Source: Styela clava (Eukaryota > Chordata > Ascidiacea > Stolidobranchia > Styelidae). From it: a stretch of DNA of 64,000 nucleotides. Each line of letters starts with the position of its first letter. The first letter of the stretch is position 1. This document shows, piece by piece, positions 1-64,000 of the stretch. A program made the translations under genes and the position numbers. The notes under the pieces were generated by a model that was not told where the DNA came from, made no database searches, and worked only from the letters and a program-made list of their open reading frames with translations. The DNA lies in assembly GCF_964204865.1 (NCBI RefSeq), contig NC_135252.1, positions 2,170,001-2,234,000 of the forward strand, given 5' to 3'.

Positions 1-401
1 TGCGGCTCATAACCAATGATTTTAGGCTCATATATACATGCAAACATTCATCCAATGTGACAAGTATATAAACTATAACTGACATGATTGAAGCAAAATA
101 TTTGTAGCCCAGAAATATGCATGACCATATTTGTGTATTTTCTCAACTTGCAGAAGGTAATCAACAACACACATGGTACAAAACTTGAATTTCTCTTCAT
201 ATGAAATGTCTGAAAAATCAGCCATGTGTATATATTGAATTATTGTGTACCCCCCTGTGTACTCAACATGTTGAAAATTATTTTGATCCAGATCAACAAC
301 CGATGGTTCATTTCAACTTCTCATGCAAATTGAAAAAAATTCAGTTGGTTATGCTACGCCCTAAGTCTCTTAAGGTGAATGGAAAAACAGAATGGCTTCA
401 C

Positions 402-3400
402 CTCTTCTATCTTCTGTGTGATGAGTCTGAAAGCTTCTCTAATTTGTGACTGCTCTCCAGTGACGGTGACAATTCGTTCTGGAGTTCCACTTGATGTAGA
501 TACATTTATCTTGGCTCCACTTTTTTGTCGGAAACTCGCTATCGTCGCTCCTCCCTATAACCAATTTTAGACATGTAAGTATTTATACCAAACAAAGTTT
601 ACCAGTGAGAAAATAATACTGGCGCTCTAATCAATTTTGGATTCAAAATCGACTTAAGTAACTAAATGATACCATAAATTATGCTTCGATATGTGTATTA
701 GTGATGAATAAAGCTTATATTCAAAATGTAAATTCCTGATTGTAACGATATAAATTCATAATAAACTTTACATTGATAAAAACTGATGCTAAAAACAAAA
801 AAATGTTATGAAGACAGCAATGTTTATTTTAAAACACCCCTCATTTCTTTTGTCACATTCTGATTAATCAATTTTGAGACAAAAATGTATAAATATTGAG
901 TATTCAAGGTTTAGTTTGTTTAAAAAATATAAAACCAACAACAATCACCTTTCCAATAATTGCACCAATCTCCTTCCCCACCATGAGCATCCTAATTGTT
1001 ATTATTACATCTGGCATTATGCAGAATTGTTTCAACTCTGTCTCCTGTTTGATGGTGTAAGAAATACAAAGTCAGAAAGTAGATGTGGACAACAAGCAGA
1101 CAAATGATTCCCCAGAATTATGGTTGAATTTTGGGCAAACTACTCAATTCAGCAATTGGGATATGGAAGAGATAATGGGGTCCAGTACTGTATAATTTGA
1201 TAGAACATTTATTAGCAACAAAACAAGTTTGCTCAAACTGCCTCTTAATTAACCCATTACTTGATTACTGACCAATCTGACAATACTCCACTTACTGCAC
1301 CGTAAAACTGTGCATTATATAACAAAAGAAATGCAAAAAGATTTACGGTACACCCTTATATCAATAACAGATGGTCATACAAAAAAAAACGAAAGATTAC
1401 CGGTACTCAATACCACAGTATGCAATGCAGATAACAACATACACGCATACAAAAATTTCTCCGCTGCCAATAAACTCGGTCCTGTCTGTCTGTGAACGCA
1501 TTCTAAATGAAATCGCCACAAAAATTGTATTTTTTTATGTCTCATTTAATTTGGTAATTTGAATATGTAATTGTACCCGGAGTGAATGTTTCAACATTTA
1601 TTTAACATGTATTCATTTATTAACATTTAGGTCTGAGATCTGTCTACTTTCAGTCGTAAGTATTGAATACTAAATAGCTTTCGCAGACTGCGGAAGGTAT
1701 TGTGGGGTCAATTGTCACTCAGGAGTCATGACGCACGATATTTGCACGATCCGGCACGATATTTGGTAAAAAAAATTAATCGTTTTAGGATCAGTTATTT
1801 CTTAAGATGAATTAGTATAGCTATATATCGTTGTTTCATAATCTTAATCAAATAATAAAGGTATTATTAGGGCAAAAAATTCTTCCATACATTTATATTA
1901 GTATATCTTGTTAGGTTATAGAGATAGACTGGTATTTTGTTAACAAAAATATTTGCGACCTGAAATATAAAATCGATTAAAGAAATGCCAGTTTAACCTT
2001 TTTGAACAGGTGAAATTCCTAAACAAGCTTTTAAAATTCAAACATGACTAAAAAATTAATAACAGTTCAAAATTGAATATAGATCCGCTTATTACTCGAG
2101 GCCACTAGCTGGGCTTCAGCCTACCTTGCCTAATTCTGTAATTGTAAATGTTTCGGCAAAGTGCCATACTAACCTATGGCTTACAGACATTTTGGCCAAT
2201 ACAAGTACGATTGTCAGAGTGTGGAGATAAGTTTATCAACAATCCTGCAATGCAGGTGCAACATAACAGTGGCTTCCGCGGAAACCCTTGGGTCGCTTGA
2301 AAGACCTTCTTGTCTGAGCCGAGCCGAATTCTTGTTTCTCATTTTTTTCTGATTGGCAAATTCCAAAGTAGTAATCAAAACTAAAAATCACGTATTTTGT
2401 GTATATTTGTGATAATAAGGATCAACAGCGCGAAGTCTGAAGTTCCAGGATATCTTTTGAGGTTTTATAACAATATAATAGGAACTTATCGAGTCATCTA
2501 CTGAAAAATTTTGATTCTTCTATTTTATTAAATAGAGACGAAAGAAGCCTAGAAATATCTCGTTACAGTCATCCATGAGGAAGTGAAGATCAAAATAAAA
2601 TTGAATTGATTGTGAGAGCTTTGCCAGCCGTACTGACTTTGCCGATGAAAATTGGTATCGTAATCGAATATGAAAATTTCGGTCAGTAAAAAACTCGTGA
2701 CCTAAGGTTAAATCATTATGCGTTCATTTCGATTCCAGAAGTTTAAATGAGCAACTCCGTGAAATACGACTTCATAATACTGGCCTTTGCAATTTTTGCA
2801 AGGTTCCAGAGACCGTATAATATTTTCTAATGAACTGCCATGCCTATAGCAATGGAAGGCAAATACTTAAGCTCAAATGTTGCGATTATGACATTGATCT
2901 TCGAACCAAATCTATTTTAAGCAACTCTCGCATTTTCCTTCCACTATATATATATGTGAGGCCACCAGTATAATAATATAGCCTTATTAAAAAATGGTAT
3001 TAAATTATCTGGCGCAAGACTTAAATTATTCAAAGCGCTATATATATATATATATATTCATATTACACACACATCATAGCCTGTTCGTGTCCAACGGGTT
3101 TTGGAGAGAACGAACGGGTGGTATTTCAAACTAATACAGTTAACGTACAGTAAAGCGGGAAGTATCCACTGCAGCGAACATCAAATATCCACTGAAAAAT
3201 TTCAAAATGAACGCTAGTACTTGACTCAGGGTTTATTATAGACATTCTAAATGCCCCAAACAGCGTAGTGTAGGCTAGTCTATGCTTTACAGTGCACAGT
3301 AAAACACGAAACACATAACGTTAACGTTGTTATGTATATGTGTGTTTGGTGTTGAATTGTCTATATTTATATATATTGTCTTGTCTTATAAACTCCCCTG

Positions 3401-3808
3401 TATAAACAGTTTTGTATACTCCTCCCTTACCACTTTCACCACATCAACTCGCCCCACCTTGCACAACTGTCTATATGAGGGACCATATTATACATATTTA
3501 ATCCAATGTTTTTTGTTTTATATTTGTCAAAAGGGGTGCATGCTGCACATTGTGCTAACTTGACTTTCTGTGTGCAACTCCCCACAAAATTTACCAAAAA
3601 CTTTAGGCGCCTTTATGGTTAGTTATTAGCCTGAATGGGAAAATTTTTCAACACCTTGATAGCGTTAGTCACAGACAGATTTAAAATTTTGCCCGTTTAA
3701 CTTGTTTTCAGTGGCCGTATATGATTATGATAAACTTACCTTGAAAAATCGGTCATAGTTATACTGATTCACAACCAGGTTATCACCCACTGTTACGGGA
3801 ACATTCAT
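402..3808 (-). CDS. PCBP/hnRNP-E-like KH-domain RNA-binding protein, 5' exons (partial gene)
   Basis: Three exons join in frame on the minus strand, all with phase-0 introns: 3740-3808 (residues 1-23, starting MNVPVTVGDN), 949-1044 (24-55) and 402-554 (56-106). Residues 36-106 form a KH1 domain of the poly(C)-binding protein type. Seen directly: beta strand IITIRMLMVGKEIG, the GXXG loop G54-K-G-G57, then GAKINVS, TPERIVTVTG and the closing helix ending ITQKIEE. In this family the protein binds C-rich single-stranded RNA or DNA through three KH domains; KH2 and KH3 would lie beyond the left edge. The splits after IIGK and after IEE match where I recall introns in animal PCBP genes. Splice sites are good (AAG/GTAAGT, CAG/GAGACA, AAG/GTGATT, TAG/GGAGGA, GAG/GTGAAG). 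The first exon is assigned only by frame and splice signals. The 23-residue leader is unlike vertebrate PCBP N-termini as I recall them. The KH assignment is firm; the exact paralogue (PCBP or a Nova relative) is not. Confidence 0.8.
1045..3739. other. First intron of the KH gene
   Basis: A 2.7-kb stretch between the first two proposed exons of the KH gene. I see no conserved open frame. It contains an AT dinucleotide run near 3036-3060 and otherwise unremarkable AT-rich sequence. Short frames on both strands lack family resemblance and splice context. Confidence 0.5.
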
Positions 3809-4017
3809 CTTCGCAGGGCGTTTCGGGCTTTGAAGCTGTACGAAGTGTCAGCCGACAGTTTCCACTGCCCGAAGTTATCAGTGGACAACGACATTCAAAG
3901 GAATATTATGATGTCATAAACGTAGCCTTAGTAAACAGACCTCCAGTCAGGGCGAGCAATGAAGTCAAATTTCACATCCTCCAAACACTTGCTACCGACC
4001 AACACCGAAGTCTAGTA

Positions 4018-5680
4018 CAGTGATTTCAACCTTTTTTGTACCGCGGAACACTTTTTTTTCATCTTAAATTGTGGCGAATATTTATCTTGGAAATGACCTT
4101 TATTTTGCTATCAACTGACATCAAACATTTTGACATGAAAGTAAAATAACGAAATTAATAAAAGCTCGTCAACTTTAGCTAAAAAAAAACGTGGCACATT
4201 CCAATATAGAGCTACAAGAGCTAAAGCACAGTACTGTACAAATAAATGTTTTTGCTTATGATTAGATTAAAATAGAAATTGTATTTTAATGTGATATCTG
4301 GGTCTGTTTCGATGAACACAAATATTTTATTCTGGCTGAAATTGAAGATAGACAAACACGCAGCTCTTTCTCAACGACTCAATTTCTCACGTTTTTTTAA
4401 CTTTTATGGCGGCCTTGCTCGAAAAGCTCATTTCGCAAAGATAGGTCGTGGAAAATGGTAGCAAGATTGAAAGCTCGTTTTTGGAAAGCATTGGAAATTC
4501 CTTGGAGACATCAATCCAGAATGTTTCCAGAAGTACATCCGGGAATTTTAATCTCAACCCGCGGTCAACTGTAAGGATCTCTGATCCGATCAAAGCTCTC
4601 TGTGGGGGTGGAGAAAAAATAAAAGCATAATTTCTCCTCGAGAGTTTTTAGGTGAGTTGTTATGGTCTCGCATAGAGCAACCCTATTATCAGTTCCTTGG
4701 TAACAATGGAAACATGTCAAGCTTGTCATATTTCACAAATTTTTGCCAGAGCTAAACTTTTGAATGAAATTCATATATTTTGTCTGTGCTTGTAAGTAGA
4801 TTTTCATCTCGCCCTTGCATTCGCGTGTTCAGCTTGTTCAAATGTTGAAATATGTCAGCCACGTACGCTAATCTTGCACATCACTCATCATTTGCCAGCA
4901 GCTCAACACCCCCAAACTTTTCATCGGTCAAAAACACTTTCATTTCATTTTGTAATTCACAAACGCGAGCTGACACTTTTCCACGAGACGACCATCTGAC
5001 TTCGGTATGAAGCAACAATGTGGTGTATTCTGCGCCCATTTCTTCGCATAGACATGCAAGGATATAATTAACCATGCTCACCACGGAATTTATTATGGAA
5101 GCTAATTCTGCAGGCAACGTCTTTTCGACTAGCGCCTCTCGATGTAAAATGCAGTGAGTAACTATAACATCAGGATTTTTTTCTTTTATTAAACTCTATC
5201 AACAAAGCCTTTGTAGGTTCCCACCATGGCAGCTGCTCCGTCTGTACAAATACCCTAACAGCTTTTCCATTCCAATCCGCCGTTTACAAGATAATTTGAT
5301 GCAACCCGGAAATTTTTCTTTTCCAGTCATTCTTTTGGGCAAAGTCTTGCAATAGAAGAAGTTTTCTCTGATGTTTTGTCCATCGAAAAATTGAACATTT
5401 GCCAGTAGTTGAGCATGTCTACTGATATCTGTTGACTCGTCAATTTGTAGCGCAAATATCTCGCTGGTGCGTAATTTATCTAACACTATTGCTTCGATGT
5501 CCGCAGACATGTCTTCCGCCTGTCAACTATGTTGTCTGAAAGGGGAATCTTTTCTATTTAATTTTCCCAAGATAGGATCATGCATCTCAATAATATTGAT
5601 CTTACAAGCTGGTAGAATTAACTCTTCTGCAACAATATGTGGATATTTTTACTTGGCTATCAATTCAGCTACAAGATAGC
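4018..5680 (-). pseudogene. Decayed hAT transposase (ZBED5/SCAND3/GTF2IRD2-like) with one terminal repeat
   Basis: Read on the minus strand from about 5670 to 4387, broken frames give consecutive pieces of a BED/hAT transposase of the ZBED5 and GTF2IRD2 type. The order is: an AEELILPA segment, then MSADIEAIVLDKLRTSEIFA followed by LQIDESTDIS, then LLLHTEVRW and SRGKVSARVCEL (4881-5117), then LLPFSTTYLCEMSFS with AAIK (4387-4593), which is the hAT C-terminal dimerisation region. Several frameshifts separate the blocks, so no functional protein is possible. At 4018 the sequence CAGTGATTTCAACC resembles a hAT terminal inverted repeat and marks the 3' end. The N-terminal BED finger and other terminus are missing; the remnant ends near the simple repeat at 5690-5745. 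Confidence 0.8.
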
Positions 5681-5689
5681 TGTTTATTA

Positions 5690-6010
5690 CTGATCGATTT
5701 TAATCGTTACTTATCGATTTTATTACTTATCGATTTTAATCGTTAAGTATGTTGATATGTATTTGTCTGTATGTCTGTCTGTTAGATGCACGCGATATCT
5801 CACTAAAGCAAGACTGAATCTGCTCCAGATTTTGCATGTGCATTCATCATGTCTCGGACCAGAAGCCTATTGATTGATTAATTAACGACTGGACACGCGG
5901 TGTCGCTATTGTGTCAGAGCGAAGGAATCGAAACCGCAGTTTCTGTTTCGGCGGATCACCTAACTTTCCTCGCTGCAAACCAAAGATCGATAAGTCGGCG
6001 GTCTCCAATC
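5690..6010. repeat. Dispersed repeat, copy 1 (with short ATCGATTTTAATCGTTA tandem)
   Basis: From about 5746 the sequence (GTATGTTGATA, a CTGT/CTGTCTGT tract, then AGATGCACGCGATATCTCAC and CTGCTCCAGATTTTGCATG) closely matches 36268-36550 in the same orientation, down to the GATCGATAAGTC block. The copies differ by indels. Positions 5690-5745 are a small tandem of GATCGATTTTAATCGTTA-like units. No coding potential or terminal inverted repeats were seen, so the element class is unknown. Confidence 0.75.
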
Positions 6011-7693
6011 ACTATCTAGTCTTGATATTCAATGAGATGTCACACTTGTATTTGATACTAGTTTTCGTTCATACCTGATAGATGCCTCCCGCTAACCAAC
6101 AAATTCATCTACTGGTATCTCTATGACAGAAATAAAATGTATCCGTAGCTTTGCCACTCGATGCTGATATGAACGAATTTTTTATTTCAGTTTGGGGTTA
6201 ACGGCATTGGCTTAAGTTTCAATAGATAGCCAAAGTGTGAAATGGCTCAAAAGAATTTTGGTTGTTTACTAGAAACATAGTTTATAAATTACTCGCTCTT
6301 GGCAGAGTAAGTATTTTTAAAGGGTACGTAAACATATATTGTAAATTTTGGGGCAAGGTCTGCCTGCCTATGTTTTGAAACTCAGAATACATTTAACCAT
6401 GTATGGCATTGGTTCTTAACCTTTACTAGCCTGTCGAACCCCTATGCTATTCTGCAAGCTCCCTTAATATAATGACTTAATATAATGACATGATGACTCA
6501 AAAACGTTGGTAGCTCAACTCATTCGTTTCTCAAATTTCAAAATGCATTCCAATGCGAATAAAAACGTTTGACCATTAATTTACAGAAATAGAGATACCG
6601 TCTGACTCGCCATAAGGTGTCAGTCACAAAAATAGTCAGCTCAAAATCCAACGTTTGTCATAACAACCTGAGATATTTCGTACCCATAATCAAAAAGCAT
6701 CTAAAAGCGCTTGAAGTACATCCGCGCTTGAAGTACATCCAAGAGTACGGAATTGCGACGATACGAGTTTTTCAAGAAATGTTCTAAAATCTAAGGTCAT
6801 TCACAGGTCCACTAAAACTTATATCTGCGCTAAGCTATTCACAGCTAATCTATTTTATGAGTTGTTTAGACGTGTAAGATTGTCTATCTGCTACGAAATA
6901 TTGTTATTTTTGTATAATTAGTGAGCTGGGTAACAAGGAGGTTTCATGATACACAACTGTTTTAGAGCAGGGTTTCCCAAACTTTTTGAGCCGTGGACCC
7001 CTGTTTGTGAATCTTAGTTTAAAGGGACCGCCATACTATGTCCTATTAACATGTGTGCCTAACCAACACGGAAGAATAATGTTTCCTATACAACACAAAC
7101 GACATTAATGGGATGGACGACGTTACTCTTCTCTGCACGATTTATCAATTCTTGCAGTACATTGTGACAAGAAAACTCGTAGGTCCGACTCTACGACAAG
7201 TCCAAATCTCGACCTGTCTATAGCTGGAAATGCCGCCTCACACAGGTATGTAAGTCGTTGCAAAAGGCAATACAACTTTATATGGCCTTTTCTGAAAGAA
7301 ATCGAATTCCAAGAACATCTCTACCCAACCCCGAGAGTTTGATCGAGCGTAGGTTAGTTAGTTAAGAAAGACTGATCTTTATGGCATATTTGACGTCAAC
7401 TGAAGGAAGTTGTTTCAGAAGGATTTGAAAAGTGCATCTCTTGCTTTTTGATTATTACATACCAACCACTTATAATGGATACTTATTTACTCCAAGCGAT
7501 CCCCTAAAAAATTTATCAATAAATTCGTAAATTAGAAGTGATTAAATCGAATATTGTGACGTCACAAAATAAAAACATGTTGTTGAGTCCTTGCCAACAA
7601 CATGTTTTCCCTATTACACAACTCGTCTTTTTGAGAATGTTTGATGAGTTCTCTAGTCTCTTCTTATAGATCCATTGAAGCACATGTTGCAAT
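6011..7693. other. Gap with no recognised gene; two isolated hAT-like ends
   Basis: No coding exon is supported here. Two short stretches look like hAT termini: CATTGGTTCTTAACC at 6407 and CAGGGTTTCCCAAAC at 6968, the latter followed by GAGCCGTGGACCCC. No matching opposite end or TSD was found, so they are probably relics. A 17-bp unit containing GCGCTTGAAGTACATCC is repeated in tandem near 6708-6741. Confidence 0.4.
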
Positions 7694-10600
7694 ATGGTGA
7701 AAATAGGACGACCCGTGAAAAATTATGGCCTTACAAAAGTTCAGGCACGCAAATTGGCAAAAGATGGTGGAAGTATACAAAAACATCTCAACAAAATTTT
7801 GATGGAAGACAAGAAATCGAAAAACGAGGAATCAATCGGTAGAAATTCAGAATTTCTAATGGTAAATTGGTTGATATATTCTAGAAAATTATGAATCTTT
7901 CCCAGAAATTTGTTTTTTTACGCTCCTCATGTTATTTATAGTAACTAATTGCCTTTCCAGGAAATCTGAAACACTAGCGCGAATTAATAAAGATATTAAA
8001 TGAGTTTAAGGGACATCAACATCACAAGAGTCTCGTTTAGTGAACCATACTTGTGGCCAGGCGAGTTGGTCGAGTTCCTGCTTCGCTTAGGCCACGTGTA
8101 GTCGGAATGTATTATTTGTAGACGCTTTTGGACTGATTATTAAATCAAAGTCGATTACAGTATACAATAAGTTTTCTAAGATCGTGATATTGAAAATATC
8201 CGACTTTATGTGCCAGTGGAGAGAGTATAGAATTCGGTCACATTATGCAGAAAATATACACTCCAATAAATGTATAGTACGCGGGACCGCGTCAAGTCCA
8301 TTCTTTGTATTGCGGTACTTGAATCTAAATCTATTATAAATAACAAAATATGCAGCTGTTTTGAAATTTAATATCGATAGTATTGGTAGATTTTATGCTA
8401 CTGTTTAGTGATTATTCTAACTTGCGGAATCCCCGTTTGTTGTCACACATGTTTTTCGGTGCCATAGCAGATTTTACCATGATCAATTGAACATCAGGAC
8501 ATGTAAATTATATACGTGGAAGTCACTAATATCTAATAGAGCTCATAAAATTTGAAATTTCATACTAACATGTATCGTCTTTTACATTATTGTTGGTGTG
8601 TATTAAATTTAGGACAATCATGGCGATAGTTGTCGCGCCCTTGCGATACGTCCACGAGAAGAAATCGGCCAGGGAGAACCATGCGGCGTTTTGATGACTC
8701 AAACAGCTTCGCCAAAGACTATTACAGGAACGGAGGTTGTACCGGCAAAATCAACTTGCGGAGGAAATCTTCCCGCTCCCAAATATTCTTCAGCAATCTC
8801 ATATCCCGACCTTCTTGAACGAGCGATTGCGGAAGCAGAGATTGTTGTTGGAAAGTGAGGGCATTTTATCTTCTATCAAAAACTTAAAAATACAGATTGG
8901 TGATGAATTTTAGAATATAATAAGAGCCATGTTTGTATTGTATATATTCACTATGGAGATGCTACATGCGCCCAGACCTTCGTACTACGAACGGGTTCTT
9001 GGCGAAGAATTTCAAAACTATGTTGAAGCCGCTTTCCTGAAATTGAAGCTCACATTCTGATTACTGCATTTTTTAGCCCTATAAAAATTGAATTGTCATT
9101 ATTCAGTATCCAGTTACCAATTTTTTTTGTAACTTACCTAGTAATACTCTTGCCAACTCTTCTAGACTTTACAATTCGACTCATAAATTCTATTCTGTTG
9201 TCACGATTTACATTTTATTTGGGTCTAAAAGTCTATGATAAATTATATTATGATAAATTTTAGATGCAAAATTGAAGTTTTCTTAATCAACGCTTTCTGT
9301 ACATTACAGATGGATACTTGTTACAAGCAAACAAAAATATCCTGCGTCGAATAAAAGTAGCATGGCATCTGTTGCCAATGCACTGAAGGTAAATTTACAA
9401 TTTTAGGATAAAAAGTTGCTTTTACAAATTTGGAGATAATTCTACAATGCAACATGATTTAAATTCATTAAAAGAAAATCATCAATTCGTTCATTAATCT
9501 GGACATGGTTTACAAATTATCAATTGTTTCTTACTTACATGTTATATATAATGTGGAGCCAATATTTGGTCTATGAACGCATTTTCACTCAGTGATATTT
9601 TCGCTTTTAATCCGAGAGATAGTTGATTCCCGAACTAGACGTTTGGCCGATGGCCCTGGCCCTAGGGTGGTGCCAGAGTGAAACTATTATTTATGTGTTC
9701 TGTTGTGTCCCATTAGTCTTATTTAGAAAGTTGTCGAGATAATTATCATAATTTTATTTATTTGTAACGACTTTGCTTATTTCGATAAGTTTCACCTGCA
9801 GGAAGCTCTAGAGTCGACGAGAAACATCAGATATACTGAGCTTCAACTCATCATGGCAAAAAAGAAATCCAAAAGAGGTAAACTGCATGTAAACTCAGTA
9901 TAACCAAGTAGTATGATAATCAATAGTATCGTTATTAGAAAAAACTCTAACCTGGAGAAAATCTCAAACTGTGTGAACAACAACACGTAGATCGTGGATG
10001 AAAGAATTCGTCTTTCTCTAAAATGTTATAACCAATTATGAGCTAGGTTTACTAAATTTGATTTTATTATGTTACTCTTTCAAAAACCAATTATGGAATC
10101 AAAATTATATTCAACGCCGGTGAAGTAAGACATGTGATAACTCCAGTTATACCCGTATATCAATCTTTTGTCAGAAGTTCTAAAACCTCTCTTGGTTCAA
10201 AATGTTGAAACTCATGCTAAACCGAATATTTCAGGTTTCAAGAGTCCTAACAACCTCGGCCTGTCTTTCGTTCGACATACAGTGGATACAAATCCAGAAT
10301 TAATGGTTCGAATGACACACGCCATTATATACGCAACTAATAGATTGAAACAGGAACTTCATTGGGTTTCAAATGGAAGAGTTTGCAACAAAAATACAAC
10401 AAAATGTGATTTTCTCCCCATACCACCTTTAGTATTAGGTGGGTTCAAATTGGCAGTTTACTTGCTATTTGTAATGTATACTTTGAGCGCTTGTTGTGAA
10501 ACTTTTGATCCAATGACTCTCTGTGGATTCTTTATAATGCCTGTTATATTATAGATTCTTGCTCTATTCACTCTAATATACAGAAGTCGAATCCGTTGTT

Positions 10601-13600
10601 TTCAATCAAAAATTTCTACTCATACTATATATATATATATATATTTCCAAGTGCTTTAATAGTTTTAACATTTGAATGAACCGCTCCGACGGACTGCAAT
10701 AAAAGTATATTTGAATTTGTTCTTTTATGTATATCTGGTCGGTAAATGTCAGTTGTCTACCTCAGAAATATCAGAATAACCGAAGTAAATATTTAGTATG
10801 CGTCACTCGCAATCATTGACCAGAAAACCTTGACAAATACATTCGGATTTTGCGACTATGGCCGCCAATGCCCCATGAACAGTTTTTGAAATCAGTTTGA
10901 TTCTTTACGTTTAATGAATCGTGGTTGAAGAGAGGTTAATAGAATGGTAATAAACTGTTGAAGTCAGCCTGAAGAGCGGAAATTTTATGAATGAATTCCC
11001 CCCAGACATTTTAGAGAATCCTAATGCCACGTCTCAATGTAATTACGTACCGGTTTTGTTCTCGAGATTATGTCAGCATTCCTTTGACGCCCCGTAACCT
11101 AAATTTATATTCATTTGCTTTATTTCTTTCTCATTGCCATAGACCTCCGATTGGCGAGAAGCGCCATATCAACGAACTTGAAATCGACAGCTATCAAAGT
11201 TGACATATCAATTGTCCAAAGAGAATGTATTGCGTCTACCGAGTTGAAATTGCCAGGCATCTCTTCTGCGGTGTTGGAGTTCGATGTCAAGGCGATTGAT
11301 GACGAATCCCCAAGAGAAAGATTGCAACGAAAAATGTCTGAGCACGGATTTGATCAGAAAGAGGGTAATAAGTCAAAAAACACGGAAAACTTGACAGTGA
11401 TAGTGGCTTCCGTTTTGCAAGCTATACAGAAAAAGAGTCGACGAGAGTAAGCTATGATACTCTAATTGTTATCAACATTTATTTCGTGTTTTGACATTTT
11501 GTTTTGTTGTAATGCCAATGGTGAAGCCGAGTAAGCAACAAAAAAGAAGGTCCAATATCTTAAATATTCTGATAGTCCCCGACACATTTGTTTACTGCTA
11601 GAGTTTTATAAGACGAACAAAACTAAACGAATTCGGGTTTTCGAACTGAAATTGTTGCTTATGGCTATTCCTGTATCTAAACAAATATTTATTGCTTCCT
11701 GGGATTCTCATTTTTATTTCCATCTGAAACTAGAATGTATGAGGTTATGCCAAGGACCGAGAGACGCACAGCCATGCGACACGATTTGATAGTCAGATTA
11801 CGCCCGAACTTTCTTCTACCAAAGTTAATACGTCATATTCACACCGGGCTACCGCTACACATTGCTGGTATACCACGTGATATGGAAGATTTGATTATGA
11901 CATCAGTTGCTCTGAATGGAAAACAACATGTTTTACTTTTTGTCAAGGTAGGTACTTTCTAGATTGTTTGTAAAGGGTAATACAATAAAAGAATCGAGAT
12001 TGCTGACAATTTTGACCATGTCGCAGAATGTTGCTGCGGAGTTTTTAGGTTCAGATTTGGAAGCATTTCGTGCTCGACAACAATATTATTTTATGTGGTC
12101 TTGCCTGTTCAACAAAACAAGAGCGAAGTTGTTTAATACCTGGCTAAAGTTTACACTGATGTGAGTACAATTTTCAGTTCTTTTTTTTGTAATTTTTATT
12201 GGATATATTGAAGCATAATATCAGATAATGGGAAATGTTGTTCTTTGCAATTATTTTAAAAAATATTTCAAAGTTTGAGCCAAAAAATAAATCATTTATT
12301 TTTCTCTTCATTACAAGCAGATTTAGCAGCGGATCTGATCAAATTGATTCAGTCATCTTGCGGGCTCGGGAAGACTGTCGTTGTACGGTAGAACGAATAC
12401 TAAATAAATTTCAATTGCTGATACGTAGAAATAAACCTGACAAGAATCGATCTGATGTGGTCAAAATTTTACAACGGTAAGGTTAAACGTTGACAATGTT
12501 TGTTGCCTTTCTAGCCTTATTCTCATGCAGTTTGCCTCTCGGCCTGCCCACTATTTCTGACTGGAATTATCAAGAAGGGGACGGGTAATAAAATCGTACT
12601 TAACTATTTTATTCTGGTTTTCAGCAATTCCCCGAAAGCTACATTATTTTCTATGTGTGTTATATATAAAAGTTTAATTTCCTGCACTCGCACCTGTAAT
12701 ACTTTAAGAGCTAAACTATCGGATCAGGTGCGTACAAATTTATCCTGCATAAGTGTGGCAATATAAAATAATGCACTGTTGTGGTAAACCACTGGATATT
12801 TGTTAACAGTAACGGATATTGTTGCAAAGCGAGTGCTAAGATAACGCTAATAACAGTTCTAACGCCGTGTTCAGCACCTCACGGGTCTCGCATTATTGCC
12901 TAGTTTCTGTACGTATATCTTCGCAATTGTTACCAGGATATAGGCAACTTTTTATTTTCTCCTGGTTTATGAGTTCTATTACTGAATTATCACAATTCAA
13001 TGTTTTTCATACAAACTTTGAACATTTGTTACAACTACCGTATTGTCACTTCCATGATCATTTATACGTCTCCTCAAGTAAACAAAACGATTTCGACTTG
13101 AGAGTAAGCAATATCATTAATTAATGAAGATTACCATAATTACACCGAGTTTTAATTATCATCGCCTATTCACTAGACGTCCATTTATCGCATCCTTATC
13201 GTTTGTCGCATTTGGAGCGGCATTCAAGACGTCCCAGCAAATTCCACAAAGAGGAAATTTAGCCACAATAAAGCACAGTATCATTCATAAGTGTGATTCT
13301 CCATGATTGGTTGCAATGCAGTGGACCGAAAGAATTATGTTTTTGATCGCTTTTGTGTGAATTAAAAATTTGGGTGATTATATATCCATGCTGGGTCATT
13401 TCTGAATGAACTGTAGTATTGCTGCAAAAGGCAAAAGTGTTTATGACTCTCTAACACATCGACAAATTGTACAATCAATTAACGCTTAATATTGCGATAA
13501 AAACACAAATTGACAATTGAAAATGAAAACAGGTACTTTAGGAAAGTGGAGAAAACCTTTGAACAATATGGAAAAACCATAGCTGGAAATATATTGTCTG

Positions 13601-14559
13601 GACTTGCGAATGAAGTTGAAACACAGACCACCAACAGTACACGTCAACCACACCGCAATATGCAGGTATGCCATAACAATTATATTTATCTTTCTGTAGC
13701 GGTAGGAATAAGAAAGTCAGTTGTTGTATTGCTTCAACCGTTTGTGCTATATGCATCATTGCTGTAGTACAGTAATTTACTGTACAGTATTTGTACTAAA
13801 CTGAATGAAAAAGTGTAATAGTTAGAAATTAAATGACGAAACCCCTGAGCTTCAGCCTACATTGCTTATATTGAATCAGACCCAGACCGCCCCCCAAAGA
13901 TTCTCTGGTGTCACACGCCAGATAAAGTAAATAAACGTCCATACGCCTGGTGGGTGATATTTGCGAACGACGGCAACAGTAGGTTGAAAAAACTTTGATG
14001 TTACCGTTAATATTGCCAATCTACAACGACCCACAATGAACAGGATGCCCTGTACTTTTTAAAAACGCAAAACTCTAACTAGCCATATATTTCAAAGATG
14101 AGGATGATGGTAGCGGCATCTGGTTTTCAACATCTGCAGAGTAGATTGTTTCATATGGCCGATGATATTATACGGAAAGCAGAAATGCGTTCTTCGCCCG
14201 ACGAAAAGTTATTTATAACTTCAATAAAAAGCCTAATTTTTATGGGTAAGAAAATAATATAATTTGCTCCTGCCAGATATGCATCTACCATATATAATAA
14301 AATTAGTTACTATGACTTCTATAACTTGATGTATGGCAGTTTTTCATTGGCTATGTGTAACGGACATAAACATAATAAGTTTCATGGTATGATAGATGTA
14401 TTTCAAACGATCATATCGACTTTCGCTTTTGTCACAGTAATTCAACGATCTACAATCAAAATTGTGAGGTCAATGGGAGAAATGTTTAAACAACAAATGT
14501 GTGTGAAAGAATATTCCGAAAATTCAAATGAAATTGTCAATGATAATATTGATAATTAG
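7694..14559 (+). CDS. Unrecognised multi-exon gene (about 15 exons)
   Basis: I do not recognise the product. Exons 1-10 chain in frame with good splice sites: 7694-7861, 8613-8854, 9310-9388, 9802-9877, 10175-10438, 11143-11446, 11734-11947, 12027-12160, 12321-12476 and 12625-12727 (580 codons). The 3' exons 13177-13290, 13533-13665, 14098-14245 and 14396-14559 (TAG stop) chain with each other. The join between 12727 and 13177 is unresolved. A long open stretch lies at about 12875-13103, but its phase fits neither neighbour, so a small exon may be missed or the gene may be damaged there. The start is MVKIGRPVKNYG, followed by a Lys-rich helix (KVQARKLAKDGG). Later parts are helical and basic (QQYYFMWSCLFNKTRAKLFN; VILRAREDCRCTVERILNKF). 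No signal peptide, clear membrane segment or known motif stands out. A possible poly(A) signal AATAAA lies near 14772. Confidence 0.65.
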
Positions 14560-15697
14560 ATGGAAATGACGGATGATTTTTGAAGACGTGATTCTATAAT
14601 GTACTTCATAATACGATGTTTAACTGCATATGTCGATTTAACTTTCTATATATATATATATATATACATACAGTACATGTGTAATATTCATTTTAACTCT
14701 TATTCAAGTTATATATAGGATATTCTTTCCATAACCTCCAATCTGCTTATCCATATTTTTGTCTCCCCATGTTAATAAATTGAATACCCGAGTTTAAGAA
14801 CTTCATAATAAGTTCTATTTCACCCCAGTAGAAGCTTTAACTGCAACTAAAGTATCTACCTAGTGTATTGGATTTTCCATACATACTGCTATTTTTTTTT
14901 ATTTTTATCTAGAAAGGAGGTTGTAATTATTTGCATTATATATATATCATAATATCCTTCGAGACGATAAAGTGTTTTTCCTATCTTGATATATTAAATG
15001 AAAAAAAAACTCTCCACATCAACTGATTTCATCACATCAATATTTGACTGGTATCAAAAATCGAGGAATTTTGGCCATTTTACCTTAATAAGATTAACAT
15101 AATGGGATTAACTTCGAACCTTGGCAGCACTGATTCGCGAAACTAAACGCTGATAAATATTTATTTTAAACACAGATTTGAATAACTTATAACAAAATAG
15201 TTAATTATATCAATTTCGGTCTTTAGGGTTCCATAGTTTAGTAATCACGCATATTAAAATACCGTGAACGGTCGACGAACAAGAGCAAGGTTATACATAT
15301 ATATTCAAATTAAGTCCAGACACTTGCGTTAGCAAATATTGAGTTTTAATCAAGAAAAGAGGAAACTGCCTAGACGTCGATGTTGCATTGTGCTAAATAA
15401 TGAAAAATAGTGGAAGGTTTTTGGAATAAAACTTTGTATAATTTGGCAGAAAATGACTATCAGTAGCATAAACCTTAACGTGACGATTCGCGCCTATATT
15501 GTCTATCTTTTAGCGGTTGATGCTATCTATGATTTTCAAGCGTTTCTTGTATAAAGTAATTAAAACAAATGTATGATAAAAATGTATATTGATGTACAAT
15601 AAAAATAGAATAAATCACAATTGAGGGAGAACATATAAAACCATCGAAACAAGTATTGGAAACTTGAAAAATAAATAAATAAAATAAATAATAAATG

Positions 15698-16652
15698 TCA
15701 TTCAGATGTGTTGATAAAAATACACGTACATCCCAGGCTGATACTTTGAGTCGTTAAGAAGCCTTTTCCTTTAGGATTTTTCATACAAACTGCTAAGTTT
15801 GTTTTTATCTCTTGTGAATGGAGGTTGTAGTTTATCTCCTTAGATATCGGATCTATGCAGTACTTCGACGCGCATCGGTGTTCAATCATTGTTTGAGGGT
15901 ATCTGCAAGTAAATATATATTCTAGTAATAAATTATGTAGTACAATAAATTGTGATTTTCTGATATTTTGTTTAATACTAAACTGCGTAAATTTTAGAAC
16001 TGCGTGCTCATATGGGTCTCAAGTTTGAAACGCGTTTCCAGTTCGGTACAAAAGAAGCCTCAGCGGATTATGATGTCCTCAAAAATTTGGTATAGTTAAT
16101 GAATGAAAAAAAATTACCTTTGTGGACAGTGTATTTTCACTTTTTGAACAGCAGACCAGCTATCGAGTAGATCTGTTTCAAGAATCTTTTCGGTGCACGG
16201 AGTTTCTGCTGCCTTCTGGATTATTCTCGTACTGTAAATACAATACAATGTAACGAAAACGAAAAAGAATTTCTATTAGGTAACTGATGAATAGTGTAAA
16301 ACTATTTTACAAATGTTGTTATATGCCTAATAAAACTTTTCTTCAGAAGGAACTTGGTATCAATTTGAAAAAAAAATATTTATCAAAATAATAATAAAAA
16401 GATTTTTTCTTTAAGACTGAATTTCAAAATAATTGCTATATTCAGAATACTTGTACGATACCTCAGACTGTTGGTCGACTTTTCTTTTCCTATATTTTCC
16501 AAATAATCACACGGCGATTTCGTTCCCTCAGTTGTTGAATCTACAAGTTCAATTGTAGTTTGAGGGTCTTGAACAGGATGATTTGCGCCAACTGCGACGA
16601 ACGAATAATCAAATAACGTGATTTGCAATGCGATTAAAATAATAGTGTTCAT
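15698..16652 (-). CDS. IL-17-like secreted cytokine A (divergent)
   Basis: Three exons on the minus strand: 16462-16652, 16118-16231 and 15698-15902 (TGA stop), both introns phase 2, 169 residues. Exon 1 gives a signal peptide (MNTIILIALQITLF, then VAVGA). Exon 3 carries the IL-17 core: RYPQTMIEHRCASKYCIDP, then the C-terminal GCTCIF. Spacing and cysteine pattern match the IL-17 cystine-knot fold. The likely role is an extracellular ligand for IL-17 receptors in epithelial immunity (family knowledge). Exon 2 is only 114 nt against 246-261 nt in the other four genes. It lacks the dibasic cleavage site, the RSLSPY-type motif and the 18-residue cysteine spacing. An ATATAAAA-like box (16701-16710) lies about 50 bp upstream of the ATG. 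An upstream in-frame TTG at 16673 is not a credible start. It could be a diverged paralogue or a gene losing function. Confidence 0.8.
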
Positions 16653-16700
16653 TTTTTGCGTTTCGTGCGACAAGTGAAATGAAATCTAAGAATTGTGCGT

Positions 16701-16710
16701 TTTTATATAC
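16701..16710 (-). promoter_or_regulatory. TATA-like box of IL-17-like gene A
   Basis: The minus strand reads GTATATAAAA about 50 bp before the proposed ATG at 16652. This leaves room for a transcription start and a short leader. It agrees with TATA-like boxes before the related genes near 59400, 62309 and 63114. Confidence 0.5.
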
Positions 16711-17952
16711 TTTTTCCCTGAACATGGTACAAGTTCAGTTTCCTGTTCGCATTATTTTAGTGAATTTTTATCATTGGTCCTTATTTGTCAAGTATCCAAG
16801 AAATCATGTCTCGACTAACTGAATACGTCACAAGCGGAAATCTCATTTCCAGTCTCAATCAGAATTATTTTTACATCATGTTATATATTTAACTCAATGA
16901 CATTTGTAATGTTATAGGATGCAACTGATGTATTTGGGAATTTTATGTCCATGTTTCATTTTCGCTGAGTAATCATTCCACGTTTTCCTTTGTAAATAAT
17001 GCTATGTCACAATACGTAAATATAGGTCATGGTACGTGCATGAATCCAAACTCAACATATGAATCATCTCCGGGTATTGAAGCTTTCAACAAATTCTGAT
17101 CTATCTCATTTTCATAAGACGATAATATACTTGATAATAAAATGGTCATCAGTGAACGAATCTCAAGAGGTTGTTACCGTGTGACTATGGCAAGTGCTCC
17201 ATTTAAACAAATGCTTCATGTATTTTATGGATTATAAATCCAATGTTATGATAACATATTGTTTGTATAAACATTTGTCAAACGTATAAATTAGATAACG
17301 TGAATGCAAACTAGCTTGCGAAGTAGTATTACCGCGTCAAAGTATAGTAGCGCTTATGCGTATTGGTAAAATAGACTAAAATACAGGAATTTCTATCGAT
17401 CACTACCTTAACCAGTTACTCGGACATATTTTGAATGCATTTTGACAGCGGTGTTTTTATTTTTAAACTTCTTTTACGTCATTACAGTGTCAATTTTATT
17501 TTCTTATAAAAAATGATCTCATATATTCAATAATTTTTTCGACTTTACAATGTGATACTGATGGGACAGATAAAAATAACTTTGAATGTTTAATATAGAA
17601 CAAAGTTTTTAAATAAATTCCTATATTTTTAGGTACATTGATTTGTTAGCTGACTTCTAAAACAACACACATGTGTGAGAGATGATGATTAAAACTACAT
17701 TGCTATTTAAACGTAATGGATAGATTTAACGTAATCGATGACTGAAATAAAAATGCGAATATTAAAAAATACTGAGTTGTTCACCAGTGCGCCAACCAAA
17801 CGATAATACCCAGCCAAAGGCATTTGTGGTGAAACAACATTCAAGGTTTTTTATGAACCACATGTGCATATCACCGACACAATAATAAATTATACTGAGT
17901 TTAAATTCACAACTCTGAATATCTGTTTATTCTGCTTAAATATACTTTGGGG
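16711..17952. other. Intergenic, nothing recognised
   Basis: AT-rich sequence between the IL-17-like gene A promoter and a hAT-like element. I found no exon, RNA gene or repeat with clear ends. Confidence 0.4.
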
Positions 17953-18713
17953 CAGGGATGATGAACCATTCTTAGTAAATGAATCAAAACTTATGTTTTT
18001 ACTGCGGAAAAGAAATCTATGATTGTGGGCCATAGATATTTAATCATAGTTTGAATCAATGAGAACTTCGCAAGTTTCATAAGCCTTGATTGCTGTAATG
18101 AAGTTTTGATCTTTAAGCACGCAGCGCTTGTATCGGGACTCAGGCTAGTTCTGGTATTCGACTCGACAAATAAACACGGATTTGCATGCATACGATTAAC
18201 CGAAAAACGTTCATAATGCTACCGAAAATCTTTTACAGTCTTGGGGAAAATCCAACCCTAGAGAACCATATTTTTGATCGCCTTCCAACCACATTAAAGT
18301 CTCTTCCATTTTATTTTAAAATTCTGGGGTCGGTAATTTAATTCAACGAAATTTTGTTTTACAAACAGTATTGTATGCGGTAAAAAATAAACAGTAAGTA
18401 GCATCTAGTTCTCGTCTACAACCAAAACGTTATACGCCCCTCTTTAGCTTATGTACGTGCAAAAGGGATTCTCTTATATAAGACAAGTTTCAAGAAAGTT
18501 AACGTATTATTGTTATTATTATGTCATAAACGTACAGAACGTTGTTACTAGTAGCTGCATACTACATTTCGTTAGACTGAATTAAATCTGGTTTTATCTT
18601 CAATATTTATAACTGAAAAATTGGTTATTATTTAATATTTCATAGCGTGGCGGTTCAACAAAAAAAGATACGGGTCACTTTGTGACCCGCGGGTCAGTGG
18701 CTCGCCATCCCCA
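17953..18713. mobile_element. Old non-autonomous hAT-like element
   Basis: The left end CAGGGATGATGAACC and right end GGCTCGCCATCCCCA are imperfect inverted repeats of the CAGGGGTGGCGAACC type. Just inside the right end is a small GGGTCAC/GTGACCC hairpin. The flanks CTTTGGGG and CTTTATTG share only the first four bases, so the TSD is weak. No transposase frame was seen inside. Confidence 0.5.
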
Positions 18714-21185
18714 CTTTATTGTATCAATAATTTTTAGAATATTATTTGTTGTGAAAAGTTGTTTATTCGGAAAATGGTGTCAGCATTCTGATTGAAAGAT
18801 GGCTGTATTAAGCTACAGGCTTACCACAGCAGCTTTCGGGAGGTGGTGACATTGGAAGACTACCTATATGTATGGGTTTTGATTTTTTCGATCCAAACGA
18901 TCGATTAAAAATGTTAAGCTACATATTCGACTGCAAATTCGATTTGATCATTTGGGCGTTTCTATTTTATGCCCGCTGCATGATGAATTCTTGTACGCAA
19001 TAACAGAAAAGAAACAAACTACAGTGTTTTGATTGATAATTATATTTTAAATTTGTTCGAAATAAAACTGTCTCTAATATTTCATGTTCAATCATATATA
19101 TGCGGTTGTGTGTGTGTGTTGGATGCAACTCCATAAAACACATTTTCAGTTTCGTCATGATGATAATTTAATACGTAGGGCGTGACATTTGATGGTCACG
19201 AATCTACGTCAATAAAAAGATAAGAATGTTAGAATACTGTGTTTTATATTGCAACCATTCAAAAATACTAGGATATTATAATTTATCGGTTACTCATTTT
19301 ACAGCATTATGTTAGAAATAAGAAAGAAAATTGTTTGCAAATTCGAACTTTATATACTATGTAAATTGTGAAACCGCAATGATATTTTATAGTTTCCTAA
19401 TTTTTGTCATGTTTTGACGTGTTTTTGGCACGCTTGGTATAGGAATATGACATGGATTGATCCTATGTCGTTTCAAATGTCATTATTTTGATTTTCGTGA
19501 ACAATAGTCAATTTTCAAAGAGCAAATTTCCATATCCCAAATACTTCCAGTAAACTGTCAATGAAATAGGAAATTGTTTATTAATCATATTGTGTACGCA
19601 ATACAGACTGCTTTGCAAATATATATATATATATTAGTACAAAAATGATTTACATAAAACTGAAAATATGCGTGCGAACAATTTTTCGTTGCAGTATTTT
19701 ATAAATAATAATAATAAAATCCACGACGTTGACTGATACAAACCGGAAAAATAGTTTCAGTACGAAGGACATTTCGGACATGAAGTTGGTGCAGTCACGA
19801 AGGAATATGAGTTCTCTTCTTTGTAAAATACTTATCTCTCAAATTATTTAATAATTTTTATAATAAACCCAAGCAGATAAGTTGAATCTGAATGAGTTAT
19901 AAAGGTTTTCATATTGGCGACTACATAAGAATCAAACAAAACTCAGTCTTCCACCCTGTCGCATTTGACGTCACCCAGGTCTCACTCATTACACGAAGAC
20001 ATGTACGCGGATGATTATAACAAGATGATTGTAATTGCACGACTTGAAGGAAATAAGTCGAAAGGACAAATAAACTGCTGTCCCCTCTTGTAACCTATTA
20101 TTTTCAATCATTGAACACATATTAAAATATTCAAATTTATTTTGTATGTATTCCATATATTATAACATGTGCAATACTTCACATAAGGCTATAAATTAGT
20201 TGTTGAAATATAGATATTAAACATTCCGGCTCGTTTGAATACTGCTAGTGAAAATCGTCTCCAGTTACATTTACATGTTTAATTAACATACGAAGTCCAA
20301 TGCGATAATCCCTAAAGTGACCTTTACCATATGTGAAGAAAAATAATATGAAATGAATTGTCATTTTCTCCTAAAACATAATTCCGGAAAACTAAATTTT
20401 GTTTATTATGCAACGTATGCCTACTGTGTCCATGCACAAACGTATACATGCTATTTTTGTAGAAAAAAGTTATAAATAGTAGATATAATGTTCCTGATAC
20501 AATAAAACTGTTAAACTATCATATATCCAAAATAAAATTCAGCTTTAATGTCAAATATTTTATATTATATTTTTATATTGATTTAATATTTCTTGGACAA
20601 ATATATAACATCAATAAATAATTTATAAATAAATAATGAAATAAATATATAAATATAATTTAATTCTTGATGATCGAAGTTATTGTACAGTATCATTTTT
20701 GACAGTTTCACGGTCCTTTGACAGATGTAAAAAATATGTGCAAATTTTAAATAATCACGCTATATAATTTGATAAAAAAGAAATTAAACGGATTTTTTGA
20801 CAATTTTGCCTAAAACTATTGAAGAAATTTTAAAAATAAATAGAATCTTTGAAATTTCGCTACATCTTTTGGTAACAACTAAACGCACAAAAGTTTCACA
20901 GTGTTAAAACGTTAAACAATTCAGAATGTCAGAATTTTTGAAATTATCTAATTTGACTATTAAATAAAACCAATAAAACGTACAACCCTCCATCTAGTAT
21001 TGTATAAACGCGAGTTATATTAAAACATAACATAAGTATAATTGCATATCTGAGGAAATGATGTAATTGTCCATATAAAGACTTATGTGCGGTCGATCTA
21101 TGCATACAAGCGTTATGCTGTTAAATATTTACACGGAAAGCACCGCTTTAGCACCATATTCCTGTTATTAAGAATCAAACATGAA
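18714..21185. other. Intergenic, nothing recognised
   Basis: A 2.5-kb AT-rich stretch. It includes an AT dinucleotide run near 19619-19634 and very A/T-rich sequence around 20540-20660. No exon with splice context, RNA gene or bounded repeat was found on either strand. Confidence 0.4.
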
Positions 21186-22446
21186 CTAGATATACACAGG
21201 ACGAACACAAGTACATCCCACACGGATTTCTTCTTTTCCTAGAGTGAACAATCCCGTAGAAGCATTTATAAAAAAGGCTCGAGCTTCTGCTTTAATCAAC
21301 TGAGACAAATATTCCATCGTTTCTACTCCTGTACTTGGATTGATACAGCCTTTACAAAGACATTTATTTTGAAGAATGTATTTTGGGAACCTGTAATATG
21401 AATAACCAATTATTAAAACAAATATCAGCGATGTTACTTTTTAAAGAGTTCTGTTCATACTTAACTTTATATGTATTTGCATTATAATGTTTCGATATTC
21501 TACTCATGTCGTTTTACATATATTTACTCCAATATTAAAAACTCGTACCTGTCTTTGTTGTATGTTAGTTCGTCGTCATATGGAGACAAACTTCGCAGCC
21601 CGTCCATCTTTTGATGCTTTTCAAAATATTCTCTGTTCATGACTGGACAACTCGTTACGGATCTCCTCTTTCTAGCGTGCATTTTAGGATGCTTTCTGAA
21701 GGCATTTGTTCTGGCTTCCTCCATTTCCGACATTGTTGCTTTTAGCATGTATTCTTTTGTTTTTTGCATCAACTCGCTGTTCATTATATTGTTACATTCG
21801 AGCCTGAAAAGATATTTCAATTTGATTTATGTTGCTGAAATATTTCCGTCATAAAAGAAAAAAAAAGATTATCACAGACTAACTTTAATTCATTCCTATC
21901 GTCCAGTTGTCAGAAACATTACCAAAAGAATTTAGTAGTGAGTCAATGGTGGCGCACGATAAATGCTCTTTTAGTTATCTAAATGACTCTATGTGTATAT
22001 CACGATCATAAAGTTCGCGATGACTTGTTTATACGTAGTTTAATAACGACGCATCGTTATTTAGCTCTTTTAGTTATCTATATAAGGAAGGTAGCGAATA
22101 TTCTCGACGAACGCATTGACATAAAAATACATTTTTATCTAGTTATTTGAACAATGAACAATTTGTCTTCGAAAGGAAATACTAGTTTAGAATGCCAAAA
22201 AGTAATTCAAATGAGAGAGGAATCAACTTTGACGCCACTTTTCGACATAATCTTATTTACTTACATCGTTTGTTCAGAGGCCTCTTCAGTTTTGCCTAAG
22301 AGCTGCTCACAATCAAATTCTGATTCTATTTCCGCTATGATATCTAAATGCGGGTGAAACTTTTGCTGTTGCGCCACAGTAATCTGGTACATTGCACTCA
22401 AAGTCAGTCCAATTCCTAGCACAAATACCGCTGATTGAATTTCCAT
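21186..22446 (-). CDS. IL-17-like secreted cytokine B with furin-type pro-segment
   Basis: Exons 22265-22446, 21549-21803 and 21186-21390 (TAG stop), introns phase 2, 213 residues. Layout: signal peptide about 1-25 (hydrophobic FVLGIGLTL); FDCEQLLGKT with C46; C64 in LECNNIM; a charged helix (EYMLKATMSEMEEARTNAF); dibasic R105-K-R-R108; CPVMN with C113; RSLSPYDDEL; DRFPKYILQNKCLCKGCINP; C-terminal VGCTCVRPVYI. The segment from C113 onward matches the mature IL-17 domain in order and spacing (CP start, RSxSPx, RFP/RYP, CxCxGCI, GCTC). The basic site would release a mature protein of about 105 residues. Family role: secreted dimeric ligand of IL-17 receptors. The next relative downstream on this strand is gene A, 4.5 kb away. 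The assignment to the family is firm; the subtype is not determinable. Confidence 0.9.
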
Positions 22447-25400
22447 TTCTTTTTTATTGTTACTTAGTCGTATATATGTATATATATATAAATAAGATTT
22501 TGAAACGTTCTTCTTGGATTTTCTCAATGAATGATTTCCAATTGGATCGAAGAGCCAAATATAAATACCCGAAAGGTCGCAACCGCGTCCTCTTGTGGTA
22601 TGAAAATAACCATTTTCAGTGTATGTATCATTTTTGAAAAAATTAAATTCCGTGATTTGGTTATGTGCGCTTTCGTCACGGTGCGTAATTTGCATATGTC
22701 GTTTTATTCCAATTAACTCATAGCATTACTTTCATAGTATAGAATGCTAATAAGTGCATTACATTAAATATAGTGCATTTCATCATATTATTAGTTATAG
22801 TAGTAATATATTAACTCCGAAATACTATTAAATTTTGATCATGTCGCTAAAGGAGTGTACAGCATTGACAGGAATCGGAAGGGTGAAAAAATAGAGCAAC
22901 CAAAGACGAAAATAATTTGATAAAAATAGAAATTCTTATCTAAGATGTCGAGCAGAAACTTGAAGAAAACGCATAAAATATTAGGCTTAAAATTGGTTGA
23001 ATACATCCGGTAGTCGCAGCTAGTATCGCGAATCCCCAAATCAGTTGTCTGGTTTCGTATTCGACTTGGAATAGCGAATGAGTCTAAAATAATTATTAAT
23101 TGGCATTCGTCAAATTAGTCGAGAATACATATAATTGGAAACGTCATAGTCTTCCTTCCTAAACGGGAAATGTCTGGCAGTTTTGTTTGGCGTGTTTAAG
23201 AATTGAGCCCAGCTAAATGACAAAGATTCGCCATGCATTTCAATAATTGTGTTTGGATATCCAGTATATAACGTGATTCAGTGTGGAAAAACAATAGTGC
23301 ATGCTCCTCAAATAGAGCCGTTTTAAAAGCAAGAATGGAAATCTGGTTTTTACTTTACCAGATTTTTCAATTCCAATTTTACTTTAAATATTTCAACTGA
23401 AACTGCTGTTAAGAACTTTGGGCAATTTAAAAACTTGACATTTACGACATAAAATTATTGATTTGAAATACAAGTATTTAAAATTAGCAGCATTTGTTAC
23501 ATATACTATAAGCAGAAGAGGTGAGAGAATTAAAAAAAAATCACTTAGCCTATTTTGGTCATGTATTGAAATATAGTAAATATATTAAAAATATTCACTG
23601 TGAGGATGATTCCTTTTGTTATTTCCTATGCATTTATATGTAATACACATCATGCTTTAAGGTGTCATTGAAATAACTCATTTACGTTGACCTGTTCCAT
23701 TCATAAAATCATCGCAGTGACGCACCTAAATGTTATGACATAATATGAGGTATGTCACTTATATTTTCACGTCTACACGTGATTTATTCTAATTATATTA
23801 TATCGTTCCCCATTATAGAATTCGACGGATGCGCATTTGACTCATTTATAAACATGTTGGAACTTAAATTTTGAATGTAATTATCCGAGAAATATATATT
23901 ACCATTTAAATCAACACATAATTTGAAGGCAACGAGGATATAAAAGCTTAAACACGAAGAAAATCGAATCATTTGTTTGTTTTGTAGCAAGGCTAGGTGT
24001 AATAATCAGCATTTCACGAATATCAGACAATATTTTATGATGACGTCATTAGACATATGTAGTCGTAACTTGCATCCGGCATCCTAAAGTATTCGCTAAC
24101 TTTGTATATTACGAGCATCCTTCAATTAATGACGATATACCGTGTCGATTTCTACTGCCTTCGTTGTCGACTTATGGTCGGGTATTATGACGTCATGTTA
24201 ATGTAAATCACTACAGATTTATTTAGTTTGGGTAAATAGGTGGTATTTCAAATTTGTGTATTCCACGTCTTGTACAATTCTATGAATTTTACCATTCACT
24301 ACCTATCTTAAACTAAACTTTTTTTGGCAAGCTTCATTATGTATTTGCAAGATGACATGACCTGGAAAAGCTATTTCAAAATAGAATTTTAGCTGAAATT
24401 TTCATAAATCTATTTTGAGGTATGTTGAAGTAAAGACAAAATGAAGTGGCAGTGATTACAAATCAATTCCTTTAAAGTTCAACTTTATAAAAGATCAGAA
24501 ACTGAAATTGATCCAATAGTATGATTTTATGGAAATTCATCGACGCTTTCTAAAATTAATTGAATTCGAATTAATAATTCTATTGGGTAGAATGTGGGAA
24601 TTTCCAGCGGCTGGGAAACGCCAACTCTCTATAGAACGTGATATGAGGAGTCAGATTACTTTTCTCAATACTCTGTGGTGCACAACATGCTAATACACTA
24701 TTTGTTACGCATAAATTGTTAATGTCATAAAATAAAGTAAAATGCAAGCACACACTCACCAAATAAAGAAGTGCATGTCTGCGGATGACGGTTTCCATGT
24801 TTTACTTCACCCGAAAGACCGCTTTAATTTTATTATTTTTGATATAAATTATTTTTTGTATACTGTCCTAATTAGTTCTAGAGTTTCATTCTTGGAAGTT
24901 CAACAACAAAATGATTTTAAAGAGCAAGAAAGCACGTAGTTAGTGCACACTTAACTAGTAATGAAACACGACTTTCAATAACTAACCGTACATGCATTAG
25001 CAATCCCCTTCGAAATAAAAGGAATATTATGGTTACAATGATTCGTTCACACGCCATACTTCAATTCTCAACAATTGTGAGAAATACTAATTCTGATGGT
25101 GCTAATTATATCCCAAGAAAGCGATGAATTTGTTCGCGTTGCTTTTTTTTATTTGTATATTTTTCAAGGTAAAGATGCCATTACAAAATTTCAAAATATT
25201 TTCCTAACGAATGAGTAATGTGAATAAAAGTAAACTTGAATATCTTCGAGTACAAGAATCAGTACCTTTAATTTTTTGGAATAGCGAGTAAAATATAAAT
25301 TTAGGCAACTACAAAACGCTGATTTGAGAGAGGATCGATCTACAATTAGGACCAAAAAGAATCAGTTAAAGATGAAATTTTTATTTTCTTCGGGTTTCAA

Positions 25401-27819
25401 ATTGCATGGAGTTATATATAGTGATTATACCTATTTATGTTGCATTGCAAATGGAAAGGTAATTTAAATTACTGCTCTATAAAAGATCGCTGGAATTAAA
25501 ATCCACTTGAACCTAATTGTATTATCTATGGAGCCTCATGATATATTTAAAGTTAGAATTCGAGCATCTAAATTCTAAACAGATTAATCAAATTGCAAAT
25601 TTATCTCTTCTTGATCAAGAGATTTCTTAATTAATTAATGTAAAAACACAAAAAAGTTCAACTAAATGTCATTCGTACATTGTTGTGCTTTGACATTTCC
25701 TGTTTCCGGTGTCCGAAAGCAAAACGCGTGCGCAATGATGCATGGAACTTGACAATCTGTCATTTTTGCAGCAGCTGAATATGTTAGCTTCCGGATCGGT
25801 CGTGTTGTTTCTCTTAAATACATTAATTTATTGCAAAATGATTTAATTTGCACTTACTCGGGTTGAATAATTAAATCGAATCAGTAAAACGTTAAATATT
25901 ACTTCTATTGAAGATCCATTTCGGCATTACACGTTTCGTTGCCTATCTAGGTAATAAATATCATGCTCCCTTCTGTGTCATGTCAGCACTTATTATTACC
26001 ACATCTAAGGATCTAGTTATGACATCAGTTAAAATATAAAGGCATCAAAACTATAAATTAATTTGCTGTCCTTTTTTTGAACCTTTTGGATTTGGCAAAT
26101 ACCACTCTCGAGCGAGATTCATATTGAAGGTCTTGTTTCCTAATGACATTAATTTTATCTCTAGCTTTCCTGGATAAAACAGAAATTTAAAATTATCAAA
26201 CAAACTCAAAAAGAAATCGGTGCCAAAAACTAGTACTTTTCTATACTTGTTTATTCTTGATGATAAATCTGCATAGATACCTCCTCGAAAATTTCCTACC
26301 CATTCGGTCGTTTTTTGTTTATTAAGTAATTTGCGATTATTGTTTAATTATTATTGTTTGATTATTTGTTCAACGTATACGCCAATTGCATATAAATCAT
26401 GGTTCAAATCATGGTTCATGTTGTTTTTACATCTAAAAAGGAATTCTTTCTTCTACTGTTTCTTTTTTTTTAAACGAACCTATGCAAAAAAAATCATTTG
26501 AAGTTGAATCACGATGTTGTTGATAATCATCGTTATAAAATTTAGCAACCACGTGCTAATGTGTAACTGAATATTGAGAAACAACCGTACAGTTTGCTGC
26601 TTGCTATTACAAAAACGGTTTATAAATGAAAGTTGGCAAACATTAAATTTTATCATATTTGGTTATAATGCAAGCGACACATAATCGAAAATTGCCTTAT
26701 CATGATCCAAATGCCATTCAGAGCATTTATTTTATCTTACAGCACACCACATTTAAAATTGAGAAATGGCTGTAACTGAAAACATGGCGATATCGGAAAA
26801 TTCTTAAAAGTACATAATAAATTATGCTTAGCAAAGTCGCGACAATTTGATTACGAACGTACAGACATAACCAGGCAATTTTGATGGTGTACTCAAGGTT
26901 CACTACACTGTACTCAAGGTTTACGTCGTTGCATAAGAAATTTGTCACCGTCAGGAATTTAGCTGTTAAATAGGTATTTTCCAAGTAAAATATTGCTGTC
27001 AATTATTGCCGGACTGAATAACATCTTGAAAACTTTCCCACGAACAAACGGAAACACTGCATCAGCCACTGACAATCCATCTCTTTGATTAAGAGACTGA
27101 TTACATGGGGAATTTCGAGTTGGGCCTCGTAGCAGGCATTGTCAGAAATTATGAATCAAAGTCTAGCGCATACAGACTATACGGGAACTTCGTCATTGGG
27201 GTAGGGATGTGAAAATGTGAATCGATTTTTGAATGGATGTATTTATTTTGCCTTCTGTTGGAGATACTATCATTTTATATTTTTTGTATTATTTCCATTT
27301 TATTTCCAAATGTCTGCTTGTGAGGTGACATTAATTTGGTTTGCATTATAATCCAAGCAAATGTCGCCATTGTCATTCGAAAACATAATGGCATCTGAAG
27401 ATACAAAATGACATCTGAATAATTATGTACAATATTCAAGTTTACAATCTGCCTAAATGTTACCCGTAGATAGATTGGAGCATATTTTATCAATTATACG
27501 ATATCCGAAATCTAACATAATAGAACAAACATGGCAAGAGCTTTATCCAAAGTCACCCTTGTTTCAAACGTTCAACAGGCTAACCAAATCCGATGTTCAT
27601 TCAGCCAATTTTGGTTAATTGTGTACCAGCTCTTCAGTCACCGCCTTGGGAAGTGGAACTTCCAAATAGTGATGTATTGCTTGCTAATATTATTTCGAAA
27701 AACCTCTAGTAAACAAGCATATGATGAATATATTACCGAAAATCACGGTCAATACAATAGACAGATATGGGATGTGGTTCATCATTTTGTATTTTTGAGT
27801 ATGACGTTTCCAAAATTTT
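22447..27819. other. Large gene-poor interval
   Basis: About 5.4 kb with no exon I can support. TA-rich sequence (22471-22494) lies just upstream of the IL-17-like gene B start and could serve as its core promoter, but no clean TATAAA is seen. Near 26885-26925 the phrase GTACTCAAGGTT is repeated twice. Short open frames lack splice sites and family resemblance. Confidence 0.4.
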
Positions 27820-28170
27820 TCGACAAAATATCAAGTTCTTTCACAACTGAACTTTATGCTGTGTACAAGGCATTGCTTTAGATAGTTTTGCATCGGCCGT
27901 CACATGTTTTGATTTTAACCGATTGTTTGGGCCTTTTACAGAGATTAAGTAAAATTTTCCTTGTGAATCATATGTTTTTGGTTTTAAATTAAAACTATTC
28001 TATCTTCTATCTGAAGGCAAAAAATCCACGCAGATTTCACGTGAATCTCAGGACATGTTGTAATTACTGGCAACGAAAAAGCAGATAAACTAGCAAAAGA
28101 AACAACAATGCAAGAAAATAGTGTAACATCAGTCATCAAACTCTCGAAAAACGAAGTCAATTATCAATGT
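27820..28170 (+). pseudogene. RNase H fragment of a LINE-type retrotransposon
   Basis: Decayed pieces of an RNase H domain of the kind found at the C-terminus of I/Jockey-like LINE polyproteins. Seen in order: SSSFTTELYAVYKALL, an in-frame stop, then SHVLILTDCLGLLQRLSK, then GHVVITGNEKADKLAKET near 28050-28110. Acidic residues of the active site are visible in ELYA, TDCL and NEKAD. There is at least one stop and one shift. The reverse transcriptase part was not found upstream, although frames from 27531 may belong to the same element. Confidence 0.75.
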
Positions 28171-28389
28171 AAAGTGCGACATGGAATTGAATAGCTAACA
28201 ATTCAACGCGTAATATCACAGTTCTGAGGCACAAAACCAAGCCAATTATAAGCACCATTTAAAATAATAATAATATTCTGCTCTTGCAAGTTTTCTTTTA
28301 TCAGTTCAAGAAGAATTGCAAAGAAAGTTTTTTTCTTTTTTATTTCTTATAAATCATTACTATTATGTTTTACAAAGACGAATTAACTT

Positions 28390-28710
28390 TCAATTAGCTT
28401 TATAAAAAAAGTGCGATTCATCAGATAACCGAGCATGATCCAAAAAGTCCAGATTGTCTTCGATTGTTTCGAACAACCATTCATACAATTTAACAAGTTT
28501 TGCCATGTTAGCCACTGTGAGCATATGTTTTATTCCGATCTGATAATCATACAAAAGTAGAGCTGCTTTGAGAACACGTTTCATACATTCTCGCGAAATC
28601 CACAGTTTTTGACTGCGCCATTGAATCATTTTCTTTGGACTCTGCTGTCTGACTAATTTCCGTACTGCGCCAATGTTTCTTTCTGTTCTAGCACTAACCT
28701 TCCGACATGA
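28390..28710 (-). pseudogene. Tc/mariner-type transposase fragment
   Basis: Minus-strand reading gives VRKLVRQQSPKK, then MIQWRSQKLWISRECMKRVL, then a helical linker, then YEWLFETIEDNLDFLDHARL and SDESHFFYKAN. This matches the helix-turn-helix (RRSQELGIS-like) followed by the first catalytic aspartate block (SDEAHF) of Tc1/mariner-like transposases. The second and third catalytic residues were not found, so only the N-terminal half remains. Confidence 0.7.
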
Positions 28711-29435
28711 ATGATTGTCTGTGATACAAATAGAAGTATGATTTTACACCATGCCATACTTATTAAACTCCTTAATCAATCCAATTTTGCTTTTTATCAA
28801 CATCGATGGTCACCCATAAAAATTACTTGTACGACCCTGTATGATTTGTTGGCAAAATCGACTTCCACCGATAGAGTTGTTTATACCTGGGAGAACAGAA
28901 CACGTTGGTGACGGCCATGGTTCCAATCTTCCATAAAATGATTCTAGCATAATCAGGATTGTCAATGAAAAGGGGTAAGAAAAACCCCATCGATAAATTG
29001 ACTTGGTTACTTAGTTTCCGTTTCGAACAATATATAACTTTCATGTTATATCATATTGAATATAGCCCTTCTGAACATTTTTCGCTATCACGTCTAGATT
29101 TTTAATAATAAATACTATGAATACATAATAGGTAAATTTGCGATATTTTAGAAATACCACACTTATGTTTTGGTTTATAGCATAATTAAATAAATTATAC
29201 ACTGAGCCAATCGAGGCGTGTATATTGTGTGAGGCTTATGTTTTACGTAATAAAAAATAGTTATTGCCATGCTCCATGTAACACTACTAAACTTGCTACA
29301 TCGAATTTAATGAAGAAATCGTGGCGTGTCCTTACTCATCTACAACTTCAAACTGATTTCCGATATCAATGATATTCCGATATCGTTTCCAATACACATA
29401 TCGAACCAGTTACAGTCTCACAAAGTCATCTAGAT

Positions 29436-30468
29436 CAGGGGTGTTAAACGCGCGACCCGCGGACCGCATGCGGCCCCAGGGAACTTCCAATGCGGCCCTA
29501 GAAACGCTTAACAACAATTGTAATATTTTGCAAGTTTTTTTGCATGTAATACATTTTTTAAACCTTTCAAATTGAAATTGATTATCAACACAGAAAACGA
29601 CAATTTACAGAATGTAGTTTTGAAAAATTACAAATTTTCTGTCGTCGTTTTGACCCGATTATGGATACACCTCAAGCTAGCAAAAGAATACTCGGCAAAA
29701 AACACTTCAGTGATTAGGAATATACGCATGAAGAATGCATGAAGAAGGTCGCATTTTTCGAGAAAAATGGGAGATACAATTTTTCTGTGCATTTCTCAAA
29801 ATTCATACTGTTTTATTTGTCACTATTCCATTAGTACAATGAAAAAATACAATATAAGTAGACATTATCAGAATGAGCACAGCAGTCAATATGACAAATT
29901 TAAAGATCAACTTCGAACCATGAAACTGTTGCAGTTAAAAGCACAGCTAAATCAGCAGCAAACCTGCTTTAAAACAAACTGTAAAAGTAACGTTGCCACT
30001 TTTTCAGCCAGCTATGAACTTAGCCAGGTGGTTGCAGTCTCTGGAAAGCCTGATATTGATGGAGCTTCCATAAAAAACTGCCTTGTAAAAACATTTGAAA
30101 CTTTTCAAAGATATATTGCTGACAAGAACTACAGTTGCTACTAGAATTGATAAGATGTGCCTAAATTTGAAAACAAATAAAATTAGCCTCTGCTGACTTT
30201 GAATATTTTTTCCTAGCAATTGATGAAATTTGTGATATATCAGGCACTGCACAACTTGCGGTCTTTATACGACATTTCAAATTTAAGAAAATACCAAAAC
30301 TTTATTGCGCAGTTTTATTACATCACAATATGTGTAACAAACTACACTTACCTAAAAATATGCTTTAAGTATACATATATATAAATATATCAAAAACTGT
30401 TCGCGGCCCTTGGCACATTTCCCAAAATGCAATACGATCCTCGAATACCCCCGAGTTTGACACCCCTG
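29436..30468 (+). mobile_element. Complete-ended short hAT element with BED-finger ORF
   Basis: Bounded by terminal inverted repeats CAGGGGTGTTAAAC and GTTTGACACCCCTG and flanked by a perfect 8-bp TSD, ATCTAGAT (29428-29435 and 30469-30476). Length 1033 bp. Inside, an ORF at 29767-30144 (125 residues) begins MGDTIFLCIS and carries a BED-type finger (CFICHYSIS, then YNISRHYQNEHSS), LKAQLNQQQTCF, and ASYELSQVVAVSGKPDIDGA. That is the N-terminus of a ZBED/GTF2IRD2-like transposase. The catalytic and dimerisation regions are absent, so the element is an internally deleted, non-autonomous derivative. Subterminal GCGGCCC-rich stretches flank the ends (29469-29500 and near 30405). Confidence 0.9.
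29767..30144 (+). pseudogene. Truncated BED-zinc-finger transposase N-terminus
   Basis: Encodes the BED finger and linker of a hAT transposase, 125 residues, ending at a stop after TFETFQRYIADKNYSC. Cysteines C-x2-C (CFIC) and the downstream H-x4-H (HYQNEH) fit a DNA-binding BED finger. The frame after the stop is broken, and no RNase-H-like catalytic triad is present within the element. Confidence 0.8.
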
Positions 30469-30610
30469 ATCTAGATGCAAATGGGATCAACAAAGTCATC
30501 GCATCTATGCAGGAGCAATACTTTTTATAATCAGATTCATTTCGCTTCTGTGAACGAAGGCGAAAATGATCGCTGACTCAGTAGCCTTGCTGTAAATTCA
30601 CACATTTTAC

Positions 30611-31330
30611 TTAAGAAAATAATTTTTCGGGCAGCTTATGCTGCAATGGCATCCACGTGGCAAAAAGCACTTCGTCTTTGGTCCGCTTTGCGTTTGGAGC
30701 CCTGCCTTTATTCATATTCTTACACCCGACTTGAAACCATACCGCAGCACCAATACTAAATCCAGCACATTTATTCCAACAGGGAAAGATAAAATTTGTG
30801 AATAAACCATTGAAGCTTGAAAAATCCTCACCACCAGTGTGCAATTTCAACGCTTTTACAATTCTTCTGATACAGCCTCTGTTGATATAGCAAATAAACA
30901 CAGAAATCTGCGATATATCTGCTATGTCTTTACATTCATTCAACGCGTCGAATGCAAAGGGAACTGTTTTAACTGATTTAGAATCTGTTCGAGCCTTTTG
31001 CTTCGCTGTTGATAAAGCGAATACATCTAATTTTTTGATTTGTAAATTAGCTAACAAGAACATACTAAAAGTAGGCAGTTTATTTGTTCGTCGCTGAAAA
31101 TGCTTCTTAACACTTTCCTGCCTGTAATTGCTTTAAACTTGCGTTCAAAACACTCGTTGGGCTTTCTAATACCATTAGGATAATTTGTCTTCAAATGGCC
31201 CTCCCATTTGTTTTTCGTCATGATTCTGCCGAGAGAACTTTGGGACATACCACACACTCTAGTTTGCCATCAGATTCAGTAAAACCCAGTTTTAGTAAAT
31301 CTTCACCAATCCACTGTGATAGTTTGTAGT
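30611..31330 (-). pseudogene. Second ZBED5/GTF2IRD2-like hAT transposase fragment
   Basis: Minus-strand pieces match one protein in order: LKLGFTESDGKLECVVCPK (zinc-binding start), KWEGHLKTNYPNGIRKPNEC with FERKFKAI (31051-31257), then ADISQISVFICYI, LKLHTGGEDFSSFNGLF, WNKCAGFSIGAA, APNAKRTK and HKLPEKL (30611-31063). These follow the family order DISxxSQL, TGEDIF, WKNCxGxCTDGAA, APNAxxTHC and KTLPxxL. Key residues are substituted and frames broken, so it is dead. It lies only 140 bp beyond the complete element at 29436-30468 but in opposite orientation and is probably a separate insertion. Confidence 0.7.
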
Positions 31331-32676
31331 TGGGTTTAGTTTGTAGTTGCGTTTTTGAATCGATATAGTAAGCATCACACGATTTTGAAAAAATTCTGTT
31401 TTTCAATATTATTATTGTTAAAACAGTATAAACTCTTTGTAAAACAATATGGTAATGGTCGATAGGAAATAAAGAAAAAAAGACACTTTCTTTGCAATTC
31501 TCATTGAATTTATGAAAGAAAACTAGCAAAGGAAGCAGAAGATGAATGACGCAGTAGTGATAATACAAAAAAAACACCCCATATTCAATTTAAACATTGA
31601 TACGTGTACAATACGTGTTCATTGAGAGTTCTAATGCCTCAATGGTACCGTAAAAAAATCCTAAAGTGTACAGGTCTACTTAAAGTTCGACTCAACCATA
31701 GACACTTGACTTACAACTCAGTACGCCATATATTCAGAATTCAGAAGTAACGTTAATTTCTATTCAAAAAAGTTTTAAAATTCTCTGTATGTGCTTTCAG
31801 AAAGGTCGTAAAATATGTTGAAATGACTTAGATTTTCTCAAGAGTAAAGAGTAATTTTTAAAACAGCTTATCTAACGTAAAATATAGCTGATGATAGCTT
31901 ATTTAGAATATAGATCAATAAGGAAACGAAGATTGCGATTTTACAATATATTAACGTGAAAGGCATGGAACTTCTAGAAGAAACACAGCGTTCTGCAAAA
32001 ACGCAAACGTTTTGATGAATAGTCTGTCTGTTCAGGCGTGGCCTAGTCTATTTGGAAAGTAGGGGCCATTTCATATAAAGACTATGCTCCCTTCAAGAAG
32101 AAAATACTCCTAAAAACTGTGTCTATTTTCGAAAATCCATGCTTTAAAAATTCCATGAACCAACAAAAGATACACTTTCCCCACCTATGTTACTCCCGAA
32201 GAAGCTACGGTCTTCATATAAAGTTCTGTTCTGCTATAAAAAGACCTCATTTACAAATGCTGTGCTACTTTTTGAAACATTTATTATTATTAGTTTAGGC
32301 CCTTTATGAAAGGTATGTATATCTACAAGCATTATATCGCAAACGCCAAAGCTCTAATACCCGTGCTTCACAGTAGTGTGATATTTTAAAAAATTCGCTT
32401 TACAACTTCCGGACAATTAGCTAACTGAAACTCTAGCTAGAGTATTGCGGCATACCCAAAACCGAAATGCAATATAATTATAATTCAACTAATAAATTTA
32501 TTATTTTGAAGTTGATGAAATACTGTGAAAAAGAAACACTGTGTCGACTCTTCCTCGGTACTTCGACTGAGGTTGCAAAATCGATTTGAATGAAAATGTA
32601 TCTTGTCAGAACAAGCCAGTATTTTAGCATTTTAATATTAAGCGATTTGTGTACAAGGAACACAAAATCAAATATT
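31331..32676. other. Intergenic, nothing recognised
   Basis: AT-rich sequence with no exon, repeat boundary or RNA gene that I can support. Confidence 0.35.
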
Positions 32677-33416
32677 AGGCGGCGAGCCAAGGCCATTTAT
32701 CTTTCAGTTTCGTAGCGCACATAAGGTAACTACCTGAAAATGATTTTAAAATGTTCCTTAGAAATTTAGTAACAAATATTGCCTTGTTCCCACTTCCAAA
32801 AGTTGCACGTTTTACAGAAAAAACTCTTTTACTACAATAAATATGTGTTACCATCTGTCCTATTTTCTCTGCTTTTCCGTTATCATGGGCCAATGAACGC
32901 AGACTTCTGCATGGCGTAACAATCAAATTAGTCAGCTGTAGGTGGATCCCCCGTGTTCGGGTAAATATCAGATGTACTACTGCTCGCTTTTGCGTTGAGT
33001 TGGGTACAATGTTCCCTCTAATTTTTTGTAATATGTGTGCGCAGAAATTTTGGTGTGTGCGCACTTTTTTGGAAATTACTAATATTTGTACAAAAACCGA
33101 TAAAGAAATTTTGGCGTTCTAACCGGGTAATGGGTGGGCCAACAACAAACTTTCTCAACCTGCCAATCGAGAACATTGTTACATTACATCGAAATACGTC
33201 TGTGCGCAGTAAATCTATGTGTGTGCGCAGCCTCTGAAAGCTGTGTGCGCGCGCACACGCGCACACCTTAGAGGGAACACTGGTTGGGTAGCCTTTCCAT
33301 AGTTTTTTTTTCAGTTATTATTAGTTCAGTTATTCTAAGTAGGTGTTGAAAAGTATAAGTAAGATATTAAACACTTGTATATCCTTACCATAAATAGCAA
33401 TTTTAGTTGAGCACTA
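32677..33416. repeat. Inverted repeat, left arm (with MITE inside)
   Basis: Reverse complement of about 35386-35805. Matching blocks: 32677-32880 pairs with about 35590-35805 (GTTGCACGTTTTAC, TTTTAAAATGTTCC and others), and 33283-33400 pairs with 35386-35490 (TATGGAAAG, AAGTATAAGTAAG, ATTAAACACTTGTA). The left arm is interrupted by a 276-bp hAT MITE at 33007-33282; the right arm has the uninterrupted sequence. Identity between arms is moderate, so the repeat is old. Confidence 0.7.
33007..33282. mobile_element. hAT MITE with perfect TSD
   Basis: A 276-bp element with ends CAATGTTCCCTCTAA and TTAGAGGGAACACTG, flanked by a perfect 8-bp TSD GTTGGGTA (32999-33006 and 33283-33290). The interior is rich in GTGTGCGC motifs and has no coding potential of its own. 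The related right arm near 35495-35510 shows the pre-insertion sequence (GTTGGGC once), which proves the insertion. Confidence 0.9.
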
Positions 33417-34260
33417 GCTCATAAGACGTTGTTAAATAGGTACGGTGCGGTAACTCCAAGGAAGGCTAGACCTAGAATAATATGTCACAAACAACGATAT
33501 TTTTTGGCTAGCATGAAATGTTTATGATTAATTTAATGACTCTGTTTCTGTAATGCACGGTTGTGTGAAAGAGAAGAAAATAATCAATTTTACTAATGTC
33601 GGTTGGTCTAAATCTAAATTCATAGAGTCGACAAGAACCTGGGAAGCAATGATAAGTTATGCCGGAGTGGAAAGAAAAATAGCATTGGAAACGATTGAGA
33701 GGTGAGAAATCAAGTTGTAGACAGACAGTTGATGTTTTAAAATATAGTCTATAGTCCATACTCATACTGTCATAGGGCATTTCAGACTGTGATATATATA
33801 TCAAAATTTAGTGTAGATATAGTCTAGTAATGGTATGGAAACACTGCTGGACTGTAGTACATGCAATGAGCATATATACTCTCATTGAGTACATCGGATA
33901 AAATGCATTATGTATTCAATGTATTAGTTAGTATTTAGTGGTATTTTTACTCTCATGCTGTTCAAAATATGATTTTCATCCTCATTTTAGATACTGTACT
34001 ACAAAAGAAAACGGCAATGTTCCACCAATCCGACCTAACGCAGGCTCTAATCCCTGCTGCTATCAGTCCTATAAAATGGATTAAACAAGAACTCTTGAAG
34101 CGTGAAGGTATATGAGAATCATAATAGTTGCAAACAGCTTAGAGGGGTTTCCATATTAAAATACTTTAGCACTTTCCTGCAATTGGAACTGCCCATCATA
34201 CTCATGTTGGAGACTTCATTGAGGTTTTCAATTCATTTTTTGTCTCAACTATGAAGATCT

Positions 34261-34626
34261 TTTGAGGTTAACGAGGCATTAATAAATAAAGCTGAGGAAT
34301 TTGTTTGTTCACTGTATGAAGAGGATATGAAGAATGTAAATGATACCAGGGCACGTCTATTTAACACTGGCAAACATAAGGATTATACTCTCCCACCCAA
34401 CAATGATTCACTGAAGAAGCATGTGGCCCTCAAATCAGTTCTTGAGTTGGCAAACTGCAAGTGTAAGAAAAATAGTCAAAATAATTTATGCAAGTGTGGA
34501 AAAATCAACTTAAATTGCACAGATTTTTGTTTTTGTATTGACTGCAAAAATCACAGTACACTTATAGGGGAAAAGTCGATTTTCGAGATGTGGATTTCAA
34601 AAACAATTCAGAAAAAAGTGAATTAG
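34261..34626 (+). pseudogene. Cysteine-rich CXC (tesmin/TSO1-like) domain ORF fragment
   Basis: The open frame reads FEVNEALINKAEEFVCSLYE, an RARLFNTGKHKDYTLPPNND segment, then LKKHVALKSVLELANCKC and CGKINLNCTDFCFCIDCKNH, with the stop at 34624-34626. The C-terminal spacing (CKCKK, LCKCGK, LNCTDFCFC, CKN) resembles the CXC domains of tesmin/TSO1. I recall the preceding LPPNNDSLKKHV phrase from transposon-like or orphan metazoan ORFs that end in such a domain. In those, a longer stretch separates the two parts, so this copy is probably internally deleted. A stop lies just upstream (34255-34257), so the fragment lacks its N-terminus. It sits in the loop of the 32.7/35.8-kb inverted repeat. Confidence 0.55.
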
Positions 34627-35317
34627 ATATTGCAGTTGATTTAATAAGTATCATTTATTTGTTTGTTTTTTCGGACATTTGTTAGTGTCGTAGTCCTGTT
34701 TCTAGAAATAATATTGCCTTTGTTCAAATACATAACCACATAAACCAAAAAAAGACTAAATGTAATATTTCTGTTCACTATGTTATGTACATACTGTACA
34801 TTCATTTAATTTTCTTGACATTTCCAGTAAATTTCTAAGTGAGAAATAACTGATTTATTTGTGTTTTCGTGCTCACGATGTTAATTTGTGACTTCATTGC
34901 TTAAAAATAAATACGTTTGATAGCTTCTATAATATGGATGTAGATTTTTAGGCTGTTTTTGTTGTAAACTGCTTGTGGGTATTACATAAAATTTATTCGA
35001 CCTTTCGAGGTCACTCGCGACTCCTGTCACACAATTAAAGTATTTTTGTTATTGGTTACATGTATGCCATATTTTTCGTAATCTACCTAGTAAAATATGA
35101 TTGACTGAGGAAGTCTGATTTTGGTCAGGCAAAACGTTACAGGAATACATTTGTGTTAGTGTGCTGTAGGGCTCTCGAATTGCATAGTTCTTATGTATGT
35201 GTTGTAAACTTATGGTTATTGAATTTCCGGGAACCTCTTATATTCAATTTCGCTGTAACGCTGTAATGCGTTCAGTATGTTCATTTTCACACAAAACTGA
35301 AGAATTTATTTAGTTAC

Positions 35318-35805
35318 CAGATCTGCGCTACGAAACTCATTTTCTGGGCGTTTTCAAGGCTTCGTCTCACGGCCCATATCCGTGGTAAGGATCTACAAGT
35401 GTTTAATACCTTACTTATACTTTTTAACAACGTCTTAGCATAACTTAACTAATAATAACTAAACAGGGCTATGGAAAGGCTGCCCAACTTAACGCAAGAT
35501 CGAGCAGTAATAACTAAGATTCATCCACTCGCTAACAGGTGATTCGATTCAATTGTTACGTCATGTAGAAGTCATTGTTCATTGCTGGAAATGTAGAGAA
35601 TATAGGACAGATCGTAGCACATATTTCTTGTAGTAAAAGCGTCTTTTCCGTAAAACGTGCAACTTTTGGAAGTGAGAACAAGGCAATATTTGTTACTAAA
35701 TTTTCAAGGGACATTTTAAAATCATTTTTAGGTAGTTACCTGATGTGCTCTACGAAACTCACATTCTAGGCGTTTTTCAGGGCCTCGGCTCGCGGCCTAT
35801 ATCTT
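35318..35805. repeat. Inverted repeat, right arm, with internal direct repeats
   Basis: Positions 35318-35385 and 35737-35805 are imperfect direct repeats (CTACGAAACTCA, GGCGTTTT, CGGCC-CATATC type blocks). The sequence between pairs in reverse with 32677-33416. It carries the empty site of the MITE that is present at 33007-33282. Direct repeats at both edges suggest an element with repeated ends, but I could not assign a class. Confidence 0.6.
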
Positions 35806-35944
35806 ATTATCAAAATTTTGAAGCATTCTGTGAAGAAACAGAGGCTGGAAAACATAAGCTAAGAGGCTGACAAAGAGATGTTTGCGAACTCAGTGCTCTC
35901 GATCCTTACGATAACGGTACCGATTCGGTGTTCATATATCAGAG

Positions 35945-37056
35945 CAACGGTGGGCAAACCGCGGCTTGTGGGCCGCATGCGTCTCGAAAGATTTAATGCG
36001 CTTTTCTCGCTAGCATTAATTATTATCTAAATTTAACTAAGAGAAACTGTATCAGTTTTTTTAAATTTATTAATCGGTAGAAGAAGTTTTCATCAATGAT
36101 TAGGACAAATTATGTTTTAGTACGAAAATTGTTGTAGAGTAGAATTTTAAATTTGAATCATTCGATAAATCTTACGTCACAATGGTCAAATGTTTGCGCC
36201 TATGTTGGGTGTATGTCATGATGGATAGGATTCACATATTTATCTAGTGGGAGAAGACAGCCGATCGGTAAGTATGTTGATAGGTATTTGCCTGTCTGTC
36301 TATCTGTCTGTTTGTTTGTTTGTCTTTTAGATGCACGCGATATCTCACGAAAGCGATTGAATCTGCTCCAGATTTTGCATGTGCATTCATCATATCTCGG
36401 ACCAGAAGCCTATTGATTTTGGGCGAATTATGTCGTATAATTAGCGAGTTATTAATTAATTAGTGATGGGACACAAGGTGTCACTATGGAGTAAGAGCGC
36501 TGTTTCGGGTTCCCCTAACTTTCGATCGATAAGTCTTCGGTCTCTGACCGATATTCTCGGTCAGCCAGTTATTTGTTCTCAGATGCATGGACTTTGTTCT
36601 CAGATGCATGGACTTGGTGGTGGAGGAAGCCATAACCACTCTACGGCGGTGAGGAGTCCAGCAATCCTATCGCACATAATTAGCCCCGCATAACACAAAT
36701 TTATGACATCATTTGGCAAGGAATCCGATGCAACAACTGAAGCTATAGTTTTGTTATATAATGGAATATTGCTCCTGCTAAACACCCATACTCTGACTGT
36801 GATTTTGTGAAAAATAAATATGGCTGATGTTGTCGCAGTCTTGAATCCCAACAACACGAACCGACTGATAACCCAAACGCCGGTTGCGCATTGCACTACA
36901 CAAAGGAAAAGATCCCAAATTAATACCAATGTAATAGTTACAATGCAGAATGATTTAATGAGTTCTAATATCAACAATTTCAAAAATTATGCGGCCCGCA
37001 CACATTTCTGACTCGCTGCATTCGGCTCTTATACTATAAATTTTTGCCTACCCCTG
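35945..37056. mobile_element. Old hAT-like element carrying the dispersed repeat
   Basis: Ends CAACGGTGGGCAAACC and TTTTTGCCTACCCCTG form imperfect inverted repeats of the CAGGGGTGGGCAAAC type. The flanks TATCAGAG (35937-35944) and TATTGGAG (37057-37064) agree at six of eight positions, as expected for an aged TSD. A GCGGCTTGTGGGCCGCATGC-type subterminal stretch is present. Positions 36268-36550 inside are the second copy of the repeat seen at 5746-6010. No transposase frame survives. Confidence 0.7.
36268..36550. repeat. Dispersed repeat, copy 2
   Basis: Same orientation and order of blocks as 5746-6010: GTATGTTGATA, TCTGT/TTTGT tract, AGATGCACGCGATATCTCAC, CTGCTCCAGATTTTGCATG, GACCAGAAGCCTATTGAT, GATCGATAAGTC. 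Just beyond it, ATGCATGGACTTTGTTCTCAG-like units at about 36575-36612 are tandemly repeated. It lies within a hAT-like element, so it either inserted there or belongs to it. Confidence 0.75.
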
Positions 37057-37310
37057 TATTGGAGTATTGATGTGCACGATATGCACATGAGGGTTATTTT
37101 GCTAAAAACACGATGGAATGAAAAGAATAAAATCACTTATCTATAAATCGAATTCGATCGGGAATTTTTTGAATACCGAATATTTAAAACAACCCTCAGT
37201 TATATAAATATATTTTAAAACGTGTGGACATGAAATGCATGAAAGAATATATGTCAAATATAAAAAATATTCCAGTGAACGAACACTAGCAAGAGATGTT
37301 GTAGTCATCA

Positions 37311-40300
37311 TCAACTGTTATTAGGAAACGTTGCTCCATCGCCCCTGCAATGATCTGAAACAAAAAATACTTTATAAAATAATATTTTTGTTCTAAACCT
37401 TACACATTTCGAAGAAAGATTGATATCAGTATTTGAAATCTCTTTTTTATCGAGACTTGTATTACTGATTATAAATAAAACTGTAGTTCTAGAGATCATG
37501 GACATTTTGTGTACTAGATTTTTGATATTTTGTCATAAAGGCCTAAGTAATGAAAAACGCAGTGAATAAGTTTTACCTTGATCCATCTTTGCAGGTTGTA
37601 ATTCAATTTCAAGTATGTCGGAGCTCACCTTCAAATATATATAGTAATGATTTTAAAAACGGGATTGATCTCATTTATACTTAACTCAAGTCGAAGTGAA
37701 TCTGGTACGATATACTGAGCCAGACATATTCCAGTCTATTTTTACCACCAAGTTCCTGTACGCCCTATGCCTATCTAATGATACATAGGAAGATATCTCG
37801 AGAAAAGAAAAAATTAATATGAGTTTATACGCAAGTGTTCTACATCGCCTATAATTCAATAATTTGTCTGTATCGTTAGAAAAATAAGTATATACAGTAT
37901 ATAAATCTGATTGTTGCACTGTCCCTTGTACCAAATACCGTTATTTGTTATATCTGAAAGTTTGATTGTTCTTCGCTAGCCGATTTCCTACCTATTCTTC
38001 TTATCGGCTCTTTTCTCTCTTTGACACTGAATTGAATGCTTTGTTTTTCAATGTTAATTATTATTTAATTACCTTTAGAGTCTCCAGTTTAATTTGGGCA
38101 ACTGCCCCAAACATTGCCGCCAATGTAATTTCCTGAGCAACATCTCTCTATAAAATTAAAAATAAAAACATTTCACAGAATCTGAATAAAATAATGCTGA
38201 CTAATATTTGATATATTTTTCCCTTTTAATATTAAAATTGAATCATTTCGATAATTTAGATTATAAAATTTGTACAAACCAATTCTTGTTCGATCTTTAG
38301 ATCTTTCCAAAGATTTTGTTTTTCAAATCTCTCCTCTTCTTCCTGATACAACAAAAAATTCAAACATCAAACTAAATTATATGAATAATAGGGGCTCCCG
38401 AAGTATGCGAACCAAGATGACGGACATCGGAATGTGATATGTGTACTAGGTTAGGGTTAGGCCATAATTTTAGGTATAAATACTACGGGAGGCTCTTGGC
38501 TAGTCTTCGAACTGATAATAGGACTAAAATAAGAAAAATTGGAAATAAATTATGGCCAACCCTAACCTGTTACCCATGTTACGTTCCGATGTCCGCCATC
38601 TTGGTTCGCATACTTCGGGAGCACCGAATAATATTTATAATGCACGATAATGATTACATAGATTAAATTTTGAATGATTTTTGTTACATTCACCGCTTAG
38701 ATGACATACATATAAATTACCTGTTTAATTGAAGAAAAGTACAATATCTGATCTATAAATGATAAGTTCAAAGAAGCGTGCATGGTTACAGCTCTCTCTG
38801 ATAATCATGAATCAAATTGAAAATATTCCAGAATATTACCTGTTTCTGCATCTCAAACTGCTGCTTTGCATGTCTGTTTGATACGCAATCAAAATCGTCG
38901 ATACTCTAAAAGATAGATTTGTGTATAAGATAATTAATGAAATAAATTGATTTCTTCAAAGATTATTTATTTTCACAGATAGTCAATGCATAAATACACA
39001 TACCGAAGATAGCGAAGATATTTCACTCATGGTGCTATCCTGAGAACACAAAAATGAAAATTGGAGTGAATTTATAACAGATGAAATTTCCAAAATCCGT
39101 ATTCGCTAAATAATGTAAAGATGCGCACAACGTGTCGAATTTTTGCACGAATGCACCTGCGGTTTTATAAAATAACTGCTTTTAATTAGCGCTTGAACAC
39201 GATTAAAATAAATATGGTATATTGAATAAGTTTATTTCTAATTATTTATACATTTTTAATTTGTTCTGGTTTATTAAATAATAGGTCAATATGAATTGTG
39301 TGGTCTGAGATCTCAGGATAATCCAGAATATTGTGCCATAGGTTAAATACCCACCTGAATGTTTTATATAACTTGTTTGGAAATTCAATACCAACAATAT
39401 GCACTTACCATAGACAAGGACGATACATAAGTCAAAGAATAATCCTGTTAAAATGAAAAACAATATAAAGATTAGTATTAAAATTATCGATGTAATTTAT
39501 TTAATTGGAAATTTCTGATCTTTTTATCTAAATATTTCTTTGCAGTTTTATAACCTTTTTGTTTTGCAATGTCTCGGGCCATTTGGGCACAGGGGGAAAA
39601 GAAGATTTTACAATAAGGAAAACAATAATGTACATCATAGCTAGAGCAGAGATGCTGTTAAACGATAAATATACTACCTTCGTTCAAAAAAAGCAAATGA
39701 TAAAATTACATATCATGAATACGTCCAATAGTTGGCATATAAACTTAATCTCTGCGTAACAAACAGCTAACTTCAATTAAAATGTTATATTAAAATATTA
39801 TAACAAATCTTAAATATCATATTTCGTCAAACTATTCAGACTCTTTTTCATACCGTTGATATCGAAGAAACTTCCCATTGCATATCTTCATCCTGTTGCG
39901 AAATGATGATTTAAAAATTAATGCACTACAAACCATAATTGCAAATGAAAAATGATTGTCTGTCGGTAAATGTATTTATATTCGTATGTTATAAAGTAAA
40001 TTATATTTTGGATTTATGGTATATTCTGAATAATTATTAAAAAGAAACTTTTTTGTGATATCTGCGATTTAGTCATCAAAGAGATAGAGAGAAATATAAT
40101 TTGTGTCTTTCATTTACTAGATAAAACTAAAAAATCACAAATTTTAACTGTTAATTTTTTTTTTATATCTTTGGCTTCAAACAATAACTCTTTTAAAATA
40201 TAATATAGAATGTTATGAAGGAAACTATTTGATGGACTATTTTCCTTCATCACCAATTAAAATGAAAGGAATCTCAACTGTAATAGACATAAATAAAGAA

Positions 40301-42587
40301 AAAATATGGTCATTGGATACAAATAATATCAACACCACTAATTGCTTCATAAACAAAGCAATAATAAACAACAATATAAAGTTATTTACATATGGCAGGG
40401 TAGTAAAATTGTTGTAATAATAATATTAAGAGCCATCATTTTTTTAATCCCATTGGTATTTAAGATCTGATTATTGCAACCGGCACCGACCCAAAGCAAA
40501 CAATGTCTCAATTTCCATATCCTGGTAAAACAAGATTACCTTCTCGTAAAACGATTCCAGCGCTATATTTTCTGATCGATGAGATTGTGACGTTATTTCT
40601 CCAAGATCATCAAAATTCTGGGAATAAATTTGTATAAATATATGTTGTTAAAGATAACGTTAATTCATCCAAGAGAATAAAACGTTACTATTAAATGTCA
40701 ATAAGATTTACATGAATATTACATTTTTTGGTGCTACTGAAGTATGCGCACAAAGATGTCGCACAACCTGAACCCAGTACTGGTACACAACCTGAATTCA
40801 GATTGTGCGCCATCTTGGTGCGCATACTTCAGGAGGTTCCATTTTTTGTTTAAACCATGGTTAACAAAGGAATAAAGTAAAATGTTGAAGCTTAAATGTA
40901 TATCCGGTTGAATAATAATTGGATATTCAAGTTCGCTAAACAATTCTGCGCTATTTTCTTGCAATGGTCAACGACATCTGCTGCATATTTATTCAGAATA
41001 AATTTTATTGTAACAGAAAATAATCGTTGATGTATAAATGTGATTTTAATGATTTTACTCACGTCGTCCATTTTATTCCTGTTTGACTTCATGCCATTCT
41101 GAGTCTTTGAAAAGCATTTGGTAAATATCTGACAAATTAATAAGTACATTTATTACAAGCAAATGAAAAGTCATATGAATTCCTATTTTTTCTGTGGTTT
41201 ACCTTCATCTTCAAATTCAATCCCGTTAATTTTGTCTTGTTGTTTGTAACTTTTTTAATCTTACATTTTCCGGACTGACGTGTCCGTTTTTCGAAATTCT
41301 AAAAGAATGTAGCAATTGAGAGAAATGCGAAAGAAGAGCTATCACAGTTTATAAGCGATAATGATAATTTTCATGATGACTATAGTTTTCAGCACTTTCA
41401 ATTGATGGAAAATTTACTGATGAATGACTTGGTGTCTTTGGTGTTGTTTTTAAACATTAAACATTTGAATCGACAAGTCATATGTAACAAACAGAGCTGC
41501 TGCGCAGAGCTGGGGCCAAGACTTTTTTGAAATAACGTCAGTTATCCAATCATTACCTGCGCTCTGTACAAAGTGCCACAATGTTCTTGGGAGTTATAAT
41601 CATTGGTATCATCTCAAATATTTAAATTTATCTAAACTGCCAGAATATTTCCAAATATGTGTTGTTCAGTTTTAACTTCCTTACTATTATGCAGAATTTA
41701 AAAAAAAGTTGGTTAGTCAATTTCTTATTTACTCACCATAACATTATTGACTTTTCTCATTTTTCTTCCAAACCAACTTGCAAATGCAACAATGCAATGG
41801 ATTGCATTCAAGAAAGAAGACGATCTTTCCTCACTGTCTCCTCGTTTCTTGAAAAAAGGTCAATTACTTTAAACATTGTTTAAAAAATATAGTCTACCAA
41901 ATTATAATTTTGTTTTAAATAGCTGTACTAAGATTTCGTCGATATGTTTCTGGAAAGGACGGTACATCGGACACTCAAATTTTGTTTACATTGCAACAGA
42001 ATTTGTACATATATTACATATATCACAACTCGGAATGTTCAATGTATCAGGATTAATTGTTTAAAAAGTCATGTAATATATCTTCAGGGTTTCATTATTT
42101 CTGTTAGTATCAATGGCGAGGTCAAGTCAAACACTGAAAATACTTCTGATTCCGAATTTGTATAGTGATCGACCCAAGGCAAAGTCGCTTAGCACGAACC
42201 ATATACGCTGAACAAGAAGAATGACACGAGTAACCACTTGTTCAAATAAGAATCGAAACAGCGAGATGTAGACGCTCCTAAGATGAAGTAAATAATTCAG
42301 CAAAGCTTATTGCACAAAGTTTCGGAGGCTAAATTTGTCAACAAGAAGACCAATCTCGTGCCCATGAAGTTAAAGCGGCCTTCACAGATAATTGATACAC
42401 TTTCTCATTGTATAACCAAATTTTGACAGACAAATTGCACTGTTCATTTGATAAAAAGTAGTTCTTTACATACTTGATTCCAACGTTTACGATTCTTACG
42501 ACTCCGCCGTTTCCGTCCACATGAAATGCGATGGCCTCCATCTTCATCTGGCGGATCAATTACAACTTCCTGGTGATGAATATTCAT
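37311..42587 (-). CDS. Unrecognised 12-exon gene, copy 1
   Basis: I do not recognise this protein of about 291 residues. Exons, 5' to 3' on the minus strand: 42474-42587, 41737-41847, 41203-41298, 41063-41128, 40540-40617, 39854-39892, 39409-39444, 39004-39039, 38840-38905, 38280-38342, 38073-38147, 37577-37628 and 37311-37354 (the last two joined in phase 1, all others phase 0). By count this is 13 coding pieces, with 12 introns. The N-terminus is MNIHHQEVVIDPPDEDGG followed by a basic cluster (GRKRRSRKNRKRWNQ) that looks like a nuclear localisation signal. Then: a segment with AIHCIVAFASWFG, a Lys-rich stretch, three related Ser-rich micro-exons, a charged helix EEEERFEKQNLWKDLKIEQE, ITLAAMFGAVAQIKLETLK, and C-terminal GATFPNNS. 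Every splice site and frame is kept in the second copy, and differences between copies mostly fall outside the coding parts, which supports a real gene. Location is probably nuclear (inference). Confidence 0.7.
38391..38625. mobile_element. MITE present only in duplication unit 1
   Basis: A 235-bp element with long inverted ends sharing CTCCCGAAGTATGCGAACC and AAGATG, flanked by an 8-bp TSD GAATAATA (38383-38390 and 38626-38633). In unit 2 the matching intron position (about 46402) reads straight through TTTGGATAATATTT with one copy, so the insertion came after the duplication. It lies in an intron of the duplicated gene between exons 38280-38342 and 38840-38905. Confidence 0.88.
40731..40840. 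mobile_element. Short hairpin MITE, unit 1 copy
   Basis: A 110-bp near-palindrome with the ends CTGAAGTATGCGCAC and GTGCGCATACTTCAG, flanked by ATTTTTTG on both sides (40723-40730 and 40841-40848). It shares GAAGTATGCG and AAGATG with the 38391 MITE, so they are related. It is also present in unit 2 at 51637-51746, meaning it predates the duplication. Confidence 0.8.
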
Positions 42588-42881
42588 GATAACAGTATCG
42601 TTAACATTTCAATTCAACTGCTCGTTGTAAATGAATTTCTTGGATTTTAATGCAATTTGCAAATATTGTTTGAATTGTGACGTCACAATCAATGACAAAT
42701 TAAAAATTCATTCAATAGGTTTCAAGAATCTCACTGAGAAACTGTGTGAATTTGTTTAATATATGGTTAGTGTTCGTAATGGTGAACGACAAATTTGAGA
42801 GAAAGTCGCCAAGATGACAAACAGAACTTGCTGATATCTTGCTACACATTTTGGTGGTAACAAAAACAGGTATATAGACAG

Positions 42882-45114
42882 CAGTGGCGGCGCGTGGTCA
42901 TTTTGACAACCAAGGCAAGCTACTGCGGGACCAAGTCACCCCCATCTATGGGGACAGGATGAGCGCTGTAAGTTCTCCCATCATTTTATGAGTATAAAAA
43001 CCATTCCAGCGGTAACAACCAATCGGCAAAAGCGACAATTTTTAACGATAAGAAAGTGTCTTTAAAACCGGTCCAAGTCAAGGGATTAATAAATATAGAC
43101 ATAGTTTATTTTGAAACCTCTTTCAAAAGGAAAGGCAATATTTACCCAGATAAATACAATGACATATTAACAGAAACTTCGGGAAAGCAGACAAAACCTA
43201 AAATAAGGTTTAAAACGTTACTATGAAAAACGGAAAGGTAATGCAAAGATAAGGACATGCGTCGCTCACTCATAGATATATATGCTGCTAGACTTCTACT
43301 GCTTGAACATATATGCAACACGCCGCGGTTTCTTGGAAGCAAAATGCTCAATAACGCGCTGATTAAAGTCATGCATCCCAGAAATAACGTCTCTGTGAAT
43401 GGATAAAACAGTCAAGGAATTTAATCTATCTTACTTCATTATGTTTCTGAGATACGTCGTCAAAATGATGTCCAGAACTTTTGCAGACGCCGCAAAGGTA
43501 GTTACTAGAGTGTTATCTATGAGGAACCCATAGAGCGCGCAAGTTGATGTGATGTTTAAAAAAGTTTGATTGGTGTATATACAACGCAATTCATTTTCCA
43601 ATTTACCCACGTTTATCATGGGGTAAAATTTGGAGACAGTAGCCAACAAATGGATGGGAAATTGACGTGCAAATTTTGAAAAATTTTTGGGGTTCATCAA
43701 AGAGAACGCGGCAAGGTTTTCAGTGCGCGGACGATCGCCTATTTGATTCACCAGAATGTCACAGCATTCCTTTGCAGACAAAATCAAACGCTGCGTTGTT
43801 TGCCCGCGGCGTAAGGAAGCACTCCATGTGTCATCATATTTTATTGTTTCCCGGATACGAGATACAGCATCGCAGAAGTCTGAAATACACGACTGCACAG
43901 ACGCTCCATCCATTAGCCTTGACTGCAATGCGCCGTATAATACATCCACGTGATAGAATATTGTGGAGAAAAAAGCGAGAAAAAATGAAAACTAACCATC
44001 TTCTAGCAGACGCTTTAGACTTGCCGTCTTCCTCACAGAGCGTTCGTCCCAAACCGGAGAGCTCAGAATGCCATTGAAACACTCAATGAGCTCAGACCTA
44101 ATTTTGGACACGCCCTGCACCACGCGTGATTGGAAGTTCCAACGTGTTGGTGCACAAGCTGGGAGACGGCGGCTACATATCTGGCGAAGGAGGTCAGAGC
44201 GCTTCGGCGAAACGGAAAAAAATGAAGAAAACCCCGAAACATTTGCAAAAAATATACGGACGAGAGGGGTATCAAGACACATACTTTTAATAACGAGGTT
44301 AAATTGGTGTGCATGAAAATGTAAAAAATGCGCATGAGGAAAATCTTCTTTTATATAAACTTGAACACCATGTTTCGACCCACTCATGACTGCCGCGCCG
44401 GCATAAGTTTGAGCTATCAATTTTGACTTCGCGTTGTAAGGCTGTAACGCTTCTTTCAGTACAGCCGATATCCCACAAGCCGTGCGATCGACGATTGGTA
44501 CAAAGCTGTGAAATCTCTCGGTAGGTTTACCATCGCCCAAGACGTTGTACCTCTAATTTTTGTTCCAGCGGCAGCTGCGAAAACGGAGTGCGAAGTAGTG
44601 CATCAACCTTATTCATTATGAGGTCTAAGGCTAAGAAATGCGAAGCCGGAAAGAAGTGAGGAGCTCAAAAGGAATGTGGAAAATCGAAAGCAAATGGACT
44701 AAAGGTCTCTAACTGATTCAAATAGCGAAACAAGCGACAAAAACGAAGGCGAGGAAACTATCAACTCTTCAAGCAACCAACGAACGAGAAGGAATGCGTG
44801 AATATGTCAACACGTTGTTGTAAGAAACGTCGGCATTGTGTCGTCATAATTTCGGAGCTAGCCCCGATGATTTAGTAAAAGAAACAGAAAACAAACGAGA
44901 CAAACGCGGCGAGTGGAAGATAAAAGAGAGAATACGATATACAATGAGCAACCGGGGCAAAATCGGCGTCGCCCCGTCGACGTTCGGCGAAGGCTTTGCG
45001 AGCGAAAAATGAACCATGTCGGGAGAATATGGTAGTGTAGACAGTCTGTGCAACCGATATTGAGGTATTTTTCGAATATTTTTTATTATACCGAAAAAAC
45101 AATAAATATATAAA
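42882..45114 (-). mobile_element. ZMYM1-like hAT transposon remnant between the duplication units
   Basis: Begins CAGTGGCGGCGCGTGG, typical of a hAT terminus, right at the end of unit 1. Coding remains on the minus strand run from 44540 to about 43310. No matching inverted end was found at the far side near 45060-45114, where unit 2 starts, so the 5' part of the element is truncated. Its position exactly between the units suggests that it was inserted at, or helped form, the duplication junction. Confidence 0.75.
43310..44540 (-). pseudogene. ZMYM1/DUF4371-like hAT transposase, C-terminal half
   Basis: Frame 1 (43992-44540) contains FVPIVDRTACGISAVLKEAL, QTYAGAAVMSG, QFNLVIKSMC, FFSVSPKRSDLL and APTRWNFQSRVV. 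These match the catalytic region of the TTF-type/DUF4371/ZMYM1 family (family landmarks: YDGAxxMSG, HCxAHxLNL, TRWxSR). After a frame break, 43431-43949 continues with MDVLYGALQSRL, SAKECCDILVNQIGDRP and the C-terminal part. Further broken frame near 43320-43415 carries HRDVISGMHDFNQRVIEHFA, the usual C-terminal tail. One clear frameshift and the missing N-terminus make it non-functional, although most of the reading frame is intact. Confidence 0.8.
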
Positions 45115-45220
45115 TAAATATATTTTAAAACGTGTGGACATGAAATGCATGAAAGAATATATGTCAAATATAAAAAATATTCCAGTGAACAAACACTAGC
45201 AAGAGATGTTGTAGTCATCA

Positions 45221-48200
45221 TCAACTGTTATTAGGAAACGTTGCTCCATCGCCCCTGCAATGATCTGAAACAAAAAATACTTTATAAAATAATATTTTTG
45301 TTCTAAACCTTAAATCTTTCGAAAAAGGTTGATATCAGTATTTAGAATCTTTTTTTTATGGAGACTTGTATTACTGATTATAAATAAAACTGTAGTTCAA
45401 AAGTTTCATGGACATTTTGGTGTACTAGATTTTTGATGTTTCGTCATAAAGGCTTAAGTAATGAAATATTTAATATTCAACAACTCAAAAGCAATAGACG
45501 AATGTGTTTAGAAAAATGAACATTTGTATTTTCGATTCCACAGACTCGAATAGAAAGAAATTCGTTGAAAAACGCAGTGAATAAGTTTTACCTTGTTCCA
45601 TCTTTGCAGGTTGTAATTCAATTTCAAGTTTGTCGAAGCTCACCTTCAAATATAGTAATGATTTTAAAAACGAGATTGATCTCATTTATACTTAACTCAA
45701 GTCGAAGTGAATCTGGTACGATATACTGGGCCAGACATATTCCAGTCTATTTTACCTTCTGCTGGCCCTACGCCTATCTAATGATACATAGGGAGATATC
45801 TCGAGGAAAGAAACAAATTAATATGAGTTTGTACGCAAGTGTCCTAGTTCGCCCATAATTCATTAATTGTCTGTATCGATAGAAAAAAAAGTATATACAG
45901 TATATAAATCTGATTGTTGCACTGTCCCATGTATCGAATACCGTTATTTGTTATATCTGAGAGTTTGTTCTTTGCTATCGGATTTGCTACCTATTCTTCT
46001 TATCGGCTCTTTTCTCTCTTTGATACTGGACTAAATGCTTTGTTTTTCAATGTTAATTAATATTTAATTACCTTTAGATTCTCCAATTTAATTTGGGCAA
46101 CTGCCCCACACATTGCCGCCAATGTAATTTCCTGAGCAACATCCCTCTATAATGTAAAAATAAAAACATTTCTAGAGAACTAAATATTTCGCAGAATCTG
46201 AATAAATTAATGTTGATTATTATTTGATATATTTGTCGCTATTAACATTAAAAATAAATCATTCGAAATTTTAAATTATAAAATTTGTACAAACCAGTTC
46301 TTGATCGATCTTTAGATCTTTCCAAAGATTTTGTTTTTCAAATCTCTTCTCTTCTTCCTGATACAACAAATAAATTCAAACATCAAAACTGTATTATTTG
46401 GATAATATTTATAATGCACGATAATGATTACATAGATTGAATTTTGAATGATTTGAATTTTGTTACATTCACCGCTTAGATCATAGGTTCTCAAAGTGCT
46501 CCGTACGGAGCCCCAGGGCTCCGCGAGAGAAACCCAGGGGCTCCGCGAGCTATTCGATTACTCTTCAAAATACTGACTCAAAATTTTGTAACTGTTCAAA
46601 GAAGCAATAACAGCTTTGATAACATCTGACAACAATATAGCCTCGAAATATGGTAAAGGGCCGGAATTAAAAAATGACATTATTTATGAGCAGTAGCGCA
46701 GCCAGGATTCTCAAGAGGGAGGTGGTTCAAAATTGGAATCGGAAATTTCCGCGCAACATTTTTCGCGATTAAAAAAACGGATAACGAGATTTCTGTTGCG
46801 TAAAATATTCAATCCAAGACCGATGGAGCGTTTGACGTGTCTCGTCGGTATAATGTAGTTGTGCTCATCGTTACTCACGTTTGATTCGAGATTACTATTA
46901 GGATTACTAAAATGAAAGAATACTATTCTAAAATAACATAAAATATGTGATAAACTGCCATCTATAAATAAATTGGTGTCGTATTTTTGCGATCTTGGTA
47001 TTTGTCAAACTTGATTTGTTCTTTCGCACTTGAGATTATTTTTAAGCAAGATATCGCTGTTTAAAAAATCACAATGTCTGGGGAAAATACGAACAATTGA
47101 AAATTATTTTATTGCATTCAGCTCCGTCGGTAGTTTCAGAATGAAAAAAGGTACATCGCGGATCGCGCGCACCATTGATTGCGTGCGGCTGCGTCGGTAG
47201 TTTCAGAATGAAAAAAAAGGTAAATCGCGCGCACAATTGACTGTGTTTCGATTTCGCAGCTACTACGATGAAAACCTAACATAACACCAAATTTTGTGAT
47301 TTACAATGTCTATAGAAGCGTTTTCAATCTGAGGTGAGTCTGCTGAAACCAAAGTGTGATCTTCCATTTTAAGTTTCAGTTTAAATATTTTAGAATGCCG
47401 CTTTTCAATCAAGAAATTTGAGTTGTGGATTTACCTTTTCATTGATTATTATTTTTAGCATTTCGTCGCCGATGACTATAATATGGTAACATGTTTTTCA
47501 CATTGAACTCATAATTCCCCACGAGAACAAAAAAGCAATTAACGTCGTCATTGTGTAACAATACATGTATATGCCGAGGGAAATTTTTGATTTAGGGAGA
47601 ATAAACAGCGGCGTAAAGATGTTTAAAACACGCCATGCTGACGGAAAAAATCGGCGATTGTAACAAAATGAAATAGCGCACGTTACTAACGGCCTTTTAA
47701 TTGAGTCTTCCAAAAATGTCAAAAAAGAAAAGATTCAGCATTTAGAATAAATAAAGTACTTTTAACTTGTTCGGGAATAATAATCTGAAAGTAACAATTT
47801 TAAAATTTATTTTGGGGCTCCGCGAATAATATTCAACCTTTCAAGGGCTCCGCAACACCAAAAGTTTGAGAACCCCTGGTATAGAGCATAGGTTCTCAAA
47901 GTGCTCCGTACGGAGCCCCAGGGCTCCGCGAGAGAAACCCAGGGGCTCCGCTAGCTATTGGATTACTTTTCAAAGTACTGACTTGGCTAATTTAAAACTG
48001 TTCGTAGAAGCAATAACAGCTTTGATAAAATTTGACAACAAGATATCCTTGAAATATGGCAAAGTGGCGGAATTAAAAATGACAATATTTATAAGCAGGA
48101 GCGCAGCCAGAATTCTTTAGAGGGAGGAAGTTCAAAATTGGAATCGGAAATTTACGCGCAACATTCTTGGCGATTCAAAAAAAAAAAACGGATAACGAGA

Positions 48201-51200
48201 TTTCTGTTGCGTAAAATATTTAATTCATGATCGATGCGAGCATTTAAAGTGTCTTGTCGTAATAATTCAATTGTGCTCATCGTTACTCACGTTTGATCAG
48301 AGATTACTATTAGGATTGCTAAAAGGAAAAAATACTATTCTAAGATAACATAAACTGCGTGATAAACTGCCATCTATAAATAAATTGGAGTTGCATTTTT
48401 GCGATCTTGGGATATGTTAAACTTGATATCGCCGTTTGAAAAATCACAAGGGTTGGCAAAATACGAACGATTGAAATTTATTTTAGTGCATGCGACTCTG
48501 TCGGTAGTTTCAGAATGGAAAAATGGTACCTAGCGCGCATAATTAATTGACTGTGTTTCAATTTCGCAGTTACCACGATGAATAACCGAAGAAAACCTAA
48601 CATAACACCAAATTTTGTGATTTACAATGTCTATAAAAGCGTTTTTATTCTGACGTGAGTCTGCTGAAACAAAACTTATATACAAAACTTATCTTTCATT
48701 TTAAGTTTCAGTTCTAATATTTTAGAATGCCGCTTTTTAATCAAGAAGTTTGAATTGCGGATTTACCTCTTTATTAACTATTATTTTTTGCATTTCGTAG
48801 CCGATGATTATAATATGGGAACATCTTTTTTAAATTGATTTCATAATTTCCCACGAGAACGAAAAAGCAATTATCGTCGTCATTGTGGAACAATACATGT
48901 ATATGCCGAAGGGAATTTTTGATTTAGGGAGAATAAACATTGGCGTAAAGATGTTTGAGGTTTAAAAACACGCCATGCTGACGAAAACAATCGGAGATTG
49001 TAACAAAATACAATCGCGCACGTTATTAGCGGCCTTAAGTCTTCCAAAAATGTCAATAGGGGAAAAGATTCGACCACTAATTTAAAATTTACAGCTTTAG
49101 TCTCTTACAATTTATCTTTGAAAAAGGTTTAGTATTTAAATTGAGTAAAGTACGTTTAACTTACTCTGGAATATTAATCGGAAAGTAACAATTTTAACAT
49201 TTATTTTGGGGCTCCGTGAATAATAGTCAACATTTTCAAGGGCTCCGCAACACCAAAAGTTTGAGAACCCCTGGCTTAGATGACAAACATATAAATTACC
49301 TGTTTAATTGACGAAAAGGACAAAATTAGTAATCTATAAAAGACAAGTTTAAAAGAAGCGTGCATGGTTACAGCTCTCTCCAATAATCATGAATCAAACT
49401 GAAAATATTCCAGAATCATACCTGCTTCTGCATCTCAAACTGCTGCTTTGCATCTCTGTTTGATACGCAATCAATATCGCCAATACTCTAAAAGATAGTT
49501 TTGTGTATAAGATAATTAATGAAATAAATTGATTTCTTCAAAGAATATTTATTTTCGCAAATAGTCAATGCATAAATATACATACCGAAGATAGTGAAGA
49601 TATTTCACTCATGGTGCTATCCTGAGAAACACAAAATTGAAAACTGGAGTGAATTTATAACAGATGAAATTTACAAAATCCGTATACGCTAAATAATGCA
49701 AAGTATGCGCACAACGCGTTGAATTTTTGCACGAATGCACCTGCGTTTTTTTTATAAAATAACTGCTTCTAATTAGCTATTGAACACGATTAAAATAAAT
49801 ATGTTATATTTAATAGGTTTATTGGTCTAATGGTCTAATACAGGGGTGCACAACACGGGGCACGCGTGCCAAATTTGGCACGCCATACGCTCAAACATGG
49901 CACGCGAACTGTTTTGTAAAAAAAAAAAATTATTCATGATATACATTAAAATATCACGTTTATATCAAAATCAGCAGTTTTTCAGGACATTAAACTGTTT
50001 CAATAAATAGATATTCGTTATTATGTAATATTATTGAAATTTGTTTGTTTTACGGGAGGTAATGTCCAATACCAATGATTGTGCGCGGCACGCGACAAGA
50101 TTTTTTCGAAAAATTTGGCACGTGTCCTCATTTGAGTTGTGCACCCCTGGTCTAATAGGTCTAATTAAATATACATTTTCAATTTGTTCTGGTTTATTAA
50201 ATAATACGTCAATATGAATTGTGTGGTCTGAGATCTCAGGATAATCTAGAATATTGTGCATAAGGTTAAATACCCACCCAACTTGTTTGGAAATTCAATA
50301 CCAACAATATGCACTTACCATAGACAAGGACGATACATAAGTCAACGAATAATCCTGTTAAAATGAAAAACAATATAAAGTTTAGTATTAAAATTATCGA
50401 TGTAATTAATTTAATTGGAAATTTCTGCTCTTTTTATCTACCTATTTTCTACGCAGTTTTATAACCTTTTTGTTTTGCAGTGTCTCGGCCCATTTGGGCA
50501 CAAGGGGAAAAGTAGATTTTACAATAAGGAAAACAAAAATGTACATCATAGAGCAGATATGCTATTAAACGATACATGGACTACCTTCGTTCAAAAAAAA
50601 GCACATGATAAAATTACATATTATGAATACGTCCAATAGTTGGCATATAAACTTAATCTCTGCGTAACAAACAGCTAACTTCAATTAAAATGTTATATGA
50701 AAATATTATAACAAATCTTAAATATTATATTTCGTCAAACTATTCAGACTCTTTTCCATACCGTTGATATCGAAGAAATTTCCCATTGCATATCTTCATC
50801 CTGTTGCGAAATATGAATTAAAAATTAAAGCACTACAAATCATAATTGCAAATGAAAAATGATTGTCTGTCGGTAAATGTATTTATATTCGTATGTTATA
50901 AAGTAAATTATATTTTGAATTTATGGTATATTCTGCTTAATTATTAAAAAGAAACTTTTTCATAATATCTGCGATTTAGTCATCAAAGAGATAGAGAGAA
51001 ATATAATTTGTGTCTTCCATTTACTAGATAAAACTAAAAATCACAAATTTTAACTGTTAATTTTTTTTTTATATCTTTGGCTTCAAACAATAACTCTTTT
51101 AAAATATAATATAGAATGTTATGAAGGAAACTATTTGATGGACTATTTTCCTTCATCACCAATTAAAATGAAAGGAATCTCAACTGTAATAGACATAAAT

Positions 51201-53518
51201 AAAGAAAAAATATGGTCATTGGATACAAATAATATCAACACCACTAATTGCTTCATAAACAAAGCAATAATAAACAACAATATAAAGTTATTGACATATG
51301 GCAGAGTAGTAAAATTGTTGTAATGATAATACTAAGAGCCATCATTTTTTTAATCGCATTGGTATTTAAGATCTAATTATTGCAACCGGCACCGACCCAA
51401 AGCAAACAATGTCTCAATTTCCAGATCCTGGTAAAACAAGATTACCTTCTCGTAAAATGAATCCAGCGCTATATTTTCTGATCGATGAGATTGTGACCTT
51501 ATTTCTCCAAGATCATCAAAATTCTGGGAATTAATTTGTATAAATATATGTTGTTAAAGTTAACGTTAGTTCACCCAAGAGAATAAAACGTTACTATTAA
51601 ATGTCAATAAGATTTACATGAATATTACATTTTTTGGTGCTACTGAAGTATGCGCACCAAGATGTCGCACAACTTGAACCCGGTACTGGTACACAACCTG
51701 AATTCAGGTTGTGCGCCATCTTGGTGCGCATACTTCAGGAGGTTCCATTTTTTGTTTAAACCATGGTTAACAAAGGAATAAAGTAAAAATGTTGAAGCTT
51801 AAATGTATATCCGGTTGAATAATAATTGAATATTCTAGTTCGCTAAATAATTTTGCGCTATTTTCTTGCAATGGTCAACGACATCTGCTGCATATTTATT
51901 CAGAATAAATTTTATTGTAACAGAAAATAATCGTTGATGTATAAATGTGATTTTAATGATTTTACTCACGTCGTCCATTTTATTCCTGTTTGACTTCATG
52001 CCATTCTGAGTCTTTGAAAAGCATTTGGTAAATATCTGACAAATTAATAAGTACATTTATTACAAGCAAATGAAATATGAATTCCTATTTTTTCTGTGGT
52101 TTACCTTCATCTTTGAATTCAATCCCGTTAATTTTGTCTTGTTGTTTGTAACTTTTTTTATCTTACATTTTCCGGACAGACGTGTCCGTTTTTCGAAATT
52201 CTAAAAGAATGTAGCAATTGAGAGAAATGCGAAAGAAGAGCTTTTATCACAGGTAATTAGCGATAATGATAATTTTATGATGACTATAGTTTTCAGCACT
52301 TTCCATTGATGGAAAATTTACTGATGAATGACTTGGTGTCTTTGGTGTTGTTTTTAAACATTAAACATTTGAATCGACAAGTCATTTGTGGCAAACAGCG
52401 CTGCTGCGCAAGGGTTCAAGACTTTTTATGAAATAACGTCATTTATCCAATTATTACCTGCGCTCTGTACGAAGTGTCACAATTTTCTTGTGAGGTATAA
52501 TCATTGGTATCGAAACAATGAAGACAGTCCTAAAATACAACATACAAAAATAAAGAAGACGAGGATATCATTTGGTTTACACATAACAAAATTTATCTAA
52601 AGTGCCAGAATATTTCTAAATATGTCATTTTCAAATTTAACTTCCTAAATAATTTGCAGAAATGAAAGAGTTGGTTAATCCTTTTCTTTTTTACTCACCA
52701 TAACATTATTGATTTTTTTCATTTTTCTTCCAAACCAACTCGCAAATGCAACAATACAATGAATTGCATTTATGAAAGAAGACGATGTTTCCTCATTTTC
52801 TCCTCGTTTCTGGAAAAAAGGTCAATTACTTGAAACATTATTTGATAAGTATAGTCTTCAAAGATTGTGTCGATATGTTTCGGGAGGGGGGTACATCGGA
52901 CACTCAAATTTTGTTTACATTGCAACAGAATTTGTACATATATTACATATATCACAACTCGGAATGTTCAATGTATCATGATAAATTGTTCGAAAAGTGA
53001 TGCAATATATCTTCGGGATTTCATTATTTTTTTTAGTATCAATGATGAAGTCAAGTCAAACACTGAGAATACTTCTGATTCCGAATTTGTATAGTGATCG
53101 ACCCAAGGCAAAGTCGCTTGGCACGAACCATATACGCTGAACAAGAAGAATGACACGAGTAACCACTTGTTCAAATAAGAATCGAAACAGCGAGATGCAG
53201 ACGCTCCTAAGATGAAGTAAATAATTCAGCAAAGCTTATTGCACAAAGTTTCGGAGGCTAAATTTGTCAACAAAAAGAACAATCGCGTGCCCATGAAATT
53301 ATAACGGCCTTCACAGATAATTGATACACTTTTTCATTGTATAACCAACTTTTGAAACAGACAAATTGCACTATTCATTTGATAAAAAGTAGTTTCTCAC
53401 ATACTTGATTCCAACGTTTACGATTCTTACGACTCCGCCGTTTCCGTCCACATGAAATGCGATGGCCTCCATCTTCATCTGGCGGATCAATTACAACTTC
53501 CTGGTGATGAATATTCAT
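45221..53518 (-). CDS. Unrecognised 12-exon gene, copy 2
   Basis: Paralogue of the gene at 37311-42587 with identical exon design. Exons 5' to 3': 53405-53518, 52699-52809, 52105-52200, 51970-52035, 51446-51523, 50762-50800, 50319-50354, 49586-49621, 49422-49487, 46295-46357, the ITLAAMFGAVA exon at about 46073-46147, 45592-45643 and 45221-45264. The first 38 residues (MNIHHQEVVIDPP to KRWNQ) are identical to copy 1. Elsewhere there are conservative changes, for example VSFDKLEIELQPAKMEQ against VSSDILEIELQPAKMDQ, and SIGDIDCVSNRDAKQQ against SIDDFDCVSNRHAKQQ. All exon lengths compared are the same, so the frame is kept. The large transposon insertions fall within introns, between 46357 and 49422 and between 49621 and 50319. 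No known domain was recognised. Confidence 0.7.
46482..47878. mobile_element. hAT-like element E1 of a tandem pair
   Basis: A 1397-bp element with ends CATAGGTTCTCAAA and TTTGAGAACCCCTG, and subterminal GGGGCTCCGCGAG/GGGCTCCGCAACACC. It is preceded by GCTTAGAT (46474-46481). It is followed not by that TSD but by GTATAGAG and then a second copy (E2). No transposase frame is visible, so it is non-autonomous. Confidence 0.85.
47887..49273. mobile_element. hAT-like element E2 of a tandem pair
   Basis: A 1387-bp near copy of E1 in the same orientation, starting after the 8-bp spacer GTATAGAG (47879-47886) and ending TTTGAGAACCCCTG. It is followed by GCTTAGAT (49274-49281), the partner of the TSD in front of E1. 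In duplication unit 1 the empty site reads CCGCTTAGATGACA once (38694-38707). So E1, the spacer and E2 together behave as a single insertion. Confidence 0.85.
49841..50149. mobile_element. 309-bp hAT MITE in unit 2
   Basis: Ends CAGGGGTGCACAAC and GTTGTGCACCCCTG (perfect 14-bp inverted repeats), flanked by an 8-bp TSD GTCTAATA (49833-49840 and 50150-50157). The interior has GGCACGCG-rich subterminal motifs. It is absent from the same place in unit 1 (near 39235). Inserted in an intron of gene copy 2 after the duplication. Confidence 0.93.
51637..51746. mobile_element. Short hairpin MITE, unit 2 copy
   Basis: Counterpart of 40731-40840 with the same ATTTTTTG flanks (51629-51636 and 51747-51754). 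Inverted halves share CTGAAGTATGCGCACC and AAGATG. Confidence 0.8.
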
Positions 53519-54033
53519 GGTAACAGTATCGTTAACCTTTCAATCCAACTGCTCGCTGTAAATGAATTTCTTGGATTTTAATGCAATTTACAAATATTGT
53601 TTGAATTGTGACGTCACAATCAATTACAAATGAAAATTCATTCAATAGGTTTCGAGAGTCTCATTGAGAAACTTTGCGAATTTGTGTAATATAATATGGT
53701 TATTGTTCGTAATGGTGAACGACAAATTTGAGAGAAAGTCGCCAAGATGACAAACAGAAACTTGTTGATATATTGCTACATATTGTAATGTAAACAAAAA
53801 TAGGTATATAGACAGATTTTGAAAGTAGCCTAATTCCCGACAGTCAATGTTCCATTTCCCTTTTGTGATGGAAAGTGATGTTTTTACATAAGACTACTTA
53901 TTTTGTATTCCACGCTATGTTGTTGTCGCTGAAAATATAGGCCCGAGTCAAACCTAGGGCTTGGAGTGTTGGTAATTTCAGGGTTATATCTATAATGTTT
54001 TGTGGCAAAATAATGTTTCAAGTCACACTAGAT

Positions 54034-57000
54034 CAGTGGTTCTCGAACTATTTTTACTTGCTACGCACTGAGAAAATAATAAAAAAGTTTGCGGCACACT
54101 AATAAAAAATAAAGTTAGCTTTGAACGAATTTATATTCAATAGTTAATGCGATTGATGTGCTTATTTTGAGAAACAAATAGGATTGAAACGTGGTTCCGT
54201 CGTTGCCAAGCACACCCGCATTTTGTAGTCAATTCCAAGAGGTCGCTGCCTTTTCCGCATATCATTTCAGTCAGAGCAGAAAATACGTGTTGACAGAACC
54301 AAGAAGATGCAATGGCAAGCTTATTTTGATGGCTTTTCAAATTATAAAACAATCACTCAAGCTCATAAACACACTTCATACACAAACTAAGAAAGGAGAA
54401 GAAATCACATAAAAAGTAGAATGCAGTGTCGGAAAAGTGCGACCCCTCTGGTCACACCCAAAGCACGAAGAGCAGTCTGGTTTCCAAAAGCATAACTGCC
54501 GAGAAAACTATCCACAAATGTGCTGAAATCCACCACTTTGCTAGAGGCAAGAGGAGCGACATAACTCCTCATACTCTGAGTGCTTCCGATGGGCCGCGTC
54601 ATCCATAGCGGCTTCGCCGTTGTCGAATGGGCACACCACATATTTTACTACGGGAGTACTACGACTTGATTTCCTCCAGAATCAAATTTGGCGGCAGCAT
54701 CACAGCTGTTCTAGCGGTGTGCTCTCTACAAACTACGTCAACATCGCACCTAGAAAACCTGGTTGGTGGTAGGTGAGCCAAGATATCTTCCTGCACCGAA
54801 TCGTGCCGCTACTTGATGATATTATTGACTGGGCGACAGTGATTCAAAACATGAAGAAGAGTCTCGTTCGCGTAACCACACCTGCTACAAGTCACCCGTG
54901 GTTCCACATAAGCCGTAAACCGTGTACGAACGGATCGCAGCGGCAGAAGATTTAATCGAACTTTTAAAACCCACGAAATCTGAAACTAGGCAAGAGAGAC
55001 AGACGTGGAGAGAAAGTAGTTGAGCAATCGAACTGGGAATGACAGGAAACTGTCTTCCCCTGGTACCGAAGCTCGCCCACCGCCTCAACCAACGGGTGTT
55101 GGACACTTGGGGCAACACCCGTTGACGGTCACATCAGGCGCACATCGTAACTGGTAACCGACGTCCGGCAAACCCTTGACGCCCCGGAGAAAAACGTCCA
55201 TCACCATGTTAAAAATGATTTCCGAGAGAGGGCATCCTTGACAGACTCCACTATCTGATGGAATAGAGGAGGTGTCACCATCGATAGTTCGAATGGTAAA
55301 CACGTTATCCATGTAAACGTCAGCAACCGTTTCCAATTTGTACCAGGTGCGCCAAAATGTTGCAGGACTTCGAGAATGGTTCCATGCCTTACCGACCCGA
55401 AGGCATTACGAATGTCAAGCCACGCCACATGAAGATTACGCTTATGTTTCTTGACATCCGCAATGACCGAATCAAGCATGAAAACATTTTCGAAGACGCC
55501 TTTGGAAGGAACGAAGCCCTTCTGTTCCGAGGAAATCACTTTCCAACTACATGCCCAAGACGGAAGACGACGTGCAATCACGACCGCATAGATTTTTATA
55601 CAGCGTGCGGCAGATTGCGATGGGTCTCCAGTTCCCGATGTCATTCATATAACCTTTATGCCCTTCAGGTCCTTGGGAATAAGGATTATCCCAGAGGAAC
55701 GTCATAAACTTAAACTACGCCGGAAACTCCTGCAGATTTCAAAGAGCTTGGTGAGAATTTCACCCCGTTTGTCAATGCGCTTCCAAACTCCATAGGTGAG
55801 CCATCTGGCCCCGGGGAAGTGCTAGTTTTTAAATCCCGCATGACCGAAAAAACTTTCGCCGCACTGACAGTCACGTCCTCCTCTACCACCACGTTACCGT
55901 GGTGGTGAGCGCTTTGGGACATCCACAAAGGCATCGTCCAGTCACCATCTCCGTGCGGAGCCGAATCAGTGCAATATTTCTCTTCTAGTATCGATGATGA
56001 ATGAAGTAGAGCACCGCAGACCACCAGTGAATCCTCGATGATCGATCTAACCGTGCTTCTTCGGATTTCTTCAAAAAGCCGTCCTCAACTGTGGACCGAA
56101 CCCCAGCCGATAACCACGTTCGTCGTTCAATTAGTTTTATTTGGCCCGTTTCTGGGCTGAACGTGAATAACGGTTTGGGGACCGGCGTCCGGCACTCTGG
56201 AAAACAGAGGCACGGGTAGACCAAAGTTCAAACTGTCCCTCAAGATGGCGAACGCCTCGTCTGGCGAGGACATCGAGACACATTCATTCACCAAGTGAAA
56301 AAGTTTTTGACGCAGCTCCTCCAGGTTTAGAACACTCAAAGGAACCGCACCTTCCTGGGGAGATGAACTCTGGCGATCATCCGGCGCAGAAATTAAGCTC
56401 TGATGTATCATGGTTAGCGTGGGGGTAGGAGTGGCTGCATTAATAATTTTTGCAACCACAGGAGGATCCGGAATATGGGTAACTACGGGCTCAGGCTCAA
56501 CCACGAGAATAGGCGAGGTCGAATCCGAAACCGCAAATACGACAATATCAGATCAACAGGACCGGAATTTTTGGGCTTACTCACGATCTCAATTACTATT
56601 TCAGGGCTTTGGGGCGACGGGGTAACTACAGTGAATAAGTGTGGATCAGGTTTGGGTTGGGGTGAAGCTTCGTCCCATGCCGTACGCAGCCACGACAACA
56701 ACGACTACATTTCGGAGTCCCTATTGACAAAACAGCACACGGCCTGGAGGCGCCTTTAGGCGGAAATTCCTTTATTAGAGGTCGAATTTGACTGAGGGGG
56801 GATTCTTTACGGCCATAGGAAGGGGAAGAGGTTTTACTTTACGGGGAGGAGGTTCTGGTGTCGCCAGCTTCAATTATATGGTGACAATCACCCTTGCTAC
56901 ATCGAAAAGGCAATTCAATATTATTATCAGTTATCTGCTAATAACTGCGCAGCACTTACGTCTCACAAGCATGTCCGTTGCGTGCATGCCTATGTGTTAT

Positions 57001-57101
57001 ACGAATAGCTTATTTTCTAAAGTTCCAAAAAGATCCGCGGCACACCTAAAAATCTCCATTGGCAAACTAGTGTACAGCGGCACACAGTATTGGAAACGAT
57101 G
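54034..57101. mobile_element. 3.07-kb hAT element with nested R2-like retrotransposon
   Basis: Left end CAGTGGTTCTCGAAC; right end GTATTGGAAACGATG is a partial inverted match. Flanks form a perfect 8-bp TSD CACTAGAT (54026-54033 and 57102-57109). Next to the left end, minus-strand frame 54137-54352 gives VFSALTEMICGKGSDLLELT, which resembles the hAT C-terminal dimerisation region (FSALTxxKxKxRxxL), so this end is the transposase 3' end. Subterminal GCGGCACAC motifs occur near both ends (54091 and about 57038-57087). Most of the interior (about 54420-56760) is an unrelated R2-like retrotransposon remnant. Confidence 0.8.
54420..56760 (-). pseudogene. R2-clade-like non-LTR retrotransposon remnant
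   Basis: Broken frames on the minus strand, in order: a Pro/Ser-rich N-terminal region (56127-56701), a segment with LKTSTSPGPDGSPMEFG (55710-56024), then reverse transcriptase blocks SSEQKGFVPSKGVFENVFML and VAWLDIRNAFGSVRHGTILE (55201-55644), SGVCQGCPLSEIIFNMVMDV (55085-55336), and a Cys-His knuckle CSRCGYANETLLHVLNHC near 54840-54900. In R2-like elements such a knuckle precedes a restriction-like endonuclease domain; the catalytic part itself was not clearly seen. The YADD box lies in a frameshifted stretch and is not visible. R2 elements normally insert in 28S rRNA genes; no rRNA sequence flanks this copy. Frameshifts make it inactive. Confidence 0.75.
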
Positions 57102-57109
57102 CACTAGAT

Positions 57110-58003
57110 ACTGACAGTAGCTTACGATAGATGTATCCAGACATATGTTTCTGCTTAAAGGCATGCATTCGGTCGTCGAAGTCCAAACACGATAAGCTAC
57201 ACGTTTTCAGCGTTGTCGAGTTTTTTTTAAACAACTGTTAAAAATAGTGTTGCATGTTTATATAAAATCTAGACCTCAGTTGAATGGGCCTTATTAACAT
57301 AGGAAGAAACGATATACGCTAGTGAAAGGGACGCGTTAGTCGGGCTTTGAAAACAAATAGGAAACTGACAAAATAAAAGCCATATTTTTTGGAAATGCAT
57401 TTTAAACTAACAGATGAGTAGTAGGCGAATGCGCAAAAAAAAAATCTGTGCATTTGACCCTTGGCGATAACTTATGTTTAAGCCTCTTGCTGACTTTCAA
57501 TTTACGAGGGTTATTCTTAAAGATAGCAGAATATGAAAATCTGTACATAGAGCCGGAAGTGAGCCAGCCCCTTTCGAGAATTTGTGATATAAAAAAGATC
57601 CCTTGTTATACGCACGATTTGTAAGGTTTATATTTTTTGCGAAAAAAATAGTATTCACTTATTTATAAAATAAATAAAAGTAAAATATTCTAGTGACACT
57701 TCCATCTTAAACAACTCACCTATTGGAAGCAAACAGTTTGTTGTTGCAGAGATAAAAAAAAATTGCTCAAAAACTACATGAACCGCAGTAACTTGAGAAA
57801 ACAATTCATGAGTGCAGAAAGTTTTATTATAACACACAAAACACTACCGATGATTAATAAAACAAAAATACTTTATTTTGTTTATAAGGAATTGGTAAAT
57901 ATTCAAATAAAAAAAGTAAAAACAAAACATATGATAAAAATAAGCAATTTCATAGGTAATAATCTGTCTGCTGGCATGACTGAATTTTCACAACAAACAC
58001 GCT
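57110..58003. other. Intergenic, nothing recognised
   Basis: AT-rich sequence between the hAT element and the IL-17-like gene C 3' end. A plus-strand frame at 57763-58044 is antisense to the last exon of gene C and has no independent support. Confidence 0.4.
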
Positions 58004-59306
58004 TTATGAAATATCCGGTTGTACACAGGTACATCCAACGCTAATTGACTGTTTTGCAAGTCGATAAGAAGATTTTCCTCCTGTTTTCTGCAAAAATATT
58101 CTTGATTGTGCAGTAACCAGATGAGAGATAAAATCCGTTGTTTCAGTTCCTAACGTCGGCTTGATGCAACCATCGCAGAGGCAGTATTTTTGGGCAATAA
58201 ATTTAGGAAAACTGTAAATAAAATAGTAATAAAGTAATTAATTATATTATTAAAAATAGCAAATTTATACTCATGCACCGTATGTAGGCTACTCATCAAT
58301 AAAATTCTATGTTCATGTTTGTATTGAGCAGTTTATGCCCATCAAACCAAAATTTGAAGTATGCGTGACCAAGTTCTAATATACATGTATGTTATACAAT
58401 ATAAAACCATTTAAAACAGTCGACTGACGAAAGTGTTCTTACCGTGTTGGATTGTAATCCAATTTTTCAGCATACGGTGACAGACTCCTCATGCCACTCA
58501 TCATGTCATTTTGTTTCAAATAAGCTTGGTTCATAACTGGACATGGAACTTTTGGGATTGATCTTTTTGGTCGAAAAATTGTCTCTTTTTTCGAATCATG
58601 ATATTCTTGTCTAGCTTTCTCCAACTCATCTTTTGATGCTGATTTGATATATTCCCGAGTTGCCCGCATAATGTTTGTTGACATTAGTAAATTGCATTCC
58701 TTACTGGTGCAAGAGAAACAAATGAATAGATTATAGATAATGAAGAGCATATAAAATTAGTTAAATACTCAATCAACGATGTATTATTCAAGGTTGTTTT
58801 TTGAAATAATCTTATAAAAATAATATGTTCTGTTTAGTTAAGGTTTTAAACTGTGAAAAGTATATAGGTTTGAATATATATATTTATACACGGTGTGTTC
58901 AGTGGTATTTTAATTTGGGCTTATATTGAGAAACACGAATCTCTTTGGAGTATATCGCAATGTTATAACACTCTTCCAAAATAAATAGGCTTAGTAGTCA
59001 CAAATAAATCAAGTTGCATTGCAAGTTAAAGCCATCTGTAAGACTAACTCGTGATAATCAGTCCAATTAGGTTTTACATAATGGTGTGAAAGAGGTCTGA
59101 ATCGGTTCGGCTATACATTTCTCTTACAACGAAATTACTTACAGTAATATATCTGTATGCTTCCTGGTTTCTCCGTACAACCCAACGCAATCAAATTCGT
59201 CCTCGTGTCGTTCTTCATCAATTTCCATTGCTGTGCTTAGTTCAAAAACGCACAATAATGTGATGAGAACGATATTACGGGAAAGTTTAGAGTTAGACTT
59301 TGCCAT
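58004..59306 (-). CDS. IL-17-like secreted cytokine C with furin-type pro-segment
   Basis: Exons 59143-59306, 58443-58703 and 58004-58211 (TAA stop), both introns phase 2, 210 residues. Start MAKSNSKLSRN was chosen because it gives a clean signal peptide (NIVLITLLCVFELSTA, about 11-26); an upstream in-frame ATG at 59360 would bury it. Then FDCVGLYGET with C40, KECNLLM with C58, helix TREYIKSASKDELEKARQEY, cleavage site R99-P-K-R102, VPCPVMNQAYL, GMRSLSPYAEKLDYNPTRFP, QKYCLCDGCIKP, and C-terminal ISVGCTCVQPDIS. The mature domain would be residues 103-210. Closest relative in the window by eye is gene B or D. A TATA-like ATATAAAG lies near 59397-59404. It is transcribed in the same direction as gene D, 1.8 kb away. 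Confidence 0.92.
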
Positions 59307-59396
59307 AATACTCTTTGGTAAGATTGAAAAGTCTTGAATTTTATTTGAAATTTGCACCATCTGCTTACCGTTGAGACTTTTTCAGTTTACTTAGTC

Positions 59397-59404
59397 TTTA
59401 TATT
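59397..59404 (-). promoter_or_regulatory. TATA-like box of IL-17-like gene C
   Basis: Minus strand reads ATATAAAG about 91 bp before the proposed ATG at 59306, at a plausible distance for a transcription start near 59370. A GT-rich donor-like CAACGGTAAG just downstream could indicate a leader intron, but this is not established. Confidence 0.4.
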
Positions 59405-61103
59405 CGAACTGTATTCCGCATTCATTTGTTTTATCTTATATACGCGTCTCAGAAACGTGTTGTGTAGCGAGTTTCGGAATGGACTGGATAAAAATATAAC
59501 GTAATAGTCAAATCAGTCAGATACATAACGATCAAAATTAGTTTCTTATTTTATGTAAAGCAATCAACTTAATTAACTCACGATTTTTTTACATAATGAA
59601 GTCAAGATGGTTATTACGTCAATAAAAACTAACTATGACTCGACTGCGTTGTTAGACCAAAAAGATTAAATATGTTTTCGCCGTGTGCGGAGTAATTAAC
59701 TACAACTTATTCAAATATGCAAGACATAGCTTATTACGTCTCGATAAAAGCGCAGTTTCCTGGTTGCCCTAAGTAGACGCAATATATAGATAGATGTTAC
59801 AATAGTCTATGTATGTGCGTTGTTATTAAGTGTAAAAATATATGACTGATCATATATTTCGGGTTTGATTGGTCATAATTCAATATCATGACCAAGGCCG
59901 TCGGAACGCATGTCCTATCACTAAATTCTATCTTGCAACCACTAAAAACGATTTTAGGACTTGGTTACAAATTCGAAACAGCTGAATTTAGTCTCGGTAA
60001 CAATGCCTTTTTCTTTGTCCATTCAACTATTCAATAGTCGCAAATATCAGATTGGATGGTTTGGTAATTGACGATATCTCAATTATCTATGTTTACCTAA
60101 AGCTGACGTTAATTATTTTTTCACGCTTTCTGACTTAGGATTCCATTTCCCATTCATTGGTAAACATATATTTTATCTCGGTTAAAGCAAAACTTCAAAC
60201 CTGCTTTGAAGCTAGATATTAAACTAAATAAATGGGAAATTACCGAAGGCCTCACGGTCACTGGCAATAATGCGGGAGCTTTATCTATGCTTATAGGCCC
60301 AATCAATAGACAAGACAAGAAAACATGGCATTAGTCTCTAGCGGAGATTGTAAAATTTATGAAAAGACGTAGAACATCCATCAATCGTTACATAACATTA
60401 TGAATCTATATATAATTCGGTAATTTTTATAATAACGAACCAGGTATATATATTTTTCATATTATACAGATGAGAAAATAGGTAAGTAAGATAATGTCGG
60501 TTGCTATAATCTAGATTTCTAGAGAACATTTTAGTCACAAAACGAAGTAAAACATCCTCTAGCCAGTGCCAAAAATAAATTGGTTGTGAAGTCACGCCGG
60601 AAGGAGATAATGACGAAAAACATGTTGTTGCAAAACGTATGCTAATTATTTCATTCACAAATTCACAACGTTTTCTATAGATGAAGTCTGTGGTAACATG
60701 AGTTGAATCATGCTTACTAAAAAATTCGATGCATCTAGAAATCAACCAAACAAAACCAAGCTAATAATTGAAAACTCTAAAAAGTGCGCGTTATTAATAC
60801 TGAATAAATATTTCTCTATTTTATTAAATAAATTTTATTAGTTTGTGACGCATTTTTCATTATTATGACCTAATATGTGGACTCGTAAAATGAAGCTATC
60901 ACTACGAGTATTCCTTGATTCACCGTTCGGTTTGGTTGAGTCTAACAATAAAATATAAACGAATCGAAAAATCATGGAATATTTGAAATAGGCAATGGAA
61001 AAATGACGAAATTTCTTGACGATGATGACAAAATGACAACGTTTACATTTGTATTCCTTATTCAATCCTGTTCTGGAATGGTGTCTTTAAAATAGCACAC
61101 AGT
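59405..61103. other. Intergenic, nothing recognised
   Basis: 1.7 kb between IL-17-like genes C and D. Short minus-strand frames at 60398-60745 and 60838-61065 show no family resemblance or splice context. I see no repeat with bounded ends. Confidence 0.4.
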
Positions 61104-62245
61104 TCAAAGATTACCAATTATGGGATAAGCACAAGTACAACCAATATAAATTGACAATTTCTTTTTCGTCGTGAAAGTATTTAAAAATTTATCCTTTTTA
61201 TAAAAGAATTCCATACGGGTCTCCAACGGCACAGATTGTAAGGAAAGGTTTTCTTTTCTCGTCACGGGGTCGATGCACCCATTACACAAACAATGACGCT
61301 GTATAAAGAATTGGGGATATCTGTTGAAAAAGAAAATAACTCAAGTTGAGTGATCATACAGACCCACTAGGTTCAATGTCTTGAATATTACTAATGATTG
61401 AATATAATATATTCCACTTGCTCATTTGTTTGCGCGACTGCGAAAGTTACATACATATAAGTATCAGAATGGAATTTTTATCTGGATTATCCCAGTTTGA
61501 TTTTGTGCAATGTCTACATGATAAAATTGGCATTCCTTCAATATATGACGGATTCATCTTTTTTTTATTGGAGAGAGGGGACGCGTATACACACAAGCAT
61601 ATCGTCACGCTAATAAAAAAATGATTAATTCATTTTTATCAGTTTTCAGTGACAAAAGAAAAAAAAACACCCTGAGAATTTTGTCGTAGCAGGATTCAAA
61701 CTAAATTATTCGAAACTAATATTACCTGTTGGGGTCCCAATTCGGTTTTTCGGCATAAGGCGACAAGCTTCTTCGCCCATCCATTAAATTATTTTCTCTG
61801 AGATATTGAGGAGTCATCGTAGGACATTTAGTGATTTCTCTTTTTGGTCTATTTGACGGAGGGGAAAAATATTCTTGCTTTGCTCTCTCAAGAGTCATAT
61901 CGTCAGCAAATATCAAGTATTCTTTTGATTTTTTCATAACTTCAGTTTTCATTAATATTTCGCATTCCTTTCTATAAATAAAATAAAGCATAATGGTGTA
62001 TCTGGAGTTAATTTTGGCTCGATTGCATTAAATCTAGATTTTGTACAAAAATAAACTTACAGTAAAATTGTTGTTTCTTCTGCTGTTTTGCCGCGAAGTC
62101 CAATACATTCATATTCATTAAGTATTGTATTGCGATCATGTATACTAAATCTACTATCTTTTGTGGAATTCGACAATGAAAAATGGGAAAACAAAATCAC
62201 AATTAAAACACGAAGAGAAACAAAGCTGAAAGTGTTCGCGACCAT
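61104..62245 (-). CDS. IL-17-like secreted cytokine D with furin-type pro-segment
   Basis: Exons 62061-62245, 61726-61971 and 61104-61320 (TGA stop), introns phase 2, 215 residues. Signal peptide about 1-26 (VSLRVLIVILFSHFSLS). Then YECIGLRGKT with C47, KECEILM with C65, a helix (SKEYLIFADDMTLERAKQEY), cleavage site R103-P-K-R106, KCPTMTPQYL, DGRRSLSPYAEKPNWDPNRY, PQFFIQRHCLCNGCIDPVTR, and C-terminal IYIGCTCAYPIIGNL. The IL-17 landmarks (CP start, RSLSP, RYP, CLCxGCI, GCTC) are all present. The gene is arranged head to head with gene E (starts 947 bp apart), which may allow shared regulation. Function by family: secreted ligand of IL-17 receptors. Confidence 0.93.
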
Positions 62246-62304
62246 GGCGTATTTTCTGCAGTGTAAGCACGATTACAAAACTTACATTTTAAATATAACT
62301 CCAT

Positions 62305-62313
62305 CTTTTATAG
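62305..62313 (-). promoter_or_regulatory. TATA box of IL-17-like gene D
   Basis: Minus strand reads CTATAAAAG, 60 bp upstream of the ATG at 62245. It closely resembles the TATATAAAAG before the divergent gene E, and both are followed by GATG. Confidence 0.6.
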
Positions 62314-63109
62314 TAAAATTGCTGTACAGGAGTAATGGGAAATGGATTTTTTGGCGATTCAGAGGTCAAGGTTTCCGGGCATTTCCCCAACTATATATAG
62401 AAATATACAGAATGAGGAAGCACGCCTGAGTAACTTACTAAACGTGACATGGTAGCATTTCGAAACCTCTTGTCGAACGACAGCAAGTGGATTACATGAG
62501 TGCATTTTAAGCAAACCGTTCGAATAAGTATCCATGTTATTATTGGCCAGTGTTAAGTTGGGAAACAAATGCAATGAATACACGGGTCTTTATTTTCATA
62601 TATTCAATGAAATAGATATAAATGTAGAGATTGCAGACAAATGACGTTCTCCCTTATTCCGAAAAATAAGATCATCTCACAAAACATCAATATAATTTCA
62701 CACATTTCTAGACGATGTTTTTTATTTATGCAGTCGCGGAAATCACAGTACAGGAGTTGCGGGAATACTTCTACGGTCTATATTAGCTAATAAGGCTTGA
62801 AAGAAACATATTAAAATTTCCAAGCGGAAAGTACTAGAATACCATCGTCATCGAGTTGAATCACGATCCTGTACAGTTATATGAGTGCAATCGGTCTTTA
62901 ACTAATTGATATTGGAGGCTTGAATACTCATGCTATTAATGGGTCAGACAAATTCCAGACAGATTGGAATGATTCATAATTAGTTTTTATGTGTGACGCC
63001 AACAAAACCGTGGGGAAATTTCAGACCACAACTGAATGTATATTACTAAATGGTATTTTTGATGCTTCTATTTTTGCCACATTTGCGTTCCATGGAAATC
63101 TAATAAAAT
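62314..63109. promoter_or_regulatory. Bidirectional intergenic region between IL-17-like genes D and E
   Basis: About 0.8 kb between two divergent TATA boxes. A Rel/NF-kB-like sequence GGGGAAATTTC lies at 63012-63022, and GGGCATTTCCCC at about 62378-62389 is a weaker candidate near the gene D side. These are matches by eye to the GGGRNNYYCC pattern, not proven sites. Confidence 0.35.
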
Positions 63110-63119
63110 TATATAAAAG
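63110..63119 (+). promoter_or_regulatory. TATA box of IL-17-like gene E
   Basis: TATATAAAAG lies 73 bp before the ATG at 63192, followed by GATGCAATG. This puts a likely transcription start near 63140-63145. Confidence 0.6.
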
Positions 63120-63191
63120 ATGCAATGTTCGACTGATTCTTGGAAACATAGACTAATTATACAACGGAACATTTAGGATAAAATTTGCAAC

Positions 63192-63954
63192 ATGCCAATG
63201 ACTAATATCGGTAAAATGAGTTTTCTTTTTGTAATGGCGTTTCAGCAAGTAAGCAGCGTATTACCAAATGTAATGAAGGCTGAAATAACTCGGGAAAAGT
63301 TGAAATCAGAATATGATTGCATAGGGCTCATTGGAAAATCCGAAAAGGATACTAAAATGCTGTTGTAAGTACGAGTTTTTTGGAGAATAGTCAACATATT
63401 CAGATATACCTTTGCTGATCTAAATCCTGTTCTTTCAGTCCATTCTGAATATTTGGAAGTCGGAACGATTTCCAGTAGACTAATTATATAATATAAAAAA
63501 TATTCTGTCATAGAAATGCTACTAGCATTCAAGATATCATATAGATGTGTTACGATAATCAGTCCACTATATTAATAATAAAATAAAAATTAGTAAATAA
63601 TAAATTAAAGTCAAAAATCAAATGGAATATGTAATGAAATGTCATTAAAAATAAGATGACGTATCATTGTTTCGTTTAATTTTTCTACATTCGCAGACGT
63701 GATTGTGAGTTCGCCATGAAATCGAGTGTGATGACTGAAACGAAAAAGTTTATCGAAAACGCCGTTGTGGAAGAACTAACAGAGATTATACATAACTATT
63801 TTGAGAAAGATCGTGCAATTTTTGCCAGACGTAAAAGATTCACAGATATGGATTGTCCGACGCTGAATAAACAAGATTTATCATCAAACGCAAAAGAAAT
63901 GAGAAAGAGAAGTCTTGCTCCTTTTGTGTATAAACCAGATTTTAATCCTAACAG
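63192..63954 (+). CDS. IL-17-like secreted cytokine E, first two exons (partial)
   Basis: Exons 63192-63364 and 63697-63954; the third exon, with the CxCxGCI and GCTC motifs, would lie beyond the window. Both visible intron phases are 2, as in the other four genes. Start ATGCCAATG was chosen because it gives a hydrophobic leader (MSFLFVMAFQQVSSVLP); a second in-frame ATG opens MSFLFV, so the start may be internal. Then YDCIGLIGKS with C43, RDCEFAM with C61, helix (TKKFIENAVVEELTEIIHNY), cleavage site R102-R-K-R105, MDCPTLNKQDL, RKRSLAPFVYKPDFNPNR, and the donor AG/GTTGGT. The RSLAPF variant replaces the RSLSPY of genes B-D. It diverges from gene D. Confidence 0.9.
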
Positions 63955-64000
63955 GTTGGTTTAGTTTTCCTGACCCTTCTTTGTATTAAAATATTCTGTT

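Follow-up and report, generated by a model that had tools for sequence, protein, structure and literature searches.

Genes B–M of Styela clava, four of which (B–E) lie wholly or partly in the window (the whole stretch of 64,000 nucleotides analyzed here), probably encode secreted IL-17 precursors from which a convertase cut would release a disulfide-closed pro-segment. Judging from the sequences, we put the probability of this reading at about 0.68. Each precursor would run from a signal peptide through the pro-segment to the IL-17 domain. The two pro-segment cysteines would pair with each other and close a small loop, followed by a helical stretch, and a furin-type convertase would cleave R-X-[KR]-R in exposed coil just ahead of the Cys-Pro at the start of the mature domain, leaving a mature chain with its own separate set of six cysteines. 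The pro-segment may serve in folding, sorting or latency, as in other cystine-knot ligands.

IL-17 gene models in the window

Genes B–E are open three-exon IL-17 genes with GT/AG intron ends and phase-2 introns; the exon ends of all models were chosen by hand from genomic sequence alone. Gene A, a divergent IL-17, served as a contrast case.

15698..16652, minus strand: gene A (exons 16652-16462, 16231-16118, 15902-15698; 169 aa)
21186..22446, minus strand: gene B (exons 22446-22265, 21803-21549, 21390-21186; 213 aa; GT/AG, phase 2; Pfam IL17, 7.3e-18)
58004..59306, minus strand: gene C, spliced model (exons 59306-59143, 58703-58443, 58211-58004; 210 aa; Pfam IL17, 2.6e-18)
61104..62245, minus strand: gene D, spliced model (exons 62245-62061, 61971-61726, 61320-61104; 215 aa; Pfam IL17, 4.1e-17)
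63192..63954, plus strand: gene E exons 1 and 2, spliced model (63192-63364, 63697-63954)

Against PF06083, the products of B, C and D scored 62.8–66.6 bits, compared with a curated Pfam cut-off of 24, and no other Pfam family matched them at its cut-off. The 210 aa of gene C assume a start at the second in-frame ATG; starting from the first, at 59360, the product would have 228 aa. The in-window fragment of gene E had no Pfam match. Its third exon, 537 bp past exon 2 and just beyond the window (C3:2234491-2234698), scored 53.3 bits for IL17, and the full model comprises 212 aa. Signal peptides of A–E were judged by hydropathy alone.

Cysteine pair and convertase-type site in genes B–E

The spliced models place the following pro-segment features in B–E, the sites of B, D and E being assigned as sequence motifs and that of C by motif together with an AlphaFold2 prediction.

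22309..22311, minus strand: B, Cys 46 (exon 1)
21794..21796, minus strand: B, Cys 64 (exon 2)
21662..21673, minus strand: B, convertase-type site RKRR, 4 residues ahead of Cys-Pro
59187..59189, minus strand: C, Cys 40
58694..58696, minus strand: C, Cys 58
58562..58573, minus strand: C, convertase-type site RPKR, in predicted coil after helices
62105..62107, minus strand: D, Cys 47
61962..61964, minus strand: D, Cys 65
61839..61850, minus strand: D, convertase-type site RPKR
63318..63320, plus strand: E, Cys 43
63704..63706, plus strand: E, Cys 61
63827..63838, plus strand: E, convertase-type site RRKR

An earlier sequence-only reading had described cysteine pairs at 46/64, 40/58, 47/65 and 43/61, and all four pairs were present in the models. 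It had also described the phrase (F/Y)(D/E)C followed by G(K/E)(T/S), which appears in B, C, D and E as FDC, FDC, YEC and YDC and as GKT, GET, GKT and GKS, respectively. The basic sites that it had placed a few residues ahead of Cys-Pro were likewise found there, their last residue standing 4 (B), 6 (C), 4 (D) and 5 (E) residues ahead of the Cys. Only 0.5%–1.6% of shuffles per segment carried a site in the 12 positions immediately preceding that Cys, and this result, together with recurrence across genes, ruled out a chance motif. The P1′ residue is E in gene D and F in gene E, both of which are less typical among convertase substrates. Gene A lacks the second pro-segment cysteine, the CX17C pair and R-X-[KR]-R.

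The same reading had proposed a charged helix after the pair, and a helix is indeed predicted there for gene C. The AlphaFold2 model of exon 2 of C has low overall confidence (mean pLDDT 64, pTM 0.31), with block pLDDT values of 78–86 over residues 1–30; it places helices at residues 2–7, 10–21 and 24–41, followed by a stretch (42–58) without helix or strand that holds RPKR at 44–47. Since the model covers exon 2 of C only, the cysteine pair lies outside it. PDB matches to the IL-17 chains were confined to the mature domain, and searches with the pro-segment returned no PDB relative up to an E value of 10. In Pfam, five families each matched 1 of 11 pro-segments (best E 0.001, DUF5752), none of which we trusted.

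Paralogues across the genome

The 377 Mb genome from which the window comes yielded models of eight more genes of the same build (F–M), giving 12 in total. The cysteine pair is split by a phase-2 intron in all of them (12/12), with 17, 11, 10 or 13 intervening residues. Cysteines exactly 18 residues apart, as claimed for B–E, were found in those four genes and in one gene outside the window (L), but the other 7 of the 12 deviate; CX17C is thus one variant of a CX10-17C pair and does not define the class. The R-X-[KR]-R site is kept in nine genes, 4–8 residues ahead of the Cys (shuffles, 0%–4.5% per segment), and in these nine the pro-segment measures 48–66 residues from the first Cys to the end of the site. 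Genes I (REER) and K (REQR) have R-X-X-R only and M has neither form, yet all three retain the pair despite the weakened or missing site. The alignment of homologues that had been suggested was carried out on paralogues of one genome, and among these it bore out the pair (12/12) and, in most cases, the site (9/12), but not a fixed CX17C.

When we aligned 11 pro-segments (I was left out), the two cysteines were the sole invariant columns, the arginine columns being partly a product of trimming the pieces at the site. The other ten pro-segments were 10%–34% identical to that of B, so the claim that the pattern is kept while the surrounding sequence diverges held. When cysteines up to residue 26 are disregarded, there are exactly two in the pro-segment in 11 of 12 genes (M has three) and six in the mature chain in 11 of 12 (K has seven), which fits separate disulfide sets. 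J and K have long basic C-terminal tails.

Nine further genes, which we call group II, carry a CX11C pair. No R-X-[KR]-R precedes the mature domain in the eight that were read that far, nor was one found in T, which was read partly; basic stretches that lack the consensus do occur in part of group II, such as IRKR in V. The pair and the site are therefore separable, given group II and genes I, K and M. The idea of a convertase-removed prodomain is partly supported: a conserved pair and a convertase-type site ahead of the mature domain are well supported across paralogues, but the expectation that the two go together is not. Comparison of group I and group II pro-segments by hhalign gave a weak overlap of 19 columns around the second Cys (3.8% probability, E 0.011), too little for us to propose that they form one homologous domain. 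Nor did the mature-domain tree support B–M as a single clade, as gene A and group III, which are without the pro-segment features, fall among B–M. The same genome holds exons matching the convertase P-domain (P_proprotein, 11 matches) and the SEFIR domain of the receptors that IL-17 family members bind as dimers (7 matches). The assembly contained no COX1 match from which the mitochondrial code could be read as a tunicate marker. No relatives were confirmed in viral contigs.

Comparison with known precursors

Like pro-neurotrophins and Spaetzle, which are cystine-knot-type ligands with a proteolytically removed pro-segment, B–M have a pro-segment ahead of the ligand domain; the families are different. 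B–M share the IL-17 domain and knot cysteines with chordate IL-17s (IL-17A/F, IL-17D-like; three Ciona genes). In a 29-row alignment, all of B–M have the four knot cysteines, two of them being the outer Cys of CxCxxC and two belonging to the CxC near the C-terminus. At the one position examined of the two that belong to the third knot disulfide, B–M have no Cys: E carries Ala (RSLAPF) and the other 11 carry Ser. Excerpts of PMC4517768 and PMC8353272 describe a Ser-Pro type motif (SPW) in chordate IL-17 where other invertebrates have Cys-Pro-Trp, and B–M, apart from the Ala of E, share this chordate-type Ser-for-Cys pattern at the position examined. Those excerpts make no mention of cleavage or a pro-peptide (PMC4517768) or of a propeptide or furin (PMC8353272).

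The suggestion that such precursors form a distinct new class did not hold as such, as crustacean female sex hormone (CFSH) precedes them, according to excerpts of PMC6056722. In the portions of PMC6056722 and PMC9662296 used here, CFSH is a secreted IL-17-domain preprohormone with a signal peptide, a precursor-related peptide, a KR site and a mature IL-17 domain; subtypes exist with and without the KR site, and the KR-less 2b has two extra N-terminal cysteines. As far as these portions go, B–M resemble CFSH in that a precursor peptide follows the signal peptide and, in 9 of 12 genes, a basic site precedes the IL-17 domain. By contrast, CFSH-1 has a dibasic KR, a precursor peptide of 22–33 residues and eight mature cysteines (four predicted bonds), whereas in B–M the site is R-X-[KR]-R, the pro-segment is longer and carries two cysteines, and the mature chain has six (seven in K). 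CFSH-1 is an eyestalk hormone, and CFSH counts as a neurohormone of the X-organ; B–M are a large, partly clustered family in a genome that appears tunicate rather than crustacean. A convertase-cut IL-17-domain precursor is thus already known in crustaceans, and the tunicate form would appear to be a variant of that layout.

Alternative readings of the pro-segment

It is quite possible, at somewhat under even odds, that a convertase cuts these proteins routinely, the front piece being a spacer or folding aid without regulatory role and the uncut protein equally active. Gene A and, as far as they were read, the group II genes have no site, and the consensus is gone from I, K and M, so the site is dispensable for retention of an IL-17 gene. 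However, pair and site recur despite strong divergence, beyond what would be expected of a mere spacer. We consider it improbable that the basic stretch stays uncut and instead binds glycosaminoglycans or retains the protein: the tails of J and K, the basic residues without consensus in I and K and the IRKR of V are compatible with this, but the order R-X-[KR]-R and its placement recur in nine genes, and the site of C falls in predicted coil.

A two-chain cytokine, in which the front piece would remain disulfide-attached after the cut, is similarly improbable. Both parts are cysteine-rich, and M and K depart from the usual counts, whereas the other ten genes have even numbers on each side (2 and 6). 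We are equally skeptical that the front piece, once released, acts as a bioactive peptide in its own right, in the manner of multi-product prohormones. Peptide precursors commonly carry a small peptide after the signal peptide and ahead of a convertase site, and the pro-segment has no PDB relative or trusted Pfam match; its sequence nevertheless diverges freely outside the cysteines, leaving no fixed active sequence visible.

Implications for IL-17 signaling

One tentative extension of the released pro-segment, which we regard as rather doubtful, is a tunicate-expanded class of latent pro-IL-17s, in which the disulfide-closed helical pro-segment would hold the cytokine inactive until the convertase cut, and sisters with a worn or missing site would be constitutive or uncut variants. 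If so, IL-17 signaling would be gated by proteolysis. In the field, IL-17 is generally regarded as active upon secretion. If many genes of one chordate encode a pro-segment that has a disulfide of its own and a convertase site, this would mean that the IL-17 family can be protease-gated, like other cystine-knot ligands, and the coexistence of pair-only, site-worn and site-free relatives in one genome makes the question of gating directly testable.

Pro-segment cysteines and basic sites in the window genes

Four IL-17 genes lie whole in the window (C3:2170001-2234000 of a genome of 376.6 Mb in 379 contigs), A, B, C and D, all on the minus strand, together with the first two exons of gene E on the plus strand. 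Each of the five reads as a three-exon gene whose two introns are both in phase 2 and bounded by GT and AG, in models drawn from the genomic DNA with exon ends picked by hand. Pfam IL17 matches were obtained for B (E 7.3e-18), C (2.6e-18) and D (4.1e-17); the in-window portion of E matched no Pfam family, and its exon 3, beyond the window, matched IL17 at 1.2e-11. The nearest PDB chains in a profile search were IL-17F (4.4e-17), with the alignment limited to the mature domain.

The sequence-only reading had described, in the pro-segments of B to E, two exactly spaced cysteines, recurrent phrases and a basic site before the mature domain. The spliced models place the cysteines at the same positions, and the FDC/YEC and GKT-type phrases and all four basic sites are likewise present. 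When the segments from the second cysteine to Cys-Pro were shuffled, each gene yielded a convertase-type site (R-X-[KR]-R) among the final 12 residues in 0.5-1.6% of shuffles. One window gene provided a contrast:

Gene A, 15698-16652, minus strand: lacks both the second pro-segment cysteine and R-X-[KR]-R

Gene A retains one N-terminal cysteine, in PCDYLENIGKE, and its exon 2 is shorter. The feature is thus present in 4 out of 5 window genes.

D (start codon 62245, minus) and E (63192, plus) stand head to head, their start codons 947 bp apart. A TATA-like string occurs 44-136 bp 5' of the start codons used in 5 out of 5 genes, in DNA that is AT-rich. At 37186-42705 and 45096-53636, 14 repeat families have two copies each (87-99% identity), spaced mostly 10.6-11.0 kb apart and some ~8.0 or 1.3-1.4 kb; this is probably transposon-rich DNA that was copied. 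Intergenic ORF pieces at 5199-5510, 43431-44540 and 55201-56504 resembled, by eye, transposase or reverse-transcriptase remnants.

Twelve pro-type genes in the genome

A profile search of the genome identified at least 32 IL17 family exon matches, which we sorted into groups by hand.

IL-17 genes of the Styela clava genome
A: 1 gene
Pro-type group (group I, B-M): 12 genes
Group II: 9 genes, C3:14.84-14.87 Mb and C10:20.16 Mb
Group III: 4 genes, C5:15.06-15.08 Mb
Group IV: 5 genes, C2:18.35-18.38, C8 and C10:14.76 Mb
Odd gene: 1, C1:22.96 Mb

Set against the three IL-17 genes given for Ciona in PMC8353272, this would mean that the family has expanded markedly. B-M lack the Cys of Cys-Pro-Trp, which is the chordate form according to PMC4517768 and PMC8353272. 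In the same genome GH6 cellulase was matched by a single exon (E 1.5e-6), and mitochondrial COX1 had no match in the assembly. Among animals, GH6 cellulase is known as a tunicate trait. The missing Cys and the cellulase both accord with a tunicate.

In all 12 pro-type genes, the first intron separates the two cysteines of the pair. Their spacing is CX17C in B, C, D, E and L, CX11C in F, G, J and K, CX10C in H and I, and CX13C in M. R-X-[KR]-R lies 4-8 residues before the mature Cys in 9 out of 12 genes (B-H, J and L); I (REER) and K (REQR) have R-X-X-R only, and M has neither. The joint shuffle figure for the nine was 6e-17, which assumes independent genes; since paralogues are not independent, it serves as description only. 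Leaving out the first 26 residues of each precursor, we counted two pro-segment cysteines per gene (three in M) and six mature-chain cysteines (seven in K, where the chain ends in the additional cysteine). The two cysteines were the only invariant columns among 11 aligned pro-segments, I being omitted because it is a near copy of H; Arg columns also scored high, in pieces that had been cut at the site. J (C5:15020383-15021650) and K (C5:15027940-15029219) have Cys-Lys in place of the opening Cys-Pro and end in long Arg/Lys-rich tails.

The second exons of the 12 genes were combined into a profile which, searched over 7,583 ORF segments from the fetched stretches and the window (~6 kb included twice), recovered all 12 at E 3e-17 or better. 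The next 10 matches (E 0.001-0.057), in group II and III stretches, were weak, and none was counted as an additional member.

Two pro-type genes are tandem near-copies:

Gene H, C5:14717574-14718597
Gene I, C5:14723827-14724850

Their coding sequences differ at 12 positions, all amino-acid-changing and none silent, one of which turns REKR into REER, at P2 of the basic site; introns differ at 3/445 columns and upstream DNA at 30/1493. For the excess of changing sites, P was 0.007 when only silent and intron sites served as the reference, 0.057 for 0 silent out of 12 alone, and 0.17 with the upstream rate included. Rapid adaptive change is suggested, but not significantly once the upstream rate is included.

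Relationships to other IL-17 genes

Full gene models cover A-M. The first coding part was read from ORFs in 9 out of 9 group II genes (T partial) and 2 out of 4 group III genes, and a first exon was looked for and not found in group IV and the odd gene, so the comparison of pair and site covers A-M, group II and two group III genes. All nine group II genes carry an upstream CX11C pair, and none has R-X-[KR]-R between pair and mature domain in the portions read. Basic stretches do occur: RIRR close to the start of P and, in V, IRKR, which falls short of the consensus. Pair and site are both absent from the two group III genes. In an hhalign comparison, a resemblance between group I and II pro-segments at the second cysteine is suggestive and falls short of being established. 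The C3:14.84-14.87 Mb genes form a second tandem cluster, in which the N-terminal region differs and is mostly longer; most of them carry additional cysteines, located after Ser-Pro-Trp and within a loop.

We built a tree of 29 rows, the mature domains of 27 out of 32 genes and two human chains, leaving out two group III genes, two group IV genes and the odd gene. F-L grouped together (support 98/97). A, B, C, D, E and M also grouped (86/90, drawn open), joined by two group III genes (83/77), with A on a very long branch. With A and group III among B-E and M, a single clade of 12 pro-type genes is not borne out: either A and group III have lost the pro-segment features, or the tree has too little resolving power. 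L falls among the CX10-11C genes (81/68 with F), so CX17C either came first and was then shortened or arose twice.

Predicted processing and precedent

AlphaFold2, given C exon 2 and three window paralogues, predicted three helices followed by a coil holding RPKR, with fair confidence for residues 1-30 and low confidence overall (mean pLDDT 64, pTM 0.31). The model comprises exon 2 of C alone, and the first pair cysteine sits outside it in exon 1. The genome has 11 convertase P-domain exon matches, a domain that also occurs in other proteins, and seven IL-17-receptor SEFIR exon matches. The pro-type IL-17s are likely convertase-cut precursors, with a pro-segment that is likely disulfide-closed. 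Latency of these putative pro-IL-17s is possible, though so far unsupported.

Among the papers listed in literature searches, no title or abstract opening described such a convertase-cut layout for IL-17, within a coverage that most subscription papers fall outside. The suggestion of a wholly new class was too strong, because crustacean female sex hormone (CFSH) is a precedent for a precursor peptide and basic site before the mature chain. In Scylla, CFSH has a signal peptide of 23 residues and a precursor peptide of 33, followed by KR and by a mature chain of 167 residues that contains eight cysteines (PMC6056722). Eriocheir CFSH is similar; some of its subtypes have the KR site and others lack it, and subtype 2b has two extra N-terminal cysteines (PMC9662296). 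Oyster relatives are described without a precursor peptide (PMC8398477). What fits the Styela genes best is a known layout in a new chordate form, shared across the gene family and naturally lost in places.
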